From Megasphaera sp. NM10 (GTDB lineage: Bacteria > Bacillota > Negativicutes > Veillonellales > Megasphaeraceae), in contig NZ_APHY01000020.1 of assembly GCF_000417505.1 (NCBI RefSeq), positions 1 to 64,000 on the forward strand: a stretch of 64,000 bases of DNA, given 5' to 3'. Within the stretch, counting starts at the first letter, position 1. The number at the start of each line of letters is the position of its first letter. Below the pieces are notes generated by a model. That model was not told the origin of the DNA and made no database searches. It worked only from the letters and a program-made list of their open reading frames with translations. This document shows, piece after piece, positions 1-64,000 of this stretch. The position numbers and the translations under genes are program-made.

Positions 1-376
1 GCAACAAGGTCCGGGCATGCCGCCATATGATGAGAACGGAAACGGGCGATAGTCGCATGATCGGGAACGGTTTCCCTTCCAGCAGATATTGGAAATTCAA
101 ATCTCTCCGGCAAGCCGATTCAATACGACGGGAACTGAAAATCTGGTTCATGCTGGCATAAATAACGATGGCCAGTAACTGGCGTGGTGAAGCCTGATTT
201 TTCTCGATACGAGAATACGTCTGGTACAGCGGTGATAAATCCATCCTTTCTATGAGCAGCTTCACTAACCGCACGGGATCGTCATCCGGAATCTGAAATG
301 AAATATTCAAGGGAAGTGATAGTTGATAAGGCGCTTCCCATATTGTATAATTGACATGCGTATTTAGTGTCGTCAT
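1..376 (-). pseudogene. IS1182-type transposase, N-terminal fragment, frameshifted
   Basis: The gene reads leftward from an ATG at 374-376 and runs off the window edge. The first part contains SPLYQTYSRIEKNQASPRQL and ASMNQIFSSRRIESACRRD. These resemble the helical N-terminal domain (DUF772/InsH-N) of IS1182-group DDE transposases. After LEGKP the frame is lost. One base out of phase, the sequence continues as VPDHATIARFRSHHMAACPD, which is the expected continuation of the family. One base therefore appears to be missing near positions 76-82. No catalytic DDE residues lie inside the window. It could be a dead insertion-sequence copy, or an intact one with a consensus error. Confidence 0.8.
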
Positions 377-393
377 AACTCTATTTTACGCGC

Positions 394-430
394 AATCCCG
401 GGCTTTTTACAGTCCGGGATTTGTTTTTTT
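394..430 (+). terminator. Hairpin with T-run at the edge of the IS fragment
   Basis: Arms AATCCCGG (394-401) and CCGGGATT (414-421) are followed by a T-run at 424-430. The hairpin lies just upstream of the transposase start, so on that strand it sits between outside sequence and the gene. Insertion sequences often carry such end structures to block read-through from outside. That role is inferred. Confidence 0.6.
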
Positions 431-681
431 CAGATTTTTTTGTTCAGCCCTAATGGATACGGCTGCCTGGCCCCTGGCGGGTGACATTGCGGGAACGACC
501 TCGGTCCGGCGCGGTCCGGGTAGGCCGTGCCGGATGCCGTGCGTGCTATTTGCGTCCGGCGTGCTGCTTTGTTTGAGCGCAGCGAGTTTCAGCACGCCAG
601 CAAATGGCACTCTCGGCAAGAGGAGTGGAGCACGCGAACCAGCTAGGGGCCAGGTGGCCGATGCCAACCTCTTCAGAAGAA

Positions 682-730
682 TCCCTCAGACCGCCGTTGG
701 CGGCCAGCTCCCCTTCACAGGGGAGCCTTT
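682..730. repeat. Short double-hairpin repeat, copy 1
   Basis: Contains GACCGCCGTTGGCGGCC followed by GCTCCCCTTCACAGGGGAGC, two adjacent hairpins of the family also found at 8417, 12404, 12481, 12536, 12989, 13044, 15751, 34899 and 43388. Confidence 0.8.
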
Positions 731-754
731 TGGTCGCTCCTGCGCCTGATTTCC

Positions 755-790
755 AGAGTCTATTGCGGCAAAGCCGCTTCTGAGTCCGAG
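755..790. repeat. 33-bp palindromic repeat, copy 1
   Basis: GAGTCTATTGCGGC, a short loop and GCCGCTTCTGAGTCCGAG. A second copy in inverted orientation lies at 12344-12380 with the same ends GAGTCT and GAGTCCGAG. Confidence 0.65.
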
Positions 791-843
791 CAAACCGTCC
801 ACGAAGAACGACCATAAAGCTATGATGTTTTTGCATACATAAA

Positions 844-882
844 AAGAGCCTGTGCACGATTACGTGCGACAGGCCCTTTTTT
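844..882 (-). terminator. Terminator of the M20 hydrolase operon
   Basis: On the minus strand, GGGCCTGTCGCACGT pairs with CGTGCACAGGCTC and is followed by a T-run. It lies directly downstream of the hydrolase stop codon. The stem has the CGCAC/GTGC core shared by many terminators in this window. Confidence 0.8.
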
Positions 883-883
883 T

Positions 884-2143
884 TCATATATTCCGTGCGA
901 CGAGTTTTTCGAGTGGTTCGTCTGGCCGCTGGAAGGGGATATCCGGTTTTTCTGCCAGGTAATCCAGGGCAAAGCCCAGGCAGGTGGCAGCGCCGTAGGT
1001 CAGGCCGTCTTCGTCGAGGTCGAATTCCGGCGTGTGGTGATTGGCACCGCATCCTTTTTCTTTGTTTTCGATGCCCGTAAAGGTCAGGACGCCGGGATAG
1101 AGGCGGGACGTGATGGCAAAAGTTTCCGAAGCCATCCAGGGTGTGCAGTCCGTCAGGGCGTCGGCGCCTATGTACTTTTCGACGGCTTTTTCGGCGATGG
1201 CCACGCAGACCGGGTTGTTCTGGACTTCAAAGAGCGGCTCCGGCATGTGCAGGATGTCGTAACGGCAGTCATAGGTCTGGCAGGCATTGGCCAGGATGCG
1301 CTTGAATTCTTCGTAGAAGCGCCTGCCTGCATGGTCGTAGCTGAAGAAGCGGCACGTACCGGCAAAGGTCAGGCTGTTGGGGATGACGTTGAGGACGTCG
1401 CCACTGTGCAGGCTGCCGATGGAGAAGGTCAGACATTCTTTCGGCGGGACGGCCCGCATCCGCAGGGCCTGCATGTTGCCGTAGAAGTCGTGGAAACAGT
1501 CGATAGGGCTTTCAGCCAGGTCCGGCCGGGAGCCGTGGCCGCCGTGGCCGTCGATGCGGATTTCAAAGCCGAAGCCGCCGGCCATGGGCGCGTCGTGGCA
1601 GACAGAGACTTTGCCTGCCGGGATGTCCCAGCGGACGTGGGTCGCATAGCAGGCGTCGATATGCCAGGGGCTTTCTGTTTCCAAATAGCGCAGGAGATAT
1701 TCCAGAGGGCCCGATTCTTCTTCGCCCCGTTCAAACATCAAGACGACGGTTCCGTCCCACTGGTCTTTCCAGCGCTGGAGGCATTTTGCAGCCATGAGCT
1801 GCATGGCCATATGGCCGTCGTGACCGCAGGCGTGCATGACGCCGTGATTCTGAGAGCGGCAGACGCGCGGGCACGATAAATTCCGTTCGCCTTCTTCAAT
1901 GGGCAGGGCATCGACGTCAGCCCGTAAGAGCAGCGTCTTGCCAGGGCCTTTGCCGTCAATCCAGGCGATGAGGCCGCCCTTGTCGACCAGGCGGTAAGAA
2001 ATGCCATATTCCTCCAGCTTTTTGGCAATATAGGCCAGGGTCTGGTCTTCCTTTTTGGACAGTTCCGGATGTTCGTGGAAATGGCGGCGCAAGGCGACGA
2101 GTTCACCTTGTTCTTTGCGTACTTCTTCGAGAATATCGATCAT
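884..2143 (-). CDS. M20 family amidohydrolase / aminoacylase
   Basis: A 419-residue metal-dependent hydrolase of the M20D (amidohydrolase, hippurate-hydrolase-like) family. Enzymes of this family release amino acids or acyl groups from N-acyl or amide substrates in the cytoplasm. Visible motifs are HFHEHPELS near residue 21, RADVDALP at 74-81, HACGHDGH at 104-111, a Glu cluster at 141-143 and ATHV near 168, which supply the usual metal and catalytic ligands. The ATG at 2143 is chosen over an in-frame start ten codons upstream because AGAGGGGG lies at ribosome-site distance. It follows cobO with 19 bases between them, so both are probably one transcript. The substrate cannot be told. Confidence 0.9.
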   Translation of the reverse strand: MIDILEEVRKEQGELVALRRHFHEHPELSKKEDQTLAYIAKKLEEYGISYRLVDKGGLIAWIDGKGPGKTLLLRADVDALPIEEGERNLSCPRVCRSQNHGVMHACGHDGHMAMQLMAAKCLQRWKDQWDGTVVLMFERGEEESGPLEYLLRYLETESPWHIDACYATHVRWDIPAGKVSVCHDAPMAGGFGFEIRIDGHGGHGSRPDLAESPIDCFHDFYGNMQALRMRAVPPKECLTFSIGSLHSGDVLNVIPNSLTFAGTCRFFSYDHAGRRFYEEFKRILANACQTYDCRYDILHMPEPLFEVQNNPVCVAIAEKAVEKYIGADALTDCTPWMASETFAITSRLYPGVLTFTGIENKEKGCGANHHTPEFDLDEDGLTYGAATCLGFALDYLAEKPDIPFQRPDEPLEKLVARNI

Positions 2144-2162
2144 CTTTGCTTCCCCCTCTGTG

Positions 2163-2690
2163 TTATTCTTCAATCCCTATGCGGGCGGCAAGGCCCCGGT
2201 CAAAGGGATGCTTGATTTTCTTGATTTCTGAGACGTAATCGGCCAAGTCCAGGAGGGCCGGACTGGGGTCGCGGCCAGTCAGGACGACTTCCGTATGGGC
2301 CGGTTTGTCCTTTAAGAAATCGAGGACCTGCTCTTCCGGGACGAGGCCCAGGGCGCAGGCGCCGACGAGTTCGTCGCAGACGGCCAGGTCGGGATGGTGC
2401 ATTTCGCAGAAGTCCCGGACTTTTTGCAACAATGCCGTCTGGGCCTCACAGGTGGCCTGTTTTTCGGCGTCAGTCATCTGAAAGGTGAATTTCAGGATGG
2501 CTTTGCCCCGCAGGACCGTGACCTGCGGCAGGGCCTTGAGAGACTCCAGCTCGCCTGTCGGCCGGCCCTTGAGGAACTGGGCGAAAAGAATCTTGCCGCC
2601 CCGGCCGGCACAGCGCAGGACCAGGCCCAGCGAGGCCGTCGTCTTGCCCTTGCCGTCGCCGCAATATATATGTATTAAGCCTGTATCCAT
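2163..2690 (-). CDS. cobO: Cob(I)yrinic acid a,c-diamide adenosyltransferase (CobO/BtuR)
   Basis: A 175-residue corrinoid adenosyltransferase that transfers the adenosyl group of ATP to Co(I) corrinoid, giving the coenzyme form. The N-terminal P-loop GDGKGKTTAS (about residues 11-20) and the conserved LFAQFLKGRPTGE stretch identify the family. Two adjacent ATGs (2691-2693 and 2688-2690) lie behind GAGAGGTGAT. The second has better spacing, but the first is possible and adds one Met; a longer form would start at 2705. The other corrinoid genes of the window (cobU, cobS, cobC-like) lie 16 kb away. No cobalamin riboswitch is apparent upstream. Confidence 0.92.
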   Translation of the reverse strand: MDTGLIHIYCGDGKGKTTASLGLVLRCAGRGGKILFAQFLKGRPTGELESLKALPQVTVLRGKAILKFTFQMTDAEKQATCEAQTALLQKVRDFCEMHHPDLAVCDELVGACALGLVPEEQVLDFLKDKPAHTEVVLTGRDPSPALLDLADYVSEIKKIKHPFDRGLAARIGIEE

Positions 2691-2732
2691 CATATCACCT
2701 CTCATTAACTGTTAGTCATTCACTATACTGTG

Positions 2733-2760
2733 GCGGGCGCCCCACGTGGGCGCCCCTACG
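2733..2760. repeat. Single hairpin of the CACGTG double-hairpin family
   Basis: GGGCGCCC (2735-2742), loop CACGT, GGGCGCCC (2748-2755), then CTAC. This is one end only of the element seen in full at 52060, 58911 and 60454. Confidence 0.75.
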
Positions 2761-2866
2761 GGGGTTATTATACCATAATCAAAAAATGGCAGGTAGTGGT
2801 CAGGCCCATCCATTCGTGATATAATATAACATCAGTTAATTTTTTTTAGAAAGGAAGGCCGGGAAG

Positions 2867-4297
2867 ATGGAAGAACGAGCCCGACAGCTATTGACAGCTT
2901 TAGAGGATGCAGGCTTTGAAGCCTATGTCGTCGGCGGTGCCGTGCGCGACCTGCTTATGGGAAAAGAACCGCACGACTATGATATCGCCACCTCTGCCCG
3001 GCCTGATGATATCCGGGCCGTCGCCGCCAAAGAGGACTGGCACACCGTCGAGATCCACGGCGAAGCCTTTGGCATCGTCGTCGTCGTCATTGCCGGCCAG
3101 ACCTTTGAAGTCGCGACTTTCCGCGGCGAAGCCTATGGCGAGGACAGCCACCGGCCGGATACGGTCTGGTATGCTGATACATTGCGCGAAGATGTCCTGC
3201 GCCGTGATTTCACCGTCAACGCCATGGCCATGGATTGCCGCGGCGATATTTACGACTACGTCGGCGGTCAGAAGGATTTGCGCAGGAAACGGCTGGTCAC
3301 CGTCGGCAATCCGGTCCGCCGCTTCCAGGAAGATGCCCTGCGTCTGTTTCGGGCCTGCCGCTTTGCGGGACAGCTCGATTTCATGGCCTCGAAAGATCTC
3401 GTCAAAGCCATGCCCCAGGCCTTTGGCCGCGTCCCCGGCCTATCCCTGGAACGAGTCGTCAACGAAATGGACCGCCTCATGGTCACGCCGGCGGCGTACC
3501 GGGGACTGGACATCCTCGTCCGCACCGGCCTCGGCGCCTGCTCGTGCCGCCAGAAGGTGAACGGCTGTTATGAAGCTGTCCCCATCCTGCCGGAATTGAG
3601 TCATCTGCCCGACACGCCGCAGTCGAAACCGTTCCATCTCTTCGATGCCTGGGTACACACCCTGGCGACCGTCGCCAACACGCCGCCGGATCTGACCATC
3701 CGATATGCGGCGTTGTTTCACGATGTCGCCAAAGGCCTACCCGGTATCCGCGGCGTCCATAAGGGCCGCTATACCGATTACGGCCACGATGCCAAGGGCG
3801 CAGAACTGGCCGAAGCCATCCTGCTGCGCTGGCACAAGAAACCGGCCTTTGCCCAGCGCGTGGCCTGGCTGGTCAAGACGCATATGAAATTCCATTTCTT
3901 TGCCAATACGGCCGAAGGCGACGTCGAGAAATGGCTTCGCCATGAAGCCCTCGATGGCCCTTTCCATCGGACAGAAGAACTAGTCGAAGCCGTCGGCCAG
4001 GCTACGGCTGTGGCCTGCGGCGATATTTTAGGCTGCGGCCATGCCGACGCCAGCACAGAAGGGACGGAATCCTTCGGGGCCTATATGGCCATGCTGGCTG
4101 AGGCCATGCCAGTCAGTACCAAGGACCTGCACTACGACCGACGGATTCCCGATGCGTGCGGCCGCCGTACAGGCGACTGCCTGCGGATCCTCTTGAAGCG
4201 GGTCCAGAACCAGGACCTGGAAAATGAGGCTGATGTACTGGCCGATGCAGCCCGGCGCTGGATGAAGCGCCATGAAGGGGAAGGGCATCATGAATAA
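2867..4297 (+). CDS. cca: CCA tRNA nucleotidyltransferase with HD domain
   Basis: A 476-residue class II tRNA nucleotidyltransferase that builds or repairs the 3' CCA end of tRNAs. GGAVRDLLMG (23-32) and DYD (37-39) form the nucleotidyltransferase active site. RRDFTVNAMA (112-121) and EDALRLFRACRFA (155-167) are the ATP/CTP-selecting and template motifs. ALFHDVAKG places an HD phosphohydrolase signature at 285-286 in the C-terminal third. A purine-rich site (AGAAAGGAAGG) precedes the ATG. The gene overlaps the next one by 8 bases. Whether it adds C, A or both depends on a second enzyme not in view. Confidence 0.93.
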   Translation: MEERARQLLTALEDAGFEAYVVGGAVRDLLMGKEPHDYDIATSARPDDIRAVAAKEDWHTVEIHGEAFGIVVVVIAGQTFEVATFRGEAYGEDSHRPDTVWYADTLREDVLRRDFTVNAMAMDCRGDIYDYVGGQKDLRRKRLVTVGNPVRRFQEDALRLFRACRFAGQLDFMASKDLVKAMPQAFGRVPGLSLERVVNEMDRLMVTPAAYRGLDILVRTGLGACSCRQKVNGCYEAVPILPELSHLPDTPQSKPFHLFDAWVHTLATVANTPPDLTIRYAALFHDVAKGLPGIRGVHKGRYTDYGHDAKGAELAEAILLRWHKKPAFAQRVAWLVKTHMKFHFFANTAEGDVEKWLRHEALDGPFHRTEELVEAVGQATAVACGDILGCGHADASTEGTESFGAYMAMLAEAMPVSTKDLHYDRRIPDACGRRTGDCLRILLKRVQNQDLENEADVLADAARRWMKRHEGEGHHE

Positions 4298-6266
4298 AAA
4301 TGAAAAGAACCTGACCCATCGCATTTGCAGCCGCATGGTCATTTGCATGGCTATTTTGGCGGCTATCGGCTTTGGCACCGTTACCCGCTTGTTTATAGAG
4401 CAAGTCATCCATCATGACAAAAACGTGGCCTCTGCCCAGGAACAGAGTCAGATTGAACGGAACCTGCAATCGCCGCGGGGCATGATACTCGACCGCAATG
4501 GCAAGGTCCTGGCCATCAGCGAGATGTCCAAGTCACTCTATGCCGACCCGACCATGCTCAATGAAGACCCGGCCATGGTAGCCGATTTACTGGCGCCTTA
4601 TCTCCGCATCTCGAAGGATGAAATTGAACGGCGCCTGAAAGAAGATACGGCCTTCGTCTGGCTCGACCGCCAGATGGACCACGAAAAATATGAAGCCGTC
4701 GAATCGCTCATCAAGGAAGACAAGCTGCACGGCCTGGCTTTCCGCGATGAAAACCGCCGTTTCTATCCGAACGGTTCGATGGCTGCCCAGGTCATCGGTT
4801 TTGTCGGTGAAAATGACCACGGCCTGGAAGGCCTGGAAATGATGCTGGACGATGAAATCCGCGGCAGCAAACAGACTTTCCGCCTGCAGACCGATAACCA
4901 TAACATCCCTGTCTTTTCGTCAGCCCTGGAACGGATCCTGCCCAACAAGGAACGGTCCGTCTGCCTGACTTTGGACAGTACCATCCAGTACGTCGCCGAA
5001 AAGGGCCTGGACGGCATCATGGCCCGCAGTCATCCTCAAGGTGCATCCATTATCGTCATGAATCCCAAGACCGGTGAGATATTGGCTATGGCCAGCCGGC
5101 CTACGTATGATCCCAATGATTACAGTAAGGGAAATAAAGAAGCTTACAAGAACCGGGCTGTCGTCAACGTCTACGAACCGGGGTCGACCTTCAAGCCCCT
5201 CATGGCCGCTGCCGCCCTGGATTCGGGGAAATGGCACATCGGCGATGTCTATCACGACACGGGTTCTGTCCACGTCGCCGACCGGACGATTTACAACTGG
5301 GACCACAAGGGCATGGGCGACGTGACCTTGCGGGAAATCATCATGTATTCCATCAATACCGGCATGGCCCATGTTGCCGTGACGACAGGCGGCAAGACGC
5401 TGACCGATTACGCCCGCCGCTTTGGCTTTGGGACGATTACGGGCATCGAATTGTCCGGTGAACAAGAGGGCATCCTGTTCGATCCCGATAAGATGTCCAT
5501 CGTCGATACAGCCACGATGGGCATTGGTCAGAGCGTCGCCGTCACGCCCCTTCAGATGGTACAGGCCTTCAGTGCCATCGCCAATGAAGGCCACATGATG
5601 AAACCTTTCCTGGTCAAGGAAATCGATAATCCTGACGGTTCCATTTATAAAAAGACAGAACCGACAGAAGTAAGGCAGCCCATCAATGCCGGTACGGCTG
5701 AAACGATTAGCAAGTTCATGGGCGAAGAAGTCGCTATCGGCGGCGGCCAGAGCGCCAAAATCGAAGGCTATCGCTTTGGCGGCAAGACCGGCACGGCCCA
5801 GAAGAAGACCGAAGACAGCACGGGCTACGCCGAAGGCCAGTATGTCGGCTCCTTCATCGGCTTTGGTCCCTTGGAAGACCCGCAGTTCCTGGTCCTCATC
5901 GTCGTCGATGACCCGCAGGGCGTCTATTACGGCGCCCAGGTCGCTGCGCCGGTCTTCAAGGAAATGATGACCGAAATCGTCCGCATGAAAGGCATCCGTC
6001 CGACGGAAGCGATGGACCAGAAACCGCTGGGTTCCGTCGTCATGACGCCGGCTCATGCCATTCCGCCCGTCCATATTTCCAGTGATGGCGTCCTCATGCC
6101 GTCTTTCATCGGCTGGAGTACGAGGGAAGTCAACGACTGGCTCAATGAAGCGGGCTTAGGCTTTATCCCCAAGGGGATGGGGAAGGCCATCCAGCAATCG
6201 CCGCAGGCGGGCAGTTATGCACCGCAGGGCAGTAATGTCACCGTTATTTTCAAACGGAATCCATAG
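4290..6266 (+). CDS. Class B penicillin-binding protein with PASTA domain (FtsI/SpoVD type)
   Basis: A 658-residue transpeptidase that crosslinks septal peptidoglycan. It has one N-terminal membrane segment (about 14-36) and a periplasmic dimerisation domain starting near SPRGMILDRNG (61-71). The catalytic motifs are STFK (Ser299, Lys302), SIN (354-356) and KTG (499-501), and one PASTA domain occupies about 595-658. The start at 4290 is preferred to 4272 because GAAGGGGAAGGG precedes it. It overlaps the end of cca, which suggests coupling. Length and the PASTA domain match Firmicutes FtsI/SpoVD rather than proteobacterial FtsI. No mra or mur genes are adjacent. Confidence 0.92.
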   Translation: MNKNEKNLTHRICSRMVICMAILAAIGFGTVTRLFIEQVIHHDKNVASAQEQSQIERNLQSPRGMILDRNGKVLAISEMSKSLYADPTMLNEDPAMVADLLAPYLRISKDEIERRLKEDTAFVWLDRQMDHEKYEAVESLIKEDKLHGLAFRDENRRFYPNGSMAAQVIGFVGENDHGLEGLEMMLDDEIRGSKQTFRLQTDNHNIPVFSSALERILPNKERSVCLTLDSTIQYVAEKGLDGIMARSHPQGASIIVMNPKTGEILAMASRPTYDPNDYSKGNKEAYKNRAVVNVYEPGSTFKPLMAAAALDSGKWHIGDVYHDTGSVHVADRTIYNWDHKGMGDVTLREIIMYSINTGMAHVAVTTGGKTLTDYARRFGFGTITGIELSGEQEGILFDPDKMSIVDTATMGIGQSVAVTPLQMVQAFSAIANEGHMMKPFLVKEIDNPDGSIYKKTEPTEVRQPINAGTAETISKFMGEEVAIGGGQSAKIEGYRFGGKTGTAQKKTEDSTGYAEGQYVGSFIGFGPLEDPQFLVLIVVDDPQGVYYGAQVAAPVFKEMMTEIVRMKGIRPTEAMDQKPLGSVVMTPAHAIPPVHISSDGVLMPSFIGWSTREVNDWLNEAGLGFIPKGMGKAIQQSPQAGSYAPQGSNVTVIFKRNP

Positions 6267-6286
6267 AATAACAGGGGGAACTAGTT

Positions 6287-7138
6287 ATGCAATTACTCAA
6301 CGGCCGGGAAGTGGCCGCATTTCATCGCGAACGGGTGGAACGCCGCCTGGCCGATATCCAGGAAGAACTCCATATCCAGCCGGAACTGGCCATCATCCTC
6401 GTCGGGGATGATGCGCCGTCGGCCATGTATGCCAGATCCATGCAGAAGACGGCCCGGGCCGTCGGCTTGAAGGCAGAAATCTATCAGAAACCGGATTCCA
6501 TCAGTGAAGTAGAGCTTTTATCGCTCATCGATAAGCTCAACGAACAGGCTTCTGTCTTCGGCATCCTGCCCATGATGCCCTTGCCGCGCCACTTGAACAG
6601 CCAGCGCATCATCGACTGCATCGACCCGAAGAAAGACGTCGATGGCCTGACCGATGTCAACATCGCCCATTTATATACGGGACGACCGGGGTTCGTGCCC
6701 TGTACACCGCGGGCAGTCATTGCCATCCTCGATTATTACCATATTTCTCTGAGTGGCAAGGATGTAGCCATCATCGGCCGCAGCAACGTCGTCGGGAAAC
6801 CGCTGGCTCAGCTCTGCCTGAACCGCAACGCCACGGTCACGCACTGTCATACGCGCACGAAAGACCTGAAAGCCGTCTGCCGCCGGGCAGACCTGGTCAT
6901 CGCCGCTGCCGGGAGAGCCGGCTTAGTGACAGGCGATATGATAAAACCCGGTGCTGTAGTCATCGACGTCGGCATCAACCGCGTCGATGGCAAGACTGTC
7001 GGCGACGTCGCTTTTGATGAAGCGGCCGCCGTGGCCGGGGCCGTGACACCCGTGCCGGGCGGTGTTGGCGCCGTGACGACGATGATGGTACTGGAAAACG
7101 TCGTCTGCGGCATCGCCCGGACAGAAACTATTTTATAA
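6287..7138 (+). CDS. folD: FolD: methylenetetrahydrofolate dehydrogenase, cyclohydrolase residues replaced
   Basis: A 283-residue FolD-family protein of normal length. The family oxidises 5,10-methylene-THF and hydrolyses methenyl-THF. The folate-site motifs DVDG (117-120) and PCTP and the NADP-site motif VVGKP are present, as is the C-terminal TPVPGGVGAVTT. However, Tyr48 is followed by ARSM where E. coli FolD has Tyr50-VASK, so the catalytic Lys54 position is Met52. The VQLPLP motif reads PMMPLP, so the Gln98 position is Met96. Both residues matter for cyclohydrolase chemistry in characterised enzymes. The protein may therefore be mainly a dehydrogenase. A GGGGG ribosome site precedes the ATG. 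Confidence 0.92.
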   Translation: MQLLNGREVAAFHRERVERRLADIQEELHIQPELAIILVGDDAPSAMYARSMQKTARAVGLKAEIYQKPDSISEVELLSLIDKLNEQASVFGILPMMPLPRHLNSQRIIDCIDPKKDVDGLTDVNIAHLYTGRPGFVPCTPRAVIAILDYYHISLSGKDVAIIGRSNVVGKPLAQLCLNRNATVTHCHTRTKDLKAVCRRADLVIAAAGRAGLVTGDMIKPGAVVIDVGINRVDGKTVGDVAFDEAAAVAGAVTPVPGGVGAVTTMMVLENVVCGIARTETIL

Positions 7139-7155
7139 AAGTGAGGGAGTAATCT

Positions 7156-8322
7156 ATGCATATCTTAGATAATTTCATGATTCATTATTTACGTCGCTTC
7201 GATAAACACTGCTTTACGGTACAACTTCACGACAAGACCTACATCATTGGCGAAGGCCAGCCGTTGTTCAACGTTATTATTCACAAAGACATTCCGAAAA
7301 AAGAATTGCTGGCGTCGACGTCGCTGGCACTGGGCGAAGCGTACATGCGCAAAGACGTCGAAATCCAAGGCGATTTGTTCACGGCTCTTCGCTGCTTCTT
7401 ATCCCAGACGAGCCAGTTCTCGCTGGATAAATCCTTGTTCAAACGCATCCTCTATCCGTCGGAATCGAAATCGGCTCAGAAGAAACAGGTTTCGTCCCAC
7501 TACGATCTGGGGAATGACTTCTATGCCAAATGGCTCGATCCGTCCATGAGCTATTCCTGCGCATACTTCAAGAATGAAGACGACAGCCTCGAACAGGCAC
7601 AGCATAATAAAGTCCATTACATCCTGGAAAAACTCTACCTCAAAGAAGGCATGACCCTCCTCGATATCGGCTGCGGCTGGGGCTATCTGCTTATCGAAGC
7701 TGCCAAGAAATATGGCGTCAAAGGCTATGGCTGCACACTCAGTAAAGAACAGTGGAAAAAAGGCCAGGAACGCATTGAAAAACTGGGCCTCCAGGACCTG
7801 GTACAGATCGACCTCATCGACTACCGTGACCTTGTCGCCGAAGGCCGTCAGTACGACCGCATCGTCAGCGTCGGCATGCTGGAACACGTCGGCCGCTCCA
7901 ATTATCCGCTGTACATGGAAACAGCCAGCCACCTCTTGAAGGACGGCGGCATGTTCCTCCTCCATTACATCAGCGGCCACGACGAAAGCATCGGCAACCC
8001 GTGGATGCGCAAATACATCTTCCCGGGCGGAACCTTGCCGTCGCTCCGCGAAATCGTCAGCCTCGCTTACGACGATGACTTCCAGGTCATCGACGTCGAA
8101 AGCCTGCGCCGCCATTACTATAAGACCCTCATGTGCTGGTTCAATAACTTCCAGAACGTCCGCGATGAAGTCATCGCTGCCCGCGGCGAAGAATTCGCCC
8201 GCATGTGGGACCTCTACCTCTGCGGCTGCGCCGTATCCTTCTACATCGGCAACATCGACATCCACCAGATCCTCATGACCAAAGGCACCAAGAACGACCT
8301 GCCCATGACCCGTTGGTACTAA
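7156..8322 (+). CDS. cfa: Cyclopropane-fatty-acyl-phospholipid synthase
   Basis: A 388-residue SAM-dependent enzyme that adds a methylene bridge to unsaturated acyl chains of membrane phospholipids. The N-terminal domain (about 1-100) resembles the lipid-binding part of Cfa. SHYDLGNDFY (114-123) and MSYSCAYF (131-138) are family signatures, and LDIGCGWGYL (169-178) is the SAM-binding loop. It follows folD by 17 bases with a GAGGGAG ribosome site, so it is probably in the same transcript. Hairpin repeats and a terminator follow. Confidence 0.93.
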   Translation: MHILDNFMIHYLRRFDKHCFTVQLHDKTYIIGEGQPLFNVIIHKDIPKKELLASTSLALGEAYMRKDVEIQGDLFTALRCFLSQTSQFSLDKSLFKRILYPSESKSAQKKQVSSHYDLGNDFYAKWLDPSMSYSCAYFKNEDDSLEQAQHNKVHYILEKLYLKEGMTLLDIGCGWGYLLIEAAKKYGVKGYGCTLSKEQWKKGQERIEKLGLQDLVQIDLIDYRDLVAEGRQYDRIVSVGMLEHVGRSNYPLYMETASHLLKDGGMFLLHYISGHDESIGNPWMRKYIFPGGTLPSLREIVSLAYDDDFQVIDVESLRRHYYKTLMCWFNNFQNVRDEVIAARGEEFARMWDLYLCGCAVSFYIGNIDIHQILMTKGTKNDLPMTRWY

Positions 8323-8349
8323 TGTAGTAGGGGACGCCCAAAGGGCGTC

Positions 8350-8405
8350 CCGCAGGTCGCAGGCCGCAGTTCGCAGTTCGCAGGCCGCAGGTCGCCGGTC
8401 GCAGG
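8350..8405. repeat. Heptamer array, 8 units
   Basis: Units GCAGGTC, GCAGGCC, GCAGTTC, GCAGTTC, GCAGGCC, GCAGGTC, GCCGGTC, GCAGGGA keep an exact 7-bp period. Confidence 0.85.
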
Positions 8406-8416
8406 GACGTCCCCGC

Positions 8417-8464
8417 GGCTCCCCTGATAGGGGAGCTGGCCGCCGAAGGCGGTCTGAGAGGTTG
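8417..8464. repeat. Short double-hairpin repeat, copy 2
   Basis: GGCTCCCCTGATAGGGGAGC followed by GGCCGCCGAAGGCGGTC, inverted relative to copies 1 and 8. Confidence 0.8.
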
Positions 8465-8502
8465 ATTTTCTATTCACTACAAACTGAAAATTTAATACTC
8501 CC

Positions 8503-8538
8503 AAAGAGACTGTCGCACATGCGGCAGTCTCTTTTTTT
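8503..8538 (+). terminator. Terminator upstream of nifJ
   Basis: AAAGAGACTGTCGCA pairs with TGCGGCAGTCTC, followed by seven T. A 3-unit heptamer remnant (8539-8562) adjoins it. Confidence 0.8.
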
Positions 8539-8634
8539 ACGAACCACGAGCCACGAACCACTTTCACTCTCCTATATACGCGTAAAACGTATAACCACAG
8601 CTGCTTTGATGATAAAATAGCATAAATAGTATGC

Positions 8635-8663
8635 TTGACTTTTATATCTACAACGGCTATACT
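8635..8663 (+). promoter_or_regulatory. Sigma-70-type promoter of nifJ
   Basis: TTGACT (8635-8640), 17-base spacer, TATACT (8658-8663). It leaves a leader of roughly 70 bases before the nifJ ATG. Confidence 0.8.
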
Positions 8664-8740
8664 AAAAGTACAGAAAGAGTTAAACGTTATACGAATCCGG
8701 ATGAATTATCTTTGAATAGTAGAAAAGGGGAGTGTCTCTT

Positions 8741-11700
8741 ATGATTAAACAGATCGTGAAAGCCTTAGACGGCAACGAAGCAGCTGCTGACGTTGCGTAT
8801 AATTTTACTGAAGTCGCTACGATTTACCCGATTACTCCGTCGTCGCCGATGGCAGAACACGTCGACGTCTGGTCGGCCAATGGCCGTAAGAATCTCTTTG
8901 GCCAGCCCGTCAAATTAGTTGAAATGCAGTCCGAAGCCGGCGCTATCGGTGCCGTCCACGGCGCTTCGGAAACGGGCAGCCTCTGTTCGTCCTTTACGGC
9001 GTCGCAGGGCCTGATGCTGATGATTCCGGTCATGCACCGCCTGTCGGGCGAATTGAAACCGGTCGTCCTGCACATTGCCGCCCGTACCGTTGGGACTCAC
9101 ACCATGTCCATCTTTGGCGACCATTCCGACGTCATGGGCTGTCGCAACACGGGCTGGGCTATGCTCTGCAGTGCCAGCGTCCAGGAATGTGCCGACCTGG
9201 CAGCCGTTGCCCATCTGTCGACCATCAAAGGCCGCGTTCCGTTCATGCACTTCTTTGACGGCTTCCGCACATCCCACGAAATCCAGAAAATCAAGATGCT
9301 GCCGGCTGAAGAACTGGGCAAACTCATCGACCGCGATGCTCTCTATCATTTCAAACACACCGGCCTGAACCCGGAACATCCGGTTATGCGCAGTACCGTT
9401 ACCAACCCGGATATGTTCTTCCAGTCCCGCGAAGCCAATAACCCCTGGTATCAGCGCCTGCCCTACATTGTCCAGGACTACATGGACAAGATCAGCGAAC
9501 TGACGGGCCGTCCGTACCACCTCTTCGATTACTACGGCGCTCCTGACGCAGAACACGTCGTCATCGCCATGGGTTCTGTCACCGGTGCCATCCAGGAAAC
9601 TATCGACAAGCTCTGCAAAGAAGGCAAGAAAGTCGGCTTCATCCAGGTCCACCTCTATCGTCCGTTCTCGCTGGAACACTTTATGAAAGCCATGCCTGAC
9701 ACGGTCCGCACGATTACCGTCATGGACCGCACGAAAGAACCGGGCGCCCTGGGCGAACCGCTCTACGAAGATGTCTGCGCAGCCATGTCCCACGTCAAAC
9801 AGGACGTCACCGTCCTGGCCTGCCGCTATGGCCTGTCGTCGAAAGACGTACCGCCGGCATCGATCAACGCCGTCTTCACCAACATGGATTCGCTCCAGCC
9901 GAAGAACCACTTCACCCTGGGCATCATCGACGATGTTACCCATCATTCCCTGGCCGACGTACCTATCACAGTCGACACGGAAGGGACCATCAGCTGCAAG
10001 TTTTGGGGCTTTGGCTCGGACGGCACGGTTGGTGCCAACAAGAACTCCATCAAGATCATCGGCGACAACACGGATATGTATGTCCAGGCTTACTTTGAAT
10101 ACGATACCAAGAAATCCGGCGGCGTCACCAAGTCGCACCTGCGCTTTGGCAAGAATCCGATCCGGGCTACGTACTATATCAAATCGGCGGACTTCCTGGC
10201 CTGCCATAAACAGGCATACATGGGGACTTACGATATTGTCAGTGAAATCAAGGACGGCGGCATCTTCCTGCTCAACTGCAGCTGGGATAAAGACGACGTC
10301 GCCAACCACCTCAGCAATAAAGTAAAACGCCAGCTCGCTTCCAAGCACGTCCGCTTCTATATCATCAATGCCACCAAGATCGCCGAAGAAATCGGCCTGG
10401 GCAGCAACCGCACCAATACGGTCCTGCAGGCAGCTTTCTTCAAACTGGCCAACATCCTGCCCATCGACGATGCCGTGAAATACATGAAAGACGCCATTGC
10501 CAAGACCTATCTGGCCAAAGGCGAACAAGTCATCGCCATGAACCAGGCTGCCGTCGACCGCGGCATTTCGGATATCGTCGAAGTCACTGTACCGGAAGCA
10601 TGGAAAGACCTGCCGTCTGACCCCGTCGTCGAAGATACCCGCGATATTCCGGAATTCATCAAGAAAGTCGTCGAACCGGCTAACCTGCAGCTCGGTGATA
10701 CCATCCCGGTCAGTGAATTCGTCCCCTATGCCGACGGTTCCTACCCCCTGGGCACGACGAAATATGAAAAACGCGGCATCGCATCGACCGTTCCTGAATG
10801 GGACCTGGAAAAATGCGTCCAGTGTAACCGCTGCTCCCTGGTCTGCCCGCACGCCGCTATCCGTCCGTATCTGGTAACGGCTGACGAAAAAGCCAAGGCT
10901 CCGGCTGACTTCAAGACCAAGAAAGCCATCGGCAAGGGCCTGGAAGACTATGAATTCCGCATCCAGGTTTCGCCGCTCGACTGCTACAGCTGCAGTGCCT
11001 GCGTCAATGCCTGCCCGGCTCAGGCCCTGACCATGAAGCCGCTGGAAACGCAGCGTCATGAAAGCGTCGACTGGGATTATGCCCAGACACTCCCTGAAAA
11101 ACATACGACTCTCGATAAATTCTCCGTCAAAGGCAGCCAGTTCCATCAGCCGCTCCTCGAATTCAACGGCGCATGTGCAGGCTGTACGGAAACGGCTTAC
11201 ATGAAGATCCTGACCCAGCTCTTCGGGCCGCGCATGATCGTCGCCAATGCTACGGGCTGTACCCAGGCTTGGGGCTCGGCAATGCCCAGCATCCCGTACA
11301 CGACGAACTGTGAAGGCTTCGGGCCGGCCTGGTCGAACTCGGTCTTTGAAGACAACGCAGAATTCGCCCTCGGCATGTCCCTGTCCATGGAACAGCAGCG
11401 CGATGCTATCCGCATTAAATCGGAAGAACTCCTGGGCCTGACTGACGGTGCCCTCCACGACGCCATCAAAGCCTGGATCGATTCCATCGGCGTCGCTAAC
11501 GAAGGCGAAGTCACAGAAGGCATCAGCCGGACATACATCAAAGAATTGATGGCTGCTCATCTCACCGGCCGGGCTGCAGACTTGCAGAAAGAAATCCTGG
11601 CTCATAAAGAACACATCATCAAGAAGACCATCTGGATGTATGGCGGCGACGGCTGGGCTTATGATATCGGCTACGGCGGTCTGGACCACGTCCTGGCTAT

Positions 11701-12271
11701 GAACGCCAACGTCAATATCATGCTCGTCGACACGGAAGTCTACTCCAACACTGGCGGCCAGTCGTCGAAAGCTACGCCAATCGGTGCTGTCGCTCAGTTC
11801 GCTGCATCGGGCCGCAAGTTCAACAAGAAAGACTTGGGCCGCCTGCTCATGACCTATGGCCATATCTATATCGCCCAGGTCGCCCTCGGCGCTGACCCGA
11901 ACCAGCTCATCAAAGCCATCAAAGAAGCAGAAGCCTACAATGGCCCGTCCATCATCATCGCCTATGCACCGTGCATCAACCATGGCATCAAAGGCGGCAT
12001 GGGCAACGCCCAGCACGAAATGAAACGCGCCGTAGACTGCGGTTACTGGCACCTCTATCGCTACAACCCGCTGCTCAAAGAAGAAGGCAAGAACCCCTTC
12101 ATCCTCGACTCCAAAGAACCGCAGCAATCCTTCCGCGAATACCTCATGGGTGAAACGAGATATGCTGCCCTGACGAGAACCTTCCCGGATATCGCCGAAG
12201 AACTCTTTGCCAAGGCCGAAGAATTCGCTAAGAAGAAATACGAAACTTATAAGGAATTGGCTGATAAATAG
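8741..12271 (+). CDS. nifJ: Pyruvate:ferredoxin (flavodoxin) oxidoreductase
   Basis: A 1176-residue single-chain PFOR. It converts pyruvate and CoA to acetyl-CoA, CO2 and reduced ferredoxin, the central step from lactate, sugars or amino acids in anaerobes. The N-terminal TIYPITPSSP is the pyruvate-binding domain signature. Two 4Fe-4S motifs follow, CVQCNRCSLVCP (from Cys692) and CYSCSACVNACP (near 748). The TPP-binding GDGWAYDIGYGG lies near 969, and GACAGC near 810 supplies proximal-cluster cysteines. The ATG at 8741 is chosen over a GTG three codons upstream because AAAAGGGGAG sits at the right distance. It is monocistronic with its own promoter and terminator, and its codon use is strongly biased, consistent with high expression. 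Confidence 0.97.
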   Translation: MIKQIVKALDGNEAAADVAYNFTEVATIYPITPSSPMAEHVDVWSANGRKNLFGQPVKLVEMQSEAGAIGAVHGASETGSLCSSFTASQGLMLMIPVMHRLSGELKPVVLHIAARTVGTHTMSIFGDHSDVMGCRNTGWAMLCSASVQECADLAAVAHLSTIKGRVPFMHFFDGFRTSHEIQKIKMLPAEELGKLIDRDALYHFKHTGLNPEHPVMRSTVTNPDMFFQSREANNPWYQRLPYIVQDYMDKISELTGRPYHLFDYYGAPDAEHVVIAMGSVTGAIQETIDKLCKEGKKVGFIQVHLYRPFSLEHFMKAMPDTVRTITVMDRTKEPGALGEPLYEDVCAAMSHVKQDVTVLACRYGLSSKDVPPASINAVFTNMDSLQPKNHFTLGIIDDVTHHSLADVPITVDTEGTISCKFWGFGSDGTVGANKNSIKIIGDNTDMYVQAYFEYDTKKSGGVTKSHLRFGKNPIRATYYIKSADFLACHKQAYMGTYDIVSEIKDGGIFLLNCSWDKDDVANHLSNKVKRQLASKHVRFYIINATKIAEEIGLGSNRTNTVLQAAFFKLANILPIDDAVKYMKDAIAKTYLAKGEQVIAMNQAAVDRGISDIVEVTVPEAWKDLPSDPVVEDTRDIPEFIKKVVEPANLQLGDTIPVSEFVPYADGSYPLGTTKYEKRGIASTVPEWDLEKCVQCNRCSLVCPHAAIRPYLVTADEKAKAPADFKTKKAIGKGLEDYEFRIQVSPLDCYSCSACVNACPAQALTMKPLETQRHESVDWDYAQTLPEKHTTLDKFSVKGSQFHQPLLEFNGACAGCTETAYMKILTQLFGPRMIVANATGCTQAWGSAMPSIPYTTNCEGFGPAWSNSVFEDNAEFALGMSLSMEQQRDAIRIKSEELLGLTDGALHDAIKAWIDSIGVANEGEVTEGISRTYIKELMAAHLTGRAADLQKEILAHKEHIIKKTIWMYGGDGWAYDIGYGGLDHVLAMNANVNIMLVDTEVYSNTGGQSSKATPIGAVAQFAASGRKFNKKDLGRLLMTYGHIYIAQVALGADPNQLIKAIKEAEAYNGPSIIIAYAPCINHGIKGGMGNAQHEMKRAVDCGYWHLYRYNPLLKEEGKNPFILDSKEPQQSFREYLMGETRYAALTRTFPDIAEELFAKAEEFAKKKYETYKELADK

Positions 12272-12300
12272 GTAAAACACGCTAATGCCATATACACACC

Positions 12301-12338
12301 CGAAAACAGGGCTGCCCCCAAAGGCGGCCCTGTTTTCG
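12301..12338 (+). terminator. Terminator of nifJ
   Basis: CGAAAACAGGGC and GCCCTGTTTTCG form a perfect 12-bp stem around a 14-base loop. The T-run is short. Confidence 0.7.
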
Positions 12339-12343
12339 CACAC

Positions 12344-12380
12344 TCGGACTCAGATGCGGCAGAGCCGCGACAGACTCAAA
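12344..12380. repeat. 33-bp palindromic repeat, copy 2
   Basis: Reverse complement of the 755-790 repeat: CTCGGACTCAGATGCGGC, loop, GCCGCGACAGACTC. Confidence 0.65.
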
Positions 12381-12403
12381 AGAAGGACATCGCCTCGGAA
12401 ACC

Positions 12404-12450
12404 AAGCCTCCCCTCATAGGGGAGGTGGCCGTCAGGCCGAAGAGGCTGAA
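12404..12450. repeat. Short double-hairpin repeat, copy 3
   Basis: CCTCCCCTCATAGGGGAGG followed by GGCCGTCAGGCC and GAAGAGG. It lies just left of the direct repeat that begins at 12470. Confidence 0.8.
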
Positions 12451-12469
12451 GTTCACCAATGTCTATCGA

Positions 12470-12579
12470 TGATCAAAAAGCAACCTCTCAGTCAGCTTGC
12501 GCTGACAGCTCTCCTATGAGGAGAGCCATTGGGAAAGCCTCTCCTCATAGGGGAGGTGGCCGCTAGGCCGGAGAGGTTG
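12470..12579 (+). repeat. 110-bp direct repeat, left copy, flanking the DUF559 gene
   Basis: Two short double-hairpin units back to back: GTCAGCTTGCGCTGAC with CTCTCCTATGAGGAGAG, then CTCTCCTCATAGGGGAGG with GGCCGCTAGGCC. It has the same length as the right copy at 12978-13087, with 7 mismatches by hand alignment. Confidence 0.85.
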
Positions 12580-12608
12580 AAGTTCAATATATTTTAAAAG
12601 GAGGTTCT

Positions 12609-12980
12609 ATGAAAACGCTTCCCTATTCTAAAGAAAATATATCATTTGCCCGTTTATTAAGGAAAAATATGACCAAAGAAGAACGTCACTTATGGTATGA
12701 TTTTTTACGGACGTATCCAGTGAAATTTTATAAACAACGACGAATTGGTAATTATATTGCCGATTTCTATTGCAAAGAAGCAGGGCTCATCATTGAATTA
12801 GACGGTGGGCAGCACTATGATGAAGCCGGTATGAAGTCAGATCAGGAACGGACAGCTGTATTGGAATTCTATGGATTGACGGTCATCCGTTTTACCAATT
12901 TGGATATCCATAAAAATTTTAGCGGAGTTTGCCAAACTATTCATCAATACGTCAGTGAGCATAAAGGCTGTTCCTGGTGA
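12609..12980 (+). CDS. DUF559 (Vsr-like endonuclease-fold) protein
   Basis: A 123-residue DUF559 protein. The family has the very-short-patch/restriction-endonuclease fold but mostly unknown function. Visible features are MTKEERHLWYDFLR (about 20-33), KFYKQRRIGNYIADFYC (37-53) and LIIELDGGQHYDEAG (57-71). The acidic ELDGGQH motif and the ADFYC Asp fit a PD-(D/E)XK-like nuclease site. An AGGAGG ribosome site precedes the ATG. The gene is clearly richer in A+T than its neighbours, which suggests separate origin. It lies exactly between two 110-bp direct repeats, and its stop codon TGA is the first base triplet of the right copy. Mobility or a role in repeat movement is inference. Confidence 0.88.
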   Translation: MKTLPYSKENISFARLLRKNMTKEERHLWYDFLRTYPVKFYKQRRIGNYIADFYCKEAGLIIELDGGQHYDEAGMKSDQERTAVLEFYGLTVIRFTNLDIHKNFSGVCQTIHQYVSEHKGCSW

Positions 12981-13087
12981 TTAAAAAGCAACCTCTCAGT
13001 CAGCCTGCGCTGACAGCTCTCCTATGTGGAGAGCCATTGGGAAAGCCTCCCCTCATAGGGGAGGTGGTCGCCAGGCCGGAGAAGTTG
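12978..13087 (+). repeat. 110-bp direct repeat, right copy
   Basis: Same layout as 12470-12579: GTCAGCCTGCGCTGAC with CTCTCCTATGTGGAGAG, then CCTCCCCTCATAGGGGAGG with GGTCGCCAGGCC. It starts at the stop codon of the DUF559 gene. Confidence 0.85.
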
Positions 13088-13142
13088 TCTTTCAAATTCT
13101 CCTTTTTTTGTGATAAAATAAAAGAAAAAAGCAGGTGATAAT

Positions 13143-13718
13143 GTGAAGAGAATATGGCTCATCCGTCATGGCGAAAGTATTGCCAATGCCGGCGAAGCGA
13201 CGCAGGATCATCGCAATATTCCCTTGTCGGAATTGGGGCTCAAGCAGGCGCAGGCCTTGGCTTTACAGATTCCTAAGAAACCGGACCTGATTGTCACGTC
13301 GCCTTATCTTCGGGCGCAGCAGACGGCCATGTGTACAATAGGGCGGTTTCCTGATACGGTGACGGGGATTTGGGACTGTGTCCATGAATTTGTTTATTTG
13401 GCACCGGCGACGTGTGTCGGGACGACGTCGCAGCAGCGGCGGCCGCGGGTCATCAATTATTGGCGCAAACTCGACCCGGACTATGTCGACGGCGAAGGGG
13501 CCGAAAGTTATCGCCAGCTCATCGGGCGAATCGAACGGACCTTATCTCTGCTGCAGCGGCGGCCGGAGCAATTCATCCTGGTCTTTACGCACGCCCAGTT
13601 TATCCGCAACCTGCTCTTGGTCTATGAAAATCCGGGCAGGCCTGTAGAAGAATACATGGCCGCTTTCCGCCGCAGCCGCCCGGTCCATAATGGACAGATT
13701 GTTGAAATTACGATGTAA
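13143..13718 (+). CDS. Histidine phosphatase family protein
   Basis: A 191-residue member of the phosphoglycerate-mutase-like histidine phosphatase superfamily. LIRHGES (5-11) carries the phosphorylated His, and TSPYLRAQQTA (about 56-66) and FTHAQFIRNLL (about 146-156) supply the other active-site Arg/His residues. The start is GTG at 13143 behind AGCAGGTGATAAT; the ATG two bases earlier would hit a stop at once. The substrate is not predictable. It is probably co-transcribed with the acetyltransferase 13 bases downstream. Confidence 0.88.
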   Translation: MKRIWLIRHGESIANAGEATQDHRNIPLSELGLKQAQALALQIPKKPDLIVTSPYLRAQQTAMCTIGRFPDTVTGIWDCVHEFVYLAPATCVGTTSQQRRPRVINYWRKLDPDYVDGEGAESYRQLIGRIERTLSLLQRRPEQFILVFTHAQFIRNLLLVYENPGRPVEEYMAAFRRSRPVHNGQIVEITM

Positions 13719-13731
13719 AGGAGAAATTACC

Positions 13732-14004
13732 ATGGAATTACAATATGGACCCAATAAAATCTGGATGGAAAATGAAGCTGGAACGGTCGTAGCTGAAGTG
13801 GACTTCGTCGAACGGGAAGACGGCAATTACGACATCGTCCACACCTTTGTCGACGACAGCCTGCGCGGCCAAGGTGCCGCTGGCAAACTCGTCAAAGCCG
13901 CAGCTGACGAAATACGGCGGCGCCATAAAAAAACGGCCACCAGTTGCTCCTACGCCGACGCCTGGTTCCGCCGCCACAAAGACGAACAGGATTTACTTGG
14001 ATAA
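13732..14004 (+). CDS. GNAT-like N-acetyltransferase (YjdJ/NATD1 type)
   Basis: A 90-residue minimal GNAT-fold acetyltransferase. Central VHTFVDDSLRGQGAAGKLVK resembles the acetyl-CoA-binding RGxGxxxxL loop of the YjdJ/NATD1 subfamily, and CSYADAWFRRH fits its conserved C-terminal C-x-Y-x(5)-H end. The start at 13732 is set by AAAGGAG. An upstream in-frame start at 13690 lies inside the previous gene and is rejected. Acceptor substrate unknown. Confidence 0.85.
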   Translation: MELQYGPNKIWMENEAGTVVAEVDFVEREDGNYDIVHTFVDDSLRGQGAAGKLVKAAADEIRRRHKKTATSCSYADAWFRRHKDEQDLLG

Positions 14005-14021
14005 TCAGGACGAGAATCCAC

Positions 14022-14140
14022 TTGATTTATCTACATTCATGATAGAATGAGAATAGAGCTAGCTCGGTGGTGGGACATCGGCTCTCCTCTAGTTTTAGTG
14101 TTTGAAGAAGGCCGTGTACCACAAGTACGCGTTTTTTTTT
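14022..14140 (+). ncRNA. Candidate small RNA of about 90 nt with terminator
   Basis: A weak promoter (TTGATT 14022-14027, 15-base spacer, TAGAAT 14043-14048) is followed by a G/C-rich segment that includes the palindrome GAGCTAGCTC (14056-14065). An AGAGC/GCTCT pair follows, and then a terminator: CGTGTAC, loop CACAA, GTACGCG, nine T (14113-14140). I see no ribosome site or protein. I compared it by eye with SRP RNA and 6S RNA and it does not match. It could also be just the terminator region of the preceding gene pair. Confidence 0.35.
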
Positions 14141-14173
14141 CATATTACAAGTTTATCGCTTGCTTAACACTCG

Positions 14174-14204
14174 AAAAAAGCTGCCTTCGTATGGCAGCTT
14201 TTTT
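14174..14204. terminator. Bidirectional terminator
   Basis: AAAAAAGCTGCC, loop TTCGTAT, GGCAGCTTTTTT. It serves the minus-strand nitroreductase gene and possibly the plus-strand transcript from the left. Confidence 0.8.
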
Positions 14205-14205
14205 C

Positions 14206-14801
14206 TTACTGAAGGACTTTCACCCGTTCTTCGATGGGGACTTTTACGATGGGTTTTGGCGGTTCTGTGGGATGGCCGAAGGGCATCTGGGCGATGAGCT
14301 GCCATTCTTTGGGAACGCCTGTGAGTTTTTTGACTTCGTCGTCGATGAGGGGGTTGTAGTGCTGGAGGTTGACGCCGAGTCCCAGGTCGGTCAGGGCGGT
14401 CCAGACGGCGAACTGCATCATGCCGTTGGCCTGCTGGGCCCAGATGGGGAAGTTCTTGGCGTAGAGCGGGAACTGGGAGGCCATGTTGTCGACGATGGTC
14501 GTGTCGTCGAAGTAGAGGATCGTGCCATAGGCTGCGGCGAAGGAGTTGATCTTGGCTTCCGTCGTGGCGAAGTTGGCTGGCGGGACGATTTTGCGGAGCG
14601 TATCCATGGTGATTTTCCAGATGGCGTCGTGCGTTTCGCCAAAGGCGATGACGCTTTGCCGGACTGCATGTTGAAGGCCGACGGTACTTCGCGGATGACG
14701 TCTTCGATAGTCTTGGTAATGGTTTCCTGGGGAATCGTGACGTCTTTGCTGAGGGTGTAGTTCGTGCGCCGGTTGCTGACGGCTGTGATGAAGTTGGTCA
14801 T
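14206..14801 (-). pseudogene. Nitroreductase family protein (Frm2/CinD-like), frameshifted
   Basis: The ATG at 14799-14801 has AGGAGGTG before it and begins MTNFITAVSNRRTNYTLSKD, an NAD(P)H-dependent FMN nitroreductase of the small fungal/Firmicutes type. The frame carries NMQSGK and then breaks. One base out of phase it resumes as VIAFGETHDAIWKITMDTL through NFPIWAQQANGMMQFAVWTA to a stop at 14206. The span of 596 bases is one short of a multiple of three, so a single base is missing near 14652-14655. Restored length is 198 residues, normal for the family. A good promoter lies upstream. Either a recent mutation or a consensus error. Confidence 0.85.
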
Positions 14802-14868
14802 AAGAGCACCTCCTGAATTTACAAATCATTTCCTAATTGATAGTAATTATTAGTTGTTTATTGACTAA

Positions 14869-14897
14869 AGTATACCATAGTGAAGAAAAGAAGTCAA
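14869..14897 (-). promoter_or_regulatory. Promoter of the nitroreductase gene
   Basis: On the minus strand TTGACT (14897-14892), 17-base spacer, TATACT (14874-14869). It is divergent from the rpsD promoter, with 13 bases between the two -35 boxes. Confidence 0.75.
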
Positions 14898-14910
14898 GAA
14901 TCATGACCCC

Positions 14911-14940
14911 TTGACAGCAAGGCTTTTTTCATGATATTAT
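14911..14940 (+). promoter_or_regulatory. Promoter of rpsD
   Basis: TTGACA (14911-14916), 18-base spacer, TATTAT (14935-14940). Confidence 0.8.
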
Positions 14941-15000
14941 TTATACATTGCGTAAGCAAAATTTAATTTCTTGAATTACTAATATGAGGTGATGTAGAAA

Positions 15001-15588
15001 ATGGCAACGAGGAGAGACCCGCGTTTTAAGGAATGTCGCCGGTTCGGAGTTAATGTGTACGGACACCCTAAGGCATTAAAACGCGTACGTAAAGATCAGC
15101 GTCAGAAAAAAATGTCTGAATATGGCACACAGTTATTGGAAAAACAGAAACTTCGCGCATACTACAATTTGCTCGAACGTCAGTTTGTCCGTTATTATGA
15201 TAAAGCCAAGAAGATGGAAGGCGTTACTGGCCAGAACATGCTGAAATTGCTGGAATGCCGTTTGGATAACCTGGTATACCGTATCGGTTTTGCAAACTCC
15301 ATCCGCCAGGCACGTCAGATGGTCAACCACGGCCACATCCTGGTCAATGGCAAACGCTGCGACATCCCGTCGGCACACGTTAAAGTTGGTTCCGTTATCG
15401 CTTTGAAAGAAGCTTCCCGTTCCAACGAAATGTACAAAAAATCTTTCCAGGAATTGAAGACTTTCGATGTACCGTACATCGAAAAGAACTTCGACGGCTT
15501 CGAAGGCACACTTACCCGTATGCCCGAACGCGACGAAATTCCGGTAGAAATCAACGAAACACTTATCGTCGAATTGTACTCCAAATAA
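15001..15588 (+). CDS. rpsD: 30S ribosomal protein S4
   Basis: A 195-residue primary 16S rRNA-binding protein needed early in small-subunit assembly. It starts [20 protein letters not shown]. The S4 RNA-binding domain (about 85-145) includes [20 protein letters not shown] and [21 protein letters not shown] precedes the ATG. The gene stands alone with its own promoter and terminator, as in many Firmicutes where S4 is outside the large ribosomal operons and controls its own synthesis. I do not recognise a leader structure in the 60-base leader. Confidence 0.97.
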
Positions 15589-15605
15589 GAGCTGTTTGAT
15601 GGTAA

Positions 15606-15643
15606 CAAAAAGGCGCTGTCGCATGAAGACAGCGCCTTTTTTT
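15606..15643 (+). terminator. Terminator of rpsD
   Basis: AAAAAGGCGCTGTC, loop GCATGAA, GACAGCGCC and seven T. Confidence 0.9.
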
Positions 15644-15750
15644 GGGGGTTAGCAGTTAGTGGCTAGCTGATGATTTTATAAAACAAGGGACTACGCATGG
15701 TGATATGAGACTGCATGCGATAGTCCCCTTTTTTTGTTTGATGTTAAAGG

Positions 15751-15800
15751 CAACCTCTCAGACCGCCTTCGGCGGCCAGCTCCCCTATAATGGGAGCCTT
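15751..15800. repeat. Short double-hairpin repeat, copy 8
   Basis: GACCGCCTTCGGCGGCC followed by GCTCCCCTATAATGGGAGC. Confidence 0.8.
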
Positions 15801-15817
15801 TCGTCAAACATTCATGT

Positions 15818-15866
15818 CACGAGCCACGAGCCACGAGCCACGAGCCACGAACCACTAGCCACTAAC
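15818..15866. repeat. Heptamer array, 7 units
   Basis: CACGAGC four times, then CACGAAC, CACTAGC and CACTAAC, all in exact 7-bp phase. Confidence 0.9.
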
Positions 15867-16823
15867 TTACCGTCCTTCAGAGAAGTCCAGGCCTTTGTCG
15901 GTGGCGTAGTATGTGCCTGGTTTTTCGCCGGCTTCTACGTAGCCTTTTTGTACCAGGTCGTCGATGAGGGCCGGGTCCGGTGTTCCGGGAGCGAACATTT
16001 CTTTCGGCGTTCCTTCTTCGCGTTCGACGGCGGCGATGAGGGCGGCTTCTTTGTCGTCTGTCGTCGGTGCTTTTTGGACGTACGTCAGGTCGGGCAGGAA
16101 CATGGGGTATTCCTTGTGGGCCAGGAGAAAGAAGCGGCCTATGGCGATGGCCTGGCTCAACAGGTTGCCTTCTTCGGTCTGGATATCCATTTCATCGCAG
16201 ATGACGTCGAGCTGGTTCGACGGGAAGTGATAGAGTTTCTTGGCGACTTCCAGTGTATCGGCATAGCAGAAGGCCGGTGCGTCGATGCCGTAGATGTGCA
16301 GGGCGTGGGTCAGGCAGCCCATGACGAAGGGCGCGTTGTGGGCGACCAGGGTCTGACTTTCGATGAGGTTTTTCAGGCCGGCCTGCCAGTATTCGCCGAA
16401 TTCATCGGCCTTGGAGAGTTCGTCCCACTGATAGCGGCCTTTGACGGCAGACAAGTTGTTTTCTGGCGGACGGATGTAGAAGTAACGCGTATCCTTCAGT
16501 TCGCCGTGGTCGAATTCAGCCAGGGCCAGGAGACAGACGGAATAGGGCTGTTCGTTGGCCAGTTCCAGGGCGACGGCCGTGAAGTGCTGCGGGAAGCGGC
16601 GCAGTTTCCCTTTTTCTTCGATGGGATATTTGTAATAGCCGTCATTGGGCTTGATGTCGTACTGGTGCAGGTTGGCGACTTTGACGTGTTCCTTCTTGGC
16701 CAGTTCCTGCTGGACCTTCGCCTTGCGATGGCGCTTGCGCAGGGCCGACGTGAGGGAATAGAGGACGGCAGCGATGAAGACGATAGTGACGATCGTCGTA
16801 ATGATGTGGATCAGGGAATCCAT
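15867..16823 (-). CDS. Membrane-anchored DnaQ-fold protein with degenerate exonuclease site
   Basis: A 318-residue protein with one N-terminal membrane helix (about 5-27), a basic linker, and a domain at about 75-235 with the outline of DnaQ-family 3'-5' exonucleases. The landmarks are recognisable but altered. FTAVALELANE stands where FVAIDFETAN is usual, so Asp is Ala and Glu is kept. VAHNAPFVMGCL has Val for Asp. The C-terminal H-x4-D motif (expected around LLSQAIAIGRFF) has lost both residues. It is therefore probably not a nuclease and may bind nucleic acid or protein at the membrane. The C-terminal DPALIDDLVQKGYVEAGEKP looks like a small winged-helix-like tail. Downstream of the 146-residue secreted protein gene on the same strand. 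Confidence 0.7.
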   Translation of the reverse strand: MDSLIHIITTIVTIVFIAAVLYSLTSALRKRHRKAKVQQELAKKEHVKVANLHQYDIKPNDGYYKYPIEEKGKLRRFPQHFTAVALELANEQPYSVCLLALAEFDHGELKDTRYFYIRPPENNLSAVKGRYQWDELSKADEFGEYWQAGLKNLIESQTLVAHNAPFVMGCLTHALHIYGIDAPAFCYADTLEVAKKLYHFPSNQLDVICDEMDIQTEEGNLLSQAIAIGRFFLLAHKEYPMFLPDLTYVQKAPTTDDKEAALIAAVEREEGTPKEMFAPGTPDPALIDDLVQKGYVEAGEKPGTYYATDKGLDFSEGR

Positions 16824-16857
16824 GGAATATCAAATCCTTTTCAATAATTTTTGAGCC

Positions 16858-17298
16858 TTATTCTTGGAAGAAATTCATGTCGTAACAGGCCCGGAAAGCG
16901 CGGTTGGCCGCATTGCCGTTGGCAGACAGGCGGTCTGTCGTCTTGACTTCCGGATTGGGCAGGGACAAGGTGGACACGACGTTGCCCTGCAAATCGTAGC
17001 CGACATCGCCGAGAGTCTGTGTTTTTACGGTCTGGGCTTTAAAATTGTAGAAGAAATTGTTATCATAACCTTGGACCGTGTTGTTGGCATAGTCATAGGT
17101 CACGACCGTAGCCCGGATGATGTAGTACGGCGGATCGTAGCGGACGGACTGGATGGTGTTCATGTCGATATACGATTCGGTCGTGTCATCGTGGCCGACC
17201 TGGACGAAGCGGGGGTTGTCATCGAGAAATGTGGCGGATGCCATGAAACTGAAGACGCAGGCAAATGTGACTGCCAGAGCGGCAATTTTTTTGAACAT
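16858..17298 (-). CDS. Secreted protein of unknown function
   Basis: A 146-residue protein with a clear signal peptide (MFKKIAALAVTFACVFSFMA, cleavage after ASA). The mature part, SYIDMNTIQSVRYDPPYYII and then VVTYDYANNTVQGYDNNFFY, has the style of small surface or periplasmic beta-strand proteins such as the surface-adhesin E family, but I cannot assign it firmly. AAAGGAAG precedes the ATG. It ends 34 bases before the DnaQ-like gene on the same strand and may be co-transcribed. Confidence 0.75.
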   Translation of the reverse strand: MFKKIAALAVTFACVFSFMASATFLDDNPRFVQVGHDDTTESYIDMNTIQSVRYDPPYYIIRATVVTYDYANNTVQGYDNNFFYNFKAQTVKTQTLGDVGYDLQGNVVSTLSLPNPEVKTTDRLSANGNAANRAFRACYDMNFFQE

Positions 17299-17455
17299 AA
17301 GACATACTTCCTTTCCCTGTCTCTTCCAATCGAGGCAGTTTATACATATATTATATCGGAATCATGAAACATTACAAGAACGTATATTTTTCAAGTAGGA
17401 CTTTTGCCCTTTCGGGTCGAATAATAAATAATATAAGATAGAAGAGGTGATCATA

Positions 17456-18073
17456 TTGGATGTGATATATATTGGCCTGCCTTTCTTCTTTTGGCAGGAA
17501 GATGAGTCGGAGCACGGCCTCGATGTCCACGTGACGGAAGGCTTCCAGAAGCTGGGTTCCCACGTGTACCCCCTCAATGCCGGCGACGACGCGGAAGAAA
17601 TCTGTTCGGCTTATAATTGGCATACATCCTTTGTCGATGAAGACGAAGACATTACGCCGTCGGAAGAATTCATTTCAGAGCATGTCTTGTGGGACGACTT
17701 CCGCCTGCTCTATATTTCGGCAGCTGCGGCTACGTCGGAAGACGAATACACGCAGTTCGTCTGTCATACGGCAGAGTTCGCCAAAGAGAGCGGCCTCGTC
17801 GTGGCAGCGGAAGTCGTCGACGGCGACGATGAAGACCCGTATCCATGGCGCGATAAGGCGACGGTCCTCTGGTCCCGCGGCGATATCCTGCCATCGGGAG
17901 GTCCGGCCTGTGCCGTGCGCTTGGCCCTGGGCAGGGGCATCACCATTGCCAGCCAGGGCGAAGAACGGACCTATGACGTCCAGGTCGTCAGTGAATGTTT
18001 CATCCCTTCGTTTTTACAAGGATTGCTGGAAGGGCGCGATCCCTTTTCCATCATAGAATCTTATGTATCTTAA
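17456..18073 (+). CDS. Acidic protein of unknown function
   Basis: A 205-residue protein, unrecognised. The N-terminus MDVIYIGLPFFFWQ is hydrophobic, followed by acidic stretches such as VDEDEDITPSEE and VVDGDDEDPYPW. The C-terminal third (SGGPACAVRLALGRGITIAS) is more conserved-looking. The TTG at 17456 is chosen because GAAGAGGTGATC lies 7 bases before it; the in-frame GTG at 17447 overlaps that site. It heads the moaB-cobU-cobS-cobC run with 17 bases to the next ribosome-site-bearing start, so a link to cofactor metabolism is possible but unproven. Confidence 0.7.
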   Translation: MDVIYIGLPFFFWQEDESEHGLDVHVTEGFQKLGSHVYPLNAGDDAEEICSAYNWHTSFVDEDEDITPSEEFISEHVLWDDFRLLYISAAAATSEDEYTQFVCHTAEFAKESGLVVAAEVVDGDDEDPYPWRDKATVLWSRGDILPSGGPACAVRLALGRGITIASQGEERTYDVQVVSECFIPSFLQGLLEGRDPFSIIESYVS

Positions 18074-18106
18074 GTTAGGAGGTATTTATCTTGAACAGTA
18101 AAAAAA

Positions 18107-18583
18107 ATGGAAGAACATCCTTTGCGGGCGGCCATTCTCACTATCAGCAACAGCCGCACTTTTTCAGACGATACGAACGGCCTGCTCATCCAGTCGGCCT
18201 TGGCCAATTACGGTCATCAGGTCGTCGACTATCAGATCGTCAAAGACGACAAGGCCGAAATCGAACGCCATCTCCATGAATGGGTCTGCAGCGTCGACCT
18301 GGTCATCACCAGCGGCGGTACGGGCATGGCCAAGCGCGACGTGACCATCGAAACGGTAGAAGCCCTGTTCGATAAGAAAATCCCGGCTTTCCAGTCGATG
18401 ATGACGTATTTCGCCTATCGCCGGGCCTGCGGCGTCCAGGCCATGGCCTACCGGACGACGGCCGGTATCATCCACCAGTGCCAGGTCTACTGCCTGCCGG
18501 GCCTGCCGAGCCTCATCAAAATCGGCATGGAAAAGGTCATTTTGCCGGAAGCCTTTCATTTGTATTCGGAAATCAAGAAGTAA
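18107..18583 (+). CDS. moaB: MoaB/MogA-family molybdopterin protein; natural start probably upstream
   Basis: A 158-residue protein of the MoaB/Mog fold, which adenylates molybdopterin in moco synthesis. AILTISNSRTFSDDTNG and VDLVITSGGTGMAKRDVT contain the TSGGTG and DVT motifs. The ribosome site TAGGAGG (18076-18082) is too far from this ATG (24 bases) but suits the TTG at 18091. From that TTG the frame reaches moaB only if the run of eight A (18100-18107) had seven. The run thus carries an apparent +1, through error, slippage or mutation. Placed within corrinoid genes; the Mo enzyme at 60688 is a possible client. Confidence 0.85.
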   Translation: MEEHPLRAAILTISNSRTFSDDTNGLLIQSALANYGHQVVDYQIVKDDKAEIERHLHEWVCSVDLVITSGGTGMAKRDVTIETVEALFDKKIPAFQSMMTYFAYRRACGVQAMAYRTTAGIIHQCQVYCLPGLPSLIKIGMEKVILPEAFHLYSEIKK

Positions 18584-19159
18584 ATGGATACGTCTAAAAT
18601 CATACTTGTCACCGGCGGGGCGCGGAGCGGTAAGAGCGCCTTTGCCGAACGCTATGCTGCCGCCCTTCCCGGGCGGCATGCTTATGTCGCGACGGCCCGC
18701 ATCTTCGATGAAGAAATGGCCCAGCGCATCGCCATCCACCGCAAGCGCCGCCCGTCGTCGTGGCAGACCTGGGAAATCCCGCAGGACCTGCCAGAGACGA
18801 TGGAACGGCTGTGCCAGTCGTCGGACGTGGCCCTCGTCGACTGCCTGACCCTCTATTTTTCTAATTATCTCTTTGCCCACGACGGCGAAGACGACGAAGC
18901 TATCATCGACGGCGCCCTGGCCGAACTGCAAGCGGTCCTGGCGGCTTTCCGCCAGGCCGGCGTGACGGCCGTCCTGGTCACTAACGAGCTGGGCTGCGGC
19001 ATCGTGCCCATGGAACACGTGAGCCGCCTGTATCGCGACCTCATGGGCAAGATCAACCAGGCCGCTGCGGCCGAAGCCGATGAAGTTTACTTATCGGTCT
19101 GCGGTATTACGACGGAACTGAAGCATCAGACCGTCTGCCTGCCGGAGGTGAAGTCATGA
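18584..19159 (+). CDS. cobU: Adenosylcobinamide kinase / adenosylcobinamide-phosphate guanylyltransferase
   Basis: A 191-residue bifunctional CobU that phosphorylates adenosylcobinamide and attaches GMP, activating salvaged or new corrinoid for nucleotide-loop assembly. GGARSGKSAFAE (11-22) is the P-loop. HRKRRPSSW (about 52-60) carries the His that accepts GMP, and VDCLTLYFSN is a family signature. It starts at the base after the moaB stop codon and overlaps cobS by 4 bases (ATGA), so the genes are translationally coupled. Confidence 0.94.
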   Translation: MDTSKIILVTGGARSGKSAFAERYAAALPGRHAYVATARIFDEEMAQRIAIHRKRRPSSWQTWEIPQDLPETMERLCQSSDVALVDCLTLYFSNYLFAHDGEDDEAIIDGALAELQAVLAAFRQAGVTAVLVTNELGCGIVPMEHVSRLYRDLMGKINQAAAAEADEVYLSVCGITTELKHQTVCLPEVKS

Positions 19160-19908
19160 AGGCCTTTCTCATTGCCCTGCAGTTCTTATCGCGCATCCAC
19201 CTGGCTTCGCAGAGCGTCTGGCGCGATGAGGATTTCGGCCGGTCCGTCCTGTTCTTTCCCCTCGTCGGCTTGATCATCGGCCTGCTTTTGGCGGCGCTCT
19301 ATTGGGCGTCGTCTTTCCTTTTTGACGCCTTTGGCCGGTCGGCCCTGGTCGTCGCCTTCTGGTTCTACCTGACCGGCGGCCTCCACGCCGACGGCTATAT
19401 GGATACGGCTGATGGCCTCTTTTCCGGCCGCAGCCGCGAGCGGATGCTGGAAATCCTCAAGGACAGCCGCGTCGGCGCCGGCGGTGTGACGGCTTTCGTC
19501 TTCCTGGTCCTCTTGAAGGTAGCCTTCCTCAGTCAGCTGGCACCGGAAGCAGCCCTGCCGGCCCTCGTCGGTATCCCGGCAGCGGCCCGCTTCGGGACTT
19601 TGATCAGCATCTTCCAATTTCCCTATGCCCGCGAGCAGGGGCTGGGCCGGGCCTTCGTCACTTACGCACCGGCTCATACTGTAGAAAAAGCCCTGGTCCT
19701 GGCCCTGGTGCCGGTCTTTTTCTGCGGGCCCTTTTATCTGGCCCTCTTAGGTGCGGCCATGCTCCTCTCTTTGTGGGCCAACAGCCGCATCAGCCGCAAG
19801 CTGGGCGGCGTCACGGGCGATACGTATGGCGCCGTCCTCGAGGGCAGCGAAATGGCCCTGCTCCTGATGACGGCCGTCGGTAGCAAGCTGGCCGATTTCT
19901 TGTTATAA
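19156..19908 (+). CDS. cobS: Adenosylcobinamide-GDP ribazoletransferase (cobalamin synthase)
   Basis: A 250-residue integral membrane enzyme that joins adenosylcobinamide-GDP with alpha-ribazole (phosphate). GGLHADGYMDTADGLFSGRS near residues 75-94 is the diagnostic CobS motif. About six hydrophobic segments follow the usual pattern. It overlaps cobU by ATGA and precedes the cobC-like phosphatase by 51 bases. Confidence 0.94.
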   Translation: MKAFLIALQFLSRIHLASQSVWRDEDFGRSVLFFPLVGLIIGLLLAALYWASSFLFDAFGRSALVVAFWFYLTGGLHADGYMDTADGLFSGRSRERMLEILKDSRVGAGGVTAFVFLVLLKVAFLSQLAPEAALPALVGIPAAARFGTLISIFQFPYAREQGLGRAFVTYAPAHTVEKALVLALVPVFFCGPFYLALLGAAMLLSLWANSRISRKLGGVTGDTYGAVLEGSEMALLLMTAVGSKLADFLL

Positions 19909-19959
19909 TGGGACGGCACGAATGTTGAATTACTTATAGGGAACTTACGGAGGATTACG

Positions 19960-20613
19960 ATGATAAAATTATATTTAGCACGTCATGGTGAAACAGAAGG
20001 CAATGTCCAGCAGTGGTATCAGGGGTCGACCGACGTCCCCCTCAATGAACACGGCCTGGAACAGGCCAGGTGCCTGGGTGAATTTTTCCGCCATGTCCAT
20101 CTCGATGCCGTCTACAGCAGCACGCTCCAGCGCGCCAAGGTGACGGCCGAATGTGTCGCTGCGCCGCATCATCTGGATGTCGTCGCTTACGATGAATTGA
20201 AGGAAGCCGATTTCGGCGTCTGGGAAGGCCATACGTATCAGGAAATCACGACTCAGTGGCCAGGCGAACTGGAAGCGGTCTATGCGTCGGACGGGACCTT
20301 GCCGGCCCGGGGCGGCGAATCGTTCTGCCAGGTCCGGGACCGGACATTGAAGAAGACGCGGGAAATCCTGTCGCATCACAAGGACGGCGACAGCGTCTTC
20401 ATGGTATCCCACGGGGCGGCCATCCGCTGCCTGCTCTTCGGCCTGCTGGGCCTCGATATGAAGCGCATCTGGTGCTTCCAGCAGTTCAATACAGCTTTTA
20501 ACATCATCGAATATTACGGCGACCGCAATGTCATGACCCTCATGAACTGCACGCAGCATCTGGAAGGCCTGACGGGGTACCAGCCCCAGTGGGACAAGAT
20601 GCCGTCGTTATAA
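19960..20613 (+). CDS. cobC: Histidine phosphatase, probable alpha-ribazole phosphatase (CobC)
   Basis: A 217-residue histidine phosphatase. LARHGETEGN (6-15) holds the phosphorylated His, YSSTLQRAKVTAE the second Arg, and VSHGAAIRCLL the second His. Because it directly follows cobU-cobS, removal of the 5' phosphate of alpha-ribazole phosphate is the likely job. The family is broad, so the substrate rests on context. Own ribosome site (GGAGG) before ATG. Confidence 0.82.
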   Translation: MIKLYLARHGETEGNVQQWYQGSTDVPLNEHGLEQARCLGEFFRHVHLDAVYSSTLQRAKVTAECVAAPHHLDVVAYDELKEADFGVWEGHTYQEITTQWPGELEAVYASDGTLPARGGESFCQVRDRTLKKTREILSHHKDGDSVFMVSHGAAIRCLLFGLLGLDMKRIWCFQQFNTAFNIIEYYGDRNVMTLMNCTQHLEGLTGYQPQWDKMPSL

Positions 20614-20622
20614 GGAGGCATC

Positions 20623-21333
20623 ATGGCAAAGACAATGCGCCTCGACAAGCTCCTGGGCCATACGGGCTGGGGGACGCGGCGGGAACTCAAGGAATTGTGC
20701 AAAGGCGGGCACGTGACTGTCAATGGCGCCGTCTGCCGCGACAGCAGCCAGAAAATCGACCCGGCAGCCGATGCCGTTGCCGTCGATGGTCAGGCCGTCC
20801 ATTATAAAGAGTCTATTTATCTCATGCTCTACAAGCCGGCCGGCGTCGTATCGGCTACGGAAGACAACGTGTCGCCGACGGTCATCGGCCTCTTGCCGCG
20901 CCAGTACCAGGGGGCCGGCCTCTTTCCCGTAGGCCGCCTCGACAAGGATACGACGGGCCTCCTGCTCATCACCAATGACGGGACCTGGGCTCATGGCATT
21001 ACGTCACCGAAGAAGCATACCGATAAGATATACGACGCCGTCGTCGAAGGGGATATCCCTGAAGATGTAGGGGACCGCTTTGCCAGCGGCATCGTCCTCG
21101 ACGATGGCCTGCACTGCCTGCCGGCCAAAGCTGTCCAGACCGGCCCCCGGTCCCTGACGGTCGTCGTCCAGGAAGGGAAGTTCCATCAGGTCAAGCGCAT
21201 GTGTGCCGCCGTCGGCCTGAAAGTCGTCCAGCTGCACCGCCGCTCCATCGGCAGCGTCGTCCTCGATGACGGTTTGGAGCCAGGCCAGTTCCGGCCCCTG
21301 ACCGATGAAGAACGGGAAGCGTTGCGCAGCTAG
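20623..21333 (+). CDS. rsuA: 16S rRNA pseudouridine synthase (RsuA/RluB family)
   Basis: A 236-residue pseudouridine synthase. An S4-like RNA-binding domain (about 5-60, MRLDKLLGHTGWGTRRELK) is followed by the catalytic domain with LYKPAGVVSA and GRLDKDTTGLLLITNDG. The Asp in GRLDKDT is the catalytic residue. Overall size fits the RsuA (position 516) subfamily better than RluB. A GGAGG site lies between the cobC stop and this ATG, so it probably shares the transcript, without implying a common pathway. Confidence 0.9.
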   Translation: MAKTMRLDKLLGHTGWGTRRELKELCKGGHVTVNGAVCRDSSQKIDPAADAVAVDGQAVHYKESIYLMLYKPAGVVSATEDNVSPTVIGLLPRQYQGAGLFPVGRLDKDTTGLLLITNDGTWAHGITSPKKHTDKIYDAVVEGDIPEDVGDRFASGIVLDDGLHCLPAKAVQTGPRSLTVVVQEGKFHQVKRMCAAVGLKVVQLHRRSIGSVVLDDGLEPGQFRPLTDEEREALRS

Positions 21334-21425
21334 AGCCGGTGATTTGCAATTTTATCTTTTCAGCCAGTGGAAAATATGGTATTATAAAATATGATTGAAT
21401 TACTATAGGGTGATAGGGGGATACT

Positions 21426-22493
21426 ATGATAGAACAACGAATCGCCCGCCTGCGCGCTTTTCTCCAGGAACACGATGCAGACGGCGTCATTATCGTCCAA
21501 CCTGAAAACCTGCGCTACTTCAGTGCCTTTACGGGTGGTGAAGGGGCACTGGTCATCGGCCTGGACCAGGCCGTCTTATGGACTGATTCCCGCTATACGG
21601 AACAAGCTGCCAACCAGTCCGGGGCATGGTACGATATCAAGAACCACCACAATGCCTTATCGGCCTCCATCCGTTCGTCACTGAACGACATGGAAATCGG
21701 CGTGGCAGCGTATGAAGAAAATTTCCTGACCCATTTCATGTACGAAAATATTTCCGACGGAGCCTTATGCGGCTTCCTGCCCTGCGATTTGACCAGCCTG
21801 CGGGCGGTGAAGGAACCGTATGAGCTGAAAGCGACGCGCAAGGCCAGCAACATCGCTGACCGGGCCTTTGCTGATTTATTGCCGTACATCAAGCCCGGTG
21901 TCACCGAAAAGGAACTGGCTGCCCGCCTGGAAAGCAATATGCTGCTCTTAGGCTCGGAAGAAAAGTCCTTTACGACTATCGTCGCATCCGGCAAGCGCTC
22001 GGCCATGCCCCACGGTACGGCCAGCCCGAAAGTCGTCGAAGCCGGCGATTTCGTCACCTTTGATTTCGGCGCCGTCTGGGAAGGCTACCATTCGGATATC
22101 ACCCGGACTGTCGTCGTCGGCAAGGCGTCGCAGGCCCAGAAGGATTTCTACAATCTCATCCTGGAGGGTCAGAAGCTGGGCGTATCGCTCATCAAGGCCG
22201 GCGTTTCCCGCCGCGAAGTCGATTTTGCCGTGCGCAACTACTTCGCCCGCTATCACGTCAGCCAGTATTTCACTCATTCCCTGGGCCACGGTACGGGCCT
22301 GGAGATCCACGAACAACCAGTCCTGTCGCCGCGTTCGACAGGCGTACTCGAAGAGAATATGATAGTCACGGTAGAACCGGGACTGTACATAGAAGGCAAG
22401 TTTGGCGTCCGCATTGAGGATTCCGTTGCCGTTACAGCCAACGGCTGTGAAATTTTAACCAAAACACCCAAAGATTTGATGGAGCTGTTATAG
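21426..22493 (+). CDS. Xaa-Pro peptidase family protein (M24B)
   Basis: A 355-residue M24 metallopeptidase that cleaves X-Pro bonds in small peptides. The N-terminal creatinase-like domain (1-120) is followed by the pita-bread domain. Its metal ligands are visible in [17 protein letters not shown] (two Asp), [15 protein letters not shown] (His), [11 protein letters not shown] (Glu) and VRIEDSV (Glu). AGGGGG precedes the ATG. It lies 13 bases upstream of efp, the normal Firmicutes arrangement. Confidence 0.93.
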
Positions 22494-22506
22494 GAGGAGT
22501 TTACAC

Positions 22507-23064
22507 ATGATTACAAGTAATGATTTCAGACCAGGCGTAACTATCGAAATCGACGGCCAGGTATGGCAGGTCGTTGAATTCCAGCATGTAAAACCGGGTA
22601 AAGGCGCTGCTTTCGTCCGCGCTAAGATCAAGAACCTCGAAACGGGCGCTGTTGTTGAACGTACCTGGAACGCTGGCGAAAAAGTACAGGACGGCCACGT
22701 CGACCGCCGCCAGATGCAGTACCTCTATGAAAACGAAGGCATGTACTGTTTCATGGATAACGAAACATACGAACAGATCGAATTGAACAAAGAAAACCTC
22801 GGCGACGCTGTCCATTTCCTCAAAGAAGAAATGAACGTTTCCGTCATGATGTTCAAAGGCAAAGTCATCGGCATCGATCTCCCGGCTGCTGTCGAATTGA
22901 AAGTCGTCGAAACCGATCCCGGTGTCCGCGGTGATACAGCTACAGGCGGCAGCAAACCGGCTAAATTGGAAACGGGCTATGTCGTCAAAGTACCGCTCTT
23001 TATCAATGAAGGCGAAGTTCTCCAGATCGACACGAGAACCGGCCAGTATATCGGCAGAGCATAA
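22507..23064 (+). CDS. efp: Elongation factor P
   Basis: A 185-residue EF-P that relieves ribosome stalling at polyproline. Domain I carries the loop [10 protein letters not shown], with Lys32 at the tip where modification or direct action occurs. Domains II and III are full length (ending [13 protein letters not shown]). AGGAGGAG precedes the ATG. A heptamer remnant (23078-23100) and a terminator (23109-23144) follow. Confidence 0.97.
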
Positions 23065-23108
23065 GGTTAACGCAAGTCGTTAGCCGCCAGCCGCTAGCAT
23101 AGGGTATC

Positions 23109-23144
23109 AAAGGGGCTTCGCACGTGCGACAGCCCCTTTTGTGG
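23109..23144 (+). terminator. Terminator after efp
   Basis: AAAGGGGCTTCGCAC pairs with GTGCGACAGCCCC followed by TTTT. Same CGCAC/GTGCG core as other terminators here. Confidence 0.75.
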
Positions 23145-23162
23145 ACTAAAGGGGTGATTCCC

Positions 23163-23531
23163 ATGGAAACGACTGAAGTAAATGAATGGGGGAGTATCCA
23201 TATTTCCCAGCGCGTCATTGCCTCTATTGCGGCTCTGACGGCGGCCCAATCGGCCTATGTCGCTGATTTGGGGACGAATATCGCCGAAGTGGCAGCGGAA
23301 AAGCTGGGGCGTACCCTTCCGGGCCGCGGCGTCGACGTCTCTATCGACGGCCGGCGCATCGAATTGACGGTCCGCCTGGTCGTCCGCTATGGCTGCCGTA
23401 TTCCCGACGTAGCCCTGGAAGTGCAGAAGTCCGTCAAGGATGCCGTCGAAAAGGCGACGACCTGCACGGTTACGGCGGTCCACATCATTGTACAACAGTT
23501 AGTGTTTGGAGAGGAGGACCGCCATGGATGA
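23163..23531 (+). CDS. Asp23/Gls24 family protein, first copy
   Basis: A 122-residue Asp23/Gls24 protein. The pattern WGSIHISQRVIASIAALTAA, then VDVSIDGRRIELTVRLVVRYG and VQKSVKDAVEKATTCTVTAV, is that of the single-domain family found between efp and nusB in Firmicutes. In staphylococci Asp23 is a membrane-associated stress protein; the role here is unknown. It overlaps the second copy by 8 bases. Confidence 0.88.
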   Translation: METTEVNEWGSIHISQRVIASIAALTAAQSAYVADLGTNIAEVAAEKLGRTLPGRGVDVSIDGRRIELTVRLVVRYGCRIPDVALEVQKSVKDAVEKATTCTVTAVHIIVQQLVFGEEDRHG

Positions 23532-23820
23532 GGAACAGGATTTTGCCTATGCCGTCAGTGCCAAGGCCCTGGGCCATATCGCCGAGACGGCCGGCCGCCA
23601 GGCCTCTGGCGTCGTCGCTATACGCAGCCGCAGCGCGGCCGTGACGGACGGCGTCGTCCATCTCCATCTGGCCGTCCGCGCCCGTTATGGCAGCGACCTG
23701 CACGGCCTGGCCCTGGATGTCCAGCAGCGGGCGGCTGAGGCCATCGACGCCATGGTCGAACCAGAGGGCCTTGATATTTCCGTTACCATTGAAGACCTGG
23801 CGGTACTGCCGGCTGAATAA
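23524..23820 (+). CDS. Asp23/Gls24 family protein, second copy
   Basis: A 98-residue, shorter Asp23/Gls24 protein beginning MDEEQDFAYAVSAKALGHIA. VTDGVVHLHLAVRARYGSDL and VQQRAAEAIDAMVEPEGLDI repeat the strand-helix pattern of the first copy with low identity, so they are old paralogues. GAGAGGAGG before the ATG at 23524 rules against the in-frame start six codons earlier. The pair may form a hetero-complex; this is inference. Confidence 0.82.
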   Translation: MDEEQDFAYAVSAKALGHIAETAGRQASGVVAIRSRSAAVTDGVVHLHLAVRARYGSDLHGLALDVQQRAAEAIDAMVEPEGLDISVTIEDLAVLPAE

Positions 23821-23841
23821 AGTTATTACAGGAGGAAACTC

Positions 23842-24288
23842 GTGAGCAGACATAAAGCGCGCCAGCAGGCGCTCGAACTTTTATATTCCCGTGAATTCCA
23901 CGGAGAAAATGATATCCAGTACAGCGAACAGGAAATCCTGGAAAATGATTACGTCACGACCGACGCCTTGACCGAAGACGGCCCGGAACTGAGTGATCAG
24001 GAACGCAATGACTATTGCACGTATCTCGTCGAAACGACGACGGAACACCGGGACGAACTGGATACGATCATCCGCTCCTTTGCCAAGGGCTGGGACATCG
24101 AACGGATGAACCGCACGGACCGCAATATACTGCGCCTGGCCTTGTGCGAACTCGTATACCCCAAGGAAAGCCTGGCGCCGTCCATCGTCCTCAATGAAGC
24201 GGTCATCCTGGCCAAGGAATTCAGCGGCGACAAGTCGGCGCGGTTCGTCAACGGTATTTTGGGCGCTTATGTAAGGTCCCAGGCCTGA
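23842..24288 (+). CDS. nusB: Transcription antitermination factor NusB
   Basis: A 148-residue NusB, which binds boxA RNA with S10 in rRNA antitermination. It begins with GTG (SRHKARQQALELLYSREF) behind AGGAGG and contains FAKGWDIERMNRTDRNILRL and VILAKEFSGDKSARFVNGIL, both family signatures. It overlaps the next gene by one base (TGATG). Confidence 0.95.
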   Translation: MSRHKARQQALELLYSREFHGENDIQYSEQEILENDYVTTDALTEDGPELSDQERNDYCTYLVETTTEHRDELDTIIRSFAKGWDIERMNRTDRNILRLALCELVYPKESLAPSIVLNEAVILAKEFSGDKSARFVNGILGAYVRSQA

Positions 24289-25241
24289 TGGACGTCTTTC
24301 TCGGCATCGATACCAGCTGTTATACGACGTCGCTGTGCCTCGTCGACGCGGCTTATGACGTCATCGCCGACGAACGCATCATCCTGAGCGTCGCCAAGGG
24401 CGGCCGCGGCCTGTCCCAGTCCAACATGGTCTATCAGCATACACGCAACCTGCCGGTCCTCTTTGAACGGCTGGCTGGCGTCCTGGCCAGTGCCCATATC
24501 CGGGCCATTGCCGTGACTGACCAGCCCCGGCGCCGCGGTGATTCGTACATGCCAGCTTTCCTGGCCGGCCTCGGTTATGGCCGGGCCCTGGCCGCCGTTC
24601 TGGGCGTGCCCTTGTACCGCCTGAGTCATCAGGAAAACCATCTCCTCGCCGTCCTGCGCAGCATGGGCTATATCGGCAGCGAGCCGTTCTACGGCATCCA
24701 CCTGTCCGGCGGGACGACGGACCTGCTGCGGGCCGTGCCCGATGAAAAAGGCCTCGATATCACCCGTATCGGCGGCACCAGCGACATCAGTGCCGGCCAG
24801 TTCATCGACCGCATGGGCGTCGCCCTGGACCTGCCCTTTCCGGCTGGCGTCCATGTCGACAAGCTGGCTCAGACGGTAAATCCGCCCGTCAAGGAAGCTC
24901 ATGTCTTTTGCCGCGATGGCCAGGTCAGCTTTTCCGGGCCCGAATCGCAGGGCCAGCGGCGCATCGCCGCCGGTGGGGAAGACCCGGCCCGCCTTTGCAG
25001 CTGGACGCTGTCGACGGTCTGGCGCGGCTTGGAGAGCCTCCTCGATTACGCCGCTGCCGATGGCATGAAACATCTCGTCGCCGCTGGCGGCGTCATGTCC
25101 AATGGCTACCTGCGCCGGCAGATGAGCGATTATTGCCGCCGCCATCAGATAGACCTGAATCTGGCAGCCGACGGCTTCAGTGCCGACAACGCGTCGGGCG
25201 CCGCCTTCTGGGCTGCCGTACAGGAAGGGAAGAAATCATGA
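24288..25241 (+). CDS. TsaD/Kae1-like paralogue of unknown role
   Basis: A 317-residue protein of the ASKHA/Kae1 fold related to tRNA threonylcarbamoyltransferase TsaD. GIDTSCYTTSLCLVD (6-20), the metal-type pair in SHQENH (His114, His118), HLSGGTTDL, ISAGQFIDRMGVALDLPFP and AAGGVMSNGYLRRQM match landmarks of the family. It differs from true TsaD at several points (HQENH rather than HxEGH, and DNASGA near the end). It is probably the nusB-xseA-associated paralogue rather than the essential TsaD. Function unknown. It is tightly packed, ending 4 bases into xseA. Confidence 0.8.
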   Translation: MDVFLGIDTSCYTTSLCLVDAAYDVIADERIILSVAKGGRGLSQSNMVYQHTRNLPVLFERLAGVLASAHIRAIAVTDQPRRRGDSYMPAFLAGLGYGRALAAVLGVPLYRLSHQENHLLAVLRSMGYIGSEPFYGIHLSGGTTDLLRAVPDEKGLDITRIGGTSDISAGQFIDRMGVALDLPFPAGVHVDKLAQTVNPPVKEAHVFCRDGQVSFSGPESQGQRRIAAGGEDPARLCSWTLSTVWRGLESLLDYAAADGMKHLVAAGGVMSNGYLRRQMSDYCRRHQIDLNLAADGFSADNASGAAFWAAVQEGKKS

Positions 25242-26445
25242 AATATGCATCGGTTACGGACGTCGTCCGCCGCATCAAAGATGATATCCACGGCGATTAC
25301 CGCTTGCAGAGCATCGCTATGGAAGGCAACATCATCGGCCTCAAGCGGGCGTCGAACGGCCATTATTATATGAATATCCGCGATGATCAGTGCTCCATCC
25401 GGGCCATCGTCTTCCGCAGCCGCGTGACGGCAGCGGTCCGGGCCGTCCGCGAAGGGGACCATGTCGTCGTCATCGGCGCCGTCAACGTCTATGAAAAAGG
25501 CGGCGCCCTTTCCTTTATCATTGAACAGCTCTTTTCCCAGGGGACAGGGTCTCTGCAGGCCCAGTACGAACGCATCAAGAATGAACTGGCGGCTCAGGGC
25601 TATTTCGACAGCAGCCACAAGAAGGAGCTGCCGCGCTTCCCCTGGCGCATCGGCGTCCTGACGTCGAAGACCGGCGCCGTGCTCCACGACATCTATAAGA
25701 TTGCCGGCGAGCGCAATCCTTATGCCGAAATCATCCTGCATCCCATCCCCGTCCAGGGCGACGGCGTCGATACGGCCATCGCCAAGGCCATCGGCGAGAT
25801 GGGCCGGCGCAAGGACCTGGACGTCCTCATCGTCGGCCGCGGCGGCGGCTCCATGGAAGACCTGTGGTGCTTCAACAGCCCGGCTGTGATCAAGGCCATT
25901 TACCATGCCAGCGTACCGGTCATTACGGCCATCGGCCATGAAACGGATACGACCCTGGCCGATTATGCCGCTGACGTGCGGGCGGCGACGCCGACCCACG
26001 CGGCCGAGATGGCTTTCTTTGACGTCAGCGAAGCGGAAATGGACCTGGCCGCACTGGCGGACCGGGCTTACGAACGGGTCATGGCCTGCATCGAAGACCG
26101 GCAGCGCTGGGTCGAACAGGCGGCGGGCCGGCTGAACCTGCAGCGCTACGATGCCTTCCTGGCCATGCGCGAAGCACGCCTGGCAGGCCTGATGGAACAG
26201 GCCGACCGCCAGCTGCGCCTCCATCTGGAACAGAAGCAGGGGAAGCTGAATACCCTGACGGCTTCCCTGCAGGCCCTGAACCCGGCAGCCTCGTGCGCCG
26301 CGGCTACGGCCAGCTCATGCAGCATGACAAGATCCTTACAGATATCCACAGCGTGTCGAAAGAGGCCCCGCTGACGATACAAGTCGTCGACGGGACGATT
26401 ACGACGGCTGTTAAAGAGGTGGACATATATGGCAAGAACGACTGA
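25238..26445 (+). CDS. xseA: Exodeoxyribonuclease VII large subunit, frameshifted near the 3' end
   Basis: Large subunit of the ExoVII single-strand nuclease. The OB-fold domain (about 1-100) begins MKYASVTDVVRRIKDDIHGD. The catalytic domain includes RFPWRIGVLTSKTGAVLHDI, VGRGGGSMEDLWCFN and ITAIGHETDTTLADYAAD, and a coiled-coil tail follows. After ALNP the frame is lost: as written it ends near 26374. One base out of phase it reads GSLVRRGYGQLMQHDKILTD and ends with TGA at 26443-26445, overlapping xseB. A missing C in the run at 26281-26283 explains both. Restored length is 402 residues, normal. The ATG at 25238 follows GGAAGGGAAG. Confidence 0.9.
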
Positions 26446-26683
26446 TAAATTGAAGCGTTTTGAAAGCAATTATGAAAAATTGGAACAGCTCGTACAGGAA
26501 CTGGACGCACCGGACCTGACGCTGAAGCAGTCCCTCGATTTATATGAAAAGGCCATCAAATTATCCCAGTCCTGCGAAGGCGCCCTGGAATATGCCCGCC
26601 AGAAGGCCCAGGCCCTGGCCGATGTCCGGGCCGATAAGGACAGCAGCGACGAGGCGCCGGCTGAAGGGGTGTTGGACTTATGA
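26429..26683 (+). CDS. xseB: Exodeoxyribonuclease VII small subunit
   Basis: An 84-residue small subunit that binds the XseA coiled coil. FESNYEKLEQLVQELDAPDL and SLDLYEKAIKLSQSCE are the typical helical motifs. It starts 17 bases before the restored xseA stop and overlaps ispA by 4 bases (ATGA), so the three are coupled. Confidence 0.93.
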   Translation: MARTTDKLKRFESNYEKLEQLVQELDAPDLTLKQSLDLYEKAIKLSQSCEGALEYARQKAQALADVRADKDSSDEAPAEGVLDL

Positions 26684-27564
26684 CCTTCCAAGACTATCTG
26701 GCAGGACAGCGTAAGCGCGTCGACGATTACCTGTCCCACGTACTGACGACGGACCAGCCGTGTTTTTCCAGGCTCTATGAAGCCATGAATTACAGCCTCC
26801 TGGCCGGAGGCAAGCGCATCCGCCCGGTCCTTCTGCTGGCGACGGTCGAAGCCCTGGAACAGGATGCCTCTCCCTATACGGGACTGGCCTGCGCTCTGGA
26901 ATGTATCCATACGTATTCCTTGATCCACGACGACCTGCCCTGTATGGATGACGACGACCTGCGCCGGGGCAAGCCGACGAACCACGTCGTCTACGGTGCC
27001 GGCCTGGCTACCCTGGCCGGTGACGGCCTGCTGACCTTTGCCTTCGAGCTCATGGCCAGCCAGAAAGGCATTGCACCGGACAAACTGAACCGCTGCATCG
27101 CCGTCATCGCCAGAGCGGCCGGACCGGCCGGCATGGTCGGCGGCCAGGCCTTCGACCTGGCTTCGGACGGCGACATGGCCATCGGCCGGGAAGGCATGGA
27201 ACTCCTGCACCGTTCCAAGACGGGCGTCATCTTCAAGGCGGCCATCGACATGGCAGCCATCGTCGCCGATGCGTCGCCGCAGCAGCGGCAGGCCCTGGAA
27301 GCCTATGCGTCGTACATGGGCCTGACCTTCCAGATCACCGACGATATCCTCGATGTCGTCGGCGATGAAGCTTTGCTGGGCAAACCCGTCGGCAGCGACG
27401 CCCGCAACGACAAGGCCACGTATGTGACCATCTTTTCCCTGGACGAAGCCCGGCGCATGGCCCGCGAAGCGGCCGGCAAGGCCGTCCAGGCCCTGGAACC
27501 GTTAGGGCCGCAGGCCTGGTTCCTGAAAGAACTGGTCGAACATCTGCTGGTCCGCGTTCATTAA
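26680..27564 (+). CDS. ispA: Farnesyl/geranyl diphosphate synthase
   Basis: A 294-residue trans-prenyltransferase making C15 (or C20) diphosphate for undecaprenyl phosphate and quinones. The first Asp-rich motif DDLPCMDDDD (84-93) and the second ITDDILD bind Mg-diphosphate. GGKRIRP (43-49) binds IPP. The short first motif region with CM before the DDDD is as in bacterial farnesyl synthases. The next gene is tlyA; dxs, often found between them in Firmicutes, is absent. Confidence 0.93.
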   Translation: MTFQDYLAGQRKRVDDYLSHVLTTDQPCFSRLYEAMNYSLLAGGKRIRPVLLLATVEALEQDASPYTGLACALECIHTYSLIHDDLPCMDDDDLRRGKPTNHVVYGAGLATLAGDGLLTFAFELMASQKGIAPDKLNRCIAVIARAAGPAGMVGGQAFDLASDGDMAIGREGMELLHRSKTGVIFKAAIDMAAIVADASPQQRQALEAYASYMGLTFQITDDILDVVGDEALLGKPVGSDARNDKATYVTIFSLDEARRMAREAAGKAVQALEPLGPQAWFLKELVEHLLVRVH

Positions 27565-27585
27565 TGTGAGAGGGGTATTACAGGT

Positions 27586-28389
27586 ATGCAGCATAAAGAA
27601 AGATTAGACGTGCTTCTCGTCAGCCGCGGCTTGTCTGAAAGCCGGGAAAAGGCCAAGGCGACCATCATGGCCGGCCTGGTCTTCGTCGACAACCAGCGCG
27701 TCGACAAGGCGGGCACGAAGCTGCCCGTCGACGTAGATATTACCGTCAAGGGCAATCCCATTCCCTATGTCGGCCGGGGCGGCCTGAAACTGGAAAAGGC
27801 CATGGAAACGTTTCCCATCGACTTGACGGGTAAGACCATGATGGATATTGGCGCCTCGACAGGCGGCTTCACGGACTGCGCCCTCCAGCGCGGCGCGGCC
27901 AAGGTCTTTGCCGTCGACGTCGGCTATGGCCAGCTGGCCTGGAAACTGCGGACTGATGACCGCGTCGTCAACATGGAACGGACCAATATCCGCAACGTCA
28001 CTGTTGCAGATATCGGCGAGCCCGTCGATTTCATCTCCATTGACGTCTCCTTCATTTCCCTGCTCAAGATCATGCCGGCCGTCGAACCGCTGCTCAAGGC
28101 AGGCGGCACGATGGTCACGCTCATCAAGCCGCAGTTCGAAGCGGGCCGGGAACACGTCGGCAAAGGCGGCATCGTCCGCGACATCCAGGTCCACCGCGAC
28201 GTCATCCGCCACGTCACGGACGGCATCGCCGACTGCGGCCTGTCGCCGCTGGGCCTGACCTTTTCGCCCATCAAAGGGGCTGACGGCAATATTGAATATC
28301 TCTTGTACAGCCGTAAAGATGACCCGTGCCATAACGATATCACCGACGCTGTCGTCGATGATATCGTCGGTAAATCCCATGAAATGTAG
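27586..28389 (+). CDS. tlyA: TlyA family rRNA methyltransferase / hemolysin-like
   Basis: A 267-residue protein with an N-terminal S4 domain (about 5-65, RLDVLLVSRGLSESREKAKA) and an FtsJ-type SAM methyltransferase domain (MMDIGASTGGFTDCALQRGA, then KPQFEAGREHVGKGG). Actinobacterial TlyA makes 2'-O-methylcytidine in 16S and 23S rRNA; the same role is plausible here. It ends 9 bases before nadK. Confidence 0.92.
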   Translation: MQHKERLDVLLVSRGLSESREKAKATIMAGLVFVDNQRVDKAGTKLPVDVDITVKGNPIPYVGRGGLKLEKAMETFPIDLTGKTMMDIGASTGGFTDCALQRGAAKVFAVDVGYGQLAWKLRTDDRVVNMERTNIRNVTVADIGEPVDFISIDVSFISLLKIMPAVEPLLKAGGTMVTLIKPQFEAGREHVGKGGIVRDIQVHRDVIRHVTDGIADCGLSPLGLTFSPIKGADGNIEYLLYSRKDDPCHNDITDAVVDDIVGKSHEM

Positions 28390-28398
28390 GTGATCCCC

Positions 28399-29271
28399 AT
28401 GCGTATCGGTATTTTCCCGAACCTCGTCAAACGTGAAAGTGCTGCCATTGTCCAGCAGATGATCAAGATTTGTGAAAAACATGGCATTGAATATTACCTG
28501 CCAGCCTACGTCAGCGAGAGCCGACAGCCGGCGTATCAGCGCATCGGCGCTGAACACCTGCGGCCGCGCATGACCATTTACAGCACCATCGACGTGGCCA
28601 TGATCCTCGGCGGCGACGGGACGATCCTCAAGATGGCCAAGCAGTTCGCTGAAGCCGATGTCCCGGTCTGCGGCATCAACCTGGGCTCCCTGGGCTTCCT
28701 CTACGAAGTCGAGACCAAGACCCTGGAAAAGCGCATGGAAGACATCCTGGCCGGCCGCTATTTCCTGGAAGAACGGATGATGCTCCATTCGGAACTGTGC
28801 TATGAAGACGGCCTGGTCCAGTCCCTGCCCGATGCCCTCAACGACATCGTCATCGGCCACGGCAACGTGGGCAAGCTCATCCGCATCGACTTGAGCATCA
28901 ACGGCCACTTCATCCAGCAGTATCCCGGCGACGGCCTCATCGTGGCCACGGCGACGGGTAGTACGGGCTATACTTTCTCCAGCGGCGGCCCTATCGTCGC
29001 GCCCAGCGTGCCCTGCATCATGGTTACGCCTATCTGCCCGCATCTGCTGCTGAAAGTGCCCCTGGTCCTGCGCGATGACGACCAGGTGTCGGTGACCGTG
29101 GCCAACAGCCGCAACAGCGTCCGCGTCTCTGTCGACGGCATGATGGACCAGGAACTCATGCGCAACATGACCCTCCAGGTCCGCAAGTCCGACCACGTCT
29201 TGAAGATCATCCGCTTCAACAAGAATTATTTCTATAGCAACTTATTTACGAAAATGATGGGAAATGATTGA
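28399..29271 (+). CDS. nadK: NAD kinase
   Basis: A 290-residue NAD(+)/polyphosphate kinase that makes NADP. GGDGT (71-75) is the phosphate-binding motif. Also present are NDIVIGHGNVGKL and PGDGLIVATATGSTGYTFSS, the latter being the NAD-binding and subunit-contact stretch. AGGTGAT precedes the ATG at 28399. The start codon of the next gene lies inside the last codons of nadK. Confidence 0.94.
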   Translation: MRIGIFPNLVKRESAAIVQQMIKICEKHGIEYYLPAYVSESRQPAYQRIGAEHLRPRMTIYSTIDVAMILGGDGTILKMAKQFAEADVPVCGINLGSLGFLYEVETKTLEKRMEDILAGRYFLEERMMLHSELCYEDGLVQSLPDALNDIVIGHGNVGKLIRIDLSINGHFIQQYPGDGLIVATATGSTGYTFSSGGPIVAPSVPCIMVTPICPHLLLKVPLVLRDDDQVSVTVANSRNSVRVSVDGMMDQELMRNMTLQVRKSDHVLKIIRFNKNYFYSNLFTKMMGND

Positions 29272-29878
29272 CATGTATCCATTCCGCAATGCCGTTACGG
29301 TATCACATATGATGACTGAACCCTACGCCCGCCAGGCCCATGTCCTCGTCGACATGACCTGCGGCAACGGCCACGACACGGCCTTCCTGGCCCGCACCAT
29401 GCCTGATGACGCCGTCCTCTACGCCTTCGATATCCAGCCCTGTGCCATCGAGCGCACGCGCCAGCGCCTGCAGGACGAAGGCCTGGGGGACAAGGACGTC
29501 CGCTGCCGCTGCGGGTCCCATGAACAACTGCTGGCTGATGTACAGTCAGACATTGACATTATCGTATTTAATTTAGGCTATTTGCCATCTGGTGACCATA
29601 AAATCCATACAAATTGTGAAATAACACTAAAAGCTATAAAAATAGGCTTGAATAAAATTGCGATAAATGGGATAATTATGATAACAGCCTATCCCGGTAC
29701 GGAGGCCGGGGCTTGTGAAGAACAGGCGCTGCGGTCGTTCTTACAGACCATACCCCAGCAGGACTTCCATATTTCGTCCTGGCAACCCGTCAATGAGGTG
29801 CATTGTCCACCCGTATTATATATTGTACAGAAAAGAGGGAAACGTCATTATGAAGAGATTCCGTTACACCAAGATTAA
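29264..29878 (+). CDS. mnmM: tRNA (mnm5s2U34) methyltransferase-like protein (MnmM/YtqB family)
   Basis: A 204-residue class I SAM methyltransferase. VDMTCGNGHDTAFLAR (SAM loop, about 29-44), YAFDIQPCAI and FNLGYLPSGDHKIHT match the YtqB family, which completes the mnm5 modification at U34 in B. subtilis. A second possible start is ATG at 29273. The central 150 bases (about 29550-29695) are markedly A+T-rich, with ATA, AAA and TTA codons unlike the flanks, as if replaced by DNA from another source. It overlaps argR by 29 bases. Confidence 0.85.
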   Translation: MIDMYPFRNAVTVSHMMTEPYARQAHVLVDMTCGNGHDTAFLARTMPDDAVLYAFDIQPCAIERTRQRLQDEGLGDKDVRCRCGSHEQLLADVQSDIDIIVFNLGYLPSGDHKIHTNCEITLKAIKIGLNKIAINGIIMITAYPGTEAGACEEQALRSFLQTIPQQDFHISSWQPVNEVHCPPVLYIVQKRGKRHYEEIPLHQD

Positions 29879-30305
29879 AGAAATTGTCCAGTCCCGTCCT
29901 ATCGAAACGCAGGAAGAATTAGCCAAGGCCTTGCAGGAAGAAGGCATCGAAGTCACACAGGCTACGGTTTCCCGCGATATCAAAGAGCTCATGCTCATCA
30001 AGGTCCCGACCAGTGATGGCCATTACCGCTACGCCCTGTCGCCGGAACAGAACATGCTCATGTCCAAGAACCGCATGGCCCGCCTGTTCCAGGACTCCAT
30101 CGTCCGCGTCGATTCGGCGTATAACCAGATCATCGTCCATACCCTGCCGGGTTCGGCCAATCCCATTGCCGCCGCCATCGACCATGCCCGCTGGGAAAAT
30201 GTCATCGGCACCCTGGCCGGCGACGACACGGTCCTCCTCATCGTCAAGGACACGGAAACGGTTCCGAAACTGGTCAAACTTATCGTATCGCTGATGAAGG
30301 AATGA
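29850..30305 (+). CDS. argR: Arginine repressor
   Basis: A 151-residue ArgR/AhrC regulator of arginine synthesis and catabolism. The N-terminal winged helix contains ETQEELAKALQEEGIEVTQA and TVSRDIKELMLIKV. The C-terminal oligomerisation and arginine-binding domain contains PGSANPIAAAIDHA and GTLAGDDTVLLIV. The ATG at 29850 is preceded by AGAGGG. Position between mnmM and recN is the standard Firmicutes order. No arginine genes are in the window. Confidence 0.94.
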   Translation: MKRFRYTKIKEIVQSRPIETQEELAKALQEEGIEVTQATVSRDIKELMLIKVPTSDGHYRYALSPEQNMLMSKNRMARLFQDSIVRVDSAYNQIIVHTLPGSANPIAAAIDHARWENVIGTLAGDDTVLLIVKDTETVPKLVKLIVSLMKE

Positions 30306-30312
30306 GGCCCTT

Positions 30313-31995
30313 ATGCTGCAGTCCCTGCACATCCACAATTTTGCTCTGATTGAAGACCTGCACCTTACTTTTGGCGACGGGGTGACGATTTTTACCGGCG
30401 AAACCGGCGCCGGCAAATCGATTCTCCTCGACGCCATCGGTATGCTGGCAGGCAAACGCGCATCGGCATCGTTCGTCCGTCACGGGACGGACTCATTCCT
30501 TGTCGAAGGCGCGTTCTTTTTTTCTCCCCTGCCAGAAGGGCTGGAACAGCTGCTGACCGATAATCACATCGAAGTCGATGAAGGCCAGCTCATCATTTCC
30601 CGCCAGTTCCAGCGCAGCGGCCGCGGGACGATCCTGGTCAACGGCACGCTGGTGCCGACGACAGTCCTGCGGCGCCTCGGCGCATACCTCCTGGATATCC
30701 ACGGCCAGTTCGACAACAGCCTGATTTTCAACTCGTCTTACCACGTGGCCATCCTCGACGGCCTCACGGCCGACGTCCGTCAGGCCCGCCAGGACTATGA
30801 CGAACTATATCGCCAGTGGCATCAGACGGAAGGCGAAATCAAGGCCCTGCGCCACGATGAAAGCGAAAAGGCGCGGAGGCTCAGTATCCTGGCCTTCCAG
30901 ATCAAGGAAATCGAAGGGGCCGCCCTGAAAGAAGGGGAAGACGACGAACTGGAACAGAAAATCAACAAGGCTTCCCATGCCGAACACATCAAGGATAACC
31001 TGAAAGAAGCCATGTTTGCCCTGGAAGGGGGCGAACGCCAGCCCGGCGTCATCGAACAGATCGAGACCATCCACCGCAGCCTGGAAAAGGCGTCGGCTTA
31101 CGATGAAGCTTTCAGTGCCCTGGCCGGCAAAGTCGAGACTCTGTCCTATGAAATCGAAGACGTCCACGACGGCCTCCTGAGCTATGCCGATTCTTTCGAC
31201 TTCGATGAACGGGCCCTGGATGCCATGCAGTCCCGCCTGGCGTCGATTGAAAAGCTTAAGCGCAAATACGGCTTCACCGTCGCCGATATTCTGCAATTCC
31301 TGGCCAAGGCCAAGGCCGATTACGAACGGCTCGACCAGTCCGAAAGCCACCTGGCCAAGCTGGAAGAGAAATTGGCCCGTCAGGCCGCGGCTGTGCGCCA
31401 GCAGGCCCAGGTCCTGGCGGCCGCGCGCCGTGACGCCGACAGCCAGTTCAGCCAGACCATGACGGCGACGCTCAACAAGCTGGGCATGCTGAACAGCCGT
31501 ATCGCCTTCCACATCGAACCGATGAAGGACATCACAGCGGATGGTTCAGCCGGTATCGAGCTCTATTTCTCGGCCAATACGGGCGAAGATATGCAGCCCC
31601 TGGCCAAGATAGCATCGGGCGGCGAAGTATCGCGTATTGCCCTGGCCCTGAAGACGGCCGGTCCGGAACGGACGACGGGCAAGACGATGATCTTCGACGA
31701 AATCGACGTCGGCATCAGCGGCCAGACGGGCCTGCAGGTCGCCGACCACATCCGCCAGCTCTCCGGCCAGGGCCAGGTCTTCTGCATTACCCACCTGCCG
31801 CAGACGGCGGCCATTGCCGACCACCATTATTTCATATATAAGAAAGAAATGGACGGCCGCACGGTCACCCAGGTCCGGGGCCTCTCGGAAGGGGAACACG
31901 TCCTGGAAATCGCCCGCATGTTCGCCGGCAACGATACGACCAAGGCCAGCATCGAAGCCGCCCGCCAGATCGTAAAACAAGTCAAGGGCATGTAA
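30313..31995 (+). CDS. recN: DNA repair protein RecN
   Basis: A 560-residue SMC-like ATPase acting early at double-strand breaks. Walker A GETGAGKS (29-36), long coiled coil (about 150-365, rich in Glu/Lys/Ala), signature IASGGEVSRIALALK near 435 and Walker B MIFDEIDVGISG near 460 are all present, followed by FCITHLPQTAAIADHH. It begins 7 bases after argR. The stop codon sits inside a long perfect inverted repeat (31978-32008). Confidence 0.96.
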   Translation: MLQSLHIHNFALIEDLHLTFGDGVTIFTGETGAGKSILLDAIGMLAGKRASASFVRHGTDSFLVEGAFFFSPLPEGLEQLLTDNHIEVDEGQLIISRQFQRSGRGTILVNGTLVPTTVLRRLGAYLLDIHGQFDNSLIFNSSYHVAILDGLTADVRQARQDYDELYRQWHQTEGEIKALRHDESEKARRLSILAFQIKEIEGAALKEGEDDELEQKINKASHAEHIKDNLKEAMFALEGGERQPGVIEQIETIHRSLEKASAYDEAFSALAGKVETLSYEIEDVHDGLLSYADSFDFDERALDAMQSRLASIEKLKRKYGFTVADILQFLAKAKADYERLDQSESHLAKLEEKLARQAAAVRQQAQVLAAARRDADSQFSQTMTATLNKLGMLNSRIAFHIEPMKDITADGSAGIELYFSANTGEDMQPLAKIASGGEVSRIALALKTAGPERTTGKTMIFDEIDVGISGQTGLQVADHIRQLSGQGQVFCITHLPQTAAIADHHYFIYKKEMDGRTVTQVRGLSEGEHVLEIARMFAGNDTTKASIEAARQIVKQVKGM

Positions 31996-32008
31996 TGCCC
32001 TTGACTTG
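31978..32008. terminator. Perfect palindrome overlapping the recN stop codon
   Basis: CAAGTCAAGGGCAT, loop GTA, ATGCCCTTGACTTG: a 14-bp perfect stem without a T-run. It may act as a weak or factor-dependent terminator or protect the 3' end. Confidence 0.5.
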
Positions 32009-32030
32009 CGATTCGACATTGCTTTACGGG

Positions 32031-32059
32031 TTGACGAATGTCCGTGATAGGTATATAGT
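32031..32059 (+). promoter_or_regulatory. Promoter of dapB-asd-dapA
   Basis: TTGACG (32031-32036), 17-base spacer, TATAGT (32054-32059). Confidence 0.7.
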
Positions 32060-32117
32060 TAATTATAATTTCAAAAAATAGAAGTTCTACGAAAACGAAC
32101 CCATAGGAGGGATAGAT

Positions 32118-32915
32118 ATGCTTCGTGTATTAGTCAATGGTGCCGATGGCCGCATGGGCAGCCAGGTCGTCAAAGCTGTCTTTGAAGATCCGGAATTGGA
32201 AGTCGCTGGCGGTATCAGCATCACTCATGTCGGTGAAGATGTCGGCGATATCGCCGGTGTCGGCCACTTAGGCCTGGCCATCCGCAATGACCTGGGCGCC
32301 GCCCTGGACGACATCAAACCGGATGTCGTCGTCGATTTCACGACGCCGAAAGTCATCTTCAACAACGCCAAGACCTGCATCGAACACGGTATCAACATGG
32401 TCGTCGGTACGACGGGCCTGACGGCAGACCAGCGCGATGAACTCAACGCCCTGGCACTGGAAAAGAAGACCAGCATCTTCATTGCGCCGAACTTTTCCAT
32501 CGGTGCCGTCCTGATGATGAAGCTCTCGACAGAAGTCGCTCCGTATCTGCCGGATGTCGAAATCATCGAACTCCATCACAACAATAAACTGGATGCGCCG
32601 TCTGGTACGGCCATCATGACAGCTGATAAAATCGAAGCTGCCCGCAAGGCCGCTGGTGCTAAACCGGCTCCGGACAAGACCCATGAAAGCCTCGACGGCG
32701 CCCGCGGTGCCTCTGTCGCCGGGATCCCTATCCACAGCGTCCGCCTGCCGGGGTACGTCGCACATCAGCAAGTCTTATTTGGGGGGTACGGCGAACTGCT
32801 GACAATCCGCCACGACTCGATGGACCGCAAGTCCTTCATGCCCGGCGTCGTCTTAGCCGTCAAAAAAGTAAGCTCCCGTCCGGGCTTGACCTTTGGACTG
32901 GAAAACTATTTATAA
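32118..32915 (+). CDS. dapB: 4-hydroxy-tetrahydrodipicolinate reductase
   Basis: A 265-residue DapB, second step of the diaminopimelate/lysine branch. The nucleotide-binding loop NGADGRMG (7-14) and the substrate motif ELHHNNKLDAPSGTA (about 152-166) are clear. AGGAGGG precedes the ATG. First gene of the dapB-asd-dapA operon, which supplies meso-DAP for peptidoglycan and lysine. Confidence 0.96.
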   Translation: MLRVLVNGADGRMGSQVVKAVFEDPELEVAGGISITHVGEDVGDIAGVGHLGLAIRNDLGAALDDIKPDVVVDFTTPKVIFNNAKTCIEHGINMVVGTTGLTADQRDELNALALEKKTSIFIAPNFSIGAVLMMKLSTEVAPYLPDVEIIELHHNNKLDAPSGTAIMTADKIEAARKAAGAKPAPDKTHESLDGARGASVAGIPIHSVRLPGYVAHQQVLFGGYGELLTIRHDSMDRKSFMPGVVLAVKKVSSRPGLTFGLENYL

Positions 32916-32942
32916 AAGAACCATTAGGGGAGGAAGTTTGTT

Positions 32943-33980
32943 ATGACAAAAGAACCGGTAGTAGCGATTTTAGGTGCCACAGGTGCCGTAGGCCAGGAAT
33001 TTATCCGCTTGATCGGAGAACGCAAATTCCCGTACAGCAAGTTGAAGTTATTAGCATCGTACCGTTCGGCTGGCAAGAAATTGACCGTCAACGGCCAGGA
33101 ATATACGGTTGAAGAAGCCAAACCAGAATCTTTCGACGGTGTTGATATCGGCTTGTTCGCCGGCGGCTCGATCAGTAAGGAATTGGGACCCGAAGCTGCT
33201 AAACGGGGCTGCGTCGTCATCGACAACTCCAGCACGTTCCGTATGGACCCGGATGTCCCCCTGGTCGTACCGGAAGTCAACCCTGAAGATATTGCCTGGC
33301 ACAAGGGCATCATTGCCAACCCGAACTGCTCGACGATCATCATGCTCATGGCACTCAAGCCGATTCACGACTTGTCGCCGATCAAACGCATCATCGTCAG
33401 CACCTATCAGGCTGTATCCGGTGCCGGCAAAGAAGGTATCGACGAACTGCGCGATGAAACGGAAGCGTACCTCAAAGGCGAAGAAATGCAGCCCAAGATC
33501 CTGCCCAGCAAGAGCCTGCCCAAGCATTATCCCATCGCCTTCAACCTCATTCCGCAGATCGATAAATTCGTAGAAAAAGATTACACCAAAGAAGAAATGA
33601 AGATGGTCAACGAAACGCACAAGATGCTCCACGATGACTCCATCGCCATTACGGCTACGACGGTCCGCGTCCCGGTCTTCCGCAGCCATGCCGAATCGGT
33701 CTATGTCGAAACGGCCGATGAACTGACAGTTGATGCCGTCCGCAAAGCCATCGATGCTTTCCCGGGTGCCCAGGTCCAGGATAATCCGGCTGAAATGGAA
33801 TATCCTATGCCTTTGTTCACGTCGGAAAAATATGACTGCTACGTCGGCCGTATCCGCAAGGATCTTTACAACCCGAAAGCCATCAACCTCTGGGTATCGG
33901 GTGACCAGATCCGCAAAGGCGCTGCGCTCAATGCCCTGCAGATTGCCGAATACATGCTGGCCCACGACATGATCCACTAG
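32943..33980 (+). CDS. asd: Aspartate-semialdehyde dehydrogenase
   Basis: A 345-residue enzyme that reduces aspartyl phosphate to the semialdehyde shared by lysine, threonine and methionine synthesis. GATGAVGQEF (11-20) binds NADP, and NPNCSTIIM carries the catalytic Cys (near 122). The downstream STYQAVSGAGKEGI and RVPVFRSHAESV segments fit the Gram-positive-type enzyme. Spaced 27 bases from dapB and 24 from dapA. Confidence 0.96.
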   Translation: MTKEPVVAILGATGAVGQEFIRLIGERKFPYSKLKLLASYRSAGKKLTVNGQEYTVEEAKPESFDGVDIGLFAGGSISKELGPEAAKRGCVVIDNSSTFRMDPDVPLVVPEVNPEDIAWHKGIIANPNCSTIIMLMALKPIHDLSPIKRIIVSTYQAVSGAGKEGIDELRDETEAYLKGEEMQPKILPSKSLPKHYPIAFNLIPQIDKFVEKDYTKEEMKMVNETHKMLHDDSIAITATTVRVPVFRSHAESVYVETADELTVDAVRKAIDAFPGAQVQDNPAEMEYPMPLFTSEKYDCYVGRIRKDLYNPKAINLWVSGDQIRKGAALNALQIAEYMLAHDMIH

Positions 33981-34004
33981 TACGAAGAGGGGAGAGAATC
34001 CTTT

Positions 34005-34885
34005 ATGTTAACGTTTCCCAATGTTATTGTCGCTATGATTACGCCGTTCCATCAGGATGGCTCCGTCAATTACGAAGCTGCCGTCGAACTGGCTAAGAAA
34101 TATGCTGACGAAGGATCGGCCATCCTCGTCGGTGCTACTACAGGTGAAGGGGCTGTCATGACGGAAGAAGAAAAACTCAAGCTCTTCAAAGTCACAGCCG
34201 ATGCCCTGAAAGGCCAGACCCTGGTCATGGGCAATGTCGGGACCAACAATACGGCTCAGACCATCGCCATGATTCAGAAAGCGAAAGATACGGGCATCGA
34301 TGCCCTGCTGTGCATCGTCCCGTATTACAATAAACCGAACCAGGAAGGCTGTTACGCCCACTTTGCAGCTATCGCCAAGTCGACGGACATGCCTATCTTC
34401 ATTTACAACGTACCGGGCCGTACAGGCGGCAAAATCGAACCGCAGACGGTCTGCCAGCTGGCTCATGACTTCCCGAACATCATCGGTCTCAAAGATGCCA
34501 GCGGCGACCTGGACTACGCCGGTTACGTCGCAGCCAATGCACCGGAAGGGTTCCATCTCTACAGCGGTGATGACAACCTGACCCTGCCTATCGTCGCTGT
34601 CGGCGGCGAAGGCGTCATTTCCGTCGCTGCTCACGTCATCGGCAAGGAAATGAACGAAATGATCCAGGCCCACAAAGACGGCGACGTCAAGAAGGCAGCG
34701 GCCCTCCATCAGAAGTACCTGCCCTTCATGAAAGGCTGCTTCTGCACGGTCAGCCCGGTCCCGGTCAAAACTATGCTCAACATGCTCGGCTTCCCGGCCG
34801 GCCCGTTCCGCCTGCCCTGGTAGACGCCACACCGGAAATAAAGGCCAAGTGCGAACAATACCTGAAAGACATCGGCAGATTATAA
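34005..34885 (+). CDS. dapA: 4-hydroxy-tetrahydrodipicolinate synthase, C-terminal frameshift
   Basis: DapA condenses aspartate semialdehyde with pyruvate. GATTGEG (about 46-52), YNVPGRTGG with the catalytic-triad Tyr (near 134), and GLKDASGDL with the Schiff-base Lys (near 163) are intact. As written the frame ends after GPFRLPW at 34823. Restoring one C in the run at 34815-34817 gives GPFRLPLVDATPEIKAKCEQ and a stop at 34883-34885, the normal C-terminus and length (293 residues). The break is probably a consensus error, since the enzyme should be needed for wall synthesis. AGGGGAGAG precedes the ATG. Confidence 0.92.
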
Positions 34886-34898
34886 GTGCTGATAAACG

Positions 34899-34964
34899 GA
34901 AACCTCTCCGACCTGTACTCAAGCCTCCCTTATAGGGAGGTGGCCCAGTGGGCCGGAGAGATTT
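34899..34964. repeat. Short double-hairpin repeat, copy 9 (divergent)
   Basis: Begins AAACCTCTCCG, then CCTCCCTTATAGGGAGG and GGCCCAGTGGGCC, ending GGAGAGATT. Confidence 0.7.
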
Positions 34965-34995
34965 CTATAAACTTGGTTTTATATTAAAAAAAGCC

Positions 34996-35024
34996 TTGAC
35001 ATATCCCCGATTTCTTGTTATTAT
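34996..35024 (+). promoter_or_regulatory. Promoter of tRNA-Arg
   Basis: TTGACA (34996-35001), 17-base spacer, TATTAT (35019-35024), about 30 bases before the tRNA. Confidence 0.8.
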
Positions 35025-35052
35025 ATATGAGTCGTCAGGAACGACAAGATAT

Positions 35053-35129
35053 GACTCGGTAGCTCAGCTGGATAGAGTGACTGACTACGAATCAGTAGGT
35101 CTAGGGTTCGAATCCCTACCGGGTCACCA
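35053..35129 (+). tRNA. tRNA-Arg (anticodon ACG)
   Basis: 77 nt. Acceptor arms GACTCGG and CCGGGTC pair with one G-T. The D-arm is AGCTCAGCTGGATAGAGT, the anticodon loop CTACGAA lies in stem CTGA/TCAG, the T-arm contains GGTTCGAATCC, and CCA is encoded. The A34 is expected to be edited to inosine to read CGU/CGC/CGA. Confidence 0.97.
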
Positions 35130-35132
35130 TAG

Positions 35133-35166
35133 AAAAAAGCTCACGCATTTTGCGTGAGCTTTTTTG
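35133..35166 (+). terminator. Terminator of tRNA-Arg
   Basis: AAAAAAGCTCACGCA, loop TTT, TGCGTGAGCTTTTTT. Confidence 0.9.
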
Positions 35167-35180
35167 TTGTGGCCCGTTGT

Positions 35181-35289
35181 TCGTGGCTCGCACGTGGCGA
35201 GCCCGTTTCAGAAGTTGTAGGATTTCCCAGCCAGATTGCTAAGAAAGTCATTCACATTCCTAATGGGGTCCACGTGGCGATCCTTACAG
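35181..35289. repeat. CACGTG double-hairpin element, divergent copy
   Basis: Left end hairpin GGCTCGC-ACGTG-GCGAGCC (35185-35203). The interior contains TTTCCCAGCCAG, and the degenerate right end GGGGTCCACGTGGCGATCC finishes with TTACAG. A further single end hairpin of the family (GCGGGCGCCCCACGTGGCGC) lies at 35347-35372. Confidence 0.65.
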
Positions 35290-35292
35290 CAC

Positions 35293-35332
35293 AAAAAAAG
35301 CTGCCGCACCTTGAGGCGACAGCTTTTTTTAC
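35293..35332 (+). terminator. Isolated terminator-like hairpin inside the repeat island
   Basis: AAAAAAAGCTGCCGC pairs with GCGACAGCTTTTTTT across a short loop (CCGCACCTTGAGGCG region). Confidence 0.6.
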
Positions 35333-35377
35333 ACTATTTTTCAGAAGCGGGCGCCCCACGTGGCGCCCCTACATTGA

Positions 35378-35929
35378 TTATTTTTTTAAATCCGGAGTGC
35401 AGTCGATGATGATGCTGCCCGGTTGTTTCATGACCGTGAAGTTGCCTTTTGTCGAGGATAAGGCTTTTTCCAGGGTCTTGCTGTGCCATTTTTCGACGCC
35501 CATCTGGGAACCGCCGATATTTTTTGACGATGCCGATTGTTTCTGGGCATCTTCCGGCAGGAGGTCACTGATATTGACGTTTTCACCGTCTTGGACTTTG
35601 ATAGTCACTGTAACGGCCCGGCCGTTCTGGAAGACGACCTGGTAGCGGCCATTATGGAAGACGCGGATCGTGTCGCCCTGGGAGTAGGGATGGCCCCATT
35701 CATTTTCCCAATCGGCCTGGGTATCGCCGATGGTCGGCAAGTTGGCGACCGGCGTTTCTTTCGTGTCGGCCTGGCTCTTCGTATCCTGACTCTGCTTGCT
35801 TTCGCCAGGCTGTTGCTGCTGGGTCTGGGTCTGCTGTTTCTGCGGCTGGGAATTGGTCGGCGTCGCCGGCGTACAACCTGCGGCTATGAGCGTGAAGAGC
35901 ATGAGGACTATCGTGAGATAACTTTTCAT
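35378..35929 (-). CDS. Lipoprotein of unknown function with Gln-rich linker
   Basis: A 183-residue lipoprotein. The signal LTIVLMLFTLIAAGC ends in a lipobox with Cys19. A Gln/Thr/Ser-rich linker (about 27-58) follows, then a folded part with LPTIGDTQADWENEWGHPY and IRVFHNGRYQVVFQNGRAVT, whose pattern resembles small outer-membrane-anchored beta domains. The homologue family is not recognised. It is 13 bases downstream of the helicase gene on the same strand and probably co-transcribed. An export or envelope role is inferred. Confidence 0.8.
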   Translation of the reverse strand: MKSYLTIVLMLFTLIAAGCTPATPTNSQPQKQQTQTQQQQPGESKQSQDTKSQADTKETPVANLPTIGDTQADWENEWGHPYSQGDTIRVFHNGRYQVVFQNGRAVTVTIKVQDGENVNISDLLPEDAQKQSASSKNIGGSQMGVEKWHSKTLEKALSSTKGNFTVMKQPGSIIIDCTPDLKK

Positions 35930-35942
35930 GAGTAAGACCTCC

Positions 35943-37202
35943 TTAGCGGCGCCGGCGGTTGTCTCCGCCCTTATGGCGCTGTTTATGGCGTTTTTCCTTG
36001 GTCGTCTGGTAGGTGCTGGCAGGCAGCTTGTCCTTGTAGGTCTTTTTCTTTTTCGGCGGACGGCTGCTGGCCTTGACCTTCACCTGACCGGTCAGGGTAT
36101 ATTTGGTGATCGTCGCGTGGATGTTGTGTTCGATGCGGCGGACCCAGTTTTCATCGGCTGCCGTGGCGAACATGATGGACAAGCCTTCGCTGCCGGCCCG
36201 GCCCGTGCGGCCGATGCGGTGGATGTAGTAGTCGACGTCGTGGGGGACATCGAAGTTGAAGACGTGGGTAATGCCTTCGATATCGATGCCGCGGGCGGCG
36301 ATGTCCGTGGCGACCAGGATCTGCGTCTTGGCTTTGGCAAAGTCGCGCAGGACCTGGTTACGGCGGCTCTGGGACATGTCGCCGTGGAGTTCGCCGATGT
36401 TGAAGCCCTTGGCGATAAGTTTGCCTGCCAGGAGGGAAGTCCATTCCTGGGTGTTGCAGAAGACGATGGCCAGGTAGGGGTTCATGTCGGTCAGCATCTG
36501 GCAGAGCTTCGGCAGTTTCTGTTCTTCTGTCATCATGTAGATGCGCTGTTCGATGTTTTCCAGGGCGATGGTCTGGCCTTCGAGAATATTCAGGACCAGC
36601 GGGCTCTGCATGTGCTTCTTGGCCAGGCCTTTGATCTTATCCGGGACAGTGGCCGAGAAGAAGAGGAGCTGCCGCCGTTTCGGCGTCAGGCCGATGAGGG
36701 TATCGACGTCTTCCAGGAAGCCGGCCTGGAGCATCTGGTCCGCTTCGTCGACGATGACCCGGCGGACGCCGCTGAGGTCGAGGGAATGGCGGCGGCAGTG
36801 GTCGAGAAGCCGGCCTGGTGTGCCGATGATGACGTGCGGATGGCGGTGCAGTTTCTGCAGCTGATTCTCGATGGTCTTGCCGCCGATGAGGCTGAGGACG
36901 TCGATGCCCAGTTCCGGTGCCAGCGTATCGGCGACGTCGGCAATTTGACGGGCCAATTCCCGTGTCGGTGCCATGACCAGGACCTGTTCGGCGTGGATAT
37001 CCGTCTTGATCTGCTGCAGCGACGGCAGGAGGAAGGCAAAGGTCTTGCCCGTGCCGGTCTGGGCCTGGGCCAGGATGTCGCGGCCCTTGAACAGCGGCGG
37101 AATGGCCTGGGCCTGGATGGCCGTCGGTTCGTCGACGCCCTGCTTATGGAGGAGTTCACAAATCTTCGGCGTAATGCCGAGGATTTCAAAATTCTTTGTC
37201 AT
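35943..37202 (-). CDS. DEAD-box RNA helicase
   Basis: A 419-residue ATP-dependent RNA helicase of the RhlE/CshA type. The Q motif PTAIQAQAIP (27-36), AQTGTGKT (47-54), PTRELARQ, VDEADQML (near 150), SAT, and the C-terminal TDIAARGIDIEG and HRIGRTGRAG motifs are all present. A short basic tail (KKKKTYKDK, ending GGDNRRRR) probably binds RNA. It is likely involved in ribosome assembly or mRNA decay. The next gene on its strand is the lipoprotein. Confidence 0.94.
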   Translation of the reverse strand: MTKNFEILGITPKICELLHKQGVDEPTAIQAQAIPPLFKGRDILAQAQTGTGKTFAFLLPSLQQIKTDIHAEQVLVMAPTRELARQIADVADTLAPELGIDVLSLIGGKTIENQLQKLHRHPHVIIGTPGRLLDHCRRHSLDLSGVRRVIVDEADQMLQAGFLEDVDTLIGLTPKRRQLLFFSATVPDKIKGLAKKHMQSPLVLNILEGQTIALENIEQRIYMMTEEQKLPKLCQMLTDMNPYLAIVFCNTQEWTSLLAGKLIAKGFNIGELHGDMSQSRRNQVLRDFAKAKTQILVATDIAARGIDIEGITHVFNFDVPHDVDYYIHRIGRTGRAGSEGLSIMFATAADENWVRRIEHNIHATITKYTLTGQVKVKASSRPPKKKKTYKDKLPASTYQTTKEKRHKQRHKGGDNRRRR

Positions 37203-37349
37203 GTATGTTCCTTTCTGTGCGGACTAAAATCACTTGCTATAATTTCTATTGTACACAAAAGCCAGGCCTTGTGCAAACTTTTTTTTCTTTTAGGGATATG
37301 GTATACTAAAGTGATTTCATTTGCATTATTTTAGGAGGTCTTGCAGAAA

Positions 37350-37772
37350 ATGAGTTGGTGGCGCGATATCTTGCGGCAATGTGTCTTCATGTGTTTCTTT
37401 ATCATTCCCATTCCCATCGGTGCCTATACGATCCACAGCGGCTCCAGTGCCGTCGTAGCCATGGTAAGTTATGTCTTTTTATCGCTGGTCATCCCCGTAG
37501 CCTACGTGGGCTGCCGCGATGCGACGTTTGGCCCCAAGGGCGGGCGTATCCGCCGCTGGGTCATGGCCCTCATGTGGTTCATCGTCTTTGCGGCTATCGG
37601 GGCCTTTACGGCCTTCATGGGTGTCTATTGGAAGGCTGCGCCTTTCTGGGAATGGCCGACCATTGGCCGTGATATCGTATTCATCGTCGGCATGTACGCA
37701 GAAATCAGCCTGACCATGCTCCTGGCTTACGCCATATCCCAGCTCCTGCCGGGCCGAAAGGAAGTAGGTTAA
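37350..37772 (+). CDS. Membrane protein of unknown function
   Basis: A 140-residue integral membrane protein with four hydrophobic segments (about 10-30, 34-56, 72-94 and 108-130) and little else. I do not recognise a family. The ATG at 37350 is chosen over an upstream in-frame TTG because of the distance from TAGGAGGT (37332-37339). Its stop overlaps the start of the next membrane protein gene by one base, so the two are probably made together and may form a complex. Confidence 0.75.
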   Translation: MSWWRDILRQCVFMCFFIIPIPIGAYTIHSGSSAVVAMVSYVFLSLVIPVAYVGCRDATFGPKGGRIRRWVMALMWFIVFAAIGAFTAFMGVYWKAAPFWEWPTIGRDIVFIVGMYAEISLTMLLAYAISQLLPGRKEVG

Positions 37773-38650
37773 TGGACAACTTACAAAAACAGACATGGCA
37801 CGATCGGCTGCTGGCCGTCGTCTGGGCGTCGTGCGGCATCCTGCCGCTGCCCCTTGGTGCCTTTGCTTCAGATAGGCCATATATCGCCTCAGCGTCGATT
37901 CTGGCCTTTTTTATCTTATCCTTTGCCATTCCCCTGTGGCTGGGCTATCGCCGCCGTCGTGCGGGCAGGGACGGCGATTATGCGTCATCCGGGGCGACTC
38001 TGTATGGCGGCGCCGTCGTCCTGCTCGTCGCTGTCGGCCTGCTCAACGGCCTGACCGGCCTGGACTGCTGGCATTCTTATCCCGTCCGGGTCGGATTATT
38101 CGCCCTGTGGATGTTCCTGACCGTCGCCATACAGTATCTGGCGGCACGGGCCGTCGATTTCTGGAAAGGGCGCCGGCGGAAATACTGGTACTCCCAGTTC
38201 ATCGATCCCATCGTCTACAGCCTGCCCCTGCCGTGTGCCGTGCTGGGCATGTTCCTCTTCCCAGCCGTCAGCGACTCGTCCGTGACGCAGAGCCTGGTCG
38301 TCGGCATCATGGCCATCATGGGCTTCTGCTTCATCGGCATGAGCATCTTCGTCATTGCCACCTTCGCCTTCTATTTCTTCCCGTATAAGCGCTATGGTTA
38401 TCAGGGGAAAAAGCGGCTGGTCCACATTGCCGCCATCGTCGTCATGGTCCTCATGTGGGCCCTGGTCCAGCACATCCTCTTCGACAGCCAGATACACGTC
38501 TTTACGTACATCTTCAAGGCCATGCCGATCCTCCAGAACAATCCCCTGGTCTTCGTCACGCCCTTCGTCGTAGCCGCCCTGACCATCATCGGCTGCGTAG
38601 CCATGCGCAACGTCGTCCTGGCGGCCTTTGAGGGGAAGAGGAGTTTGTAG
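37772..38650 (+). CDS. Polytopic membrane protein of unknown function
   Basis: A 292-residue protein with about eight predicted membrane segments. A basic loop (GYRRRRAGRDGD, about 57-68) follows the second segment and another (FWKGRRRKYW) the fourth. No transporter or enzyme motif is visible. It is coupled to the 140-residue membrane protein upstream by a TAATG overlap. A repeat element follows directly. Confidence 0.75.
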   Translation: MDNLQKQTWHDRLLAVVWASCGILPLPLGAFASDRPYIASASILAFFILSFAIPLWLGYRRRRAGRDGDYASSGATLYGGAVVLLVAVGLLNGLTGLDCWHSYPVRVGLFALWMFLTVAIQYLAARAVDFWKGRRRKYWYSQFIDPIVYSLPLPCAVLGMFLFPAVSDSSVTQSLVVGIMAIMGFCFIGMSIFVIATFAFYFFPYKRYGYQGKKRLVHIAAIVVMVLMWALVQHILFDSQIHVFTYIFKAMPILQNNPLVFVTPFVVAALTIIGCVAMRNVVLAAFEGKRSL

Positions 38651-38661
38651 TTTGTAGAAAT

Positions 38662-38769
38662 TGTAGGGGCTTGCCGTGGCAAGCCCGTCTCAGAATATGA
38701 ATGATTTTCCGGTTCAAGGAGAACGTCGCCTGATATCCAGCGGGTCGCCCACGTGGCGACCCCTACAGT
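38662..38769. repeat. CACGTG double-hairpin element
   Basis: Left hairpin GGGCTTGCC-GT-GGCAAGCCC (38667-38686). Right hairpin GGGTCGCC-CACGT-GGCGACCC (38742-38762). The two ends have different stem sequences, each self-complementary. Ends TGTAGGGG and CCCCTACA. Confidence 0.8.
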
Positions 38770-38771
38770 AA

Positions 38772-38807
38772 AAAGGCTTGTCGCACGGCGACAAGCCTTT
38801 TTTTTTA
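38772..38807. terminator. Terminator shared by convergent genes
   Basis: AAAAGGCTTGTCGC, loop ACG, GCGACAAGCC followed by eight T; the opposite strand also ends in T, serving potE. Confidence 0.8.
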
Positions 38808-40130
38808 TTTAATTTCCACGATGGTCTGCTTCATGATGGTGAAGCGGATGACGTATACCAGCCATCCCAGGAAGACGGCGAAACAGCCGCCGAGGAAGGT
38901 CGTGGCATCGGTGGTGGTCAATGCATATACGCAATAGATAATGGATACGCCTGCCAGGAATATCGACGTATTTCTGTTACAGACTTCATTGGGGATATGT
39001 TCCTTGGTGAGGATCGTCGTCAGGGCCCCGGCACAGAGCATGTAGGGGATGACGTTGGTGACGACGGCCAGGTTGGCCAGGAGTTCGAACTGGGCGGCCA
39101 GGGTCGGGCTGATGGTCATGAGGGCCAGGAGGCTCTGCATGCAGAGGATGCACAACATGCCTTTGACCGGGACGTCAGCGCTTGTGACTTTGGCGAAAAT
39201 CTTGGGGAACAGGCCGCGCTGGGCGCTGGTCTTGAAGACGCGGGCCAGGGTGAACTGCCAGGACAAGAGGGAACCGGCACAGGAGAACACCATCAGGCCC
39301 ATGACGGCTTTGCCGGCCGTATCGCCGAGCATGTACGAGAAGGCCAGGCCGAAGGGAGCGCTCGATGCCAGGATTTCCGCATTGGGGACGATGCCTGCAA
39401 TGACGTTCGTCGAGGCGACGTAGATGATGGCGACGCCGAGGGTGCTGACGAAAGTGGCAATAGGAACGGATTTCTTCGGATTTTCAACGGCATCCATGTT
39501 GACTGCTGCCGATTCGAGTCCCAAGAAGGACCACAAGGTCAGGGCGATGGAATTGCCGACGGCATCGCTGAGTCCCAGGTTATTGGGGTTCCACGAAGCC
39601 AGCCAGGTAGCCGGGCTGAACCAATGCCAGCCGATGATGGAAATGCCCAGGACCGGGATGATGGCACCCCAGATGGTGATGGCACTGAGCTTGCCGGAAT
39701 AACGGGAGCCGCTGAAGTTGAGGGCTGCCGCGATCCACAATAAAGCGATCGTATATAAACACGTCTGTAACGGCGTAAAGGTTGTCTCAAGGAAACCGGC
39801 GCCGTAGCCGACCGCCGTAATGGCGATAGCGACGTTTGCAATTACGATGGAAACAGAGTAGGCGTAATTAGCCATAAAATGTCCTACACGCCCGAAAGCG
39901 TATTCGGAGTAACCGCCCATACCACCTGGCTTTGTCGTGAACATGCCACATCGGGCAAAAGCCATGGCCAGGGCTAAAGAGCCTAGTGAGGTAATAATCC
40001 AGGAAATAATCGAGATCGTACCGACTTCGGCGAGCTTGGTCGGCAGCATGATGATACCGGCGCCAAGCATGTTGGCAGCAGTGACAAAGGTCAACTGTAC
40101 CACAGACATTTTACGACATGTAGTTTTCAT
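38805..40130 (-). CDS. potE: Putrescine:ornithine antiporter-like APC transporter (PotE)
   Basis: A 441-residue APC-family transporter with twelve hydrophobic segments. MSVVQLTFVTAANMLGAGII, MLPTKLAEVGTISIISWII, GGMGGYSEYAFG, TNVIAGIVPNAE and LALMTISP match recalled E. coli PotE closely along the full length, more so than lysine-cadaverine CadB. It would exchange a basic amino acid for its decarboxylated amine, raising pH or supplying polyamine. No decarboxylase gene is adjacent, so the substrate pair is inferred from similarity. Confidence 0.88.
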   Translation of the reverse strand: MKTTCRKMSVVQLTFVTAANMLGAGIIMLPTKLAEVGTISIISWIITSLGSLALAMAFARCGMFTTKPGGMGGYSEYAFGRVGHFMANYAYSVSIVIANVAIAITAVGYGAGFLETTFTPLQTCLYTIALLWIAAALNFSGSRYSGKLSAITIWGAIIPVLGISIIGWHWFSPATWLASWNPNNLGLSDAVGNSIALTLWSFLGLESAAVNMDAVENPKKSVPIATFVSTLGVAIIYVASTNVIAGIVPNAEILASSAPFGLAFSYMLGDTAGKAVMGLMVFSCAGSLLSWQFTLARVFKTSAQRGLFPKIFAKVTSADVPVKGMLCILCMQSLLALMTISPTLAAQFELLANLAVVTNVIPYMLCAGALTTILTKEHIPNEVCNRNTSIFLAGVSIIYCVYALTTTDATTFLGGCFAVFLGWLVYVIRFTIMKQTIVEIK

Positions 40131-40285
40131 TATCAGTCCTTCTTTCGTTAGTGATGCGTATAAGCATGGCTTGAAATTTTTAGCAAATTAATTCTATCAT
40201 TTTTGCCGGGAAAATTAAATACTTTTTGAAAAAACGTTATATGTATTTGGGCCACTTTTCACGCTCTATATTCCAAATGGGAATA

Positions 40286-40454
40286 GAGTTTAGTGGTTCG
40301 TGTTTCGTGGCTCGTAGCACTGTAGGAATCGTACGTGGGGACCGTTGGGAATTTGAATGAGTTTCCCAGCAATCTGAATGGAAGATTGCATAATCCTGAA
40401 GCGGGCGCTACGTGGTTGCCCCTACAGAAATTTAAAAATATCAGCTGACTGCTA
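40286..40454. repeat. Heptamer remnant plus degenerate double-hairpin element
   Basis: Heptamers TTAGTGG, TTCGTGT, TTCGTGG, CTCGTAG (40290-40317) run directly into a degraded double-hairpin element (40321-40427) ending in CCCCTACAG. Confidence 0.7.
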
Positions 40455-40456
40455 AA

Positions 40457-40489
40457 AAAGGCTTGCCGCCGAAGCGACAAGCCTTTTTA
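40457..40489 (-). terminator. Terminator of the first thiolase gene
   Basis: On the minus strand AAAAAGGCTTGTCGC pairs with GGCGGCAAGCC followed by TTTTTT. Confidence 0.8.
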
Positions 40490-40505
40490 CACATGAGAGA
40501 TGAAA

Positions 40506-41687
40506 TTAGTCGATGTTTTCTACGACGCAAGCCGTACCCTGGCCGCCACCGATGCACAGTGTAGCCAAACCGTATTTGCCGCCGACTTCTTTCAAGCCAT
40601 AGAGCAAGGTTACGAGGATACGAGCGCCCGATGCACCAATCGGATGGCCGAGGGCGATAGCGCCGCCATGGATGTTGACTTTGTCCATATCGAAACCGAG
40701 TTCACGGCAGCAGTATACAGCCTGAGCTGCGAATGCTTCGTTAGCTTCGACGAGGTCGAGGTCTTTGACTTCCAGGCCTGCTTTAGCCAATGCTTTACGG
40801 GAAGAAGGAACAGGGCCGGTACCCATGATAGCGGGATCTACGCCAGCAGAAGCATAGCTTACAATCTTAGCCATCGGTTTGAGGCCGAGTTCTTTAGCTT
40901 TATCAGCGGACATAACTACGAAGGCAGCTGCGCCGTCGTTGATGCCGGAAGCGTTACCAGCCGTAACGGTGCCGCCTTTTTTGAAGGCCGGTTTCAATTT
41001 AGCAAGGCCTTCCAGGGTCGTGCCTTCACGCGGGAATTCGTCCGTGTCGATGACGACGTCCTGTTTCTTCTGATGAACCGTTACCGGAACGATCTGGGAT
41101 TTGAATGCGCCGCTCTTGATAGCTTCGCAAGCTTTGACCTGAGAACGGACACCGAGTGCGTCCTGGTCTTCACGAGTGATGCCGAAACGTTCAGCAACGT
41201 TTTCAGCCGTGATGCCCATATGATAGTCGTTGAATGCGTCCCAGAGGCCATCTTTGATCATCGTATCGACGAGGACACCATTGCCCATGCGATAGCCATA
41301 ACGAGCTTTCGGAACGGCGAAGGGAGCCATGGACATGTTTTCCATGCCGCCTGCTACGATGACGTCAGCGTCGCCGGCTTTGATCATCTGAGCTGCCAAG
41401 GATACGCAGCGGAGACCGGAACCGCAAACTTTATTGACCGTAAGAGCCGGGACTTCAATCGGCATACCAGCTTTGATCATAGCCTGACGAGCCGGGTTCT
41501 GACCCTGAGCAGCCTGGAGGACGTTGCCCATTACGACTTCGTCGACATCTTTGCCTTCGATACCAGCGCGTTTGAGCGCTTCTTTAATGACGACAGCACC
41601 GAGTTCTACAGCCGGTGTGTTTTTGAAACCGCCGCCGAATTTACCAATTGCCGTACGGCAAGCACTTACGATAACTACTTCTTTCAT
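40506..41687 (-). CDS. thlA: Acetyl-CoA C-acetyltransferase (thiolase), first copy
   Basis: A 393-residue biosynthetic thiolase that condenses two acetyl-CoA to acetoacetyl-CoA. Catalytic Cys88 lies in [22 protein letters not shown], the His of [12 protein letters not shown], and Cys of [10 protein letters not shown] complete the site. The start at 41687 is set by AAGGAGTGATTCC; an in-frame start 28 codons upstream has no site. It is one of two tandem paralogues, fitting butyrate or longer-chain fatty acid formation. Strong codon bias suggests high expression. Confidence 0.95.
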
Positions 41688-41820
41688 TGGAATCACTCCT
41701 TGAAAATTTTTACGTATTGAAATAGATGCCGGTGTATCAGTATGAGAGGATGCACCGTGCGAAAGCGTCATATTATAAATGACACTCTGATATTGCTATC
41801 ATACACCATTTTAAAGAAAA

Positions 41821-41858
41821 TGTATAGAGAACGTTCCAAAAATTACGTACTCTATACA
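41821..41858. promoter_or_regulatory. Inverted repeat between the two thiolase genes
   Basis: TGTATAGAGAACGT, 10-base A/T-rich centre, ACGTACTCTATACA: 14-base arms with one mismatch. It lies upstream of thlA and just past the end of the second thiolase. It could be an operator or a T-poor terminator. Confidence 0.45.
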
Positions 41859-41899
41859 TCTCCATTACTTATTGCTAGGGAATAGGGAATTTTGTTAAA

Positions 41900-43083
41900 T
41901 TACAGACGTTCTACGATGATAGCCGTGCCCTGGCCGCCGCCGATGCAGAGGGAAGCCAGACCATATTTACCGTTGATTTCCGGTTCAGCCAATGCGTAGA
42001 GCAAGGTGACGACGATACGAGCGCCGGAGCAGCCGATCGGATGGCCGAGGGCGATAGCGCCGCCGTGGATGTTGACTTTGTCCATGTTGAGGCCGAGTTC
42101 GCGGCAGCAGTATACGGACTGAGCTGCGAAAGCTTCGTTCAATTCGATGAGGTCCATCTGGTCGACGTTCATGCCGGTCTTCTTCATGACTTTGCGGACT
42201 GCCGGAACCGGGCCGGTACCCATGATAGCCGGTTCAACACCAGCCGAAGCCCAGTCGATGATGCGAGCCAGCGGTTTGATGCCGAGTTCTTTAGCTTTTT
42301 CAGCGGACATTACGACAACAGCAGCTGCGCCGTCGTTGATGCCGGAGGCGTTACCAGCGGTAACCGTGCCGTTTTTGATGAAGGCCGGACGGAGTTTAGC
42401 CAAGGTTTCCATGGTGCAGTTCGGGCGGATGAATTCGTCTTTGTCGACGATGACATCGCCTTTTCTCTTATGAACCGTTACCGGAACGATCTGGCTGTCG
42501 AATTTGCCTTCCTGCTGAGCTTTGTAAGCCAGGTTTTCAGAACGGCAAGCCAATTTATCCTGATCTTCACGGGTTACGCCAAAGCGGGCAGCGACGTTTT
42601 CAGCCGTTACGCCCATGTGGTAATTGTTTTCTGTGCAGAACAGGCCATCGCGCATGAGCAAGTCTTCGAGGACGCCGTTACCCATACGGTAGCCGCGGCG
42701 GCCTTTAGCGATGGAGTAGGGGGCGTTGGACATGGATTCCATACCGCCGGCTACGATGATGTCGGCATCGCCGAGTTTGATCTGCTGGGATGCGAGGGAA
42801 ATGGCACGCATACCGGAACCGCAGAGTTTATTCAATGTGAAAGCAGGAACTTCCTGAGGAATACCCGAATGGAGGGCTACCTGACGGGCCGTGTTTTCAC
42901 CGCAGCCAGCCTGGAGTACGTGGCCCATGATACTTCGTCGATCTGATCTACAGGAATACCTGCGCGTTTGATTGCTTCAGTAACAGCAGCGACACCGAGG
43001 TCTATAGCGGTGACGTCTGCGAACTGGCCATTGAAACTGCCGATGGCCGTACGGCAAGCACTTACGATAACAGCATCTCTCAT
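41900..43083 (-). CDS. Acetyl-CoA C-acetyltransferase (thiolase), second copy, frameshifted
   Basis: The ATG at 43081-43083 begins [20 protein letters not shown] and the frame reaches QIDEV, then breaks. One base out of phase the thiolase continues as [20 protein letters not shown] to the stop at 41900. One base is missing at about 42930-42933; restored length is 394 residues. Catalytic motifs [24 protein letters not shown] and [10 protein letters not shown] are intact. It is closely similar to the downstream thiolase, pointing to tandem duplication. Whether the break is real or a consensus error cannot be told here. Confidence 0.92.
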
Positions 43084-43605
43084 TAGAAAAACCATCCTTT
43101 CTGATGTGGAACAGAGTATAGAATAATATAGTATATAAGACTTTTTTGACGGAGCCGCCGCTTACGCAGCTCCTTGGGGGTTACGCTGAAATGAAGAACT
43201 TGAGTTCTAAATTTCACAATCTCCATGTCTATATAGTACATTTTTTCACAATGAAATGCAAGAGGAAAATGAATTTTTCTTATGCTAGATACTCATGCTA
43301 AAGGAAGAAGCAGATGCGAAAAGAATAAAGTGGACGAATAATTCGCTATGCGTATAGTTATGTAAGGGCCGTCCCAGCGGGCGGCCCGGCTCTCCTCATA
43401 GGAGAGCTGTCAGCGAAGCTGACTGAGAGGTTGCTCTTTCAACATAGTTTGTAGTACGGAGTTTGTAGGGGCGCCACGTGGGGAGCCCGTTATGAATTTT
43501 GGAAATTCTCTCAGCAAACGGAGTGGGAAATCGCACATTTCCTAGGCGGGCCGCCCTTTGGGACGGCCCCTACGAACCCCTAGCCCCTAGCCACGAGCCA
43601 CTAAA
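43084..43605. repeat. Repeat-rich spacer
   Basis: No gene seen in the larger part. It holds hairpin GGGCCGTCC-CAGC-GGGCGGCCC (about 43368-43388), a short double-hairpin repeat (43388-43433), a double-hairpin element (43463-43573) and a heptamer array TACGAAC, CCCTAGC, CCCTAGC, CACGAGC, CACTAAA (43571-43605). Confidence 0.75.
43463..43573. repeat. CACGTG double-hairpin element
   Basis: Starts TTGTAGGGGCGCCACGTGG. The interior contains TCAGCAAACGGAGTGGGAAA. The right end hairpin GGGCCGCCC-TTT-GGGACGGCCCC finishes with CTAC. Confidence 0.8.
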
Positions 43606-43641
43606 AAAGGGCTTGCCGCGTCGCGGCAAGCCCTTTTCCTA
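43606..43641 (-). terminator. Terminator of the 26-residue peptide gene
   Basis: On the minus strand AAAAGGGCTTGCCGCG pairs with CGCGGCAAGCCC followed by TTTTTT, directly after the small gene's stop codon. Confidence 0.85.
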
Positions 43642-43647
43642 TCCCTC

Positions 43648-43728
43648 TTAAAGAAGATGAGCGATGAAACTGTATGAAAGTAAAGCACTCATGGAGATGA
43701 TGATTTTTGCATTGGCACTTAAGTTCAT
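43648..43728 (-). CDS. 26-residue hydrophobic peptide
   Basis: A tiny gene too short for usual gene finders. The ATG at 43726-43728 follows AAAAGAGGTAAGAACT, and the frame MNLSANAKIIISMSALLSYS plus six residues (ending AHLL) stops at TAA 43648-43650. Seven bases later comes a strong terminator, and TATAAT at about 43755 upstream is a plausible -10. Promoter, ribosome site, frame and terminator form a complete unit. The peptide could form one short membrane helix. It may be a small membrane protein or toxin-like peptide; no family is recognised. Confidence 0.55.
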   Translation of the reverse strand: MNLSANAKIIISMSALLSYSFIAHLL

Positions 43729-43759
43729 AGTTCTTACCTCTTTTCTTCCTTATTATATG

Positions 43760-44218
43760 ACGATACTTAATAATTTTAAATGATTACCAGATATTCGTTC
43801 TACCTGTAGGAGAACTCTTTATCTATAAATATAATAACATACGAGTAAATAAAATCAATGGCTGAAAAATGCAACGACAGGCTGATAAATGATTTAAAGG
43901 CAATAAATGGCTAAATGACGATATAAAATCAAGAAAATGGGGGAGCTGATTTTTTAAAAAGAAGAAAGATGAGGTAAAAAACAGGAAGTATAAAGCACTG
44001 TAAAATAGATATTTATTCATAACAGAAAAATATTAAAATTTATGTTTAAATAAAGGAAGAACTTAAAACTTAGTAAAAGACGCTTTTCTCGGCACTAGCG
44101 GCATGGCGTGAAATGCCTTATAATAAGTATATCTGCCAGATGACAGGTTGAGTGTTTGGCGGATGATATCCATTAAAGATGCTATTATTAATGTATTATA
44201 TATATTAGGAGGAAGACT
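43760..44218. other. A+T-rich gene-free stretch
   Basis: Much richer in A+T than the rest of the window. Open frames on the minus strand (for example 43823-44020) lack ribosome sites and look like chance. A TATAAT at about 44119 may be the promoter for the gene at 44219. Nothing else is recognised. Confidence 0.5.
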
Positions 44219-44851
44219 ATGGGATTTTTTGATGCCTTTTTTAAAGAACATCAGCGGACGAAGAGCGAGGAGATCTATGACAATGCCTTGCAGATCTTTA
44301 ATTCACCGGAATTGCAGAACCAGGCTTTATCGGGAGAGCTGGCCGACAAGGTACGGCATGGGGAAGACTGCGATGTCCTTCCCGGAGCTTACGGCCGTTT
44401 TGGCCATGATGCGACCAATCCCATCCCCGTCAACGGACCGAGCGGTGAATTCGTCTATTTGTCGCGCCTGCGCCTGCGCCGGACGGGTTCCATGGTCTTT
44501 TTCCACAAGGCCGGTCAGGTCGGGAACCTGGACGTCTTTGAATTGACCAATGTCAGTGGCAAGTTCGTCGACCGCCTGTATGTCGACATGTATCATCCCC
44601 GCTGTTCCCGCCGTTATCCCGACGGCTATACGCTGGAACGGGAAGCCGTCTTCCCGCGGGGCGTGACGACGACGTTGGCCGATTTCCCCAAAGGCCTCTA
44701 TAAGGCCATCAAGAAGGAAGCCAAGCTGCGCCTGGGCATCGACGTCGCTGAAAAGGAAAGCGACTGCATCGATGTGCCGGCCGTACAGGCTGCTTTGGAC
44801 CAGCTGCGGCAGAAAAGGCCGGCGGCTCCCATCATGAAGCCATTGAAATAA
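44219..44851 (+). CDS. Conserved-looking protein of unknown function
   Basis: A 210-residue soluble protein starting MGFFDAFFKEHQRTKSEEIY behind TAGGAGG. The centre (YGRFGHDATNPIPVNGPSGE, then VYLSRLRLRRTGSMVFFHKA and RLYVDMYHPRCSRRYPDGY) looks like an enzyme or binding domain with several aromatic and basic residues, but I do not recognise it. No signal peptide or membrane segment. It has its own spacing from DUF1653 downstream (59 bases with a possible TATAAT), so it may be monocistronic. Confidence 0.75.
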   Translation: MGFFDAFFKEHQRTKSEEIYDNALQIFNSPELQNQALSGELADKVRHGEDCDVLPGAYGRFGHDATNPIPVNGPSGEFVYLSRLRLRRTGSMVFFHKAGQVGNLDVFELTNVSGKFVDRLYVDMYHPRCSRRYPDGYTLEREAVFPRGVTTTLADFPKGLYKAIKKEAKLRLGIDVAEKESDCIDVPAVQAALDQLRQKRPAAPIMKPLK

Positions 44852-44910
44852 AGAGAAACTATGGTATAATTACACCAGGTTAGTAATGTAGATTATTAGG
44901 AGGGTTATCG

Positions 44911-45141
44911 ATGAGAGAATTACCGAAAGCACATGAAATTTGGCGCCACTTCAAGAAGAATACCTATGAAATTATTACCATTGCCGAACATACGGAGACA
45001 GGTGAAAAATTCGTCATTTACAAAGCCTTGCACGACACGATGAAGACCTATGCCCGTCCGCTGAAGGATTTCATGAGCGAAGTCGATAAGGAAAAATATC
45101 CCCGTGCCGAACAGGATTACCGCTTCGTCAAAGTTAAATAA
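44911..45141 (+). CDS. DUF1653 protein
   Basis: A 76-residue DUF1653 protein. HEIWRHFKKNTYEIITIAEH and FVIYKALHDTMKTYARPLKD are the family hallmarks (H-F-K..Y, VxYxaL, R-x-xxxF). Members are small beta-rich cytoplasmic proteins of unknown function. AGGAGGG precedes the ATG. Confidence 0.88.
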   Translation: MRELPKAHEIWRHFKKNTYEIITIAEHTETGEKFVIYKALHDTMKTYARPLKDFMSEVDKEKYPRAEQDYRFVKVK

Positions 45142-45143
45142 TC

Positions 45144-45172
45144 TTGACAAGGCCTGTGAAGGCTGATATAAT
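45144..45172 (+). promoter_or_regulatory. Promoter of infC-rpmI-rplT
   Basis: TTGACA (45144-45149), 17-base spacer, TATAAT (45167-45172): a near-consensus strong promoter. Confidence 0.88.
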
Positions 45173-45189
45173 ATGTACTGTTGAAAATA

Positions 45190-45290
45190 AAGCAGAAGCT
45201 ATCCGCTTCTCACCTTACAAGGCGCTGGAGTCACTAAGGTCTATGACGGAAACGTAGAGCGGATAGCGATGCTATCCGTTCTTTTTTATT
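45190..45290 (+). promoter_or_regulatory. Transcription attenuator in the infC leader
   Basis: GCGGATAGC (45259-45267) can pair with GCTATCCG (45271-45278) to make a terminator followed by six T (45282-45287). It can instead pair with upstream GCTATCCGC (45198-45206), which would prevent the terminator. The segment CTCACCTTACAAGGCGCTGG between them is a candidate ligand site. In Firmicutes, IF3-L35-L20 operons are controlled by L20 binding to such leaders. That L20 is the ligand here is inferred. Confidence 0.78.
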
Positions 45291-45306
45291 TCGGAGGTGA
45301 AAGACG

Positions 45307-45819
45307 ATTAGTAAGGAATTACGTATCAACGATCAAATCAGAGCCCGTGAAGTACGCGTGGTCAGTGATTCTAACGAACAGCTCGGTGTTATGTCTCTCC
45401 GTTCGGCCCGCCAGATTGCGGAAGAACGGCATTTAGACCTGGTAGAAGTCGCACCGAATGGCAAACCGCCTGTCTGCCGCATCATGAACTACGGTAAATA
45501 CCGTTATGAACAGCAGAAGCGTGAAAAGGAAGCCAAGAAAAAACAGAAAGTCTTGACATTGAAAGAAGTAAAACTTCGTCCCAATATCGAAGACCATGAC
45601 TTCTACGTTAAGATGAAAGCTGCGCAGCGTTTCCTGGGTGAAGGCAGCAAAGTCAAAGTTACGATCATGTTCCGCGGCCGCGAAATGAGCCATCCGGAAC
45701 TGGGCCGTGATTTGCTGGTTCGATTCGCTGATGAATTGAAAGACACCGCCCATGTAGAAAAAGAACCTAAAATTGAAGGCAGAAACATGACCATGGTCAT
45801 CGCTGTCAACAAGAAGTAA
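45307..45819 (+). CDS. infC: Translation initiation factor IF-3
   Basis: A 170-residue IF3 that prevents premature subunit joining and checks the start codon. The coding sequence begins at the rare start codon ATT (45307), eight bases after GGAGGTGA, giving [20 protein letters not shown]. No ATG lies in frame at a position that keeps this conserved N-terminus. An ATT/ATC-type start is characteristic of infC and serves autoregulation. N- and C-domains ([32 protein letters not shown]) are complete. Confidence 0.95.
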
Positions 45820-45835
45820 CAGGAGGACAATTATT

Positions 45836-46033
45836 ATGCCGAAATTGAAAACTCGCCGTGCTGCGGCAAAACGCTTTAACACAACTGGTACAGGTAAAAT
45901 CAAACGCATGAAACCGTATAAGAGCCACATCCTGGAAAGCAAGAGCCCGAAACGTAAACGTAACCTGAGAAAAGCTACGCTCGTTTCCAAGACCATGACC
46001 GAAGCCGTCCGCAAGATGTGCCCGTTCATCTAA
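45836..46033 (+). CDS. rpmI: 50S ribosomal protein L35
   Basis: A 65-residue basic protein ([20 protein letters not shown]) of the standard length, 16 bases after infC with an AGGAGG site. Second gene of the infC-rpmI-rplT operon. Confidence 0.97.
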
Positions 46034-46076
46034 TAGCGTAATATACTTTTTGATATAGATTCGGAGGAATAGACTA

Positions 46077-46427
46077 ATGGCAAGAATTAAAGTTGGCGTT
46101 ACAGCACACGCTCGTCATAAAAAAATCTTAAAAATGGCTAAAGGCTACCGCGGTACCCGCAGCCGTCTCTTCAAAAAAGCTAACGAAAGCGTCATGAAAG
46201 CGCTCTACTACGCTCGTCGTGACCGCCGCGCCAAGAAACGCGAATTCCGTAAATTGTGGATTGCCCGTATCAACGCCGCAACCCGTGCTAACGGCCTCAG
46301 CTACAGCCGCTTCATCTGCGGCCTGACCAAAGCTGGCGTCATCGTAAACCGCAAAATGCTCGCTGACCTCGCTGTCAACGACGCAGCTGCTTTCGCAAAA
46401 CTCGTAGAAGTCGCAAAAGCACAGTAA
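46077..46427 (+). CDS. rplT: 50S ribosomal protein L20
   Basis: A 116-residue L20 ([20 protein letters not shown], with [20 protein letters not shown]), needed early in large-subunit assembly and probable feedback regulator of this operon through the leader attenuator. Followed by a strong terminator. Confidence 0.97.
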
Positions 46428-46438
46428 TCTATGCAAAT

Positions 46439-46486
46439 AAAATCCCCTGCATGAAGGTTTCCACCATCATGCAGGGGATTTTTGCT
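46439..46486 (+). terminator. Terminator of the infC operon
   Basis: AAATCCCCTGCATG pairs with CATGCAGGGGATTTTT across a loop of about 15 bases. Confidence 0.9.
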
Positions 46487-46491
46487 TTGCA

Positions 46492-46547
46492 GCAGTCAGC
46501 GGTCAGCAGTTAGCCACTAACCACTAACCACTAGCCACTAACCCCTA
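46492..46547. repeat. Heptamer array, 8 units
   Basis: GCAGTCA, GCGGTCA, GCAGTTA, GCCACTA, ACCACTA, ACCACTA, GCCACTA, ACCCCTA in exact 7-bp phase, ending 3 bases before the MFS gene stop. Confidence 0.9.
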
Positions 46548-46550
46548 CAA

Positions 46551-47720
46551 TCAATGCCGCCAGGCTTTGGGCACGGGGATGAGGAAGGCGAAGATGGCGC
46601 CGAAGATGGCGCTGATCCAGAGGCATTGCAGGGCCGGGGAGATGCCCCACTGGTCGGCACCCCAGCCAACGATGGGCGAGATGAGGCCGCCGATGGTCGT
46701 CGTCAGGCCCAGGGTGACGCCAGAAGCGAAGCCGACGTTCTTGCCGAGGTAAGTCTGGCCGAGGACGACGATGGGGCTGTAGGCGGCGAAGAGCGAGAAG
46801 GCGACGGGAAGGAGCAGCAGCGTCGCCGTGACGATGTCCGTACTGTTGACCAGGAAGAACATGGACGGAATCATGATCACCATAGAGCCGCGAAGGACGC
46901 GGAGGAAGCCGAAGCGGTCTGCCAGGACGCCGCCGATGAAGGTGATGACGACGCCCATGGAAAAGAGGATGGACAGGGCCAGACTGCCCGTTGCCGGCGA
47001 GGCATGGAGGACGTGGATCCAGTAGAGGGGAATGAAGGTATTGCAGACCGTAAAGCCGATGGAACGAACGAAGATGACGACGGACAGGCGGGCGAAGGCA
47101 CTCCAGTCGTTGGTCCGGACTTCCCCGGGATGGGCTTTCTTTTCGGCCGTCGCCGCTTCGCTGACCAGAGATAAGATGTGCGGCATCTGATGGTAGAGGA
47201 CGAAGGCGATGAGGGCGTTGACGATGCCGAAGACGACCAGACCGTGGATGTCGAAGGCATAGGCACAGGCTCCGGCAACCATGGGGCCGATGGCGAAGCC
47301 GGCATTGCCGCCGACGGAAAAGGTCCCCATAGCCTGTCCCTTGCGGTCGCCGGCGATGTTATTGACCATGCGGGCCGCTTCGGGATGATAGATGGAAGAG
47401 CCGAAGCCGCTGAACATGGAGCAGAGGAAGATGAGCCAGTAGTTCTGCGTAAAGGCCAGCATCGTCAGGCAGAGGCCGCAGAGGATGGGGCCGAGCGGAG
47501 CGAACCAGGGCTTGGACACCTTGTCGGAATAATAACCGAAAATAGGCTGGGAAACCGATGATAAGAGCATGTTGGCAAAGATGAGCGTCGCTGCGTCCTG
47601 ATAGTTCAGGTTGCACGACGAGATGAAATAGGGCAGGAGGGCCGGAATGGCGCCTTGCGCCCAGTCTACGGAAAAATGGCCCGTAGCGAATAGGTATACA
47701 TAAGGACTCAGTTTCTTCAT
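46551..47720 (-). CDS. MFS transporter, fosmidomycin-resistance (Fsr) type
   Basis: A 389-residue major facilitator with twelve hydrophobic segments. FATGHFSVDWAQGAIPALLP at the N-terminus, FGYYSDKVSKPWFAPLG and SIYHPEAARMVNNIAGDRKG are typical of the Fsr/YfnC efflux subfamily. A drug or metabolite exporter of the cytoplasmic membrane; the substrate cannot be predicted. A GAAAGGAG site precedes the start. Monocistronic. Confidence 0.88.
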   Translation of the reverse strand: MKKLSPYVYLFATGHFSVDWAQGAIPALLPYFISSCNLNYQDAATLIFANMLLSSVSQPIFGYYSDKVSKPWFAPLGPILCGLCLTMLAFTQNYWLIFLCSMFSGFGSSIYHPEAARMVNNIAGDRKGQAMGTFSVGGNAGFAIGPMVAGACAYAFDIHGLVVFGIVNALIAFVLYHQMPHILSLVSEAATAEKKAHPGEVRTNDWSAFARLSVVIFVRSIGFTVCNTFIPLYWIHVLHASPATGSLALSILFSMGVVITFIGGVLADRFGFLRVLRGSMVIMIPSMFFLVNSTDIVTATLLLLPVAFSLFAAYSPIVVLGQTYLGKNVGFASGVTLGLTTTIGGLISPIVGWGADQWGISPALQCLWISAIFGAIFAFLIPVPKAWRH

Positions 47721-47839
47721 GCAAATTCTCCTTTCAGGAAGTTGAAATCATATCTATTATAGCATAGGCTGTTTTCCTTTTCATATTGGTGTTATAATAA
47801 TAACAAACTAATCAATATATATTAAAAGGAGTTGTTATT

Positions 47840-49027
47840 ATGGCATCAAAAGAAATGTACGCCTTGGGCTCCCAGGCTTCGGTCATCCGTGACCTCTTCG
47901 CTTATGGACAGGAACAAGCGGCTATCGTCGGTAAGGAAAATGTCTTCGATTTCAGCATCGGCAATCCGACCGTCCCGGCCCCGGCCTGTGTCAAAGAAGC
48001 CATTGAAGACATCTTGGAAACGCGGGAATCCGTGGCCATCCACGGCTATACGGCAGCTTCCGGTGATGCGTCTGTCCGCCAGGGCCTGGCCGATTACATG
48101 AACCAGACTTATGACGCCCAGGTACGGGCCGATAATTTCTACATGACCTGCGGGGCTGCAGCTTCGCTGACCATCAGCCTCAAAGCCCTCGTCGAAGGCC
48201 CGGATGACAAAATCATCCTCATTGCGCCGTTCTTCCCGGAATATACGGTCTTTGTCCACAATGCCAATGCCAAAGCCGTCGTCCTGCCGCCGGATACGGA
48301 ACACTTCCAGATTTCTCTGGACGCCCTGGAAAAGGCCATTACACCGCATACACGGGCAATCATCATCAATTCGCCGAATAACCCGTCTGGCGTCGTCTAC
48401 TCGGCTGATACCTATGAAAAATTGGCGGCCCTGCTGACGCGGAAGTCCCAGGAAATCGGCCATCCTATCTATATCATTTCAGATGAACCGTACCGGGAAA
48501 TCATTTACGATGGCCTTCCCATCCTCTATGTCCCGAAATTCTACAAAGACACGATCATCTGCTATTCGTACAGTAAATCCCTGAGCCTGCCGGGCGAACG
48601 TATCGGCTATGTCCTGGTTCCGGACTGCGCTGCCGATGCCCAGGAAGTCTATACAGCTGTCTGCGGTGCCGCCCGTTCCATGGGCTTTGTCTGCGCACCT
48701 CATCTTTTCCAGGACGTCGTCCTCAAATGCCTGGGCCAGACTGGCGACATGAACATTTACGACGAAAACCGCAAGCTCTTATATAATGGTTTAAGAGAAA
48801 TGGGCTACGACTGCGTCTATCCGAGCGGCGCTTTCTACCTCTTCGTCAAATCGCCTGAAGCCGATGCCAAGGCTTTCTCCGACAAGGCCAAGAAGCTGAA
48901 TCTGCTCATCGTACCGGCCGACAGCTTTGGCTGCCCTGGCTATGTCCGCGTATCGTACTGCGTCGATCCGGATATGATTAAACGGTCCTTTGCTGCCTTT
49001 AAGAAACTGATGGAACAGTATAAGTAA
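47840..49027 (+). CDS. Class I pyridoxal-phosphate aminotransferase
   Basis: A 395-residue aspartate-aminotransferase-fold enzyme. INSPNNPSGVVYSADTYEKL (substrate and cofactor site), SDEPYREIIYDG (Asp/Tyr contacting PLP), and YSYSKSLSLPGERIGY with the Schiff-base Lys are visible. The group with GNPTVPAP near the start is annotated as aspartate or general aminotransferase in Firmicutes; the amino acid specificity is uncertain. AAAAGGAG precedes the ATG. No close neighbours on this strand suggest a pathway. Confidence 0.9.
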   Translation: MASKEMYALGSQASVIRDLFAYGQEQAAIVGKENVFDFSIGNPTVPAPACVKEAIEDILETRESVAIHGYTAASGDASVRQGLADYMNQTYDAQVRADNFYMTCGAAASLTISLKALVEGPDDKIILIAPFFPEYTVFVHNANAKAVVLPPDTEHFQISLDALEKAITPHTRAIIINSPNNPSGVVYSADTYEKLAALLTRKSQEIGHPIYIISDEPYREIIYDGLPILYVPKFYKDTIICYSYSKSLSLPGERIGYVLVPDCAADAQEVYTAVCGAARSMGFVCAPHLFQDVVLKCLGQTGDMNIYDENRKLLYNGLREMGYDCVYPSGAFYLFVKSPEADAKAFSDKAKKLNLLIVPADSFGCPGYVRVSYCVDPDMIKRSFAAFKKLMEQYK

Positions 49028-49055
49028 AAAGATGTAAGAAATTGGAAAAATTTCC

Positions 49056-49083
49056 TTGACACGTCCTGTATCTGTGGTATACT
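49056..49083 (+). promoter_or_regulatory. Promoter of first tRNA-Ile
   Basis: TTGACA (49056-49061), 16-base spacer, TATACT (49078-49083). Confidence 0.8.
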
Positions 49084-49102
49084 AAACGAGTCGTTAGGAA
49101 AT

Positions 49103-49179
<77 letters not shown>

Positions 49180-49188
49180 ATTTTTCAC

Positions 49189-49216
49189 TTGACAATTTCC
49201 TGCGGTATGTTATACT
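49189..49216 (+). promoter_or_regulatory. Promoter of second tRNA-Ile
   Basis: TTGACA (49189-49194), 16-base spacer, TATACT (49211-49216). Confidence 0.8.
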
Positions 49217-49234
49217 AAGCAAGTCCCATGACAT

Positions 49235-49311
<77 letters not shown>

Positions 49312-49316
49312 CACAG

Positions 49317-49359
49317 ACCATCGTTTGGATTATTCCGGAACGATGGTTTTTTTTTTCAA
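49317..49359 (+). terminator. Terminator of the tRNA-Ile pair
   Basis: ACCATCGTT and AACGATGGT around a 13-base loop, followed by nine T. Confidence 0.88.
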
Positions 49360-49376
49360 CAGAAGGAGGGAAGACC

Positions 49377-50315
49377 ATGACGGAAAGTGAAAGGCAGCTC
49401 CAGGAAATGGCCCTGTCTATCCAGGCGGCCCGGCAGCAGGCCGGGTGCAGGGCGGCCGTCACGGCACCACCGACAGCGGCCGATACGATTCCCAATCTCG
49501 GCGGTGAAGCTCGGGCAGGAGACTGCCTGGTCAGCATGCTGGCCAGCGGCAGCAAGGGCAATGCCGCTTATATCCGTTGTGGCAAGACGAATATCCTCAT
49601 CGATGCCGGCATCAGCTGCCGCCGCATCGAACAGGGATTGAAGCGCTACGGCTGCGCTTTAGGGGACCTCGATGCCGTCTTCATCACCCATGAACATTCG
49701 GACCACGTCAACGGCCTGGCGACGCTCCTCAAGCGGACGGACATGCCCGTCTATACGACAGCCGAGACCTGGCAGGCCATAGGCCGGAAAGTGGAAGGCT
49801 TCCAGGACCGCTTCGTCCGCCTGACACGCCGCGTCGGCCTGAAGGATATCCAGGTCATTCCCTTTGCCATATCCCACGATGCCGTGCGGCCCGTCGGCTA
49901 TACGGTCTGCCACGGCGAATCGAAGATCACCCTGGCGACAGATTTAGGCTGTGTCAGCCCTGACGTCGCGGCGGCAGCGGCTTATGCGGACATCCTCATT
50001 TTAGAAGCCAATCACGACGAAGGCATGGTCCGCAACGGGCCCTATCCCTATCCGCTCCAGCAGCGCATCCTCGGCCGCTGGGGCCATCTGTCCAACAAGA
50101 CGGCAGCCGCTTTCCTGGCCGGTCTGCCGACGAAGGGCGTCATGCGGGTCCTCCTGGCACACCGCAGCGAAAAGAATAACACGCCGGCCCTGGCGCTGCA
50201 CACGATGCGCACTATCCTGTCTCAGGCCGGACGGGTCATCGGCCAGGATATTTTATTGCGGTTGGCCTGCCAGAAGGGCAGCGTCCGCTTCCAGGAAAGG
50301 AGTCATGAATTATGA
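49377..50315 (+). CDS. walJ: MBL-fold metallohydrolase, WalJ/YycJ family
   Basis: A 312-residue metallo-beta-lactamase-fold protein. THEHSDH (His105, His107, Asp109, His110) binds metals, and LVSMLASGSKGNAAYIRCG (from about residue 51) is where most WalJ proteins begin. This one has about 49 extra N-terminal residues, Ala/Gln-rich with TAPPTAADT. A strong GAAGGAGGG before the ATG at 49377 supports that start. WalJ affects cell-wall and DNA processes; it may be a 5'-3' exonuclease. It overlaps htrA by 4 bases. walJ-htrA-rlmH is a conserved Firmicutes order, here without walRK. Confidence 0.9.
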   Translation: MTESERQLQEMALSIQAARQQAGCRAAVTAPPTAADTIPNLGGEARAGDCLVSMLASGSKGNAAYIRCGKTNILIDAGISCRRIEQGLKRYGCALGDLDAVFITHEHSDHVNGLATLLKRTDMPVYTTAETWQAIGRKVEGFQDRFVRLTRRVGLKDIQVIPFAISHDAVRPVGYTVCHGESKITLATDLGCVSPDVAAAAAYADILILEANHDEGMVRNGPYPYPLQQRILGRWGHLSNKTAAAFLAGLPTKGVMRVLLAHRSEKNNTPALALHTMRTILSQAGRVIGQDILLRLACQKGSVRFQERSHEL

Positions 50316-51445
50316 TGCAACGCAAACATGTCATTACGGCGGCAGCCGCCGTCGTCCTCATCGCCGTCGGCGTCTTCGGCGGTTTCAAGATCCACGATGC
50401 CTTTTTTACGCCGAGCGGTACCTATAACGGGACGGTGAACCAGCTCCAGGAACCGTCGAAATCGGATTCCATTTCCGATGCCCGCAATACGGCCGTCGTC
50501 CAGGCTGCTAAGAAAGTCAACCCGGCTGTCGTCGGCATTACGACGAAAGTCTATAACCGCGATATGTTCAACCGCAAAGTCCTGGTCGGTGAAGGCGTCG
50601 GCTCTGGCGTCATCTTCGACAAGGCCGGCTATATCGTCACTAATAACCACGTCGTCGGCACGGCCAAGACGGTCATCGTTTCTTTGGCCGATGGCCAGAG
50701 TACCGAAGGGACTGTCGTCGGCCGCGATGAAAAGACGGACCTGGCCGTCGTCAAGATCAAGATGGACAACCTGCCCGTCGCTGAATTCGGCGACAGCGAT
50801 TCCCTCCAGGTCGGCGAACCGGCCATTGCTATCGGCAACCCCCTGGGCCTGGAATTCCAGGGCACAGTCACAGTCGGCGTCATCAGCTCCCTCAATCGGA
50901 CCATCGGGGCTGAAGGCCAGAGCATGAAGCTCATCCAGACCGACGCAGCCATCAATCCGGGCAATTCTGGCGGCGCCCTCGTCGACGCCGACGGCAAGGT
51001 CATCGGCATCAACAGCGCCAAGATTTCCAAGGAAGGCGTCGAAGGCCTGGGCTTTGCCATTCCTATCAACGCAGCCCGTCCGATTTTGCAGGACCTCATC
51101 AAGAACGGCAAAGTCGTCCGCCCGTACCTCGGCTTATACGGTCTGGACCAGCAGATGGCAGCCCGTTTCGGCATGAAGCTGAACGTAGCCGGCATCTACG
51201 TCTATAAAGTCGCTGCCGGCGGTCCTCTCGACCAGGCAGGCCTCCGCCATGGCGACGTCATCCTGAAACTCGACGGCACGGATGTCAAAGACTTCAGCGC
51301 TCTCCAGAGCGTCATGGATAAACACAACGTCGGCGATTCGGTCAGCCTCGACTACACGCGCAACGGCTCGGACCACGAAGTCACCGTCGTCCTCCAGGAA
51401 AGCCCGCAGAATGATTCGTCCGACCAGGAAGACGGGACCAACTGA
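50312..51445 (+). CDS. htrA: HtrA/DegP-type serine protease with PDZ domain
   Basis: A 377-residue envelope protease and chaperone that removes misfolded exported proteins. An N-terminal membrane segment (about 7-28) acts as anchor or signal. The trypsin-like domain has His113 (TNNHVV), Asp143 (KTDLAVVK) and Ser219 (NPGNSGGALV). One PDZ domain (about 270-365) includes GLRHGDVILKLDGTDV. Coupled to walJ upstream (ATGATG) and to rlmH downstream (one-base overlap). Confidence 0.94.
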   Translation: MMQRKHVITAAAAVVLIAVGVFGGFKIHDAFFTPSGTYNGTVNQLQEPSKSDSISDARNTAVVQAAKKVNPAVVGITTKVYNRDMFNRKVLVGEGVGSGVIFDKAGYIVTNNHVVGTAKTVIVSLADGQSTEGTVVGRDEKTDLAVVKIKMDNLPVAEFGDSDSLQVGEPAIAIGNPLGLEFQGTVTVGVISSLNRTIGAEGQSMKLIQTDAAINPGNSGGALVDADGKVIGINSAKISKEGVEGLGFAIPINAARPILQDLIKNGKVVRPYLGLYGLDQQMAARFGMKLNVAGIYVYKVAAGGPLDQAGLRHGDVILKLDGTDVKDFSALQSVMDKHNVGDSVSLDYTRNGSDHEVTVVLQESPQNDSSDQEDGTN

Positions 51446-51924
51446 TGAAGTACCACGTCATTACCATCGGCAAGATCAAGGAGAAATACCTCACGGCCGG
51501 CATCGATGAGTTCTTGAAGCGCCTGCGCCCGTACGGCCAGGTCGAGCTCACCGTCCTGCCCGAAGAGAAGATGCCCGACAACCCGTCGCCGGCCCAGAAG
51601 ACCCAGGTCCTCGACAGGGAAGGGGAGAAGATGCTGCGCCACGTCCGCCAGGGCTCGCACCTCTTCGCTCTGGACGTGCAGGGCAAGCTCGTGTCGTCTG
51701 AAGACCTGGCGGCGTCCTTTGCCAAACTGGCCCTGTACGGCTGCAGCGAAATCTCCTTCATCATCGGCGGCCCCTTCGGCCTGAGCGACCTCGTCCGCCG
51801 CAGAGCCGACAGCTGTATCTCCTTTGGCCGCATCACCCTGACCCATCAGATGATACGCCTCCTCTTATTAGAACAAATCTACCGCGCCATCAAAATCGAC
51901 CGGCACGAACCCTATCATTTGTAA
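51445..51924 (+). CDS. rlmH: 23S rRNA (pseudouridine1915-N3)-methyltransferase RlmH
   Basis: A 159-residue SPOUT methyltransferase acting on helix 69 of 23S rRNA. MKYHVITIGKIKEKYLTAGI, FIIGGPFGLSDLVRRRADSC and the C-terminal RITLTHQMIRLLLLEQIYRA with HEPYHL are diagnostic. Starts within the htrA stop codon (TGATG). Last gene of walJ-htrA-rlmH. Confidence 0.96.
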   Translation: MKYHVITIGKIKEKYLTAGIDEFLKRLRPYGQVELTVLPEEKMPDNPSPAQKTQVLDREGEKMLRHVRQGSHLFALDVQGKLVSSEDLAASFAKLALYGCSEISFIIGGPFGLSDLVRRRADSCISFGRITLTHQMIRLLLLEQIYRAIKIDRHEPYHL

Positions 51925-52173
51925 GGGGCTGGCAGCTAGCAGTTAGCCGTTAGCAGCTTGGGCGTCTGGTTTTTACGAACTGCTAACAATGAATAACTTA
52001 AACAGGGACTACGCACGAAGACTTATGTCATCATGCGTGGTCCCTGTTGTTTTATAGTTCGTAGGGGTCGCCGCGTGGGCGACCCGTTGGATTTGGATGA
52101 TTATTCTAGCAAACTGGGCGGTAAATCGTATATATTTCTAGAGCGGGCTCGCCACGTGCGAGCCCCTACAGCT
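51925..52173. repeat. Repeat island between rlmH and tRNA-Lys
   Basis: Heptamers GCAGCTA, GCAGTTA, GCCGTTA, GCAGCTT (51932-51959) come first. A hairpin ACAGGGACTACGCA pairing with TGCGTGGTCCCTGT (about 52003-52050) follows, and then a full double-hairpin element (52060-52170). No gene. Confidence 0.78.
52060..52170. repeat. CACGTG double-hairpin element, well-formed copy
   Basis: Left hairpin GGGTCGCC-GCGTG-GGCGACCC (52065-52085). Interior GATTTGGATGATTATTCTAG with CAAACTGGG. Right hairpin GGGCTCGC-CACGT-GCGAGCCC (52145-52165). Each stem is perfect yet the two differ in sequence. Confidence 0.85.
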
Positions 52174-52210
52174 TAAAAAAGGCTTGCCGCACATGCGACA
52201 AGCCTTTTTC
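52174..52210 (-). terminator. Terminator of tRNA-Lys
   Basis: On the minus strand AAAAAGGCTTGTCGCA pairs with TGCGGCAAGCC followed by TTTTTT. Confidence 0.85.
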
Positions 52211-52214
52211 ATTC

Positions 52215-52290
52215 TGGTGGACCATCAGGGGATCGAACCCTGGACACCCTGATTAAGAGTCAGGTGCTCTGCCAGCTGAGCTAATGGTCC
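52215..52290 (-). tRNA. tRNA-Lys (anticodon CTT)
   Basis: 76 nt. Acceptor GGACCAT pairs with ATGGTCC, anticodon loop CTCTTAA in stem CCTGA/TCAGG, T-loop TTCGATC, CCA encoded. Confidence 0.96.
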
Positions 52291-52336
52291 ATATTTTGTT
52301 GTCCTTCGTACTCGCTGTTTCCTGAGCACATGTAAT

Positions 52337-52365
52337 ATAATACACTAAACCTCAGAGAAATGCAA
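52337..52365 (-). promoter_or_regulatory. Promoter of tRNA-Lys
   Basis: On the minus strand TTGCAT (52365-52360), 17-base spacer, TATTAT (52342-52337). Confidence 0.7.
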
Positions 52366-52497
52366 GCGCTTTTTTAAGAAAATTTACAGAATCTTGAATT
52401 TCCCCCGATTCTTGATTTTGGCGACACGGCGAATGTATAATGAAAGAAGTGATATTTTACAAAAACTACTCGTTTGTTGATAGATTGAAAGTGAGCG

Positions 52498-53967
52498 ATG
52501 TGTATGATTACTTATAATGGCAATGGCGGCATGGACACTGTCGCTGTCGGCCTGAATGAACGGGGGTCGACGCTGCGCCAGCTGCCCGAAGGGGATGTCC
52601 AGCTCATCCGGGCCTATGCCGGACAGCACCCGGAGATTTTGCAGCATACGTCCCTTCACGTCTTCCACTGCCTGTCTGACGGCCGGGCCAGGACCTATTT
52701 CCTCATCGGCTTGGAAGGGAAGCCCATCCGCTATTCGACGTATGAAGATTTCCGCATGGCCCGGCGCCTCATGGCCGCAGCCATGAAAGAAGGCGTCAGC
52801 GAACTGGCTGTCATGGCCGATACCCTGGATATGGACCTGGGGTCCCTCATCGATGGCCTGCTCTACCGTAATTACGAATTCAATCACTATAAACGCCAGG
52901 CCAAGAGCCGGACTATCGGGAATATCAATATCCTGACCCACAGCCTGCGCCCGAAGGAATTCAATTCCATGTGCTACATGTATACATCCATCTATGAAGG
53001 CATCTACGCGGCGCGGGACCTGGTCAACATGCCGTCCAATGATTTGACGCCGCGCAAGTTTGCCGATATCGTCGGGGCCATGCTCAAAGGCGACAACATC
53101 CTCATAGAGAATCTCAATAAATGGGCCCTGGAAAAACGCCATATGGGCGGCATCGTCGCCGTCGGCAAGGGCAGCATGAACCCGCCCCAGCTCCTGTCCA
53201 TTGCCTACCAGGGCGACCCTAACAGCCGGGAAGTCCTGGGCATCGTCGGCAAGGGCGTCACTTATGACAGCGGCGGCCTGTCCCTCAAGAGCCATGCCAA
53301 TCTGGAATTCATGAAGGACGACATGGCCGGTGCCGCAGCGGCTGTCGGCGTCATGCGGGCTTTGATGCTGCTCAAATATCCCGTCAACGTCCTGGCCGTC
53401 CTCCCGCTGGTCGAAAATATTCCCTCCGGCATGGCTTATCACGTCGACGACATCCTGACCATGTACAACGGCAAGACGGTCGAAGTCAAGAACACCGATG
53501 CCGAAGGGCGGCTCATCCTGGCCGATGCCCTGACGTATGCTCAGGAAAAGGGGGCGACGCGTCTCATCGACCTGGCGACTTTGACCGGTGCCTGCGTGAC
53601 GGCCCTGGGGACCGTGCGGACGGGCATGATCGGCAACGACCAGGAATGGATGAACCGTTTCTTCAGCGCTGCGACGGAAGTTCACGAAAAGATATGGCAG
53701 CTGCCGGCTGATGAAGAATATGAAAAGTTCCTGGAAAGCGACGTCGCCGATTTGAAGAACGTCGGCGGCTCCGAAGCGGGAGCCATCACGGCAGGCCTCT
53801 TCCTCAAGCAGTTCGTCCACGACGGCACGCCGTGGATCCACTTGGACATCGCCGGCCCGGCCTTCAATGAAAAGGCCGACGAAACGGGCCTCATCGGGGC
53901 GACCGGCGTCGGCATCAAATCCATTCTTCACTTATTGCAGGGAGGCGTGGCGTCCCATGATCGTTGA
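52498..53967 (+). CDS. pepA: Leucyl aminopeptidase (M17)
   Basis: A 489-residue cytosolic dizinc aminopeptidase. The C-terminal catalytic domain carries GKGVTYDSGGLSLKS (Lys and Asp ligands), MKDDMAGAAAAVG, and NTDAEGRLILADAL, the diagnostic M17 signature. The start codon at 52498 (MCMITYNG) has only a weak site (GAAAGTGAG); the second Met two codons later is equally possible. It overlaps the PHP gene by 11 bases. Confidence 0.93.
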   Translation: MCMITYNGNGGMDTVAVGLNERGSTLRQLPEGDVQLIRAYAGQHPEILQHTSLHVFHCLSDGRARTYFLIGLEGKPIRYSTYEDFRMARRLMAAAMKEGVSELAVMADTLDMDLGSLIDGLLYRNYEFNHYKRQAKSRTIGNINILTHSLRPKEFNSMCYMYTSIYEGIYAARDLVNMPSNDLTPRKFADIVGAMLKGDNILIENLNKWALEKRHMGGIVAVGKGSMNPPQLLSIAYQGDPNSREVLGIVGKGVTYDSGGLSLKSHANLEFMKDDMAGAAAAVGVMRALMLLKYPVNVLAVLPLVENIPSGMAYHVDDILTMYNGKTVEVKNTDAEGRLILADALTYAQEKGATRLIDLATLTGACVTALGTVRTGMIGNDQEWMNRFFSAATEVHEKIWQLPADEEYEKFLESDVADLKNVGGSEAGAITAGLFLKQFVHDGTPWIHLDIAGPAFNEKADETGLIGATGVGIKSILHLLQGGVASHDR

Positions 53968-54781
53968 TTTACATATGCATACGACTTGTTCAGACGGCGT
54001 ATATACACCGGAACAACTAACACAGATGGCCGTCGACGCCGGGCTCAGCGTCATGGCTATTTCCGACCACGATACGGTAGCGGCTTATGACGGCAGCCAT
54101 CGTTTCGCCGCAGGCGTCCGCGTCATCCCGGCTATTGAAATCAGCTCGGAATGTGACGGCGAAGATGTGCACATCCTGGGCTACGGCATCGACACGGCTG
54201 ACGCCGGCTTGCAGGCTTACTGCGCACAATTCAAGGAACGGCGCTTCAACAGGGCCCTGGAAATCGTCGACCGCTGCCGCAGCTTAGGCTATGACATCAA
54301 TCGCAGCGGCATCGAAGCGACACTGCGCCAGGGCGGGACTGTCGGCCGGCCCCACATTGCCCGCCTGCTCGTGGCCAAGGGCTATTTCCCCGACGTCAAG
54401 ACGGTCTTCGATAAACTGCTCTACCGCGGCGGTCCGGCTTACGTCCCTTATCACCGCCGCAGCATCGACGACTGCGTGGCCCTCATCCGCCAGGCCGGCG
54501 GTACGGCCATCCTGGCCCATCCGGGCCTGCTCAAGCGGACGCTGGACCAGGTCCTGGCCCATGACTTTGACGGCGTCGAAGTCTATCATCCCAAGAACCG
54601 CGGCCGCTATAAAGAATTCTTGAAACTGGCTGAGGACCGCCATGGGTACGTCAGCGGCGGCTCAGATTTCCACGGCACGACAGGCCGTTTCCCCGAAAAG
54701 GTCGGCGTCTTTACCGTCGATGCCAAGGCGGTAAAAGCTCTGCTCGACCATGTAGAAGGGAACCTAAAGAAAAGCAGGTGA
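53957..54781 (+). CDS. PHP-domain phosphoesterase (YciV/RNase AM-like)
   Basis: A 274-residue PHP phosphoesterase. DLHMHTTCSDG (His6, His8), ISDHDT (about 35-40), EISSECDGEDVHILGYG, and GGSDFHG near 237 supply the metal ligands of the family. Relatives hydrolyse 3',5'-bisphosphorylated nucleotides or trim rRNA 5' ends. The ATG at 53957 sits inside the end of pepA behind GGGAGGCG; a longer in-frame start has no site. Confidence 0.9.
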   Translation: MIVDLHMHTTCSDGVYTPEQLTQMAVDAGLSVMAISDHDTVAAYDGSHRFAAGVRVIPAIEISSECDGEDVHILGYGIDTADAGLQAYCAQFKERRFNRALEIVDRCRSLGYDINRSGIEATLRQGGTVGRPHIARLLVAKGYFPDVKTVFDKLLYRGGPAYVPYHRRSIDDCVALIRQAGGTAILAHPGLLKRTLDQVLAHDFDGVEVYHPKNRGRYKEFLKLAEDRHGYVSGGSDFHGTTGRFPEKVGVFTVDAKAVKALLDHVEGNLKKSR

Positions 54782-54785
54782 GATT

Positions 54786-55619
54786 ATGGAGGTTTTCGGT
54801 TTTATCGGCGCCAGCGGCACGGGCAAGAGCCATCACGCCCTGGTCGTCGCCTATGACCACGATATCCAGGCCATCATCGACGACGGCCTGCTCATCGACC
54901 ACAACCGCATCGTCGCCGGCCGGTCGGCCAAAGAAGAGACGAACCGCCTGAAAGCCGTGCGCCGAGCTATCTTCAACAAGCCCGAAGACGCAGCGGCCAT
55001 GCGGGCGGCGCTGGAGAAGATACATCCCGATAAATTGCTCATCCTGGGCACGTCGAAGCACATGATACACCGCATCTGTGAGTCCCTGCACCTGCCGGAA
55101 GCGTCGCAGTTCATCCGCATCGAAGATGTGTCGTGCCCGTCGGAAATCGCCAAGGCCCGGGCCATCCGCATCAAAGAGGGCAAGCACATCATCCCCGTGC
55201 CGACGATGGAACTGAAGCCCCATTTCCAGGGCTATCTCCTGGACCCGATCCGTTCCTTCTTCTATGGCCGCAACGGCAAGAAGATATCGCCTTTTGAACG
55301 GTCCGTCGTCCGGCCCGTCTTCAGTTATTACGGGAAACTGACCTTTTCCAACGACGTCTTGGAAGCCCTGGTGCGCCATGCCCTGGCCAAGAACGACGGC
55401 GTCACCAAGATCAACCGCCTGCGGGTGGCCATCAATTACAACTCGACGCGCAATGGCCTGGCCATCATCCTGTCCCTGACCATCGCCTATGGCCAGAACA
55501 TCAAGAAGCTCATGAGCCGTATCCGCCGGGACATCCAGCAGGAAGTGGAATACACGACGGGCATGTCCGTCGAGATCCTCAAAATCACGGTCCGTAGCAT
55601 TTCCCAGCCTGAAGACTAG
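54786..55619 (+). CDS. P-loop protein with Asp23/Gls24-like C-terminal domain
   Basis: A 277-residue protein. The N-terminal half is a nucleotide-binding fold with P-loop GFIGASGTGKSHHAL (5-19) and DDGLLIDHNRIVAGRSAKEE. The C-terminal about 100 residues (SYYGKLTFSNDVLEALVRHA, then GLAIILSLTIAYGQNIKKLM and TTGMSVEILKITVRSI) follow the strand-helix pattern of Asp23/Gls24 proteins, like the pair at 23163-23820. The domain reading is by eye. It follows the PHP gene by 4 bases, and its stop codon overlaps that of the convergent regulator gene. Confidence 0.75.
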   Translation: MEVFGFIGASGTGKSHHALVVAYDHDIQAIIDDGLLIDHNRIVAGRSAKEETNRLKAVRRAIFNKPEDAAAMRAALEKIHPDKLLILGTSKHMIHRICESLHLPEASQFIRIEDVSCPSEIAKARAIRIKEGKHIIPVPTMELKPHFQGYLLDPIRSFFYGRNGKKISPFERSVVRPVFSYYGKLTFSNDVLEALVRHALAKNDGVTKINRLRVAINYNSTRNGLAIILSLTIAYGQNIKKLMSRIRRDIQQEVEYTTGMSVEILKITVRSISQPED

Positions 55620-57094
55620 GCGTCGCCGTTTTCTTCGGTCAGGACCATCATGAGCGGCGTAATCAGGCCCCGCAGGGCGTCGACATTTTCCGCCGAGAAG
55701 CCCTTGTACTGAGGAGAATGGCTCAGGCCGTCGAAGAAATCATGCATACAGCCGATGAGCTGGGAATTATTGAGCAAGTAAATGGGCTTGGTCTGGGGCA
55801 ATATGTGGTGCGTGTTCTTTTTGAAGAAAGCTGACGTGTGATTGCCGTAAAAAGCGAGATTAGAAAAATTCGTATAACTGCTTTCTCCCGATGCCGGGAG
55901 GAGAATCCCGTAAGTAATGGCCGGGTTCTGCTTCATCTTTTCGACGATGAGGTTGAGCTGGGCCTTTCTTTCGTCTGGCGTCATCTGGTAGTTCATGTCG
56001 GTCAGGTAGAAGCAGCCCGTTTCCAGGTAGCGGATGATGGAATTCTTGGGCATGATGATTTTCATGCGCCCCTGTTCGATGATGCGGTACCAGATGTACT
56101 GGATGCGCCGGACCCATTCTTTGGTGGCATTGGGATATTTTCCTTCGTCGATGAGTTGGCACAGCGACGTATAGACTTCGTCGGGGAGGAGGAATTCCAG
56201 GCCGTTGGTCAGGAAGAAGAGGTAGTTGTTGGATGTAAAGAAGATGTCGCGGTAGCCGAATTTTTCCATGCCCAGGGACTGGCGGGGCTCCATGAGGACG
56301 GGCTGGACCATCATGTAGGCGCAGCACTTCTTATAGATTTCCCGGACCTGGGCCGGGTCGGTGATGGTCAGGCACATGTCGATGTAGTCGTCGCCGTCGA
56401 CGTAGTAGAGGTAGGCAAAGGCGTCTTTGAGGACGATGATGTTGCGGTACGATTCGTGGTCGATTTCGTGCATGGTGAAATTATAGGTCAATAAGTGGTC
56501 CAGACACTGATAGAGGCTGCTGGCGGCCTGGGGCATATGATCGGCAAAGACGTCCATCTTCAGGCCTAAGTGGACGTCGCAGGACCAGCGGTCGTTGTGA
56601 CATTCTTCCAGGAGCTGCCAGATGCCGTTCTGGTCGAGGACGTGGAACTGGCCGGTCATGACCAGCATTCCCTGGGACTGGAGGCCTTCCAGGTATTGGT
56701 GGAGCAGCTGGCACAGGGCCGTGTGGCAGTCAGCGCGGCCGGCGTAGAAATGGATGGCCTGGTCGCGGCTTTCACTTTTCCCCTTCCTGGTCTGGGCCTG
56801 GCGGTAGGCACGGCTTAGCAGGTCGTAGAGATGGAAGGCCAGATCCTGGCCGTCGTCGGCAAAGGAGAAGATGCGCTTCAGGTCCCCTTCCTGGTGCTGT
56901 TTCTGGGCCGTGTTGGCAAAGAAGCGGGCCATGTCCTCGTGGATGCGGTCGGCATGGCGTGAAGCCGGCAGGCGGGCGCCGTTGACCCATTTGCTGATGT
57001 AGGACATGTCGTAGTCGATGGCCTGGGATAAGGTCGTATATTTCGTCTCTGTATATTGCAGCAGCTGCTTGAGGACTTCTGCATAAGGATTCAT
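55616..57094 (-). CDS. Large transcriptional regulator with N-terminal helix-turn-helix
   Basis: A 492-residue protein. The N-terminal 60 residues (VLKQLLQYTETKYTTLSQAI, then DYDMSYISKWVNGARLPAS) form a Cro/CI-like helix-turn-helix. The remaining 430 residues are of unknown fold, with many aromatic and Cys residues, and may sense a ligand. The start at 57094 precedes the longer in-frame reading that would run through a tandem repeat; a weak AGGGAG site supports it. It is divergent from the CoA-transferase gene, so control of that gene is the natural guess. Confidence 0.78.
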   Translation of the reverse strand: MNPYAEVLKQLLQYTETKYTTLSQAIDYDMSYISKWVNGARLPASRHADRIHEDMARFFANTAQKQHQEGDLKRIFSFADDGQDLAFHLYDLLSRAYRQAQTRKGKSESRDQAIHFYAGRADCHTALCQLLHQYLEGLQSQGMLVMTGQFHVLDQNGIWQLLEECHNDRWSCDVHLGLKMDVFADHMPQAASSLYQCLDHLLTYNFTMHEIDHESYRNIIVLKDAFAYLYYVDGDDYIDMCLTITDPAQVREIYKKCCAYMMVQPVLMEPRQSLGMEKFGYRDIFFTSNNYLFFLTNGLEFLLPDEVYTSLCQLIDEGKYPNATKEWVRRIQYIWYRIIEQGRMKIIMPKNSIIRYLETGCFYLTDMNYQMTPDERKAQLNLIVEKMKQNPAITYGILLPASGESSYTNFSNLAFYGNHTSAFFKKNTHHILPQTKPIYLLNNSQLIGCMHDFFDGLSHSPQYKGFSAENVDALRGLITPLMMVLTEENGDA

Positions 57095-57131
57095 GAACAG
57101 GACTCCCTTGATGATAGATTTGAATACGTGT

Positions 57132-57158
57132 ATATTCCTTATATTCCTTATATTCATT
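57132..57158. repeat. Three tandem 9-bp repeats upstream of the regulator
   Basis: ATATTCCTT, ATATTCCTT, ATATTCATT in direct tandem, in the divergent promoter region. Confidence 0.8.
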
Positions 57159-57193
57159 ATATAGCCTGGCCAGGACACCTTCAAGGAAAGGCC

Positions 57194-57238
57194 TTGTCAT
57201 ATTTGTCATCTTTGAGGCAAGTTTTTCATCTTTTGTCA
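57194..57238. promoter_or_regulatory. Candidate operator with repeated TTGTCAT-like boxes
   Basis: TTGTCAT at 57194-57200 and 57203-57209, TTTTCAT at 57223-57229 and TTGTCA at 57234-57239 lie in the divergent spacer between the regulator and the CoA-transferase. A possible -10 (TATACT) follows near 57272. Binding by the adjacent regulator is inference. Confidence 0.4.
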
Positions 57239-57349
57239 CGGCTTTGTGCGTATTTTTCAAGGGCAAAAGGGGCTATACTAAAGCCAGAAGATGAGAAGAA
57301 AAAGAGCTCATCGAAGACAAGTAAGGAAATCTATAAGGAGGAAGTCATC

Positions 57350-58899
57350 ATGGCAAAACTGATTACAGCAGAAAATGCAGCATCGCTTATTAAAGATCGT
57401 TCGACTATCGCCGTTTGTGGTTTTGCACAGTGTGCATTGCCGGAAGAAGTATTGCAGGCCCTGGAAGACCGCTTTACCAAGACCGGATATCCGCAGCAGC
57501 TGACACTGGTCCATACGGCCGGCATCGGTGACGGTGTGAGCAAGGGTGCCAGCCATTTCGCCCACGAAGGCATGCTGAAACGGGTTATTGCCGGTCATTA
57601 CAACCTGGCTCCCAAACTGGGGAAACTGGTCATGGACAATAAGGTCGAAGGCTACAACCTGCCGCAGGGCACGATGGCCCAGTGGTTCCGCAGCATTGCC
57701 GGCCGCAAACCGGGCCTGTTTACCCGTGTCGGCCTCAATACCTTCGTCGACCCCCGCATCGAAGGCGGGAAATTGAACAGCATCACTAAGGAAGACCTGG
57801 TAGAAGTCAAGGAACTGGACGGCGAAGAATATCTCTGGTACAAACCGTTCCCCATCGACGTCGCTATCGTCCACGGGACCTGCGCCGACTTGAATGGCAA
57901 CGTATCGACGGATAATGAAGAAGTCCGCATGGAACTCCTGCCCATGGCCCTGGCAGCCAAAGCCAGTGGCGGCATGGTCATCGTCCAGGTCGAAACGCTG
58001 GCCGAAAACCGGACGATTCCGCCGAAACACGTCGTCCTGCCGGGCATCGACGTCGACTACATCGTCTTGTCCAAGGTCCGTCAGGTCCAGAACCCGGCTT
58101 ATACCGGTGAAATGCGTATGCCTTTGTCCCAGATTCCGCCGATGGAACTCAATGCCCGCAAGGTTATCGCCCGTCGGGCTGCGATGGAACTCGTTCCCAA
58201 CGCCGTCGTCAACCTGGGCATCGGGATTCCTGAAGGTGTTTCCAGCGTAGCTAACGAAGAAGGTATCGGCGACCAGCTGACCCTGACCGTCGAAGCCGGG
58301 CCTATCGGCGGCGTACCGGCCAGCGGCGCGGACTTTGGCGGTTCGGCCAACGCCGATGCCATCGTCGACCATCCGTATCAGTTCGACTTTTACGATGGCG
58401 GTGGCTTGGATATGGCTTTCCTGGGCATGGCAGAATGTAACGCCAAAGGCGACGTCAACGTCAGCAAGTTCAAAGACCGCATCGCCGGCTGCGGCGGCTT
58501 CATCAACATCACCCAGAATACGCATAAAGTCGTCTTCTGCGGCACCTTTACGGCCAAGGGCCTGCGCGAAGAAATCCGGGACGGCAAACTGGTCATCACC
58601 CATGAAGGGGCTGTCCAGAAATTCATCGATAAGGTCGGCCAGATTACCTTCAGTGCTGAATATGCCCATAAACACAACCAGCAGGTCATGTTCATCACCG
58701 AACGCTGTGTCTTCGTCCTCACCGATAAGGCTTAGTCCTCACGGAAATCGCACCGGGCGTGGATCTGCAAAAGGACATCCGCGACCAGATGGAATTCGTA
58801 CCGCACATCGCCGAAAATCTGAAGACCATGGATGAACGCCTCTTCCGCGATGAACCCATGGGCCTGGCCCAGGACATCTTTGAACAACAGGCGGGTTAG
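57350..58899 (+). CDS. Family I acyl-CoA:carboxylate CoA-transferase, C-terminal frameshift
   Basis: A CoA-transferase of the propionate/acetate CoA-transferase (Pct/YdiF) family that moves CoA between acetate, propionate, butyrate or lactate. The alpha-like half begins MAKLITAENAASLIKDRSTI. The beta-like half holds VNLGIGIPEGVSSVANEEG and TVEAGPIGGVPASG, where Glu315 should form the CoA thioester. As written it ends at 58735 after FVLTDKA. Adding one G at 58729-58730 restores FVLTDKGLVLTEIAPGVDL through to TAG at 58897-58899 (516 residues, normal). AAGGAGGAAG precedes the ATG. Fits end-product formation with NifJ and thiolase. Confidence 0.92.
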
Positions 58900-58910
58900 T
58901 GGATAGTGGC

Positions 58911-59029
58911 ACTGTAGGGGGCGCACGTGGGCGCCCCGTTCGGAATTTGGATGTTTCTCCCAGTAAACCGAATGGGAAATGGAAATCACATCATCCTGGA
59001 GCGGACGCCCCACGTGGCGCCCCTACAGA
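58911..59029. repeat. CACGTG double-hairpin element
   Basis: Left hairpin GGGGCGC-ACGTG-GGCGCCCC. Interior GGAATTTGGATG, CAGTAAACCG and GGGAAATGG. The right end ACGCCCCACGTGGCGCCCCT finishes ACAG. Confidence 0.82.
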
Positions 59030-59062
59030 AAAAGGGACCGTCCGAAGGGCGGTCCTTTTTCT
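59030..59062 (+). terminator. Terminator of the CoA-transferase gene
   Basis: AAAAAGGGACCGTCC, loop GAA, GGGCGGTCCTTTTTC. Confidence 0.8.
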
Positions 59063-59091
59063 TGACATCTCCCGTCTGCGGACGGTATAAT
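59062..59091 (+). promoter_or_regulatory. Promoter of the AICAR transformylase gene
   Basis: TTGACA (59062-59067), 18-base spacer, TATAAT (59086-59091). Confidence 0.85.
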
Positions 59092-59099
59092 AAATCTGA

Positions 59100-59198
59100 A
59101 ACATGTGACTGACGGAAGTGGAGTTACCACGGGGAGCATGATTCGTACGAGCCGACCGTCTGGGCGAAACGTTCCAGAAGTGTCGGTATTTTTTATTT
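59100..59198 (+). promoter_or_regulatory. ZTP (pfl) riboswitch with overlapping terminator
   Basis: ATGTGACTGACGGAAGTGG, TACCACGGGGAGCATGA and GCCGACCGTCTGGGC match by eye the conserved pfl/ZTP aptamer, including the GUGACUG and CCGNCUGGGC cores. CCGACCGTCTGG can also pair with CCAGAAGTGTCGG to form a terminator followed by TATTTTTTATTTTT (to 59198). ZTP binding to the aptamer would free the gene for transcription. The next gene uses ZMP (AICAR phosphate) as substrate, which fits. Confidence 0.88.
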
Positions 59199-59225
59199 TT
59201 GCTTAACTATTCAGGAGGAATCACC

Positions 59226-60400
59226 ATGAAAGAACTGCAATTAAAATACGGCTGCAATCCCAACCAGTCGTCGGCCCGGGTTTATATGAAAGATGGCAGC
59301 GACCTGCCCTTTACGGTCCTCAACGGCCGTCCCGGTTATATTAATTTGCTCGACGCCTTCAACAGCTATCAGCTGGTCAAAGAATTGAAAGAAGCGACAG
59401 GCCTTCCGGCAGCGGCTTCCTTCAAGCACGTCAGCCCGGCTGGGGCCGCCGTCGCTACGGACATGAGTGATACCCTGAAAAAGATATACTGGGTCGACGA
59501 TTTGAAATTGTCCCCCCTGGCTTCGGCCTATGCCTGCGCCCGCGGTGCTGACCGCATGAGCTCGTACGGCGATTTCGTCGCTCTGTCCGACGTCTGCGAT
59601 GTCGAAACGGCAACGCTCCTCAAGCGGGAAGTCTCGGACGGCGTCATCGCTCCGGGCTACAGCGACGAAGCCTTGGCTATTTTGAAGACCAAGAAGAAGG
59701 GGAATTACTGCGTCCTCCAGATAAACCCGGACTACAAGCCGCGCCTCGTCGAATCGAAGGAAGTCTATGGCGTCACTTTTGAACAGGAACGCAATGAAGC
59801 CAAGATTACGACGGACCTCTTCAAAAATGTCCCGACGAAGAACAAGAATATCCCGGCAGCAGCTCAGCGCGATTTGATGATCGCCCTCATCACTTTGAAA
59901 TATACCCAGTCCAATTCGGTCTGCTACGTCAAAGACGGCATGACCATCGGCGTCGGCGCTGGCCAGCAGTCCCGCGTCCACTGCACGCGCCTGGCTGGCA
60001 ACAAGGCCGATATCTGGTGGCTCCGCCAGAACCCGAAAGTCCTGAACCTGCCTTTCCGCGACGATGTCCGCCGTCCGAACCGCGACAACGCTATCGACGT
60101 CTACATCTCCGATGACTACGAAGACGTCCTGGCCGACGGCATCTGGCAGGACTTGTTCACGGAAAAACCGGAACCGCTCACACGGGAAGAAAAGAAAGCC
60201 TGGATCGCCCAGCTCCACGGCGTAGCCTGGGCAGCGATGCCTTCTTCCCCTTTGGCGACAACATTGAACGGGCCCATCGCAGCGGCGTCGACTACATCGC
60301 CCAGGCCGGCGGCTCCATCCGCGACGACAATGTCATCGAAACGTGCGATAAATACAACATCGCCATGGCCATGACCGGCCTGCGCCTGTTCCATCATTAA
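59226..60400 (+). CDS. purH: Stand-alone AICAR formyltransferase (PurH C-terminal domain type), frameshifted
   Basis: Transfers a formyl group from 10-formyl-THF to AICAR in purine synthesis. [14 protein letters not shown] opens the AICARFT domain, [12 protein letters not shown] holds the catalytic Lys-His, and [20 protein letters not shown] is the second signature. There is no IMP cyclohydrolase domain. As written the frame derails after LHGVAW; one C restored at 60226-60227 gives [20 protein letters not shown] and ends RLFHH at 60398-60400 (391 residues, normal for this form). AGGAGGAA precedes the ATG. Controlled by the ZTP riboswitch. A separate cyclohydrolase must exist elsewhere. Confidence 0.92.
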
Positions 60401-60453
60401 GGCTTCCCCTGGGAAGAAGAAGGACCGCTCGCGGGGTTCCTATGCTCTATAGT

Positions 60454-60562
60454 TTGTAGGGGCCACGTGGGAGACCTGTTAGGAATTTGGATGATTCTTC
60501 TAGCAAACGGGTCGGGAAATCGTACCTATCCCAGAGCGGGCGCCCCACGTGGCGCCCCTACA
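60454..60562. repeat. CACGTG double-hairpin element
   Basis: Starts TTGTAGGGGCCACGTGG. Interior GGAATTTGGATGATTCTTC, TAGCAAACGGG and GGGAAATCG. Right hairpin GGGCGCC-CCACGT-GGCGCCCC. Confidence 0.85.
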
Positions 60563-60629
60563 AGAAAAGGCGCTGTCGCACGAAGGGTTATGCCATCTGC
60601 TAACTGCTAACCCCTAACTGCTAACTACT

Positions 60630-60666
60630 TAAAAGGAGCTGTCGCGATGCGACAGCTCCTTTTTTC
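60630..60666 (+). terminator. Terminator after the AICAR transformylase gene
   Basis: AAAAGGAGCTGTCGC, loop, GCGACAGCTCCTTTTTT. Confidence 0.88.
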
Positions 60667-60687
60667 CACGAAACAAGAGGTGATACC

Positions 60688-62679
60688 ATGAAAACCTGTA
60701 CATCTGTCTGTCCGTATGACTGCCCCGATGCCTGCGGGCTCGTCGTGACGGTCGACGGCGGCCGCGTCGTATCCGTTGCCGGCGACAAGTCCCATCCCTT
60801 TACGCGCGGGACGTTGTGCCCGAAGATGGCCCATTATGAGCGGACCGTCCATTCGCCGCGCCGCCTGACGACGCCGCTGAAGCGGATTGGCCCCAAGGGA
60901 AGCGGCCAGTTCGCGCCCATTTCCTGGGACCAGGCCCTGGCAGAAATAGCCGGGACCTGGAAGGCCATCATCGCCGAAGCCGGTGCCGAAGCCATCCTGC
61001 CCTATTCTTATGCCGGTACCATGGGCATCGTCCAGCACGACGCCCTGCACGGCCTGTTCTATCGTTTGGGTGCTTCGGAACTGGACCGGACCATCTGCGC
61101 TCCGGCCAAAGGGCGGGGCTTCAAGGACGTCATGGGCAATACCATGCCGACGGCGCCGCAGGCAGCCCAGGACAGCGACTGCATCTTCCTCTGGAGCATC
61201 CATGTGCTGGCCACGAATATCCACTTCCACCACGACGTCGAAGCGGCCCGGGCCAAAGGGGCCGTCGTCTGGTGTATCGATGCCTATCGCAACAAGACGG
61301 CCGACCTGGCCGACCACTTCATCGCCGTCCGCCCCGGTACGGATGGAGCCCTGGCCCTGGGCATGATGCATGTCCTCGACCGTGACGGCCTGGCTGACGA
61401 AGCCTTCCTGGACCGGAACGTCCTCGGCTGGGAGGACTTGAAAAAGAACGTCCTGTCCAAGTATACGCCGGAAAAAACGCAGGGCATCACCGGCGTGCCG
61501 GCCGACGTCATCGTCGAATTGGCCCACGCCTACGGCCGGGCCCGGGCGCCGTTCATCCGCCTCGGCAGCGGCCAGTCCCGCTATCGCAACGGCGCCATGA
61601 CGACGCGCCTCATCACCTGCCTGCCGGCTGTCGTCGGCGCCTGGGGGAAGCAGGGAGCCGGCCTCTTGACTTCGGCGTCGGCGTCGAAAGCCTATGATAA
61701 AGAAATCGTCACCCATTCCGATTGGAAACAGCCTGGCAAGCGCGTCGTCAACATGTGCTGCCTGGGCCAGGCACTGACGGGTGACGACCGCATCCGCAGC
61801 CTCTTCGTCTATTCGTCCAATCCGGCCTGCACGGCGCCGGACCAGAACCAGGTCCTGAAGGGCCTCTGTCGGGACGATTTATTTACCGTCGTCCACGAAC
61901 GCTTTATGACCGATACGGCCCGCTATGCCGATATCGTCCTGCCGGCGACGACGTCGCTGGAACACGACGACGCCTATTATTCCTATGGCAACTACACGAT
62001 CCAGTGCGGCTATGCGGCCATCCCGCCTGTCGGCCAGAGCCGCTCCAACTGGCGCGTCGCCTGTGACCTGGCCCATGCTATGGGTATAGACGATGATTTC
62101 TACGATTGCTCAGAACGGGACCTCGTCGAAGCCCTGGCTGCGTCGACGACGAAATGGCCCCTGCCTGTGGATCAGCAGCGCCTTAGTCAGGGCCTGCCGA
62201 CGCCGCTGCCCATGCCGGACGATTACCAGACGCGATTTGCCACGCCGTCGGGGAAAATCGAGATATACAACGCGGCCCTGACGCCGGCCCTGCCGGACTA
62301 TCTGCCCCTTGCAGAAGACGACGGCACGCTGGCTTTCGTCAACGGGCCGGACATGCGCATCCTCGATTCGTCCTTCAATGAACGGGACGAACTGACGGCC
62401 AGCCATACAATGGACCTCTTCGTCCATCCCGACGATGCGGCCCGCTATGGCCTGCAGGACGGCCAGACCGTGACCTTGGCCAATGAACGGGGCCAGGCCG
62501 ATTTCACCGTCGTCATCTCTAAACGGACTGTGCCGGGCCAGGTCGTCAGCGAAGGCGTCTGGTGGCGGGAACGGGTCAAAGGGCAGGGAGCCTCAGTCAA
62601 CGTCCTCACGTCCCAGCGCCTGACCGACGAAGGCGCCGGCAGCACCTTCTACGACGTCCGCGTATCCATCGTACCGTAA
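60688..62679 (+). CDS. Molybdopterin oxidoreductase (DMSO reductase family) with 4Fe-4S cluster
   Basis: A 663-residue catalytic subunit binding bis-MGD. Cys8, Cys12, Cys16 and Cys44 form the N-terminal cluster motif. RTICAPAKGRG places Cys137 at the position of the Mo ligand (selenocysteine in FdhF). PAVVGAWGKQGAGLL, YSSNPACTAPDQNQVL and a C-terminal DDAARYGLQDGQTVTLANER domain are typical. No twin-arginine signal is present, so it is cytoplasmic. The residue after Cys137 is Ala, not the His of formate dehydrogenases, so formate is doubtful. There is no partner subunit nearby. Substrate unknown. Confidence 0.88.
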   Translation: MKTCTSVCPYDCPDACGLVVTVDGGRVVSVAGDKSHPFTRGTLCPKMAHYERTVHSPRRLTTPLKRIGPKGSGQFAPISWDQALAEIAGTWKAIIAEAGAEAILPYSYAGTMGIVQHDALHGLFYRLGASELDRTICAPAKGRGFKDVMGNTMPTAPQAAQDSDCIFLWSIHVLATNIHFHHDVEAARAKGAVVWCIDAYRNKTADLADHFIAVRPGTDGALALGMMHVLDRDGLADEAFLDRNVLGWEDLKKNVLSKYTPEKTQGITGVPADVIVELAHAYGRARAPFIRLGSGQSRYRNGAMTTRLITCLPAVVGAWGKQGAGLLTSASASKAYDKEIVTHSDWKQPGKRVVNMCCLGQALTGDDRIRSLFVYSSNPACTAPDQNQVLKGLCRDDLFTVVHERFMTDTARYADIVLPATTSLEHDDAYYSYGNYTIQCGYAAIPPVGQSRSNWRVACDLAHAMGIDDDFYDCSERDLVEALAASTTKWPLPVDQQRLSQGLPTPLPMPDDYQTRFATPSGKIEIYNAALTPALPDYLPLAEDDGTLAFVNGPDMRILDSSFNERDELTASHTMDLFVHPDDAARYGLQDGQTVTLANERGQADFTVVISKRTVPGQVVSEGVWWRERVKGQGASVNVLTSQRLTDEGAGSTFYDVRVSIVP

Positions 62680-62815
62680 TAGTTGGTAGTTTGCAGTTTG
62701 TAGTTTTTAGCAGACGGGACTAAATTTAAAGCCATCCACGAGGCACGGCCTGCGACCTGCGACCTGCGGCCCGCCCTTTGGGCGGCCCCTACGAACCCCT
62801 GACAAGTAAAAATAC
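62680..62815. repeat. Heptamer arrays and single hairpin
   Basis: TTGGTAG, TTTGCAG, TTTGTAG, TTTTTAG (62683-62710), then GCCTGCG, ACCTGCG, ACCTGCG, GCCCGCC (62748-62775). The latter merges into the hairpin CCGCCC-TTT-GGGCGG followed by CCCCTACGAAC. Confidence 0.8.
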
Positions 62816-62844
62816 TTGACAGATAGGCTGCTTTCCGTTATAAT
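62816..62844 (+). promoter_or_regulatory. Promoter of ylxM-ffh
   Basis: TTGACA (62816-62821), 17-base spacer, TATAAT (62839-62844): consensus at both boxes. Confidence 0.9.
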
Positions 62845-62877
62845 ACCAAAGTACGCTGTTTGAAAGGCGGTGAAGCC

Positions 62878-63207
62878 ATGCTTGAAGATGTAGTCCGCAA
62901 GGGACGGCTTCTCGATTTGTACGGGCCTTTGCTTACGGAGAAACAACGGCGCTGTATGGAAATGTATTTCGATATGGACCTGTCCCTGAGCGAAATCGGG
63001 GAGGAACTGCACATTTCCCGCCAAGGTGCCTATGATATGCTCAAGCGCGCTTCCCATTCGCTGGAAAGCTACGAACAGCGCCTTCATCTGCTGGCCCGCT
63101 ACGATGCGGTCCGGGATAAGATCGATGAAGTAGAGCGGCTTCTCGACCGGGAAGAACCGCAAACCCTTGAAAGAGCGAAACAGCTTTTGCATGAAATAGA
63201 GTTATAG
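62878..63207 (+). CDS. ylxM: YlxM/UPF0122 family DNA-binding protein
   Basis: A 109-residue sigma-70-region-4-like helix-turn-helix protein. YGPLLTEKQRRCMEMYFDMD, then LSLSEIGEELHISRQGAYDM is the helix-turn-helix. YlxM partners with the SRP components encoded beside it in Firmicutes. The ATG at 62878 follows GAAAGGCGG; a GTG six codons upstream is less likely. 13 bases separate it from ffh. Confidence 0.93.
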   Translation: MLEDVVRKGRLLDLYGPLLTEKQRRCMEMYFDMDLSLSEIGEELHISRQGAYDMLKRASHSLESYEQRLHLLARYDAVRDKIDEVERLLDREEPQTLERAKQLLHEIEL

Positions 63208-63220
63208 AAGGAGGCCCCTT

Positions 63221-64000
63221 ATGCCATTTGAAAGTCTGTCCGAACGATTCCAGGCGGCATTTAAAAAACTCCGCGGCAAAGGGAAGCTTTCTGAAGAGGA
63301 TGTCAGCGAAGCGCTGAAAGAGATGCGCCGCGCCCTTCTGGAAGCGGACGTCAACTTTGCCGTCACCAAAGATTTCATCAAGAAAGTCAAAGAAAAGGCC
63401 GTCGGCGAAGAAGTCTTCGGCAGCCTCAATGCGTCACAGACGGTCATCAAGATCGTCCGCGATGAACTGACGGAACTCCTCGGCGGGACACAGAGCCGGA
63501 TCACCATTTCTCCCAAGCCACCGACCATCATCATGCTCGTCGGCCTCCAGGGGGCTGGTAAGACGACGACAGCCGCTAAACTGGCCAAGAAGCTGAAGTC
63601 CCAGGGCAAGAGCCCGCTCATGGTCGCAGCCGACGTCTACCGTCCAGCGGCTATCACGCAGCTTCAGGTCCTCGGCCAGGAACTGGACATGCCTGTCTAT
63701 ACCGAAGAGGGCAGCAAGAACCCTGTCGCCATTGCTCAGCACGCTATTCCCTATGCGACCAGCCATTTACGCGATGTCGTCATCATCGATACGGCCGGCC
63801 GTTTACATATCAATGAAACCCTCATGGACGAACTCATCAACATCAAGAATGAAGTTCATCCCCATGAAATCCTGCTCGTCGTCGACGCCATGACCGGTCA
63901 GGATGCCGTTACGGCTGCATCGGCCTTCGATAAAGCCCTCGGCATCGACGGTATCATCATGACCAAGCTCGATGGCGATGCCCGCGGCGGTGCCGCCTTG
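63221..64000 (+). CDS. ffh: Signal recognition particle GTPase Ffh, 3' end beyond the window
   Basis: The first 260 codons of Ffh, which with SRP RNA targets nascent membrane and secreted proteins. The N domain (MPFESLSERFQAAFKKLRGK on) is followed by the G domain with GLQGAGKTTTAAKLA (G1), DVYRPAAITQL, IDTAGRLHINE (G3) and TKLDGDARGGAAL at the edge (G4 region). The methionine-rich M domain lies outside. AAGGAGGCC precedes the ATG. Confidence 0.96.
   Translation, partial: MPFESLSERFQAAFKKLRGKGKLSEEDVSEALKEMRRALLEADVNFAVTKDFIKKVKEKAVGEEVFGSLNASQTVIKIVRDELTELLGGTQSRITISPKPPTIIMLVGLQGAGKTTTAAKLAKKLKSQGKSPLMVAADVYRPAAITQLQVLGQELDMPVYTEEGSKNPVAIAQHAIPYATSHLRDVVIIDTAGRLHINETLMDELINIKNEVHPHEILLVVDAMTGQDAVTAASAFDKALGIDGIIMTKLDGDARGGAAL

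What the first reader, a model, noticed from the sequence alone, without database searches (positions are those of the whole stretch)
12470..13087. DUF559 nuclease-like gene exactly bracketed by 110-bp direct repeats of the double-hairpin family
Seen: 12470-12579 and 12978-13087 have equal length with 7 mismatches, each made of two short double-hairpin units, and the gene's TGA is the first triplet of the right repeat. The gene is A+T-rich against a G+C-rich background. Known: DUF559 proteins have a Vsr-like endonuclease fold and unknown biology. Inference: the gene and its repeats behave as one unit, comparable to RAYT-REP pairs. The nuclease may nick or copy the hairpins that are spread across the genome (ten copies in this window), or the repeats may let the gene be gained and lost by recombination.
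Basis: partly seen in the sequence, partly recalled or inferred. Interest (0 to 1): 0.77.

Follow-up and report, generated by a model that had tools for sequence, protein, structure and literature searches.

The report
Nuclease gene inside mobile hairpin repeats
A tiny nuclease gene of unknown job sits between short folded DNA repeats, and across many bacteria the gene and the repeats turn up together as one small unit that has jumped around genomes, which suggests the nuclease is the missing enzyme that spreads these repeats.

Summary
Gene 12609-12980 is a 123-aa DUF559 protein (PF04480, E=5e-28) between two 110-bp repeats with 7 mismatches. A covariance model of the repeat unit finds ten copies in the window; the genome has 54 BLAST matches.

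The pairing is general. In 80 related loci, hairpin units flank DUF559 on both sides in 38/76 usable cases against 0/343 control genes. They nearly always point inward, on a fixed ~444-bp unit whose homology stops at the outer hairpins. No target duplication was seen.

Repeats track the gene. In two families, 53/73 and 38/42 DUF559+ genomes have at least 5 repeats, against 36/177 and 19/94 without the gene; this also holds within genera. Similar hairpin-flanked DUF559 genes occur in Deinococcus, Azospirillum, Sphingomonas, Neisseria and cyanobacteria, with empty sites in the Deinococcus hpa operon.

The predicted fold matches the EDxHD homing endonuclease I-Bth0305I.

Best reading: a REPtron-like minimal mobile unit in which a lone PD-(D/E)XK nuclease, not a RAYT, mobilises hairpin repeats. 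Association and unit structure are shown; cleavage and copying are inferred. No paper linking DUF559 to repeats was found in the searched library. The direct-repeat look of this locus is incidental: the functional core is an inverted pair.

The parts
12609..12980 (+). DUF559 nuclease gene, 123 aa; conserved residues E25, Q43, D52, E63, D65, H69, D78, R81
   Evidence: PF04480 E=5e-28; invariant columns over 48 relatives; fold matches 3hrl and 3r3p
12470..12587 (+). left composite repeat <A B> (118 bp; 110-bp core)
12978..13095 (+). right composite repeat <A B>; begins with the gene's TGA
12405..12447 (+). extra solo B-type double-hairpin unit left of the composite
   Evidence: R1 42.9 bits, E=3e-13; also in sister genome G002
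12482..12528 (-). A-type unit of the left composite
   Evidence: R1 50.2 bits, E=7e-16
12536..12578 (+). B-type unit, tail facing the gene start: left end of the core unit
   Evidence: R1 45.8 bits, E=2.7e-14
12990..13036 (-). A-type unit, tail facing the gene end: right end of the core unit
   Evidence: R1 37 bits, E=3.9e-11
13044..13086 (+). B-type unit of the right composite
   Evidence: R1 36.1 bits, E=7.7e-11
680..728 (-). dispersed copy; no copy in the matching stretch of G002
   Evidence: R1 55 bits
8416..8463 (+). dispersed copy, shared with G002
   Evidence: R1 50.8 bits
15752..15799 (-). dispersed copy, shared with G002
   Evidence: R1 43.6 bits
34922..34963 (+). dispersed copy, shared with G002
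   Evidence: R1 39.8 bits
43387..43432 (+). dispersed copy, absent from the syntenic site of G002
   Evidence: R1 47.2 bits

Best explanation
The gene with its inward-facing hairpin units (B> DUF559 <A) is a minimal mobile unit. The dispersed double hairpins (solo A, tails-in B><A pairs, composites) are its gene-less derivatives, spread in trans. Shown: discrete unit, conserved architecture, dispersal to different sites, co-occurrence with the repeats, purifying selection on the gene. Inferred: DUF559, a PD-(D/E)XK nuclease of the EDxHD/Vsr type, recognises the extruded hairpin, cuts at or near its tail, and host repair or replication copies the element into a new site, as with a homing endonuclease; the protein has no joining chemistry of its own. 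The repeated arm (the tail can pair with the same arm as the stem) may serve as recognition or guide sequence, as the guide does in IS200/IS605.
For: Both-sided units near DUF559 in 38/76 loci against 0/343 control ORFs of the same loci. Orientation: 51/56 upstream and 55/61 downstream units have the tail facing the gene. Homology between units stops at -66 and about +48..54, at the outer hairpins; unit length 444 bp median, ends AAAG/CTTT, no target duplication (2 seen, 1.4 expected). Some copies in one genome are homologous over the unit only (G602 87% over 453 bp; G413, G508). Repeat number follows the gene: family of G081, OR 10 at >=5 repeats, 35/38 DUF+ genera against 5/34; family of G305 in the window's class, 38/42 against 19/94, also within genera g8 and g11; in the window's genus only G000 and G002 have the small gene and only they have many repeats, 54 and 64 against 0-1. 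Empty and filled sites in the Deinococcus hpa operon. A. lipoferum flank palindrome at 83 places. Median dN/dS 0.06 in 120 pairs. Fold and profile match to I-Bth0305I.
Against: No movement has been observed and no cleavage shown. Some DUF559 genes have no R1-like unit nearby (12/28 and 8/18, though all 46 have some hairpin of stem >=7 within 200 nt, where about half of the few control genes do too). Repeat-rich genomes without the gene exist (28 in the G081 family, 23 of them in genera with a DUF559 member), so loss or other mobilisers must be assumed. Gene copies per genome are few and mostly diverged. Empty sites are seen only between species. A DUF559 protein of Caulobacter (VsrA) is proposed to act in mismatch repair (PMC12907096).
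Confidence: 0.62

Rival explanations
1. Passive cargo: the repeats pre-exist and are spread by something else; DUF559 genes are captured between them and gained or lost by recombination between repeats.
For: The window repeats are direct and 92% identical; repeat-rich genomes without the gene exist; the sister genome has three tandem composites right of the gene, a sign of recombination there.
Against: Elsewhere the flanking units are inverted with tails facing the gene at fixed distance; 0/343 other genes are caught this way; repeat number follows this gene, also within genera; the pairing holds with different hairpin sequences in other phyla.
Confidence: 0.17
2. Mismatch (very-short-patch) repair enzyme: DUF559 nicks at T:G mismatches like Vsr and the hairpins only insulate the gene.
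For: Fold family includes Vsr (PMC1189080); Caulobacter VsrA has a DUF559 domain, is SOS-induced and is tied genetically to a solitary cytosine methyltransferase (PMC12907096).
Against: Closest solved relatives are 3hrl and the homing endonuclease I-Bth0305I, Vsr far weaker; no methyltransferase adjoins the gene here; it predicts neither the mobile unit nor the repeat correlation.
Confidence: 0.1
3. Terminator-like hairpins: the flanks are transcription terminators or mRNA stabilisers of a selfish or stress gene, enriched because the gene must be insulated.
For: Right outer hairpins are followed by T runs (GGGAGCCTTTT); many other genes also have a hairpin on one side.
Against: The units carry a second hairpin and a repeated arm, occur on the upstream side in mirror orientation, and are dispersed in dozens of copies away from the gene.
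Confidence: 0.07
4. Free-standing homing endonuclease: DUF559 cuts an empty genomic target and the flanks are relics of target sites.
For: I-Bth0305I relationship; small lone gene; no target duplication.
Against: Insertion sites differ from locus to locus and flanking sequence beyond AAAG/CTTT is not conserved, unlike fixed-site homing; gene-less hairpins are dispersed.
Confidence: 0.04

Closest known systems
RAYT / TnpA-REP with REP/REPIN sequences (REPtrons)
   Same: One small nuclease gene flanked by hairpins; many gene-less hairpin copies, often as inverted pairs; few gene copies
   Different: Nuclease is PD-(D/E)XK (EDxHD/Vsr-like), not HUH tyrosine; no GTAG tag; unit has two hairpins plus a repeated arm
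IS200/IS605 insertion sequences
   Same: Hairpin ends, no target duplication, minimal size, sequence next to the hairpin that can pair (guide-like)
   Different: No HUH transposase; ends are inverted and nearly symmetric; mechanism unknown
EDxHD homing endonuclease I-Bth0305I (PDB 3r3p)
   Same: Catalytic-domain fold and profile similarity (TM 0.79 to target; profile E 3e-4)
   Different: No intron, intein or extra DNA-binding region; not tied to one site; flanked by dispersed hairpins
YcjD / NGO0050 (3hrl), Caulobacter VsrA
   Same: Same DUF559 family; 3hrl is the closest solved structure
   Different: Their biology is unknown or proposed as mismatch repair; not described with repeats
CGTC-tagged REPs without known transposase (Di Nocera 2013, PMC3733652)
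   Same: Dispersed palindromes lacking a known mobiliser, seen in several phyla
   Different: Published CGTC units are single hairpins with 8-9 bp stems and a CCA tail; the DUF559 flanks seen here do not fit that definition
MITEs
   Same: Gene-less copies sharing the ends of an autonomous unit
   Different: No target duplication, no DDE transposase partner

Membership tests
DUF559 (PF04480) | Pfam gathering score | tested here: met
   97.5 bits against 20.6
PD-(D/E)XK / EDxHD-Vsr fold | fold and catalytic acidic residues | tested here: met
   AF2 pLDDT 81.5; 3hrl TMt 0.81, 3r3p TMt 0.79; invariant E25, D52, E63, D65, H69
EDxHD homing endonuclease as a system | encoded in an intron or intein, or tied to one target site | tested here: not met
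   Free-standing 123-aa gene in varied sites
RAYT-REP | HUH tyrosine transposase of the IS200/IS605 type | tested here: not met
   Gene is DUF559, no Y1 transposase domain in the Pfam scan
RAYT-REP | GTAG-tagged hairpins | tested here: not met
   No GTAG or CTAC in the 110-bp repeats (sequence)
RAYT-REP (works like) | repeats flank the gene and their number follows gene presence | tested here: met
IS200/IS605-like element | no target site duplication | tested here: met
   2 seen against 1.4 expected in 35 units
IS200/IS605-like element | cleavage of one strand at the hairpin guided by base pairing | not testable with these tools
   needs a biochemical assay
CGTC REP | single stem of 8-9 bp with CGTC tag and CCA tail | tested here: not met
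   Window units are double hairpins without the tag; definition
Vsr mismatch repair | gene linked to a cytosine methyltransferase | tested here: not met
   Neighbours are a nifJ-type oxidoreductase and a phosphoglycerate-mutase-like gene; Caulobacter VsrA is unlinked too, so this is weak
Vsr mismatch repair | nicks T:G mismatches | not testable with these tools
   needs purified protein
Rfam RNA family | gathering score | tested here: not met
   no family reached its gathering score in 11000-15000

The most novel reading that the evidence does not exclude
Small DUF559 nucleases are the mobilising enzymes of a third, cross-phylum superfamily of bacterial interspersed palindromes (hairpins with a repeated C-rich or CTC-rich arm). 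They would be the first mobile element driven by a lone PD-(D/E)XK homing-type nuclease acting on hairpins, with no transposase, no covalent intermediate and no target duplication.
Probability: 0.45. Interest if true: 0.9.

Novelty: new variant of a known kind. Interest (0 to 1): 0.8.

Why it matters
Short palindromic repeats fill the spaces between genes in very many bacteria, and outside the RAYT-linked GTAG class it is an open question what spreads them (Di Nocera 2013 states that CGTC repeats apparently lack a dedicated transposase). A widespread nuclease family with no settled function now has a testable partner. If confirmed, it gives DUF559 a job, gives several repeat families a mobiliser, and adds a very small element whose mechanism differs from HUH and DDE transposition.

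Tried and rejected
Phage spread: only 3 phage records and 9 viral contigs hold relatives, so viruses are not the main carrier. Rfam: no family. Target-site duplication: none. Exact empty site in the window's genus: congeners lack gene and repeats between the same two genes, but intergenic divergence blurs the edges. CGTC REPs as the partner: the flanks of Azospirillum and Sphingomonas DUF559 genes are C-tract hairpins, not CGTC. Covariation of the unit is not counted as proof, because units were chosen by a grammar that requires stems. An eight-sequence alignment was too diverse for the collection scan, so a closer one was used; that set is therefore biased to gut Clostridia, and two whole families and other phyla were checked separately.

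Full report
Observation. The two repeats are real: 110 bp, 7 mismatches, extending to 118 bp at 92%. The gene between them is DUF559, 37.6% G+C in a 55.3% window, and its stop codon opens the right repeat. Each 110-bp repeat is a composite of two units, <A and B>, with outer ends CAACCTCTC...GAGAGGTTG. A unit is hairpin 1 (CCTCTCC-loop-GGAGAGG), a second hairpin, and a tail that repeats the 3' arm of hairpin 1. The left composite folds into a closed multi-arm structure (z = -8.1). A covariance model of the unit finds ten copies in the window.

The genome. The same repeat gives 54 matches in the 2.6-Mb genome. In the arrangement of these BLAST matches, 27 are solo A and the commonest pair is tails-in B><A, that is, the gene unit without the gene (B units are more variable and may be undercounted). 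In 15 genomes of the genus only G000 and its sister G002 have a small DUF559 gene and only these two have many repeats, 54 and 64 against 0-1. This is one gain in phylogenetic terms, so independent tests were needed. Between the two sisters, copies at 680 and 43387 are present in the window and absent from G002, while three others and the gene unit are shared. Other members of the genus keep the two neighbouring genes side by side without gene or repeats.

Related loci. A protein search gave 80 loci, mostly gut Clostridia, with some Negativicutes and others. Perfect hairpins of stem 7 or more reach 8.5-11.4 per kb within 100 nt of the gene against about 0.9 per kb far away. Full units (hairpin, hairpin, repeated arm) reach about 5 per kb within 150 nt against 0.02-0.12 per kb beyond 2 kb, and their tails face the gene in 51/56 upstream and 55/61 downstream cases; shuffled flanks gave none. 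Control genes of the same loci never had units on both sides (0/343 against 38/76). Homology between many pairs of loci stops at -66 and +48 to +54, the outer ends of the hairpins. The unit is 444 bp (5th-95th percentile 441-467), ends in AAAG and CTTT, and leaves no duplication. In genomes with two or more copies, some pairs are homologous over the unit only.

Correlation test. A covariance model R1 of the unit was run over the same genomes as a DUF559 search. Family of G081: 250 genomes, 72 genera; repeats in 70/73 genomes with a small DUF559 gene and 66/177 without; at 5 or more hits 53/73 against 36/177; by genus 35/38 against 5/34. Family of G305, in the window's own class: 38/42 against 19/94 at 5 or more hits; within genus g8 11-28 against 0-11 (p = 0.001), within g11 p = 0.018. 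Most repeat-rich genomes without the gene lie in genera with a carrier (23 of 28), as expected after loss. Not every gene has a detectable R1-type unit (16/28 and 10/18 on at least one side), although near-to-far density is about 40 and 20 fold, and every one of the 46 has a hairpin of stem 7 or more within 200 nt (controls there are few, 18 genes, 10 with a hairpin on at least one side and 2 on both).

Other phyla. DUF559 genes from Deinococcus, Azospirillum, Sphingomonas, Photobacterium, Synechocystis, Pseudanabaena and Neisseria lie between or beside hairpins with a repeated C-rich arm. All 11 such loci examined had a hairpin within 200 nt and 7 had them on both sides, against 0/19 control genes on both sides. 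In D. psychrotolerans the unit has near-perfect inverted ends of about 45 bp (read from the sequence). In the Deinococcus hpa operon the gene sits at two different junctions that are close gene-to-gene contacts in D. deserti, D. ficus and D. radiophilus. The A. lipoferum flanking palindrome occurs at 83 places on five replicons, and similar DNA is found in E. coli and Xanthomonas records.

The protein. Across 48 relatives E25, W29, Q43, D52, F53, E63, D65, G66, H69, D78 and R81 are invariant; median dN/dS is 0.06 in 120 Clostridial pairs, and 0.20 (15 changes only) between window and G002. The predicted structure matches 3hrl (N. gonorrhoeae NGO0050) and the EDxHD homing endonuclease I-Bth0305I, and Vsr only weakly; a profile search gives the same two.

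Mechanism. Shown: a conserved, selected nuclease gene in a discrete unit with hairpin ends, found at many sites, whose gene-less relatives are abundant where the gene is. Inferred: the nuclease cuts at the hairpins and host repair or replication copies the unit. Because PD-(D/E)XK enzymes hydrolyse DNA and do not join it (established knowledge), a homing-like copy step or a replication-linked step is more likely than classical transposition. The alternative pairing of the tail with hairpin 1 resembles the guide of IS200/IS605 (PMC8266576); this is a lead, not a test.

Known or new. Five literature searches naming the family (DUF559, COG2852, PF04480, YcjD) found no paper tying it to repeats; the library lacks most subscription papers. 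RAYT-REP is the nearest kind, but its defining enzyme and tag are absent. The Caulobacter VsrA study proposes mismatch repair for a DUF559 protein and is kept as a rival.

Noticed in passing
window 43360-43547: A second hairpin repeat family (GGGCCGTCCC.../...GGGACGGCCC) borders the polymorphic double-hairpin copy; similar GGGACGGCCCCTACG stretches occur in G002 at the sites matching 8416 and 43387.
   Followed up: no
window around 8538, 15800, 43580: Short degenerate tandem strings of the type CCACGAGCCACGAGCC / CTAGCCACTAGCC in intergenic DNA, differing between G000 and G002.
   Followed up: no
L033 1843-2220: Sister genome G002 has three tandem composites (period about 130 bp) right of the gene where the window has one: local amplification.
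   Followed up: partly
L227 662-823: D. wulumuqiensis has a truncated DUF559 gene still beside its hairpins; an SMI1/KNR4 gene is inserted in the same hpa operon there and in D. radiodurans.
   Followed up: partly
L065, L069, L071, L075, L083 right flanks: Several Clostridial units share about 120 bp of the same right-hand context (CTTGTCA hairpin plus a TACGGCATA palindrome) with different left contexts: perhaps a preferred target or another repeat.
   Followed up: no
Clostridial B units, e.g. L065 left flank: Read backwards, hairpin 2 of type B is CGTC-stem-loop-stem-GCCA, which recalls CGTC REPs (CGTC tag, CCA tail) though stem length differs.
   Followed up: no
window 12609-12980 compared with L033: dS of DUF559 between the two sister genomes is 0.12 against 0.34 for the neighbouring phosphoglycerate-mutase-like gene; small counts, could reflect later transfer or conversion.
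   Followed up: no
L002 901-1152: A second DUF559-domain match in G000, weak (30 bits), within a long reading frame: a different protein class, not the small gene.
   Followed up: no

What the first reader, a model, noticed from the sequence alone, without database searches (positions are those of the whole stretch)
38662..60562. Dispersed ~110-bp elements made of two end hairpins whose stems change sequence but stay paired
Seen: similar elements at 35181-35289, 38662-38769, 40321-40427, 43463-43573, 52060-52170, 58911-59029 and 60454-60562, plus single ends at 2733, 35347, about 8328 and 62770. Each runs from TGTAGGGG to CCCCTACA. It has a small CACGTG-centred hairpin at each end and an interior with conserved blocks ATTTGGATGATT, AGCAAAC and GGGAAATCG. 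The end stems differ between copies and between the two ends of one copy (GGGCTTGCC/GGCAAGCCC, GGGTCGCC/GGCGACCC, GGGCTCGC/GCGAGCCC) yet remain perfectly complementary. Compensating change implies selection on the hairpins as RNA or single-stranded DNA. Inference: a non-autonomous element moved by a hairpin-recognising enzyme (REP/RAYT or IS200/IS605-like logic), or a structured RNA processing or termination module.
Basis: partly seen in the sequence, partly recalled or inferred. Interest (0 to 1): 0.78.

Follow-up and report, generated by a model that had tools for sequence, protein, structure and literature searches.

The report
REPIN repeats lacking their usual transposase
The scattered 110-base elements are a bacterial repeat family of a known kind (pairs of GTAG-tagged REP hairpins, called REPINs), abundant in two sister species in which the enzyme that normally copies such repeats was not found.

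Summary
The elements are real. Each end is a unit of about 25 bases: foot GTAG, GGG, a variable arm, loop ACGTG, the complementary arm, CCCG. Units occur singly or as inverted pairs with a conserved spacer. The 2.61-Mb genome has 173 GTAGGGG..ACGTG matches; the reversed pattern has 5. This is the anatomy of GTAG-tagged REPs arranged as REPINs, and REP stems that vary yet stay paired are already described (PMC3733652, PMC2817692). Covariation is strong: on 33 distinct units, 40 cells changed on both sides against 15.6 in shuffles, 0 of 500 reaching it. I found no sign that RNA rather than DNA is selected, on small numbers. Among 61 genomes of the order the family fills this one (156) and one sister species (31), with 1 copy in a third. 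That third species has its own GTAGGGG REPINs, with another loop, around a RAYT-like gene. Neither carrier shows a canonical RAYT, so the population looks orphaned. The RAYT-like gene they share lies beside recO, folds as an HUH transposase and lacks tyrosine at the canonical position. The REP/RAYT guess holds; the structured-RNA guess is not supported.

The parts
2735..2759 (-). single REP unit, loop ACGTG, stem CGCCC
   Evidence: absent from the matching place in G002
8327..8351 (+). single REP unit of the second class, loop AAA, stem ACGCCC
   Evidence: near-identical unit at the G002 place
35181..35289 (+). eroded REPIN; both outer feet changed
   Evidence: no unit at the G002 place
35349..35372 (-). 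single REP unit, stem CGCC
   Evidence: no unit at the G002 place
38663..38766 (+). REPIN; stems CTTGC (left) and TCGCC (right)
   Evidence: the G002 place keeps one degraded unit
40321..40427 (+). eroded REPIN; both hairpins imperfect
   Evidence: absent in G002
43465..43573 (+). hybrid dimer: left ACGTG unit with a mismatch, right CAAA unit
   Evidence: G002 keeps only the right hairpin
52061..52169 (+). REPIN; stems TCGCC and CTCGC, both fully paired
   Evidence: absent from both G002 places that match its flanks
58914..59026 (+). REPIN; left stem paired, right with one imperfect pair
   Evidence: absent from both G002 places that match its flanks
60456..60561 (+). REPIN; left hairpin imperfect, right stem CGCC paired
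   Evidence: REPIN absent at the G002 place, where a CAAA unit lies nearby
62768..62792 (-). single REP unit of the second class, loop AAA, one mismatch
   Evidence: absent in G002

Best explanation
These are GTAG-tagged REP hairpins, single or as inverted pairs (REPINs): non-autonomous repeats that were copied as single-stranded DNA by a RAYT, a relative of the IS200/IS605 transposases. The enzyme would read the foot (GTAG) and the loop (ACGTG) and need the stem only to be paired, so stem sequence is free to differ between copies. Shown here: anatomy, copy number, covariation, near-confinement to two species. Inferred: copying by a RAYT (from other systems, and from the RAYT-like gene among REPINs of the same build in G001) and loss of the RAYT that served this family, leaving an orphan, eroding population.
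For: 173 matches against 5 reversed; 156, 31 and 1 in three genomes of 61, with 2 and 1 stray matches in two others. Fully complementary inner arms in 70 of 102 units, shuffles 19.2, largest 34; pair counts with slide control. 32 inverted doublets with related spacers. Same rule of constant foot, constant loop and several paired stems in G001 with loop ATTYAT, around a RAYT-like gene. In Anaerolineae MAGs, 3 of the 4 best RAYT-like loci examined hold GTAGGGG hairpins. Published work: TnpAREP reads GTAG plus loop or stem irregularity, and a mismatch in the stem lowers cleavage (PMC8266576, passages). Nearest neighbours among 19 full-length doublets are at most 92% identical, median 83%, so no recent burst is visible in this sample.
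Against: No canonical RAYT in G000 or G002, so the partner of this loop class is not shown. No clean empty site: G002 carries other repeats where G000 has REPINs. Stem types are few, so independent compensating events are few; two of the five measures do not exceed shuffles (393 and 106 of 500). The G001 gene scores below the curated RAYT cut-off (65.5 against 80 bits).
Confidence: 0.8

Rival explanations
1. The stems change mainly by exchange of whole hairpins at fixed GTAGGGG...CCCG slots (conversion between copies, or re-insertion at the same place), so paired changes do not come from step-by-step compensation. This may act together with the best explanation.
For: At C35:78462 nearby flanks align while stem CTTCC/GGAAG in G000 faces CTCGC/GCGAG in G002; at C35:55885 and C35:77313 both stem and loop differ at the same site. 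Of 37 units with collinear flanks, 14 hairpins are identical or nearly so and 9 sites hold a different or unclear hairpin. Stem TCGCC occurs with both loop classes in G002.
Against: Only three such sites, and the 78.4-kb region is a cluster of paralogous composite repeats, so orthology there is likely but not certain. It does not explain why pairing is so common in the copies that serve as sources.
Confidence: 0.3
2. The recO-linked HUH protein is the living partner: a domesticated RAYT that binds or processes these hairpins today.
For: It is the only RAYT-like protein found in both carriers; HUH motif invariant, IS200/IS605 and TnpAREP fold; a REPIN lies just behind the gene in G000.
Against: That REPIN is absent at the G002 gene. 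The protein is in 14 of 17 genomes of the family, of which only 3 have many GTAGGGG hairpins. The position aligned with the tyrosine of the G001 RAYT is S, N, H or C in 11 of 11.
Confidence: 0.12
3. Structured RNA: terminators or mRNA 3' stabilisers kept by selection on transcripts.
For: Nine of 11 window elements overlap no open reading frame of the greedy set; several lie next to terminator-like hairpins. In 14 recognisable orthologous hairpins, arms differ at 1 of 229 positions and flanks at 102 of 1150.
Against: No excess of G-U over A-C mismatches, on 9 cases. No Rfam match. The arm count is conditioned on detection; without that condition it is 24 of 172 against 269 of 2053 in flanks, partly through paralogous or poor alignments.
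Confidence: 0.1
4. Classical MITE of a double-strand DNA transposase with terminal inverted repeats.
For: The ends are inverted repeats of each other in foot and loop.
Against: Single units are as common as pairs in the fetched DNA (149 units, 32 doublets); the two ends never carry the same stem in 32 doublets. Target duplications were not tested systematically.
Confidence: 0.04

Closest known systems
GTAG-tagged REPs and their head-to-head dimers (Di Nocera et al. 2013, PMC3733652; abstract and sections on families, dimers and transposases read)
   Same: GTAG foot, paired stem with alternative complementary residues, inverted dimers with conserved spacer, frequent heterodimers, location between genes.
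   Different: Loop ACGTG and this spacer are not among what I read (the figure with consensus sequences is not held). The words Firmicutes, Clostridi and Megasphaera do not occur in the main text. No RAYT in the carriers.
REPINs (Bertels and Rainey 2011, PMC3116915; search listing and start of abstract only)
   Same: Two inverted REPs with a conserved spacer as the repeated unit, in about a hundred copies or more per genome.
   Different: Several stem types in one family and two ends that differ; partner RAYT not found.
REPIN family of sister genome G001
   Same: GTAGGGG foot, constant loop, several paired stems, CCCG end, inverted pairs.
   Different: Loop ATTYAT, another spacer, RAYT-like gene present, tandem arrays.
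TnpAREP systems of Stenotrophomonas and Marinomonas (PMC8266576, passages)
   Same: Perfect hairpin; recognition through GTAG and loop, with stem pairing needed and much of its sequence free.
   Different: Biochemistry known there; here only sequence evidence.

Membership tests
GTAG REP superfamily | unpaired GTAG at the foot of a short GC-rich hairpin | tested here: met
   25 GGG hairpins on GTAG in 176,824 bases, 0 on six other feet
GTAG REP superfamily | high copy number in the genome | tested here: met
   173 matches, reversed control 5
GTAG REP superfamily | extragenic location | tested here: met
   9 of 11 window elements overlap no ORF of a greedy set of 90 aa or more; the other two overlap minus-strand ORFs of 93 and 161 aa of unknown reality
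GTAG REP superfamily | stem varies with complementarity kept | tested here: met
REPIN | two inverted REPs with conserved spacer | tested here: met
   27 doublets in 406 kb of G000 and 5 in 400 kb of G002, stretches partly chosen for hits
REPIN | partner RAYT in the genome, flanked by the same REPs | tested here: not met
   no NF047646 match over cut-off in 17 genomes; Y1 matches in G000 and G002 are IS605, IS200, an IS605 relic and the recO-linked protein. Published REP genomes can lack it (PMC3733652)
REPIN | mobility: presence or absence at matched sites | tested here: inconclusive
   0 of 7 window doublets intact in G002 but the sites are filled with other repeats
IS200/IS605 element | left and right hairpins on the same strand around tnpA or tnpB | tested here: not met
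   ends are inverted and there is no gene inside
Structured RNA family | match to a described family, or G-U tolerated in the stem | tested here: not met
   at gathering thresholds; T-G 4 against C-A or A-C 5
RAYT (recO-linked protein) | HUH motif and IS200/IS605 fold | tested here: met
   Pfam Y1_Tnp only E 0.0096 and 0.023, under cut-off
RAYT (recO-linked protein) | tyrosine at the canonical position | tested here: not met
   S, N, H or C in 11 of 11 at the column of the G001 RAYT tyrosine; that this column is the catalytic one is recalled

The most novel reading that the evidence does not exclude
A REPIN population that has outlived its RAYT and evolves by exchange of whole hairpin cassettes at fixed GTAGGGG...CCCG slots, perhaps now served by a recO-linked HUH protein that has given up the transposase tyrosine, so that these repeats have become DNA structures maintained by the host.
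Probability: 0.12. Interest if true: 0.65.

Novelty: new member of a known kind. Interest (0 to 1): 0.38.

Why it matters
It adds a REPIN family in a group for which I found none described in the held library, and gives a comparison inside one genus: G001 with a RAYT-like gene and loop ATTYAT, G000 and G002 with loops ACGTG and (C)AAA and no canonical RAYT. That makes the foot-plus-loop recognition rule, and the fate of REPINs after RAYT loss, directly testable.

Tried and rejected
Autonomous full-length copy: the Y1 transposase genes found in G000 are not flanked by ACGTG hairpins in the loci read. IS200 gene L003: the GTAGGGG behind it is part of another sequence, not this family. G002 remnant at 87.9 kb: closest to the IS605 TnpA of G000, so not a RAYT relic. 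Viral spread: 0 contigs of IMG/VR with the strict pattern. Plasmids: 171 records match the query, the 10 listed all in its tRNA part, none over the REPIN. Common origin with Chloroflexi: 9 stretches match the strict pattern, but they sit among many other stems and loops, so I think convergence more likely. Fold of the whole element: 13 doublets give a long hairpin through foot and CACGTG with covariation term -0.03, no support. Purifying selection on the arms: disagree and the first is conditioned on detection, so I do not claim it. No covariance model was built, and R-scape was not at hand. Target-site duplications were not tested systematically. Bertels et al. 2017 on RAYT groups is not held.
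Full report
Observation. The seven listed elements and the single ends are real, and GTAGGGG..CACGTG occurs 8 times in the window against a shuffle mean of 0.03. The repeated unit is GTAG + GGG + about five variable bases + ACGTG + their complement + CCCG. Two things in the finding need correction: 6 of the 14 ends are fully paired with an intact foot, not all, and the ends at 8327, 43548-43573 and 62768 belong to a second class with loop (C)AAA.

Copy number and spread. The genome holds 173 matches to GTAGGGGN{2,14}ACGTG, reversed control 5. With a stricter pattern, 61 genomes of the order give 156 in G000, 31 in G002, 1 in G001, 2 in G013 and 1 in G027; the last three matches do not look like paired hairpins. 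With a loose pattern for any GTAGGGG..CCCG, G000 has 336 (reversed control 56), G002 253 (58), G001 105 (12), and the other 14 genomes of the family 1 to 8 each, at or below their controls in most.

Stems. Taking units without requiring pairing, 70 of 102 (83 from G000, 19 from G002) have fully complementary inner arms, against 19.2 in shuffles, largest 34; seven distinct paired arms occur. Counting each distinct arm pair once, 7 of 28 pair, shuffles 1.24, largest 6. Among 33 distinct units of 26 bases, 86.4% of cells pair and 40 cells changed on both sides, against 15.6 shuffled; sliding the partner by 1 to 3 columns gives 1 to 7. Two of the five measures did not exceed shuffles (393 and 106 of 500 reached them). 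The units fall into few stem types, so the number of independent events is small. A repeated exception is CGACC/GGGCG with an A-G mismatch, 5 units in G000 and 3 in G002.

DNA or RNA. In the 26 units with one or two mismatches, T-G occurs 4 times and C-A or A-C 5 times, so wobble is not favoured on the GTAG strand; the numbers are small. As DNA the doublet at 52061 folds with a local hairpin at each end (z -3.2); as RNA it folds end to end (z -4.4).

Doublets. 149 units and 32 inverted doublets were found in the 806 kb fetched (406 kb of G000, 400 kb of G002, partly chosen for hits). None of the 32 has the same stem at both ends; random pairing predicts 3.96, P = 0.011. Heterodimers are known for REPs and may escape removal of long hairpins (PMC3733652, section on dimers). 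In 19 doublets of 100-115 bases the nearest neighbour is at most 92% identical, median 83%.

Comparison with the sister species. G002 is largely syntenic and about 90% identical. None of the seven window doublets is intact at the matching place; two places keep one hairpin of the site (38.6 kb degraded, 43.5 kb CAAA class). The sites are not clean, because other repeats fill them. Of 143 units in fetched G000 DNA, 37 had both flanks collinear in fetched G002 DNA: 8 identical hairpins, 6 nearly so, 14 with none, 9 with a different or unclear hairpin (my reading of its list). In 14 recognisable pairs the arms differ at 1 of 229 positions, loops at 5 of 70, feet at 0 of 56 and flanks at 102 of 1150; the pair C35:78462, 4 of 16 in the arms, was left out of this sum. 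A test not conditioned on detection gave 24 of 172 in arms against 269 of 2053 in flanks, 12 loci, partly through paralogous or poor alignments. At three sites the hairpin as a whole differs.

Enzyme. G001 carries a RAYT-like gene (65.5 bits to NF047646, cut-off 80) between GTAGGGG hairpins with loop ATTYAT. G000 has two IS605-type TnpA (TnpB seen beside one), one IS200 TnpA and one divergent protein; G002 has an IS200 copy with a stop, an IS605 relic and the same divergent protein. No match over the RAYT cut-off was found in 17 genomes of the family. The divergent protein has recO within its locus in 9 of 12 loci tested; of the three without, one is the G001 RAYT-like gene used for contrast and one lies at a contig start. 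It has the IS200/IS605 fold (model mean pLDDT 85; the 28 best PDB matches are such transposases, TnpAREP 4er8 among them), an invariant HUH motif, no tyrosine at the column of the G001 RAYT tyrosine in 11 of 11, and one copy in 14 of 17 family genomes and in 0 of 44 others of the order; the second G001 match is the RAYT-like gene. That the aligned RAYT residue is the catalytic one is recalled, not tested.

What is known. REP stems that differ but stay complementary were noted in 2010 (PMC2817692, passages) and 2013 (PMC3733652). TnpAREP reads GTAG and loop or stem irregularities (PMC8266576, 12 of 52 passages). Loss of RAYTs with REPs remaining has been suggested before (PMC3686654, one passage; PMC3733652). 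Searches for REP or RAYT work in Firmicutes or Megasphaera in the held library showed none in the rows listed (15 of 279 papers listed; with 1, 1 and 0 papers); most subscription papers are not held.

Noticed in passing
G000:C35:98863-99339 (L091 1423-1914), orthologues in L066, L084-L090, L092, L093: A single-copy HUH-fold protein next to recO in this family, with the HUH motif and a WxYD motif invariant but without tyrosine at the canonical position: possibly a domesticated transposase.
   Followed up: partly
window 52212-58892: This 6.7-kb block is about 66 kb away in G002 (1521485-1528157), and in G000 it is bordered by the REPINs at 52061 and 58914, so the rearrangement breakpoints lie at repeats.
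   Followed up: partly
window 8538-8600, 43360-43460, 62664-62798 and other intergenic stretches: Intergenic DNA is a mosaic of other repeats: degenerate short tandem repeats such as TTCGTGG or CTAACAA, a GGCTCTCCT...AGAGAGGTT-like element, and further hairpins; they often replace each other between G000 and G002.
   Followed up: no
window, e.g. 38771-38805 and 52173-52210: Terminator-like hairpins share a GTCGC core: AAAAGG..GTCGC occurs 10 times in the window and 7 times in C35, the reversed pattern 0 and 1 times.
   Followed up: no
window 59095-59172 and 45184-45293: ZTP riboswitch just upstream of a gene with an AICARFT/IMPCHase domain and just after a REPIN; ribosomal protein L20 leader.
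   Followed up: no
L074-L082 (Anaerolineae and other Chloroflexi MAGs): Dense GTAGGGG hairpins with many stems and loops, and RAYT-like genes of 57-75 bits; 3 of 4 such loci examined hold GTAGGGG hairpins.
   Followed up: partly
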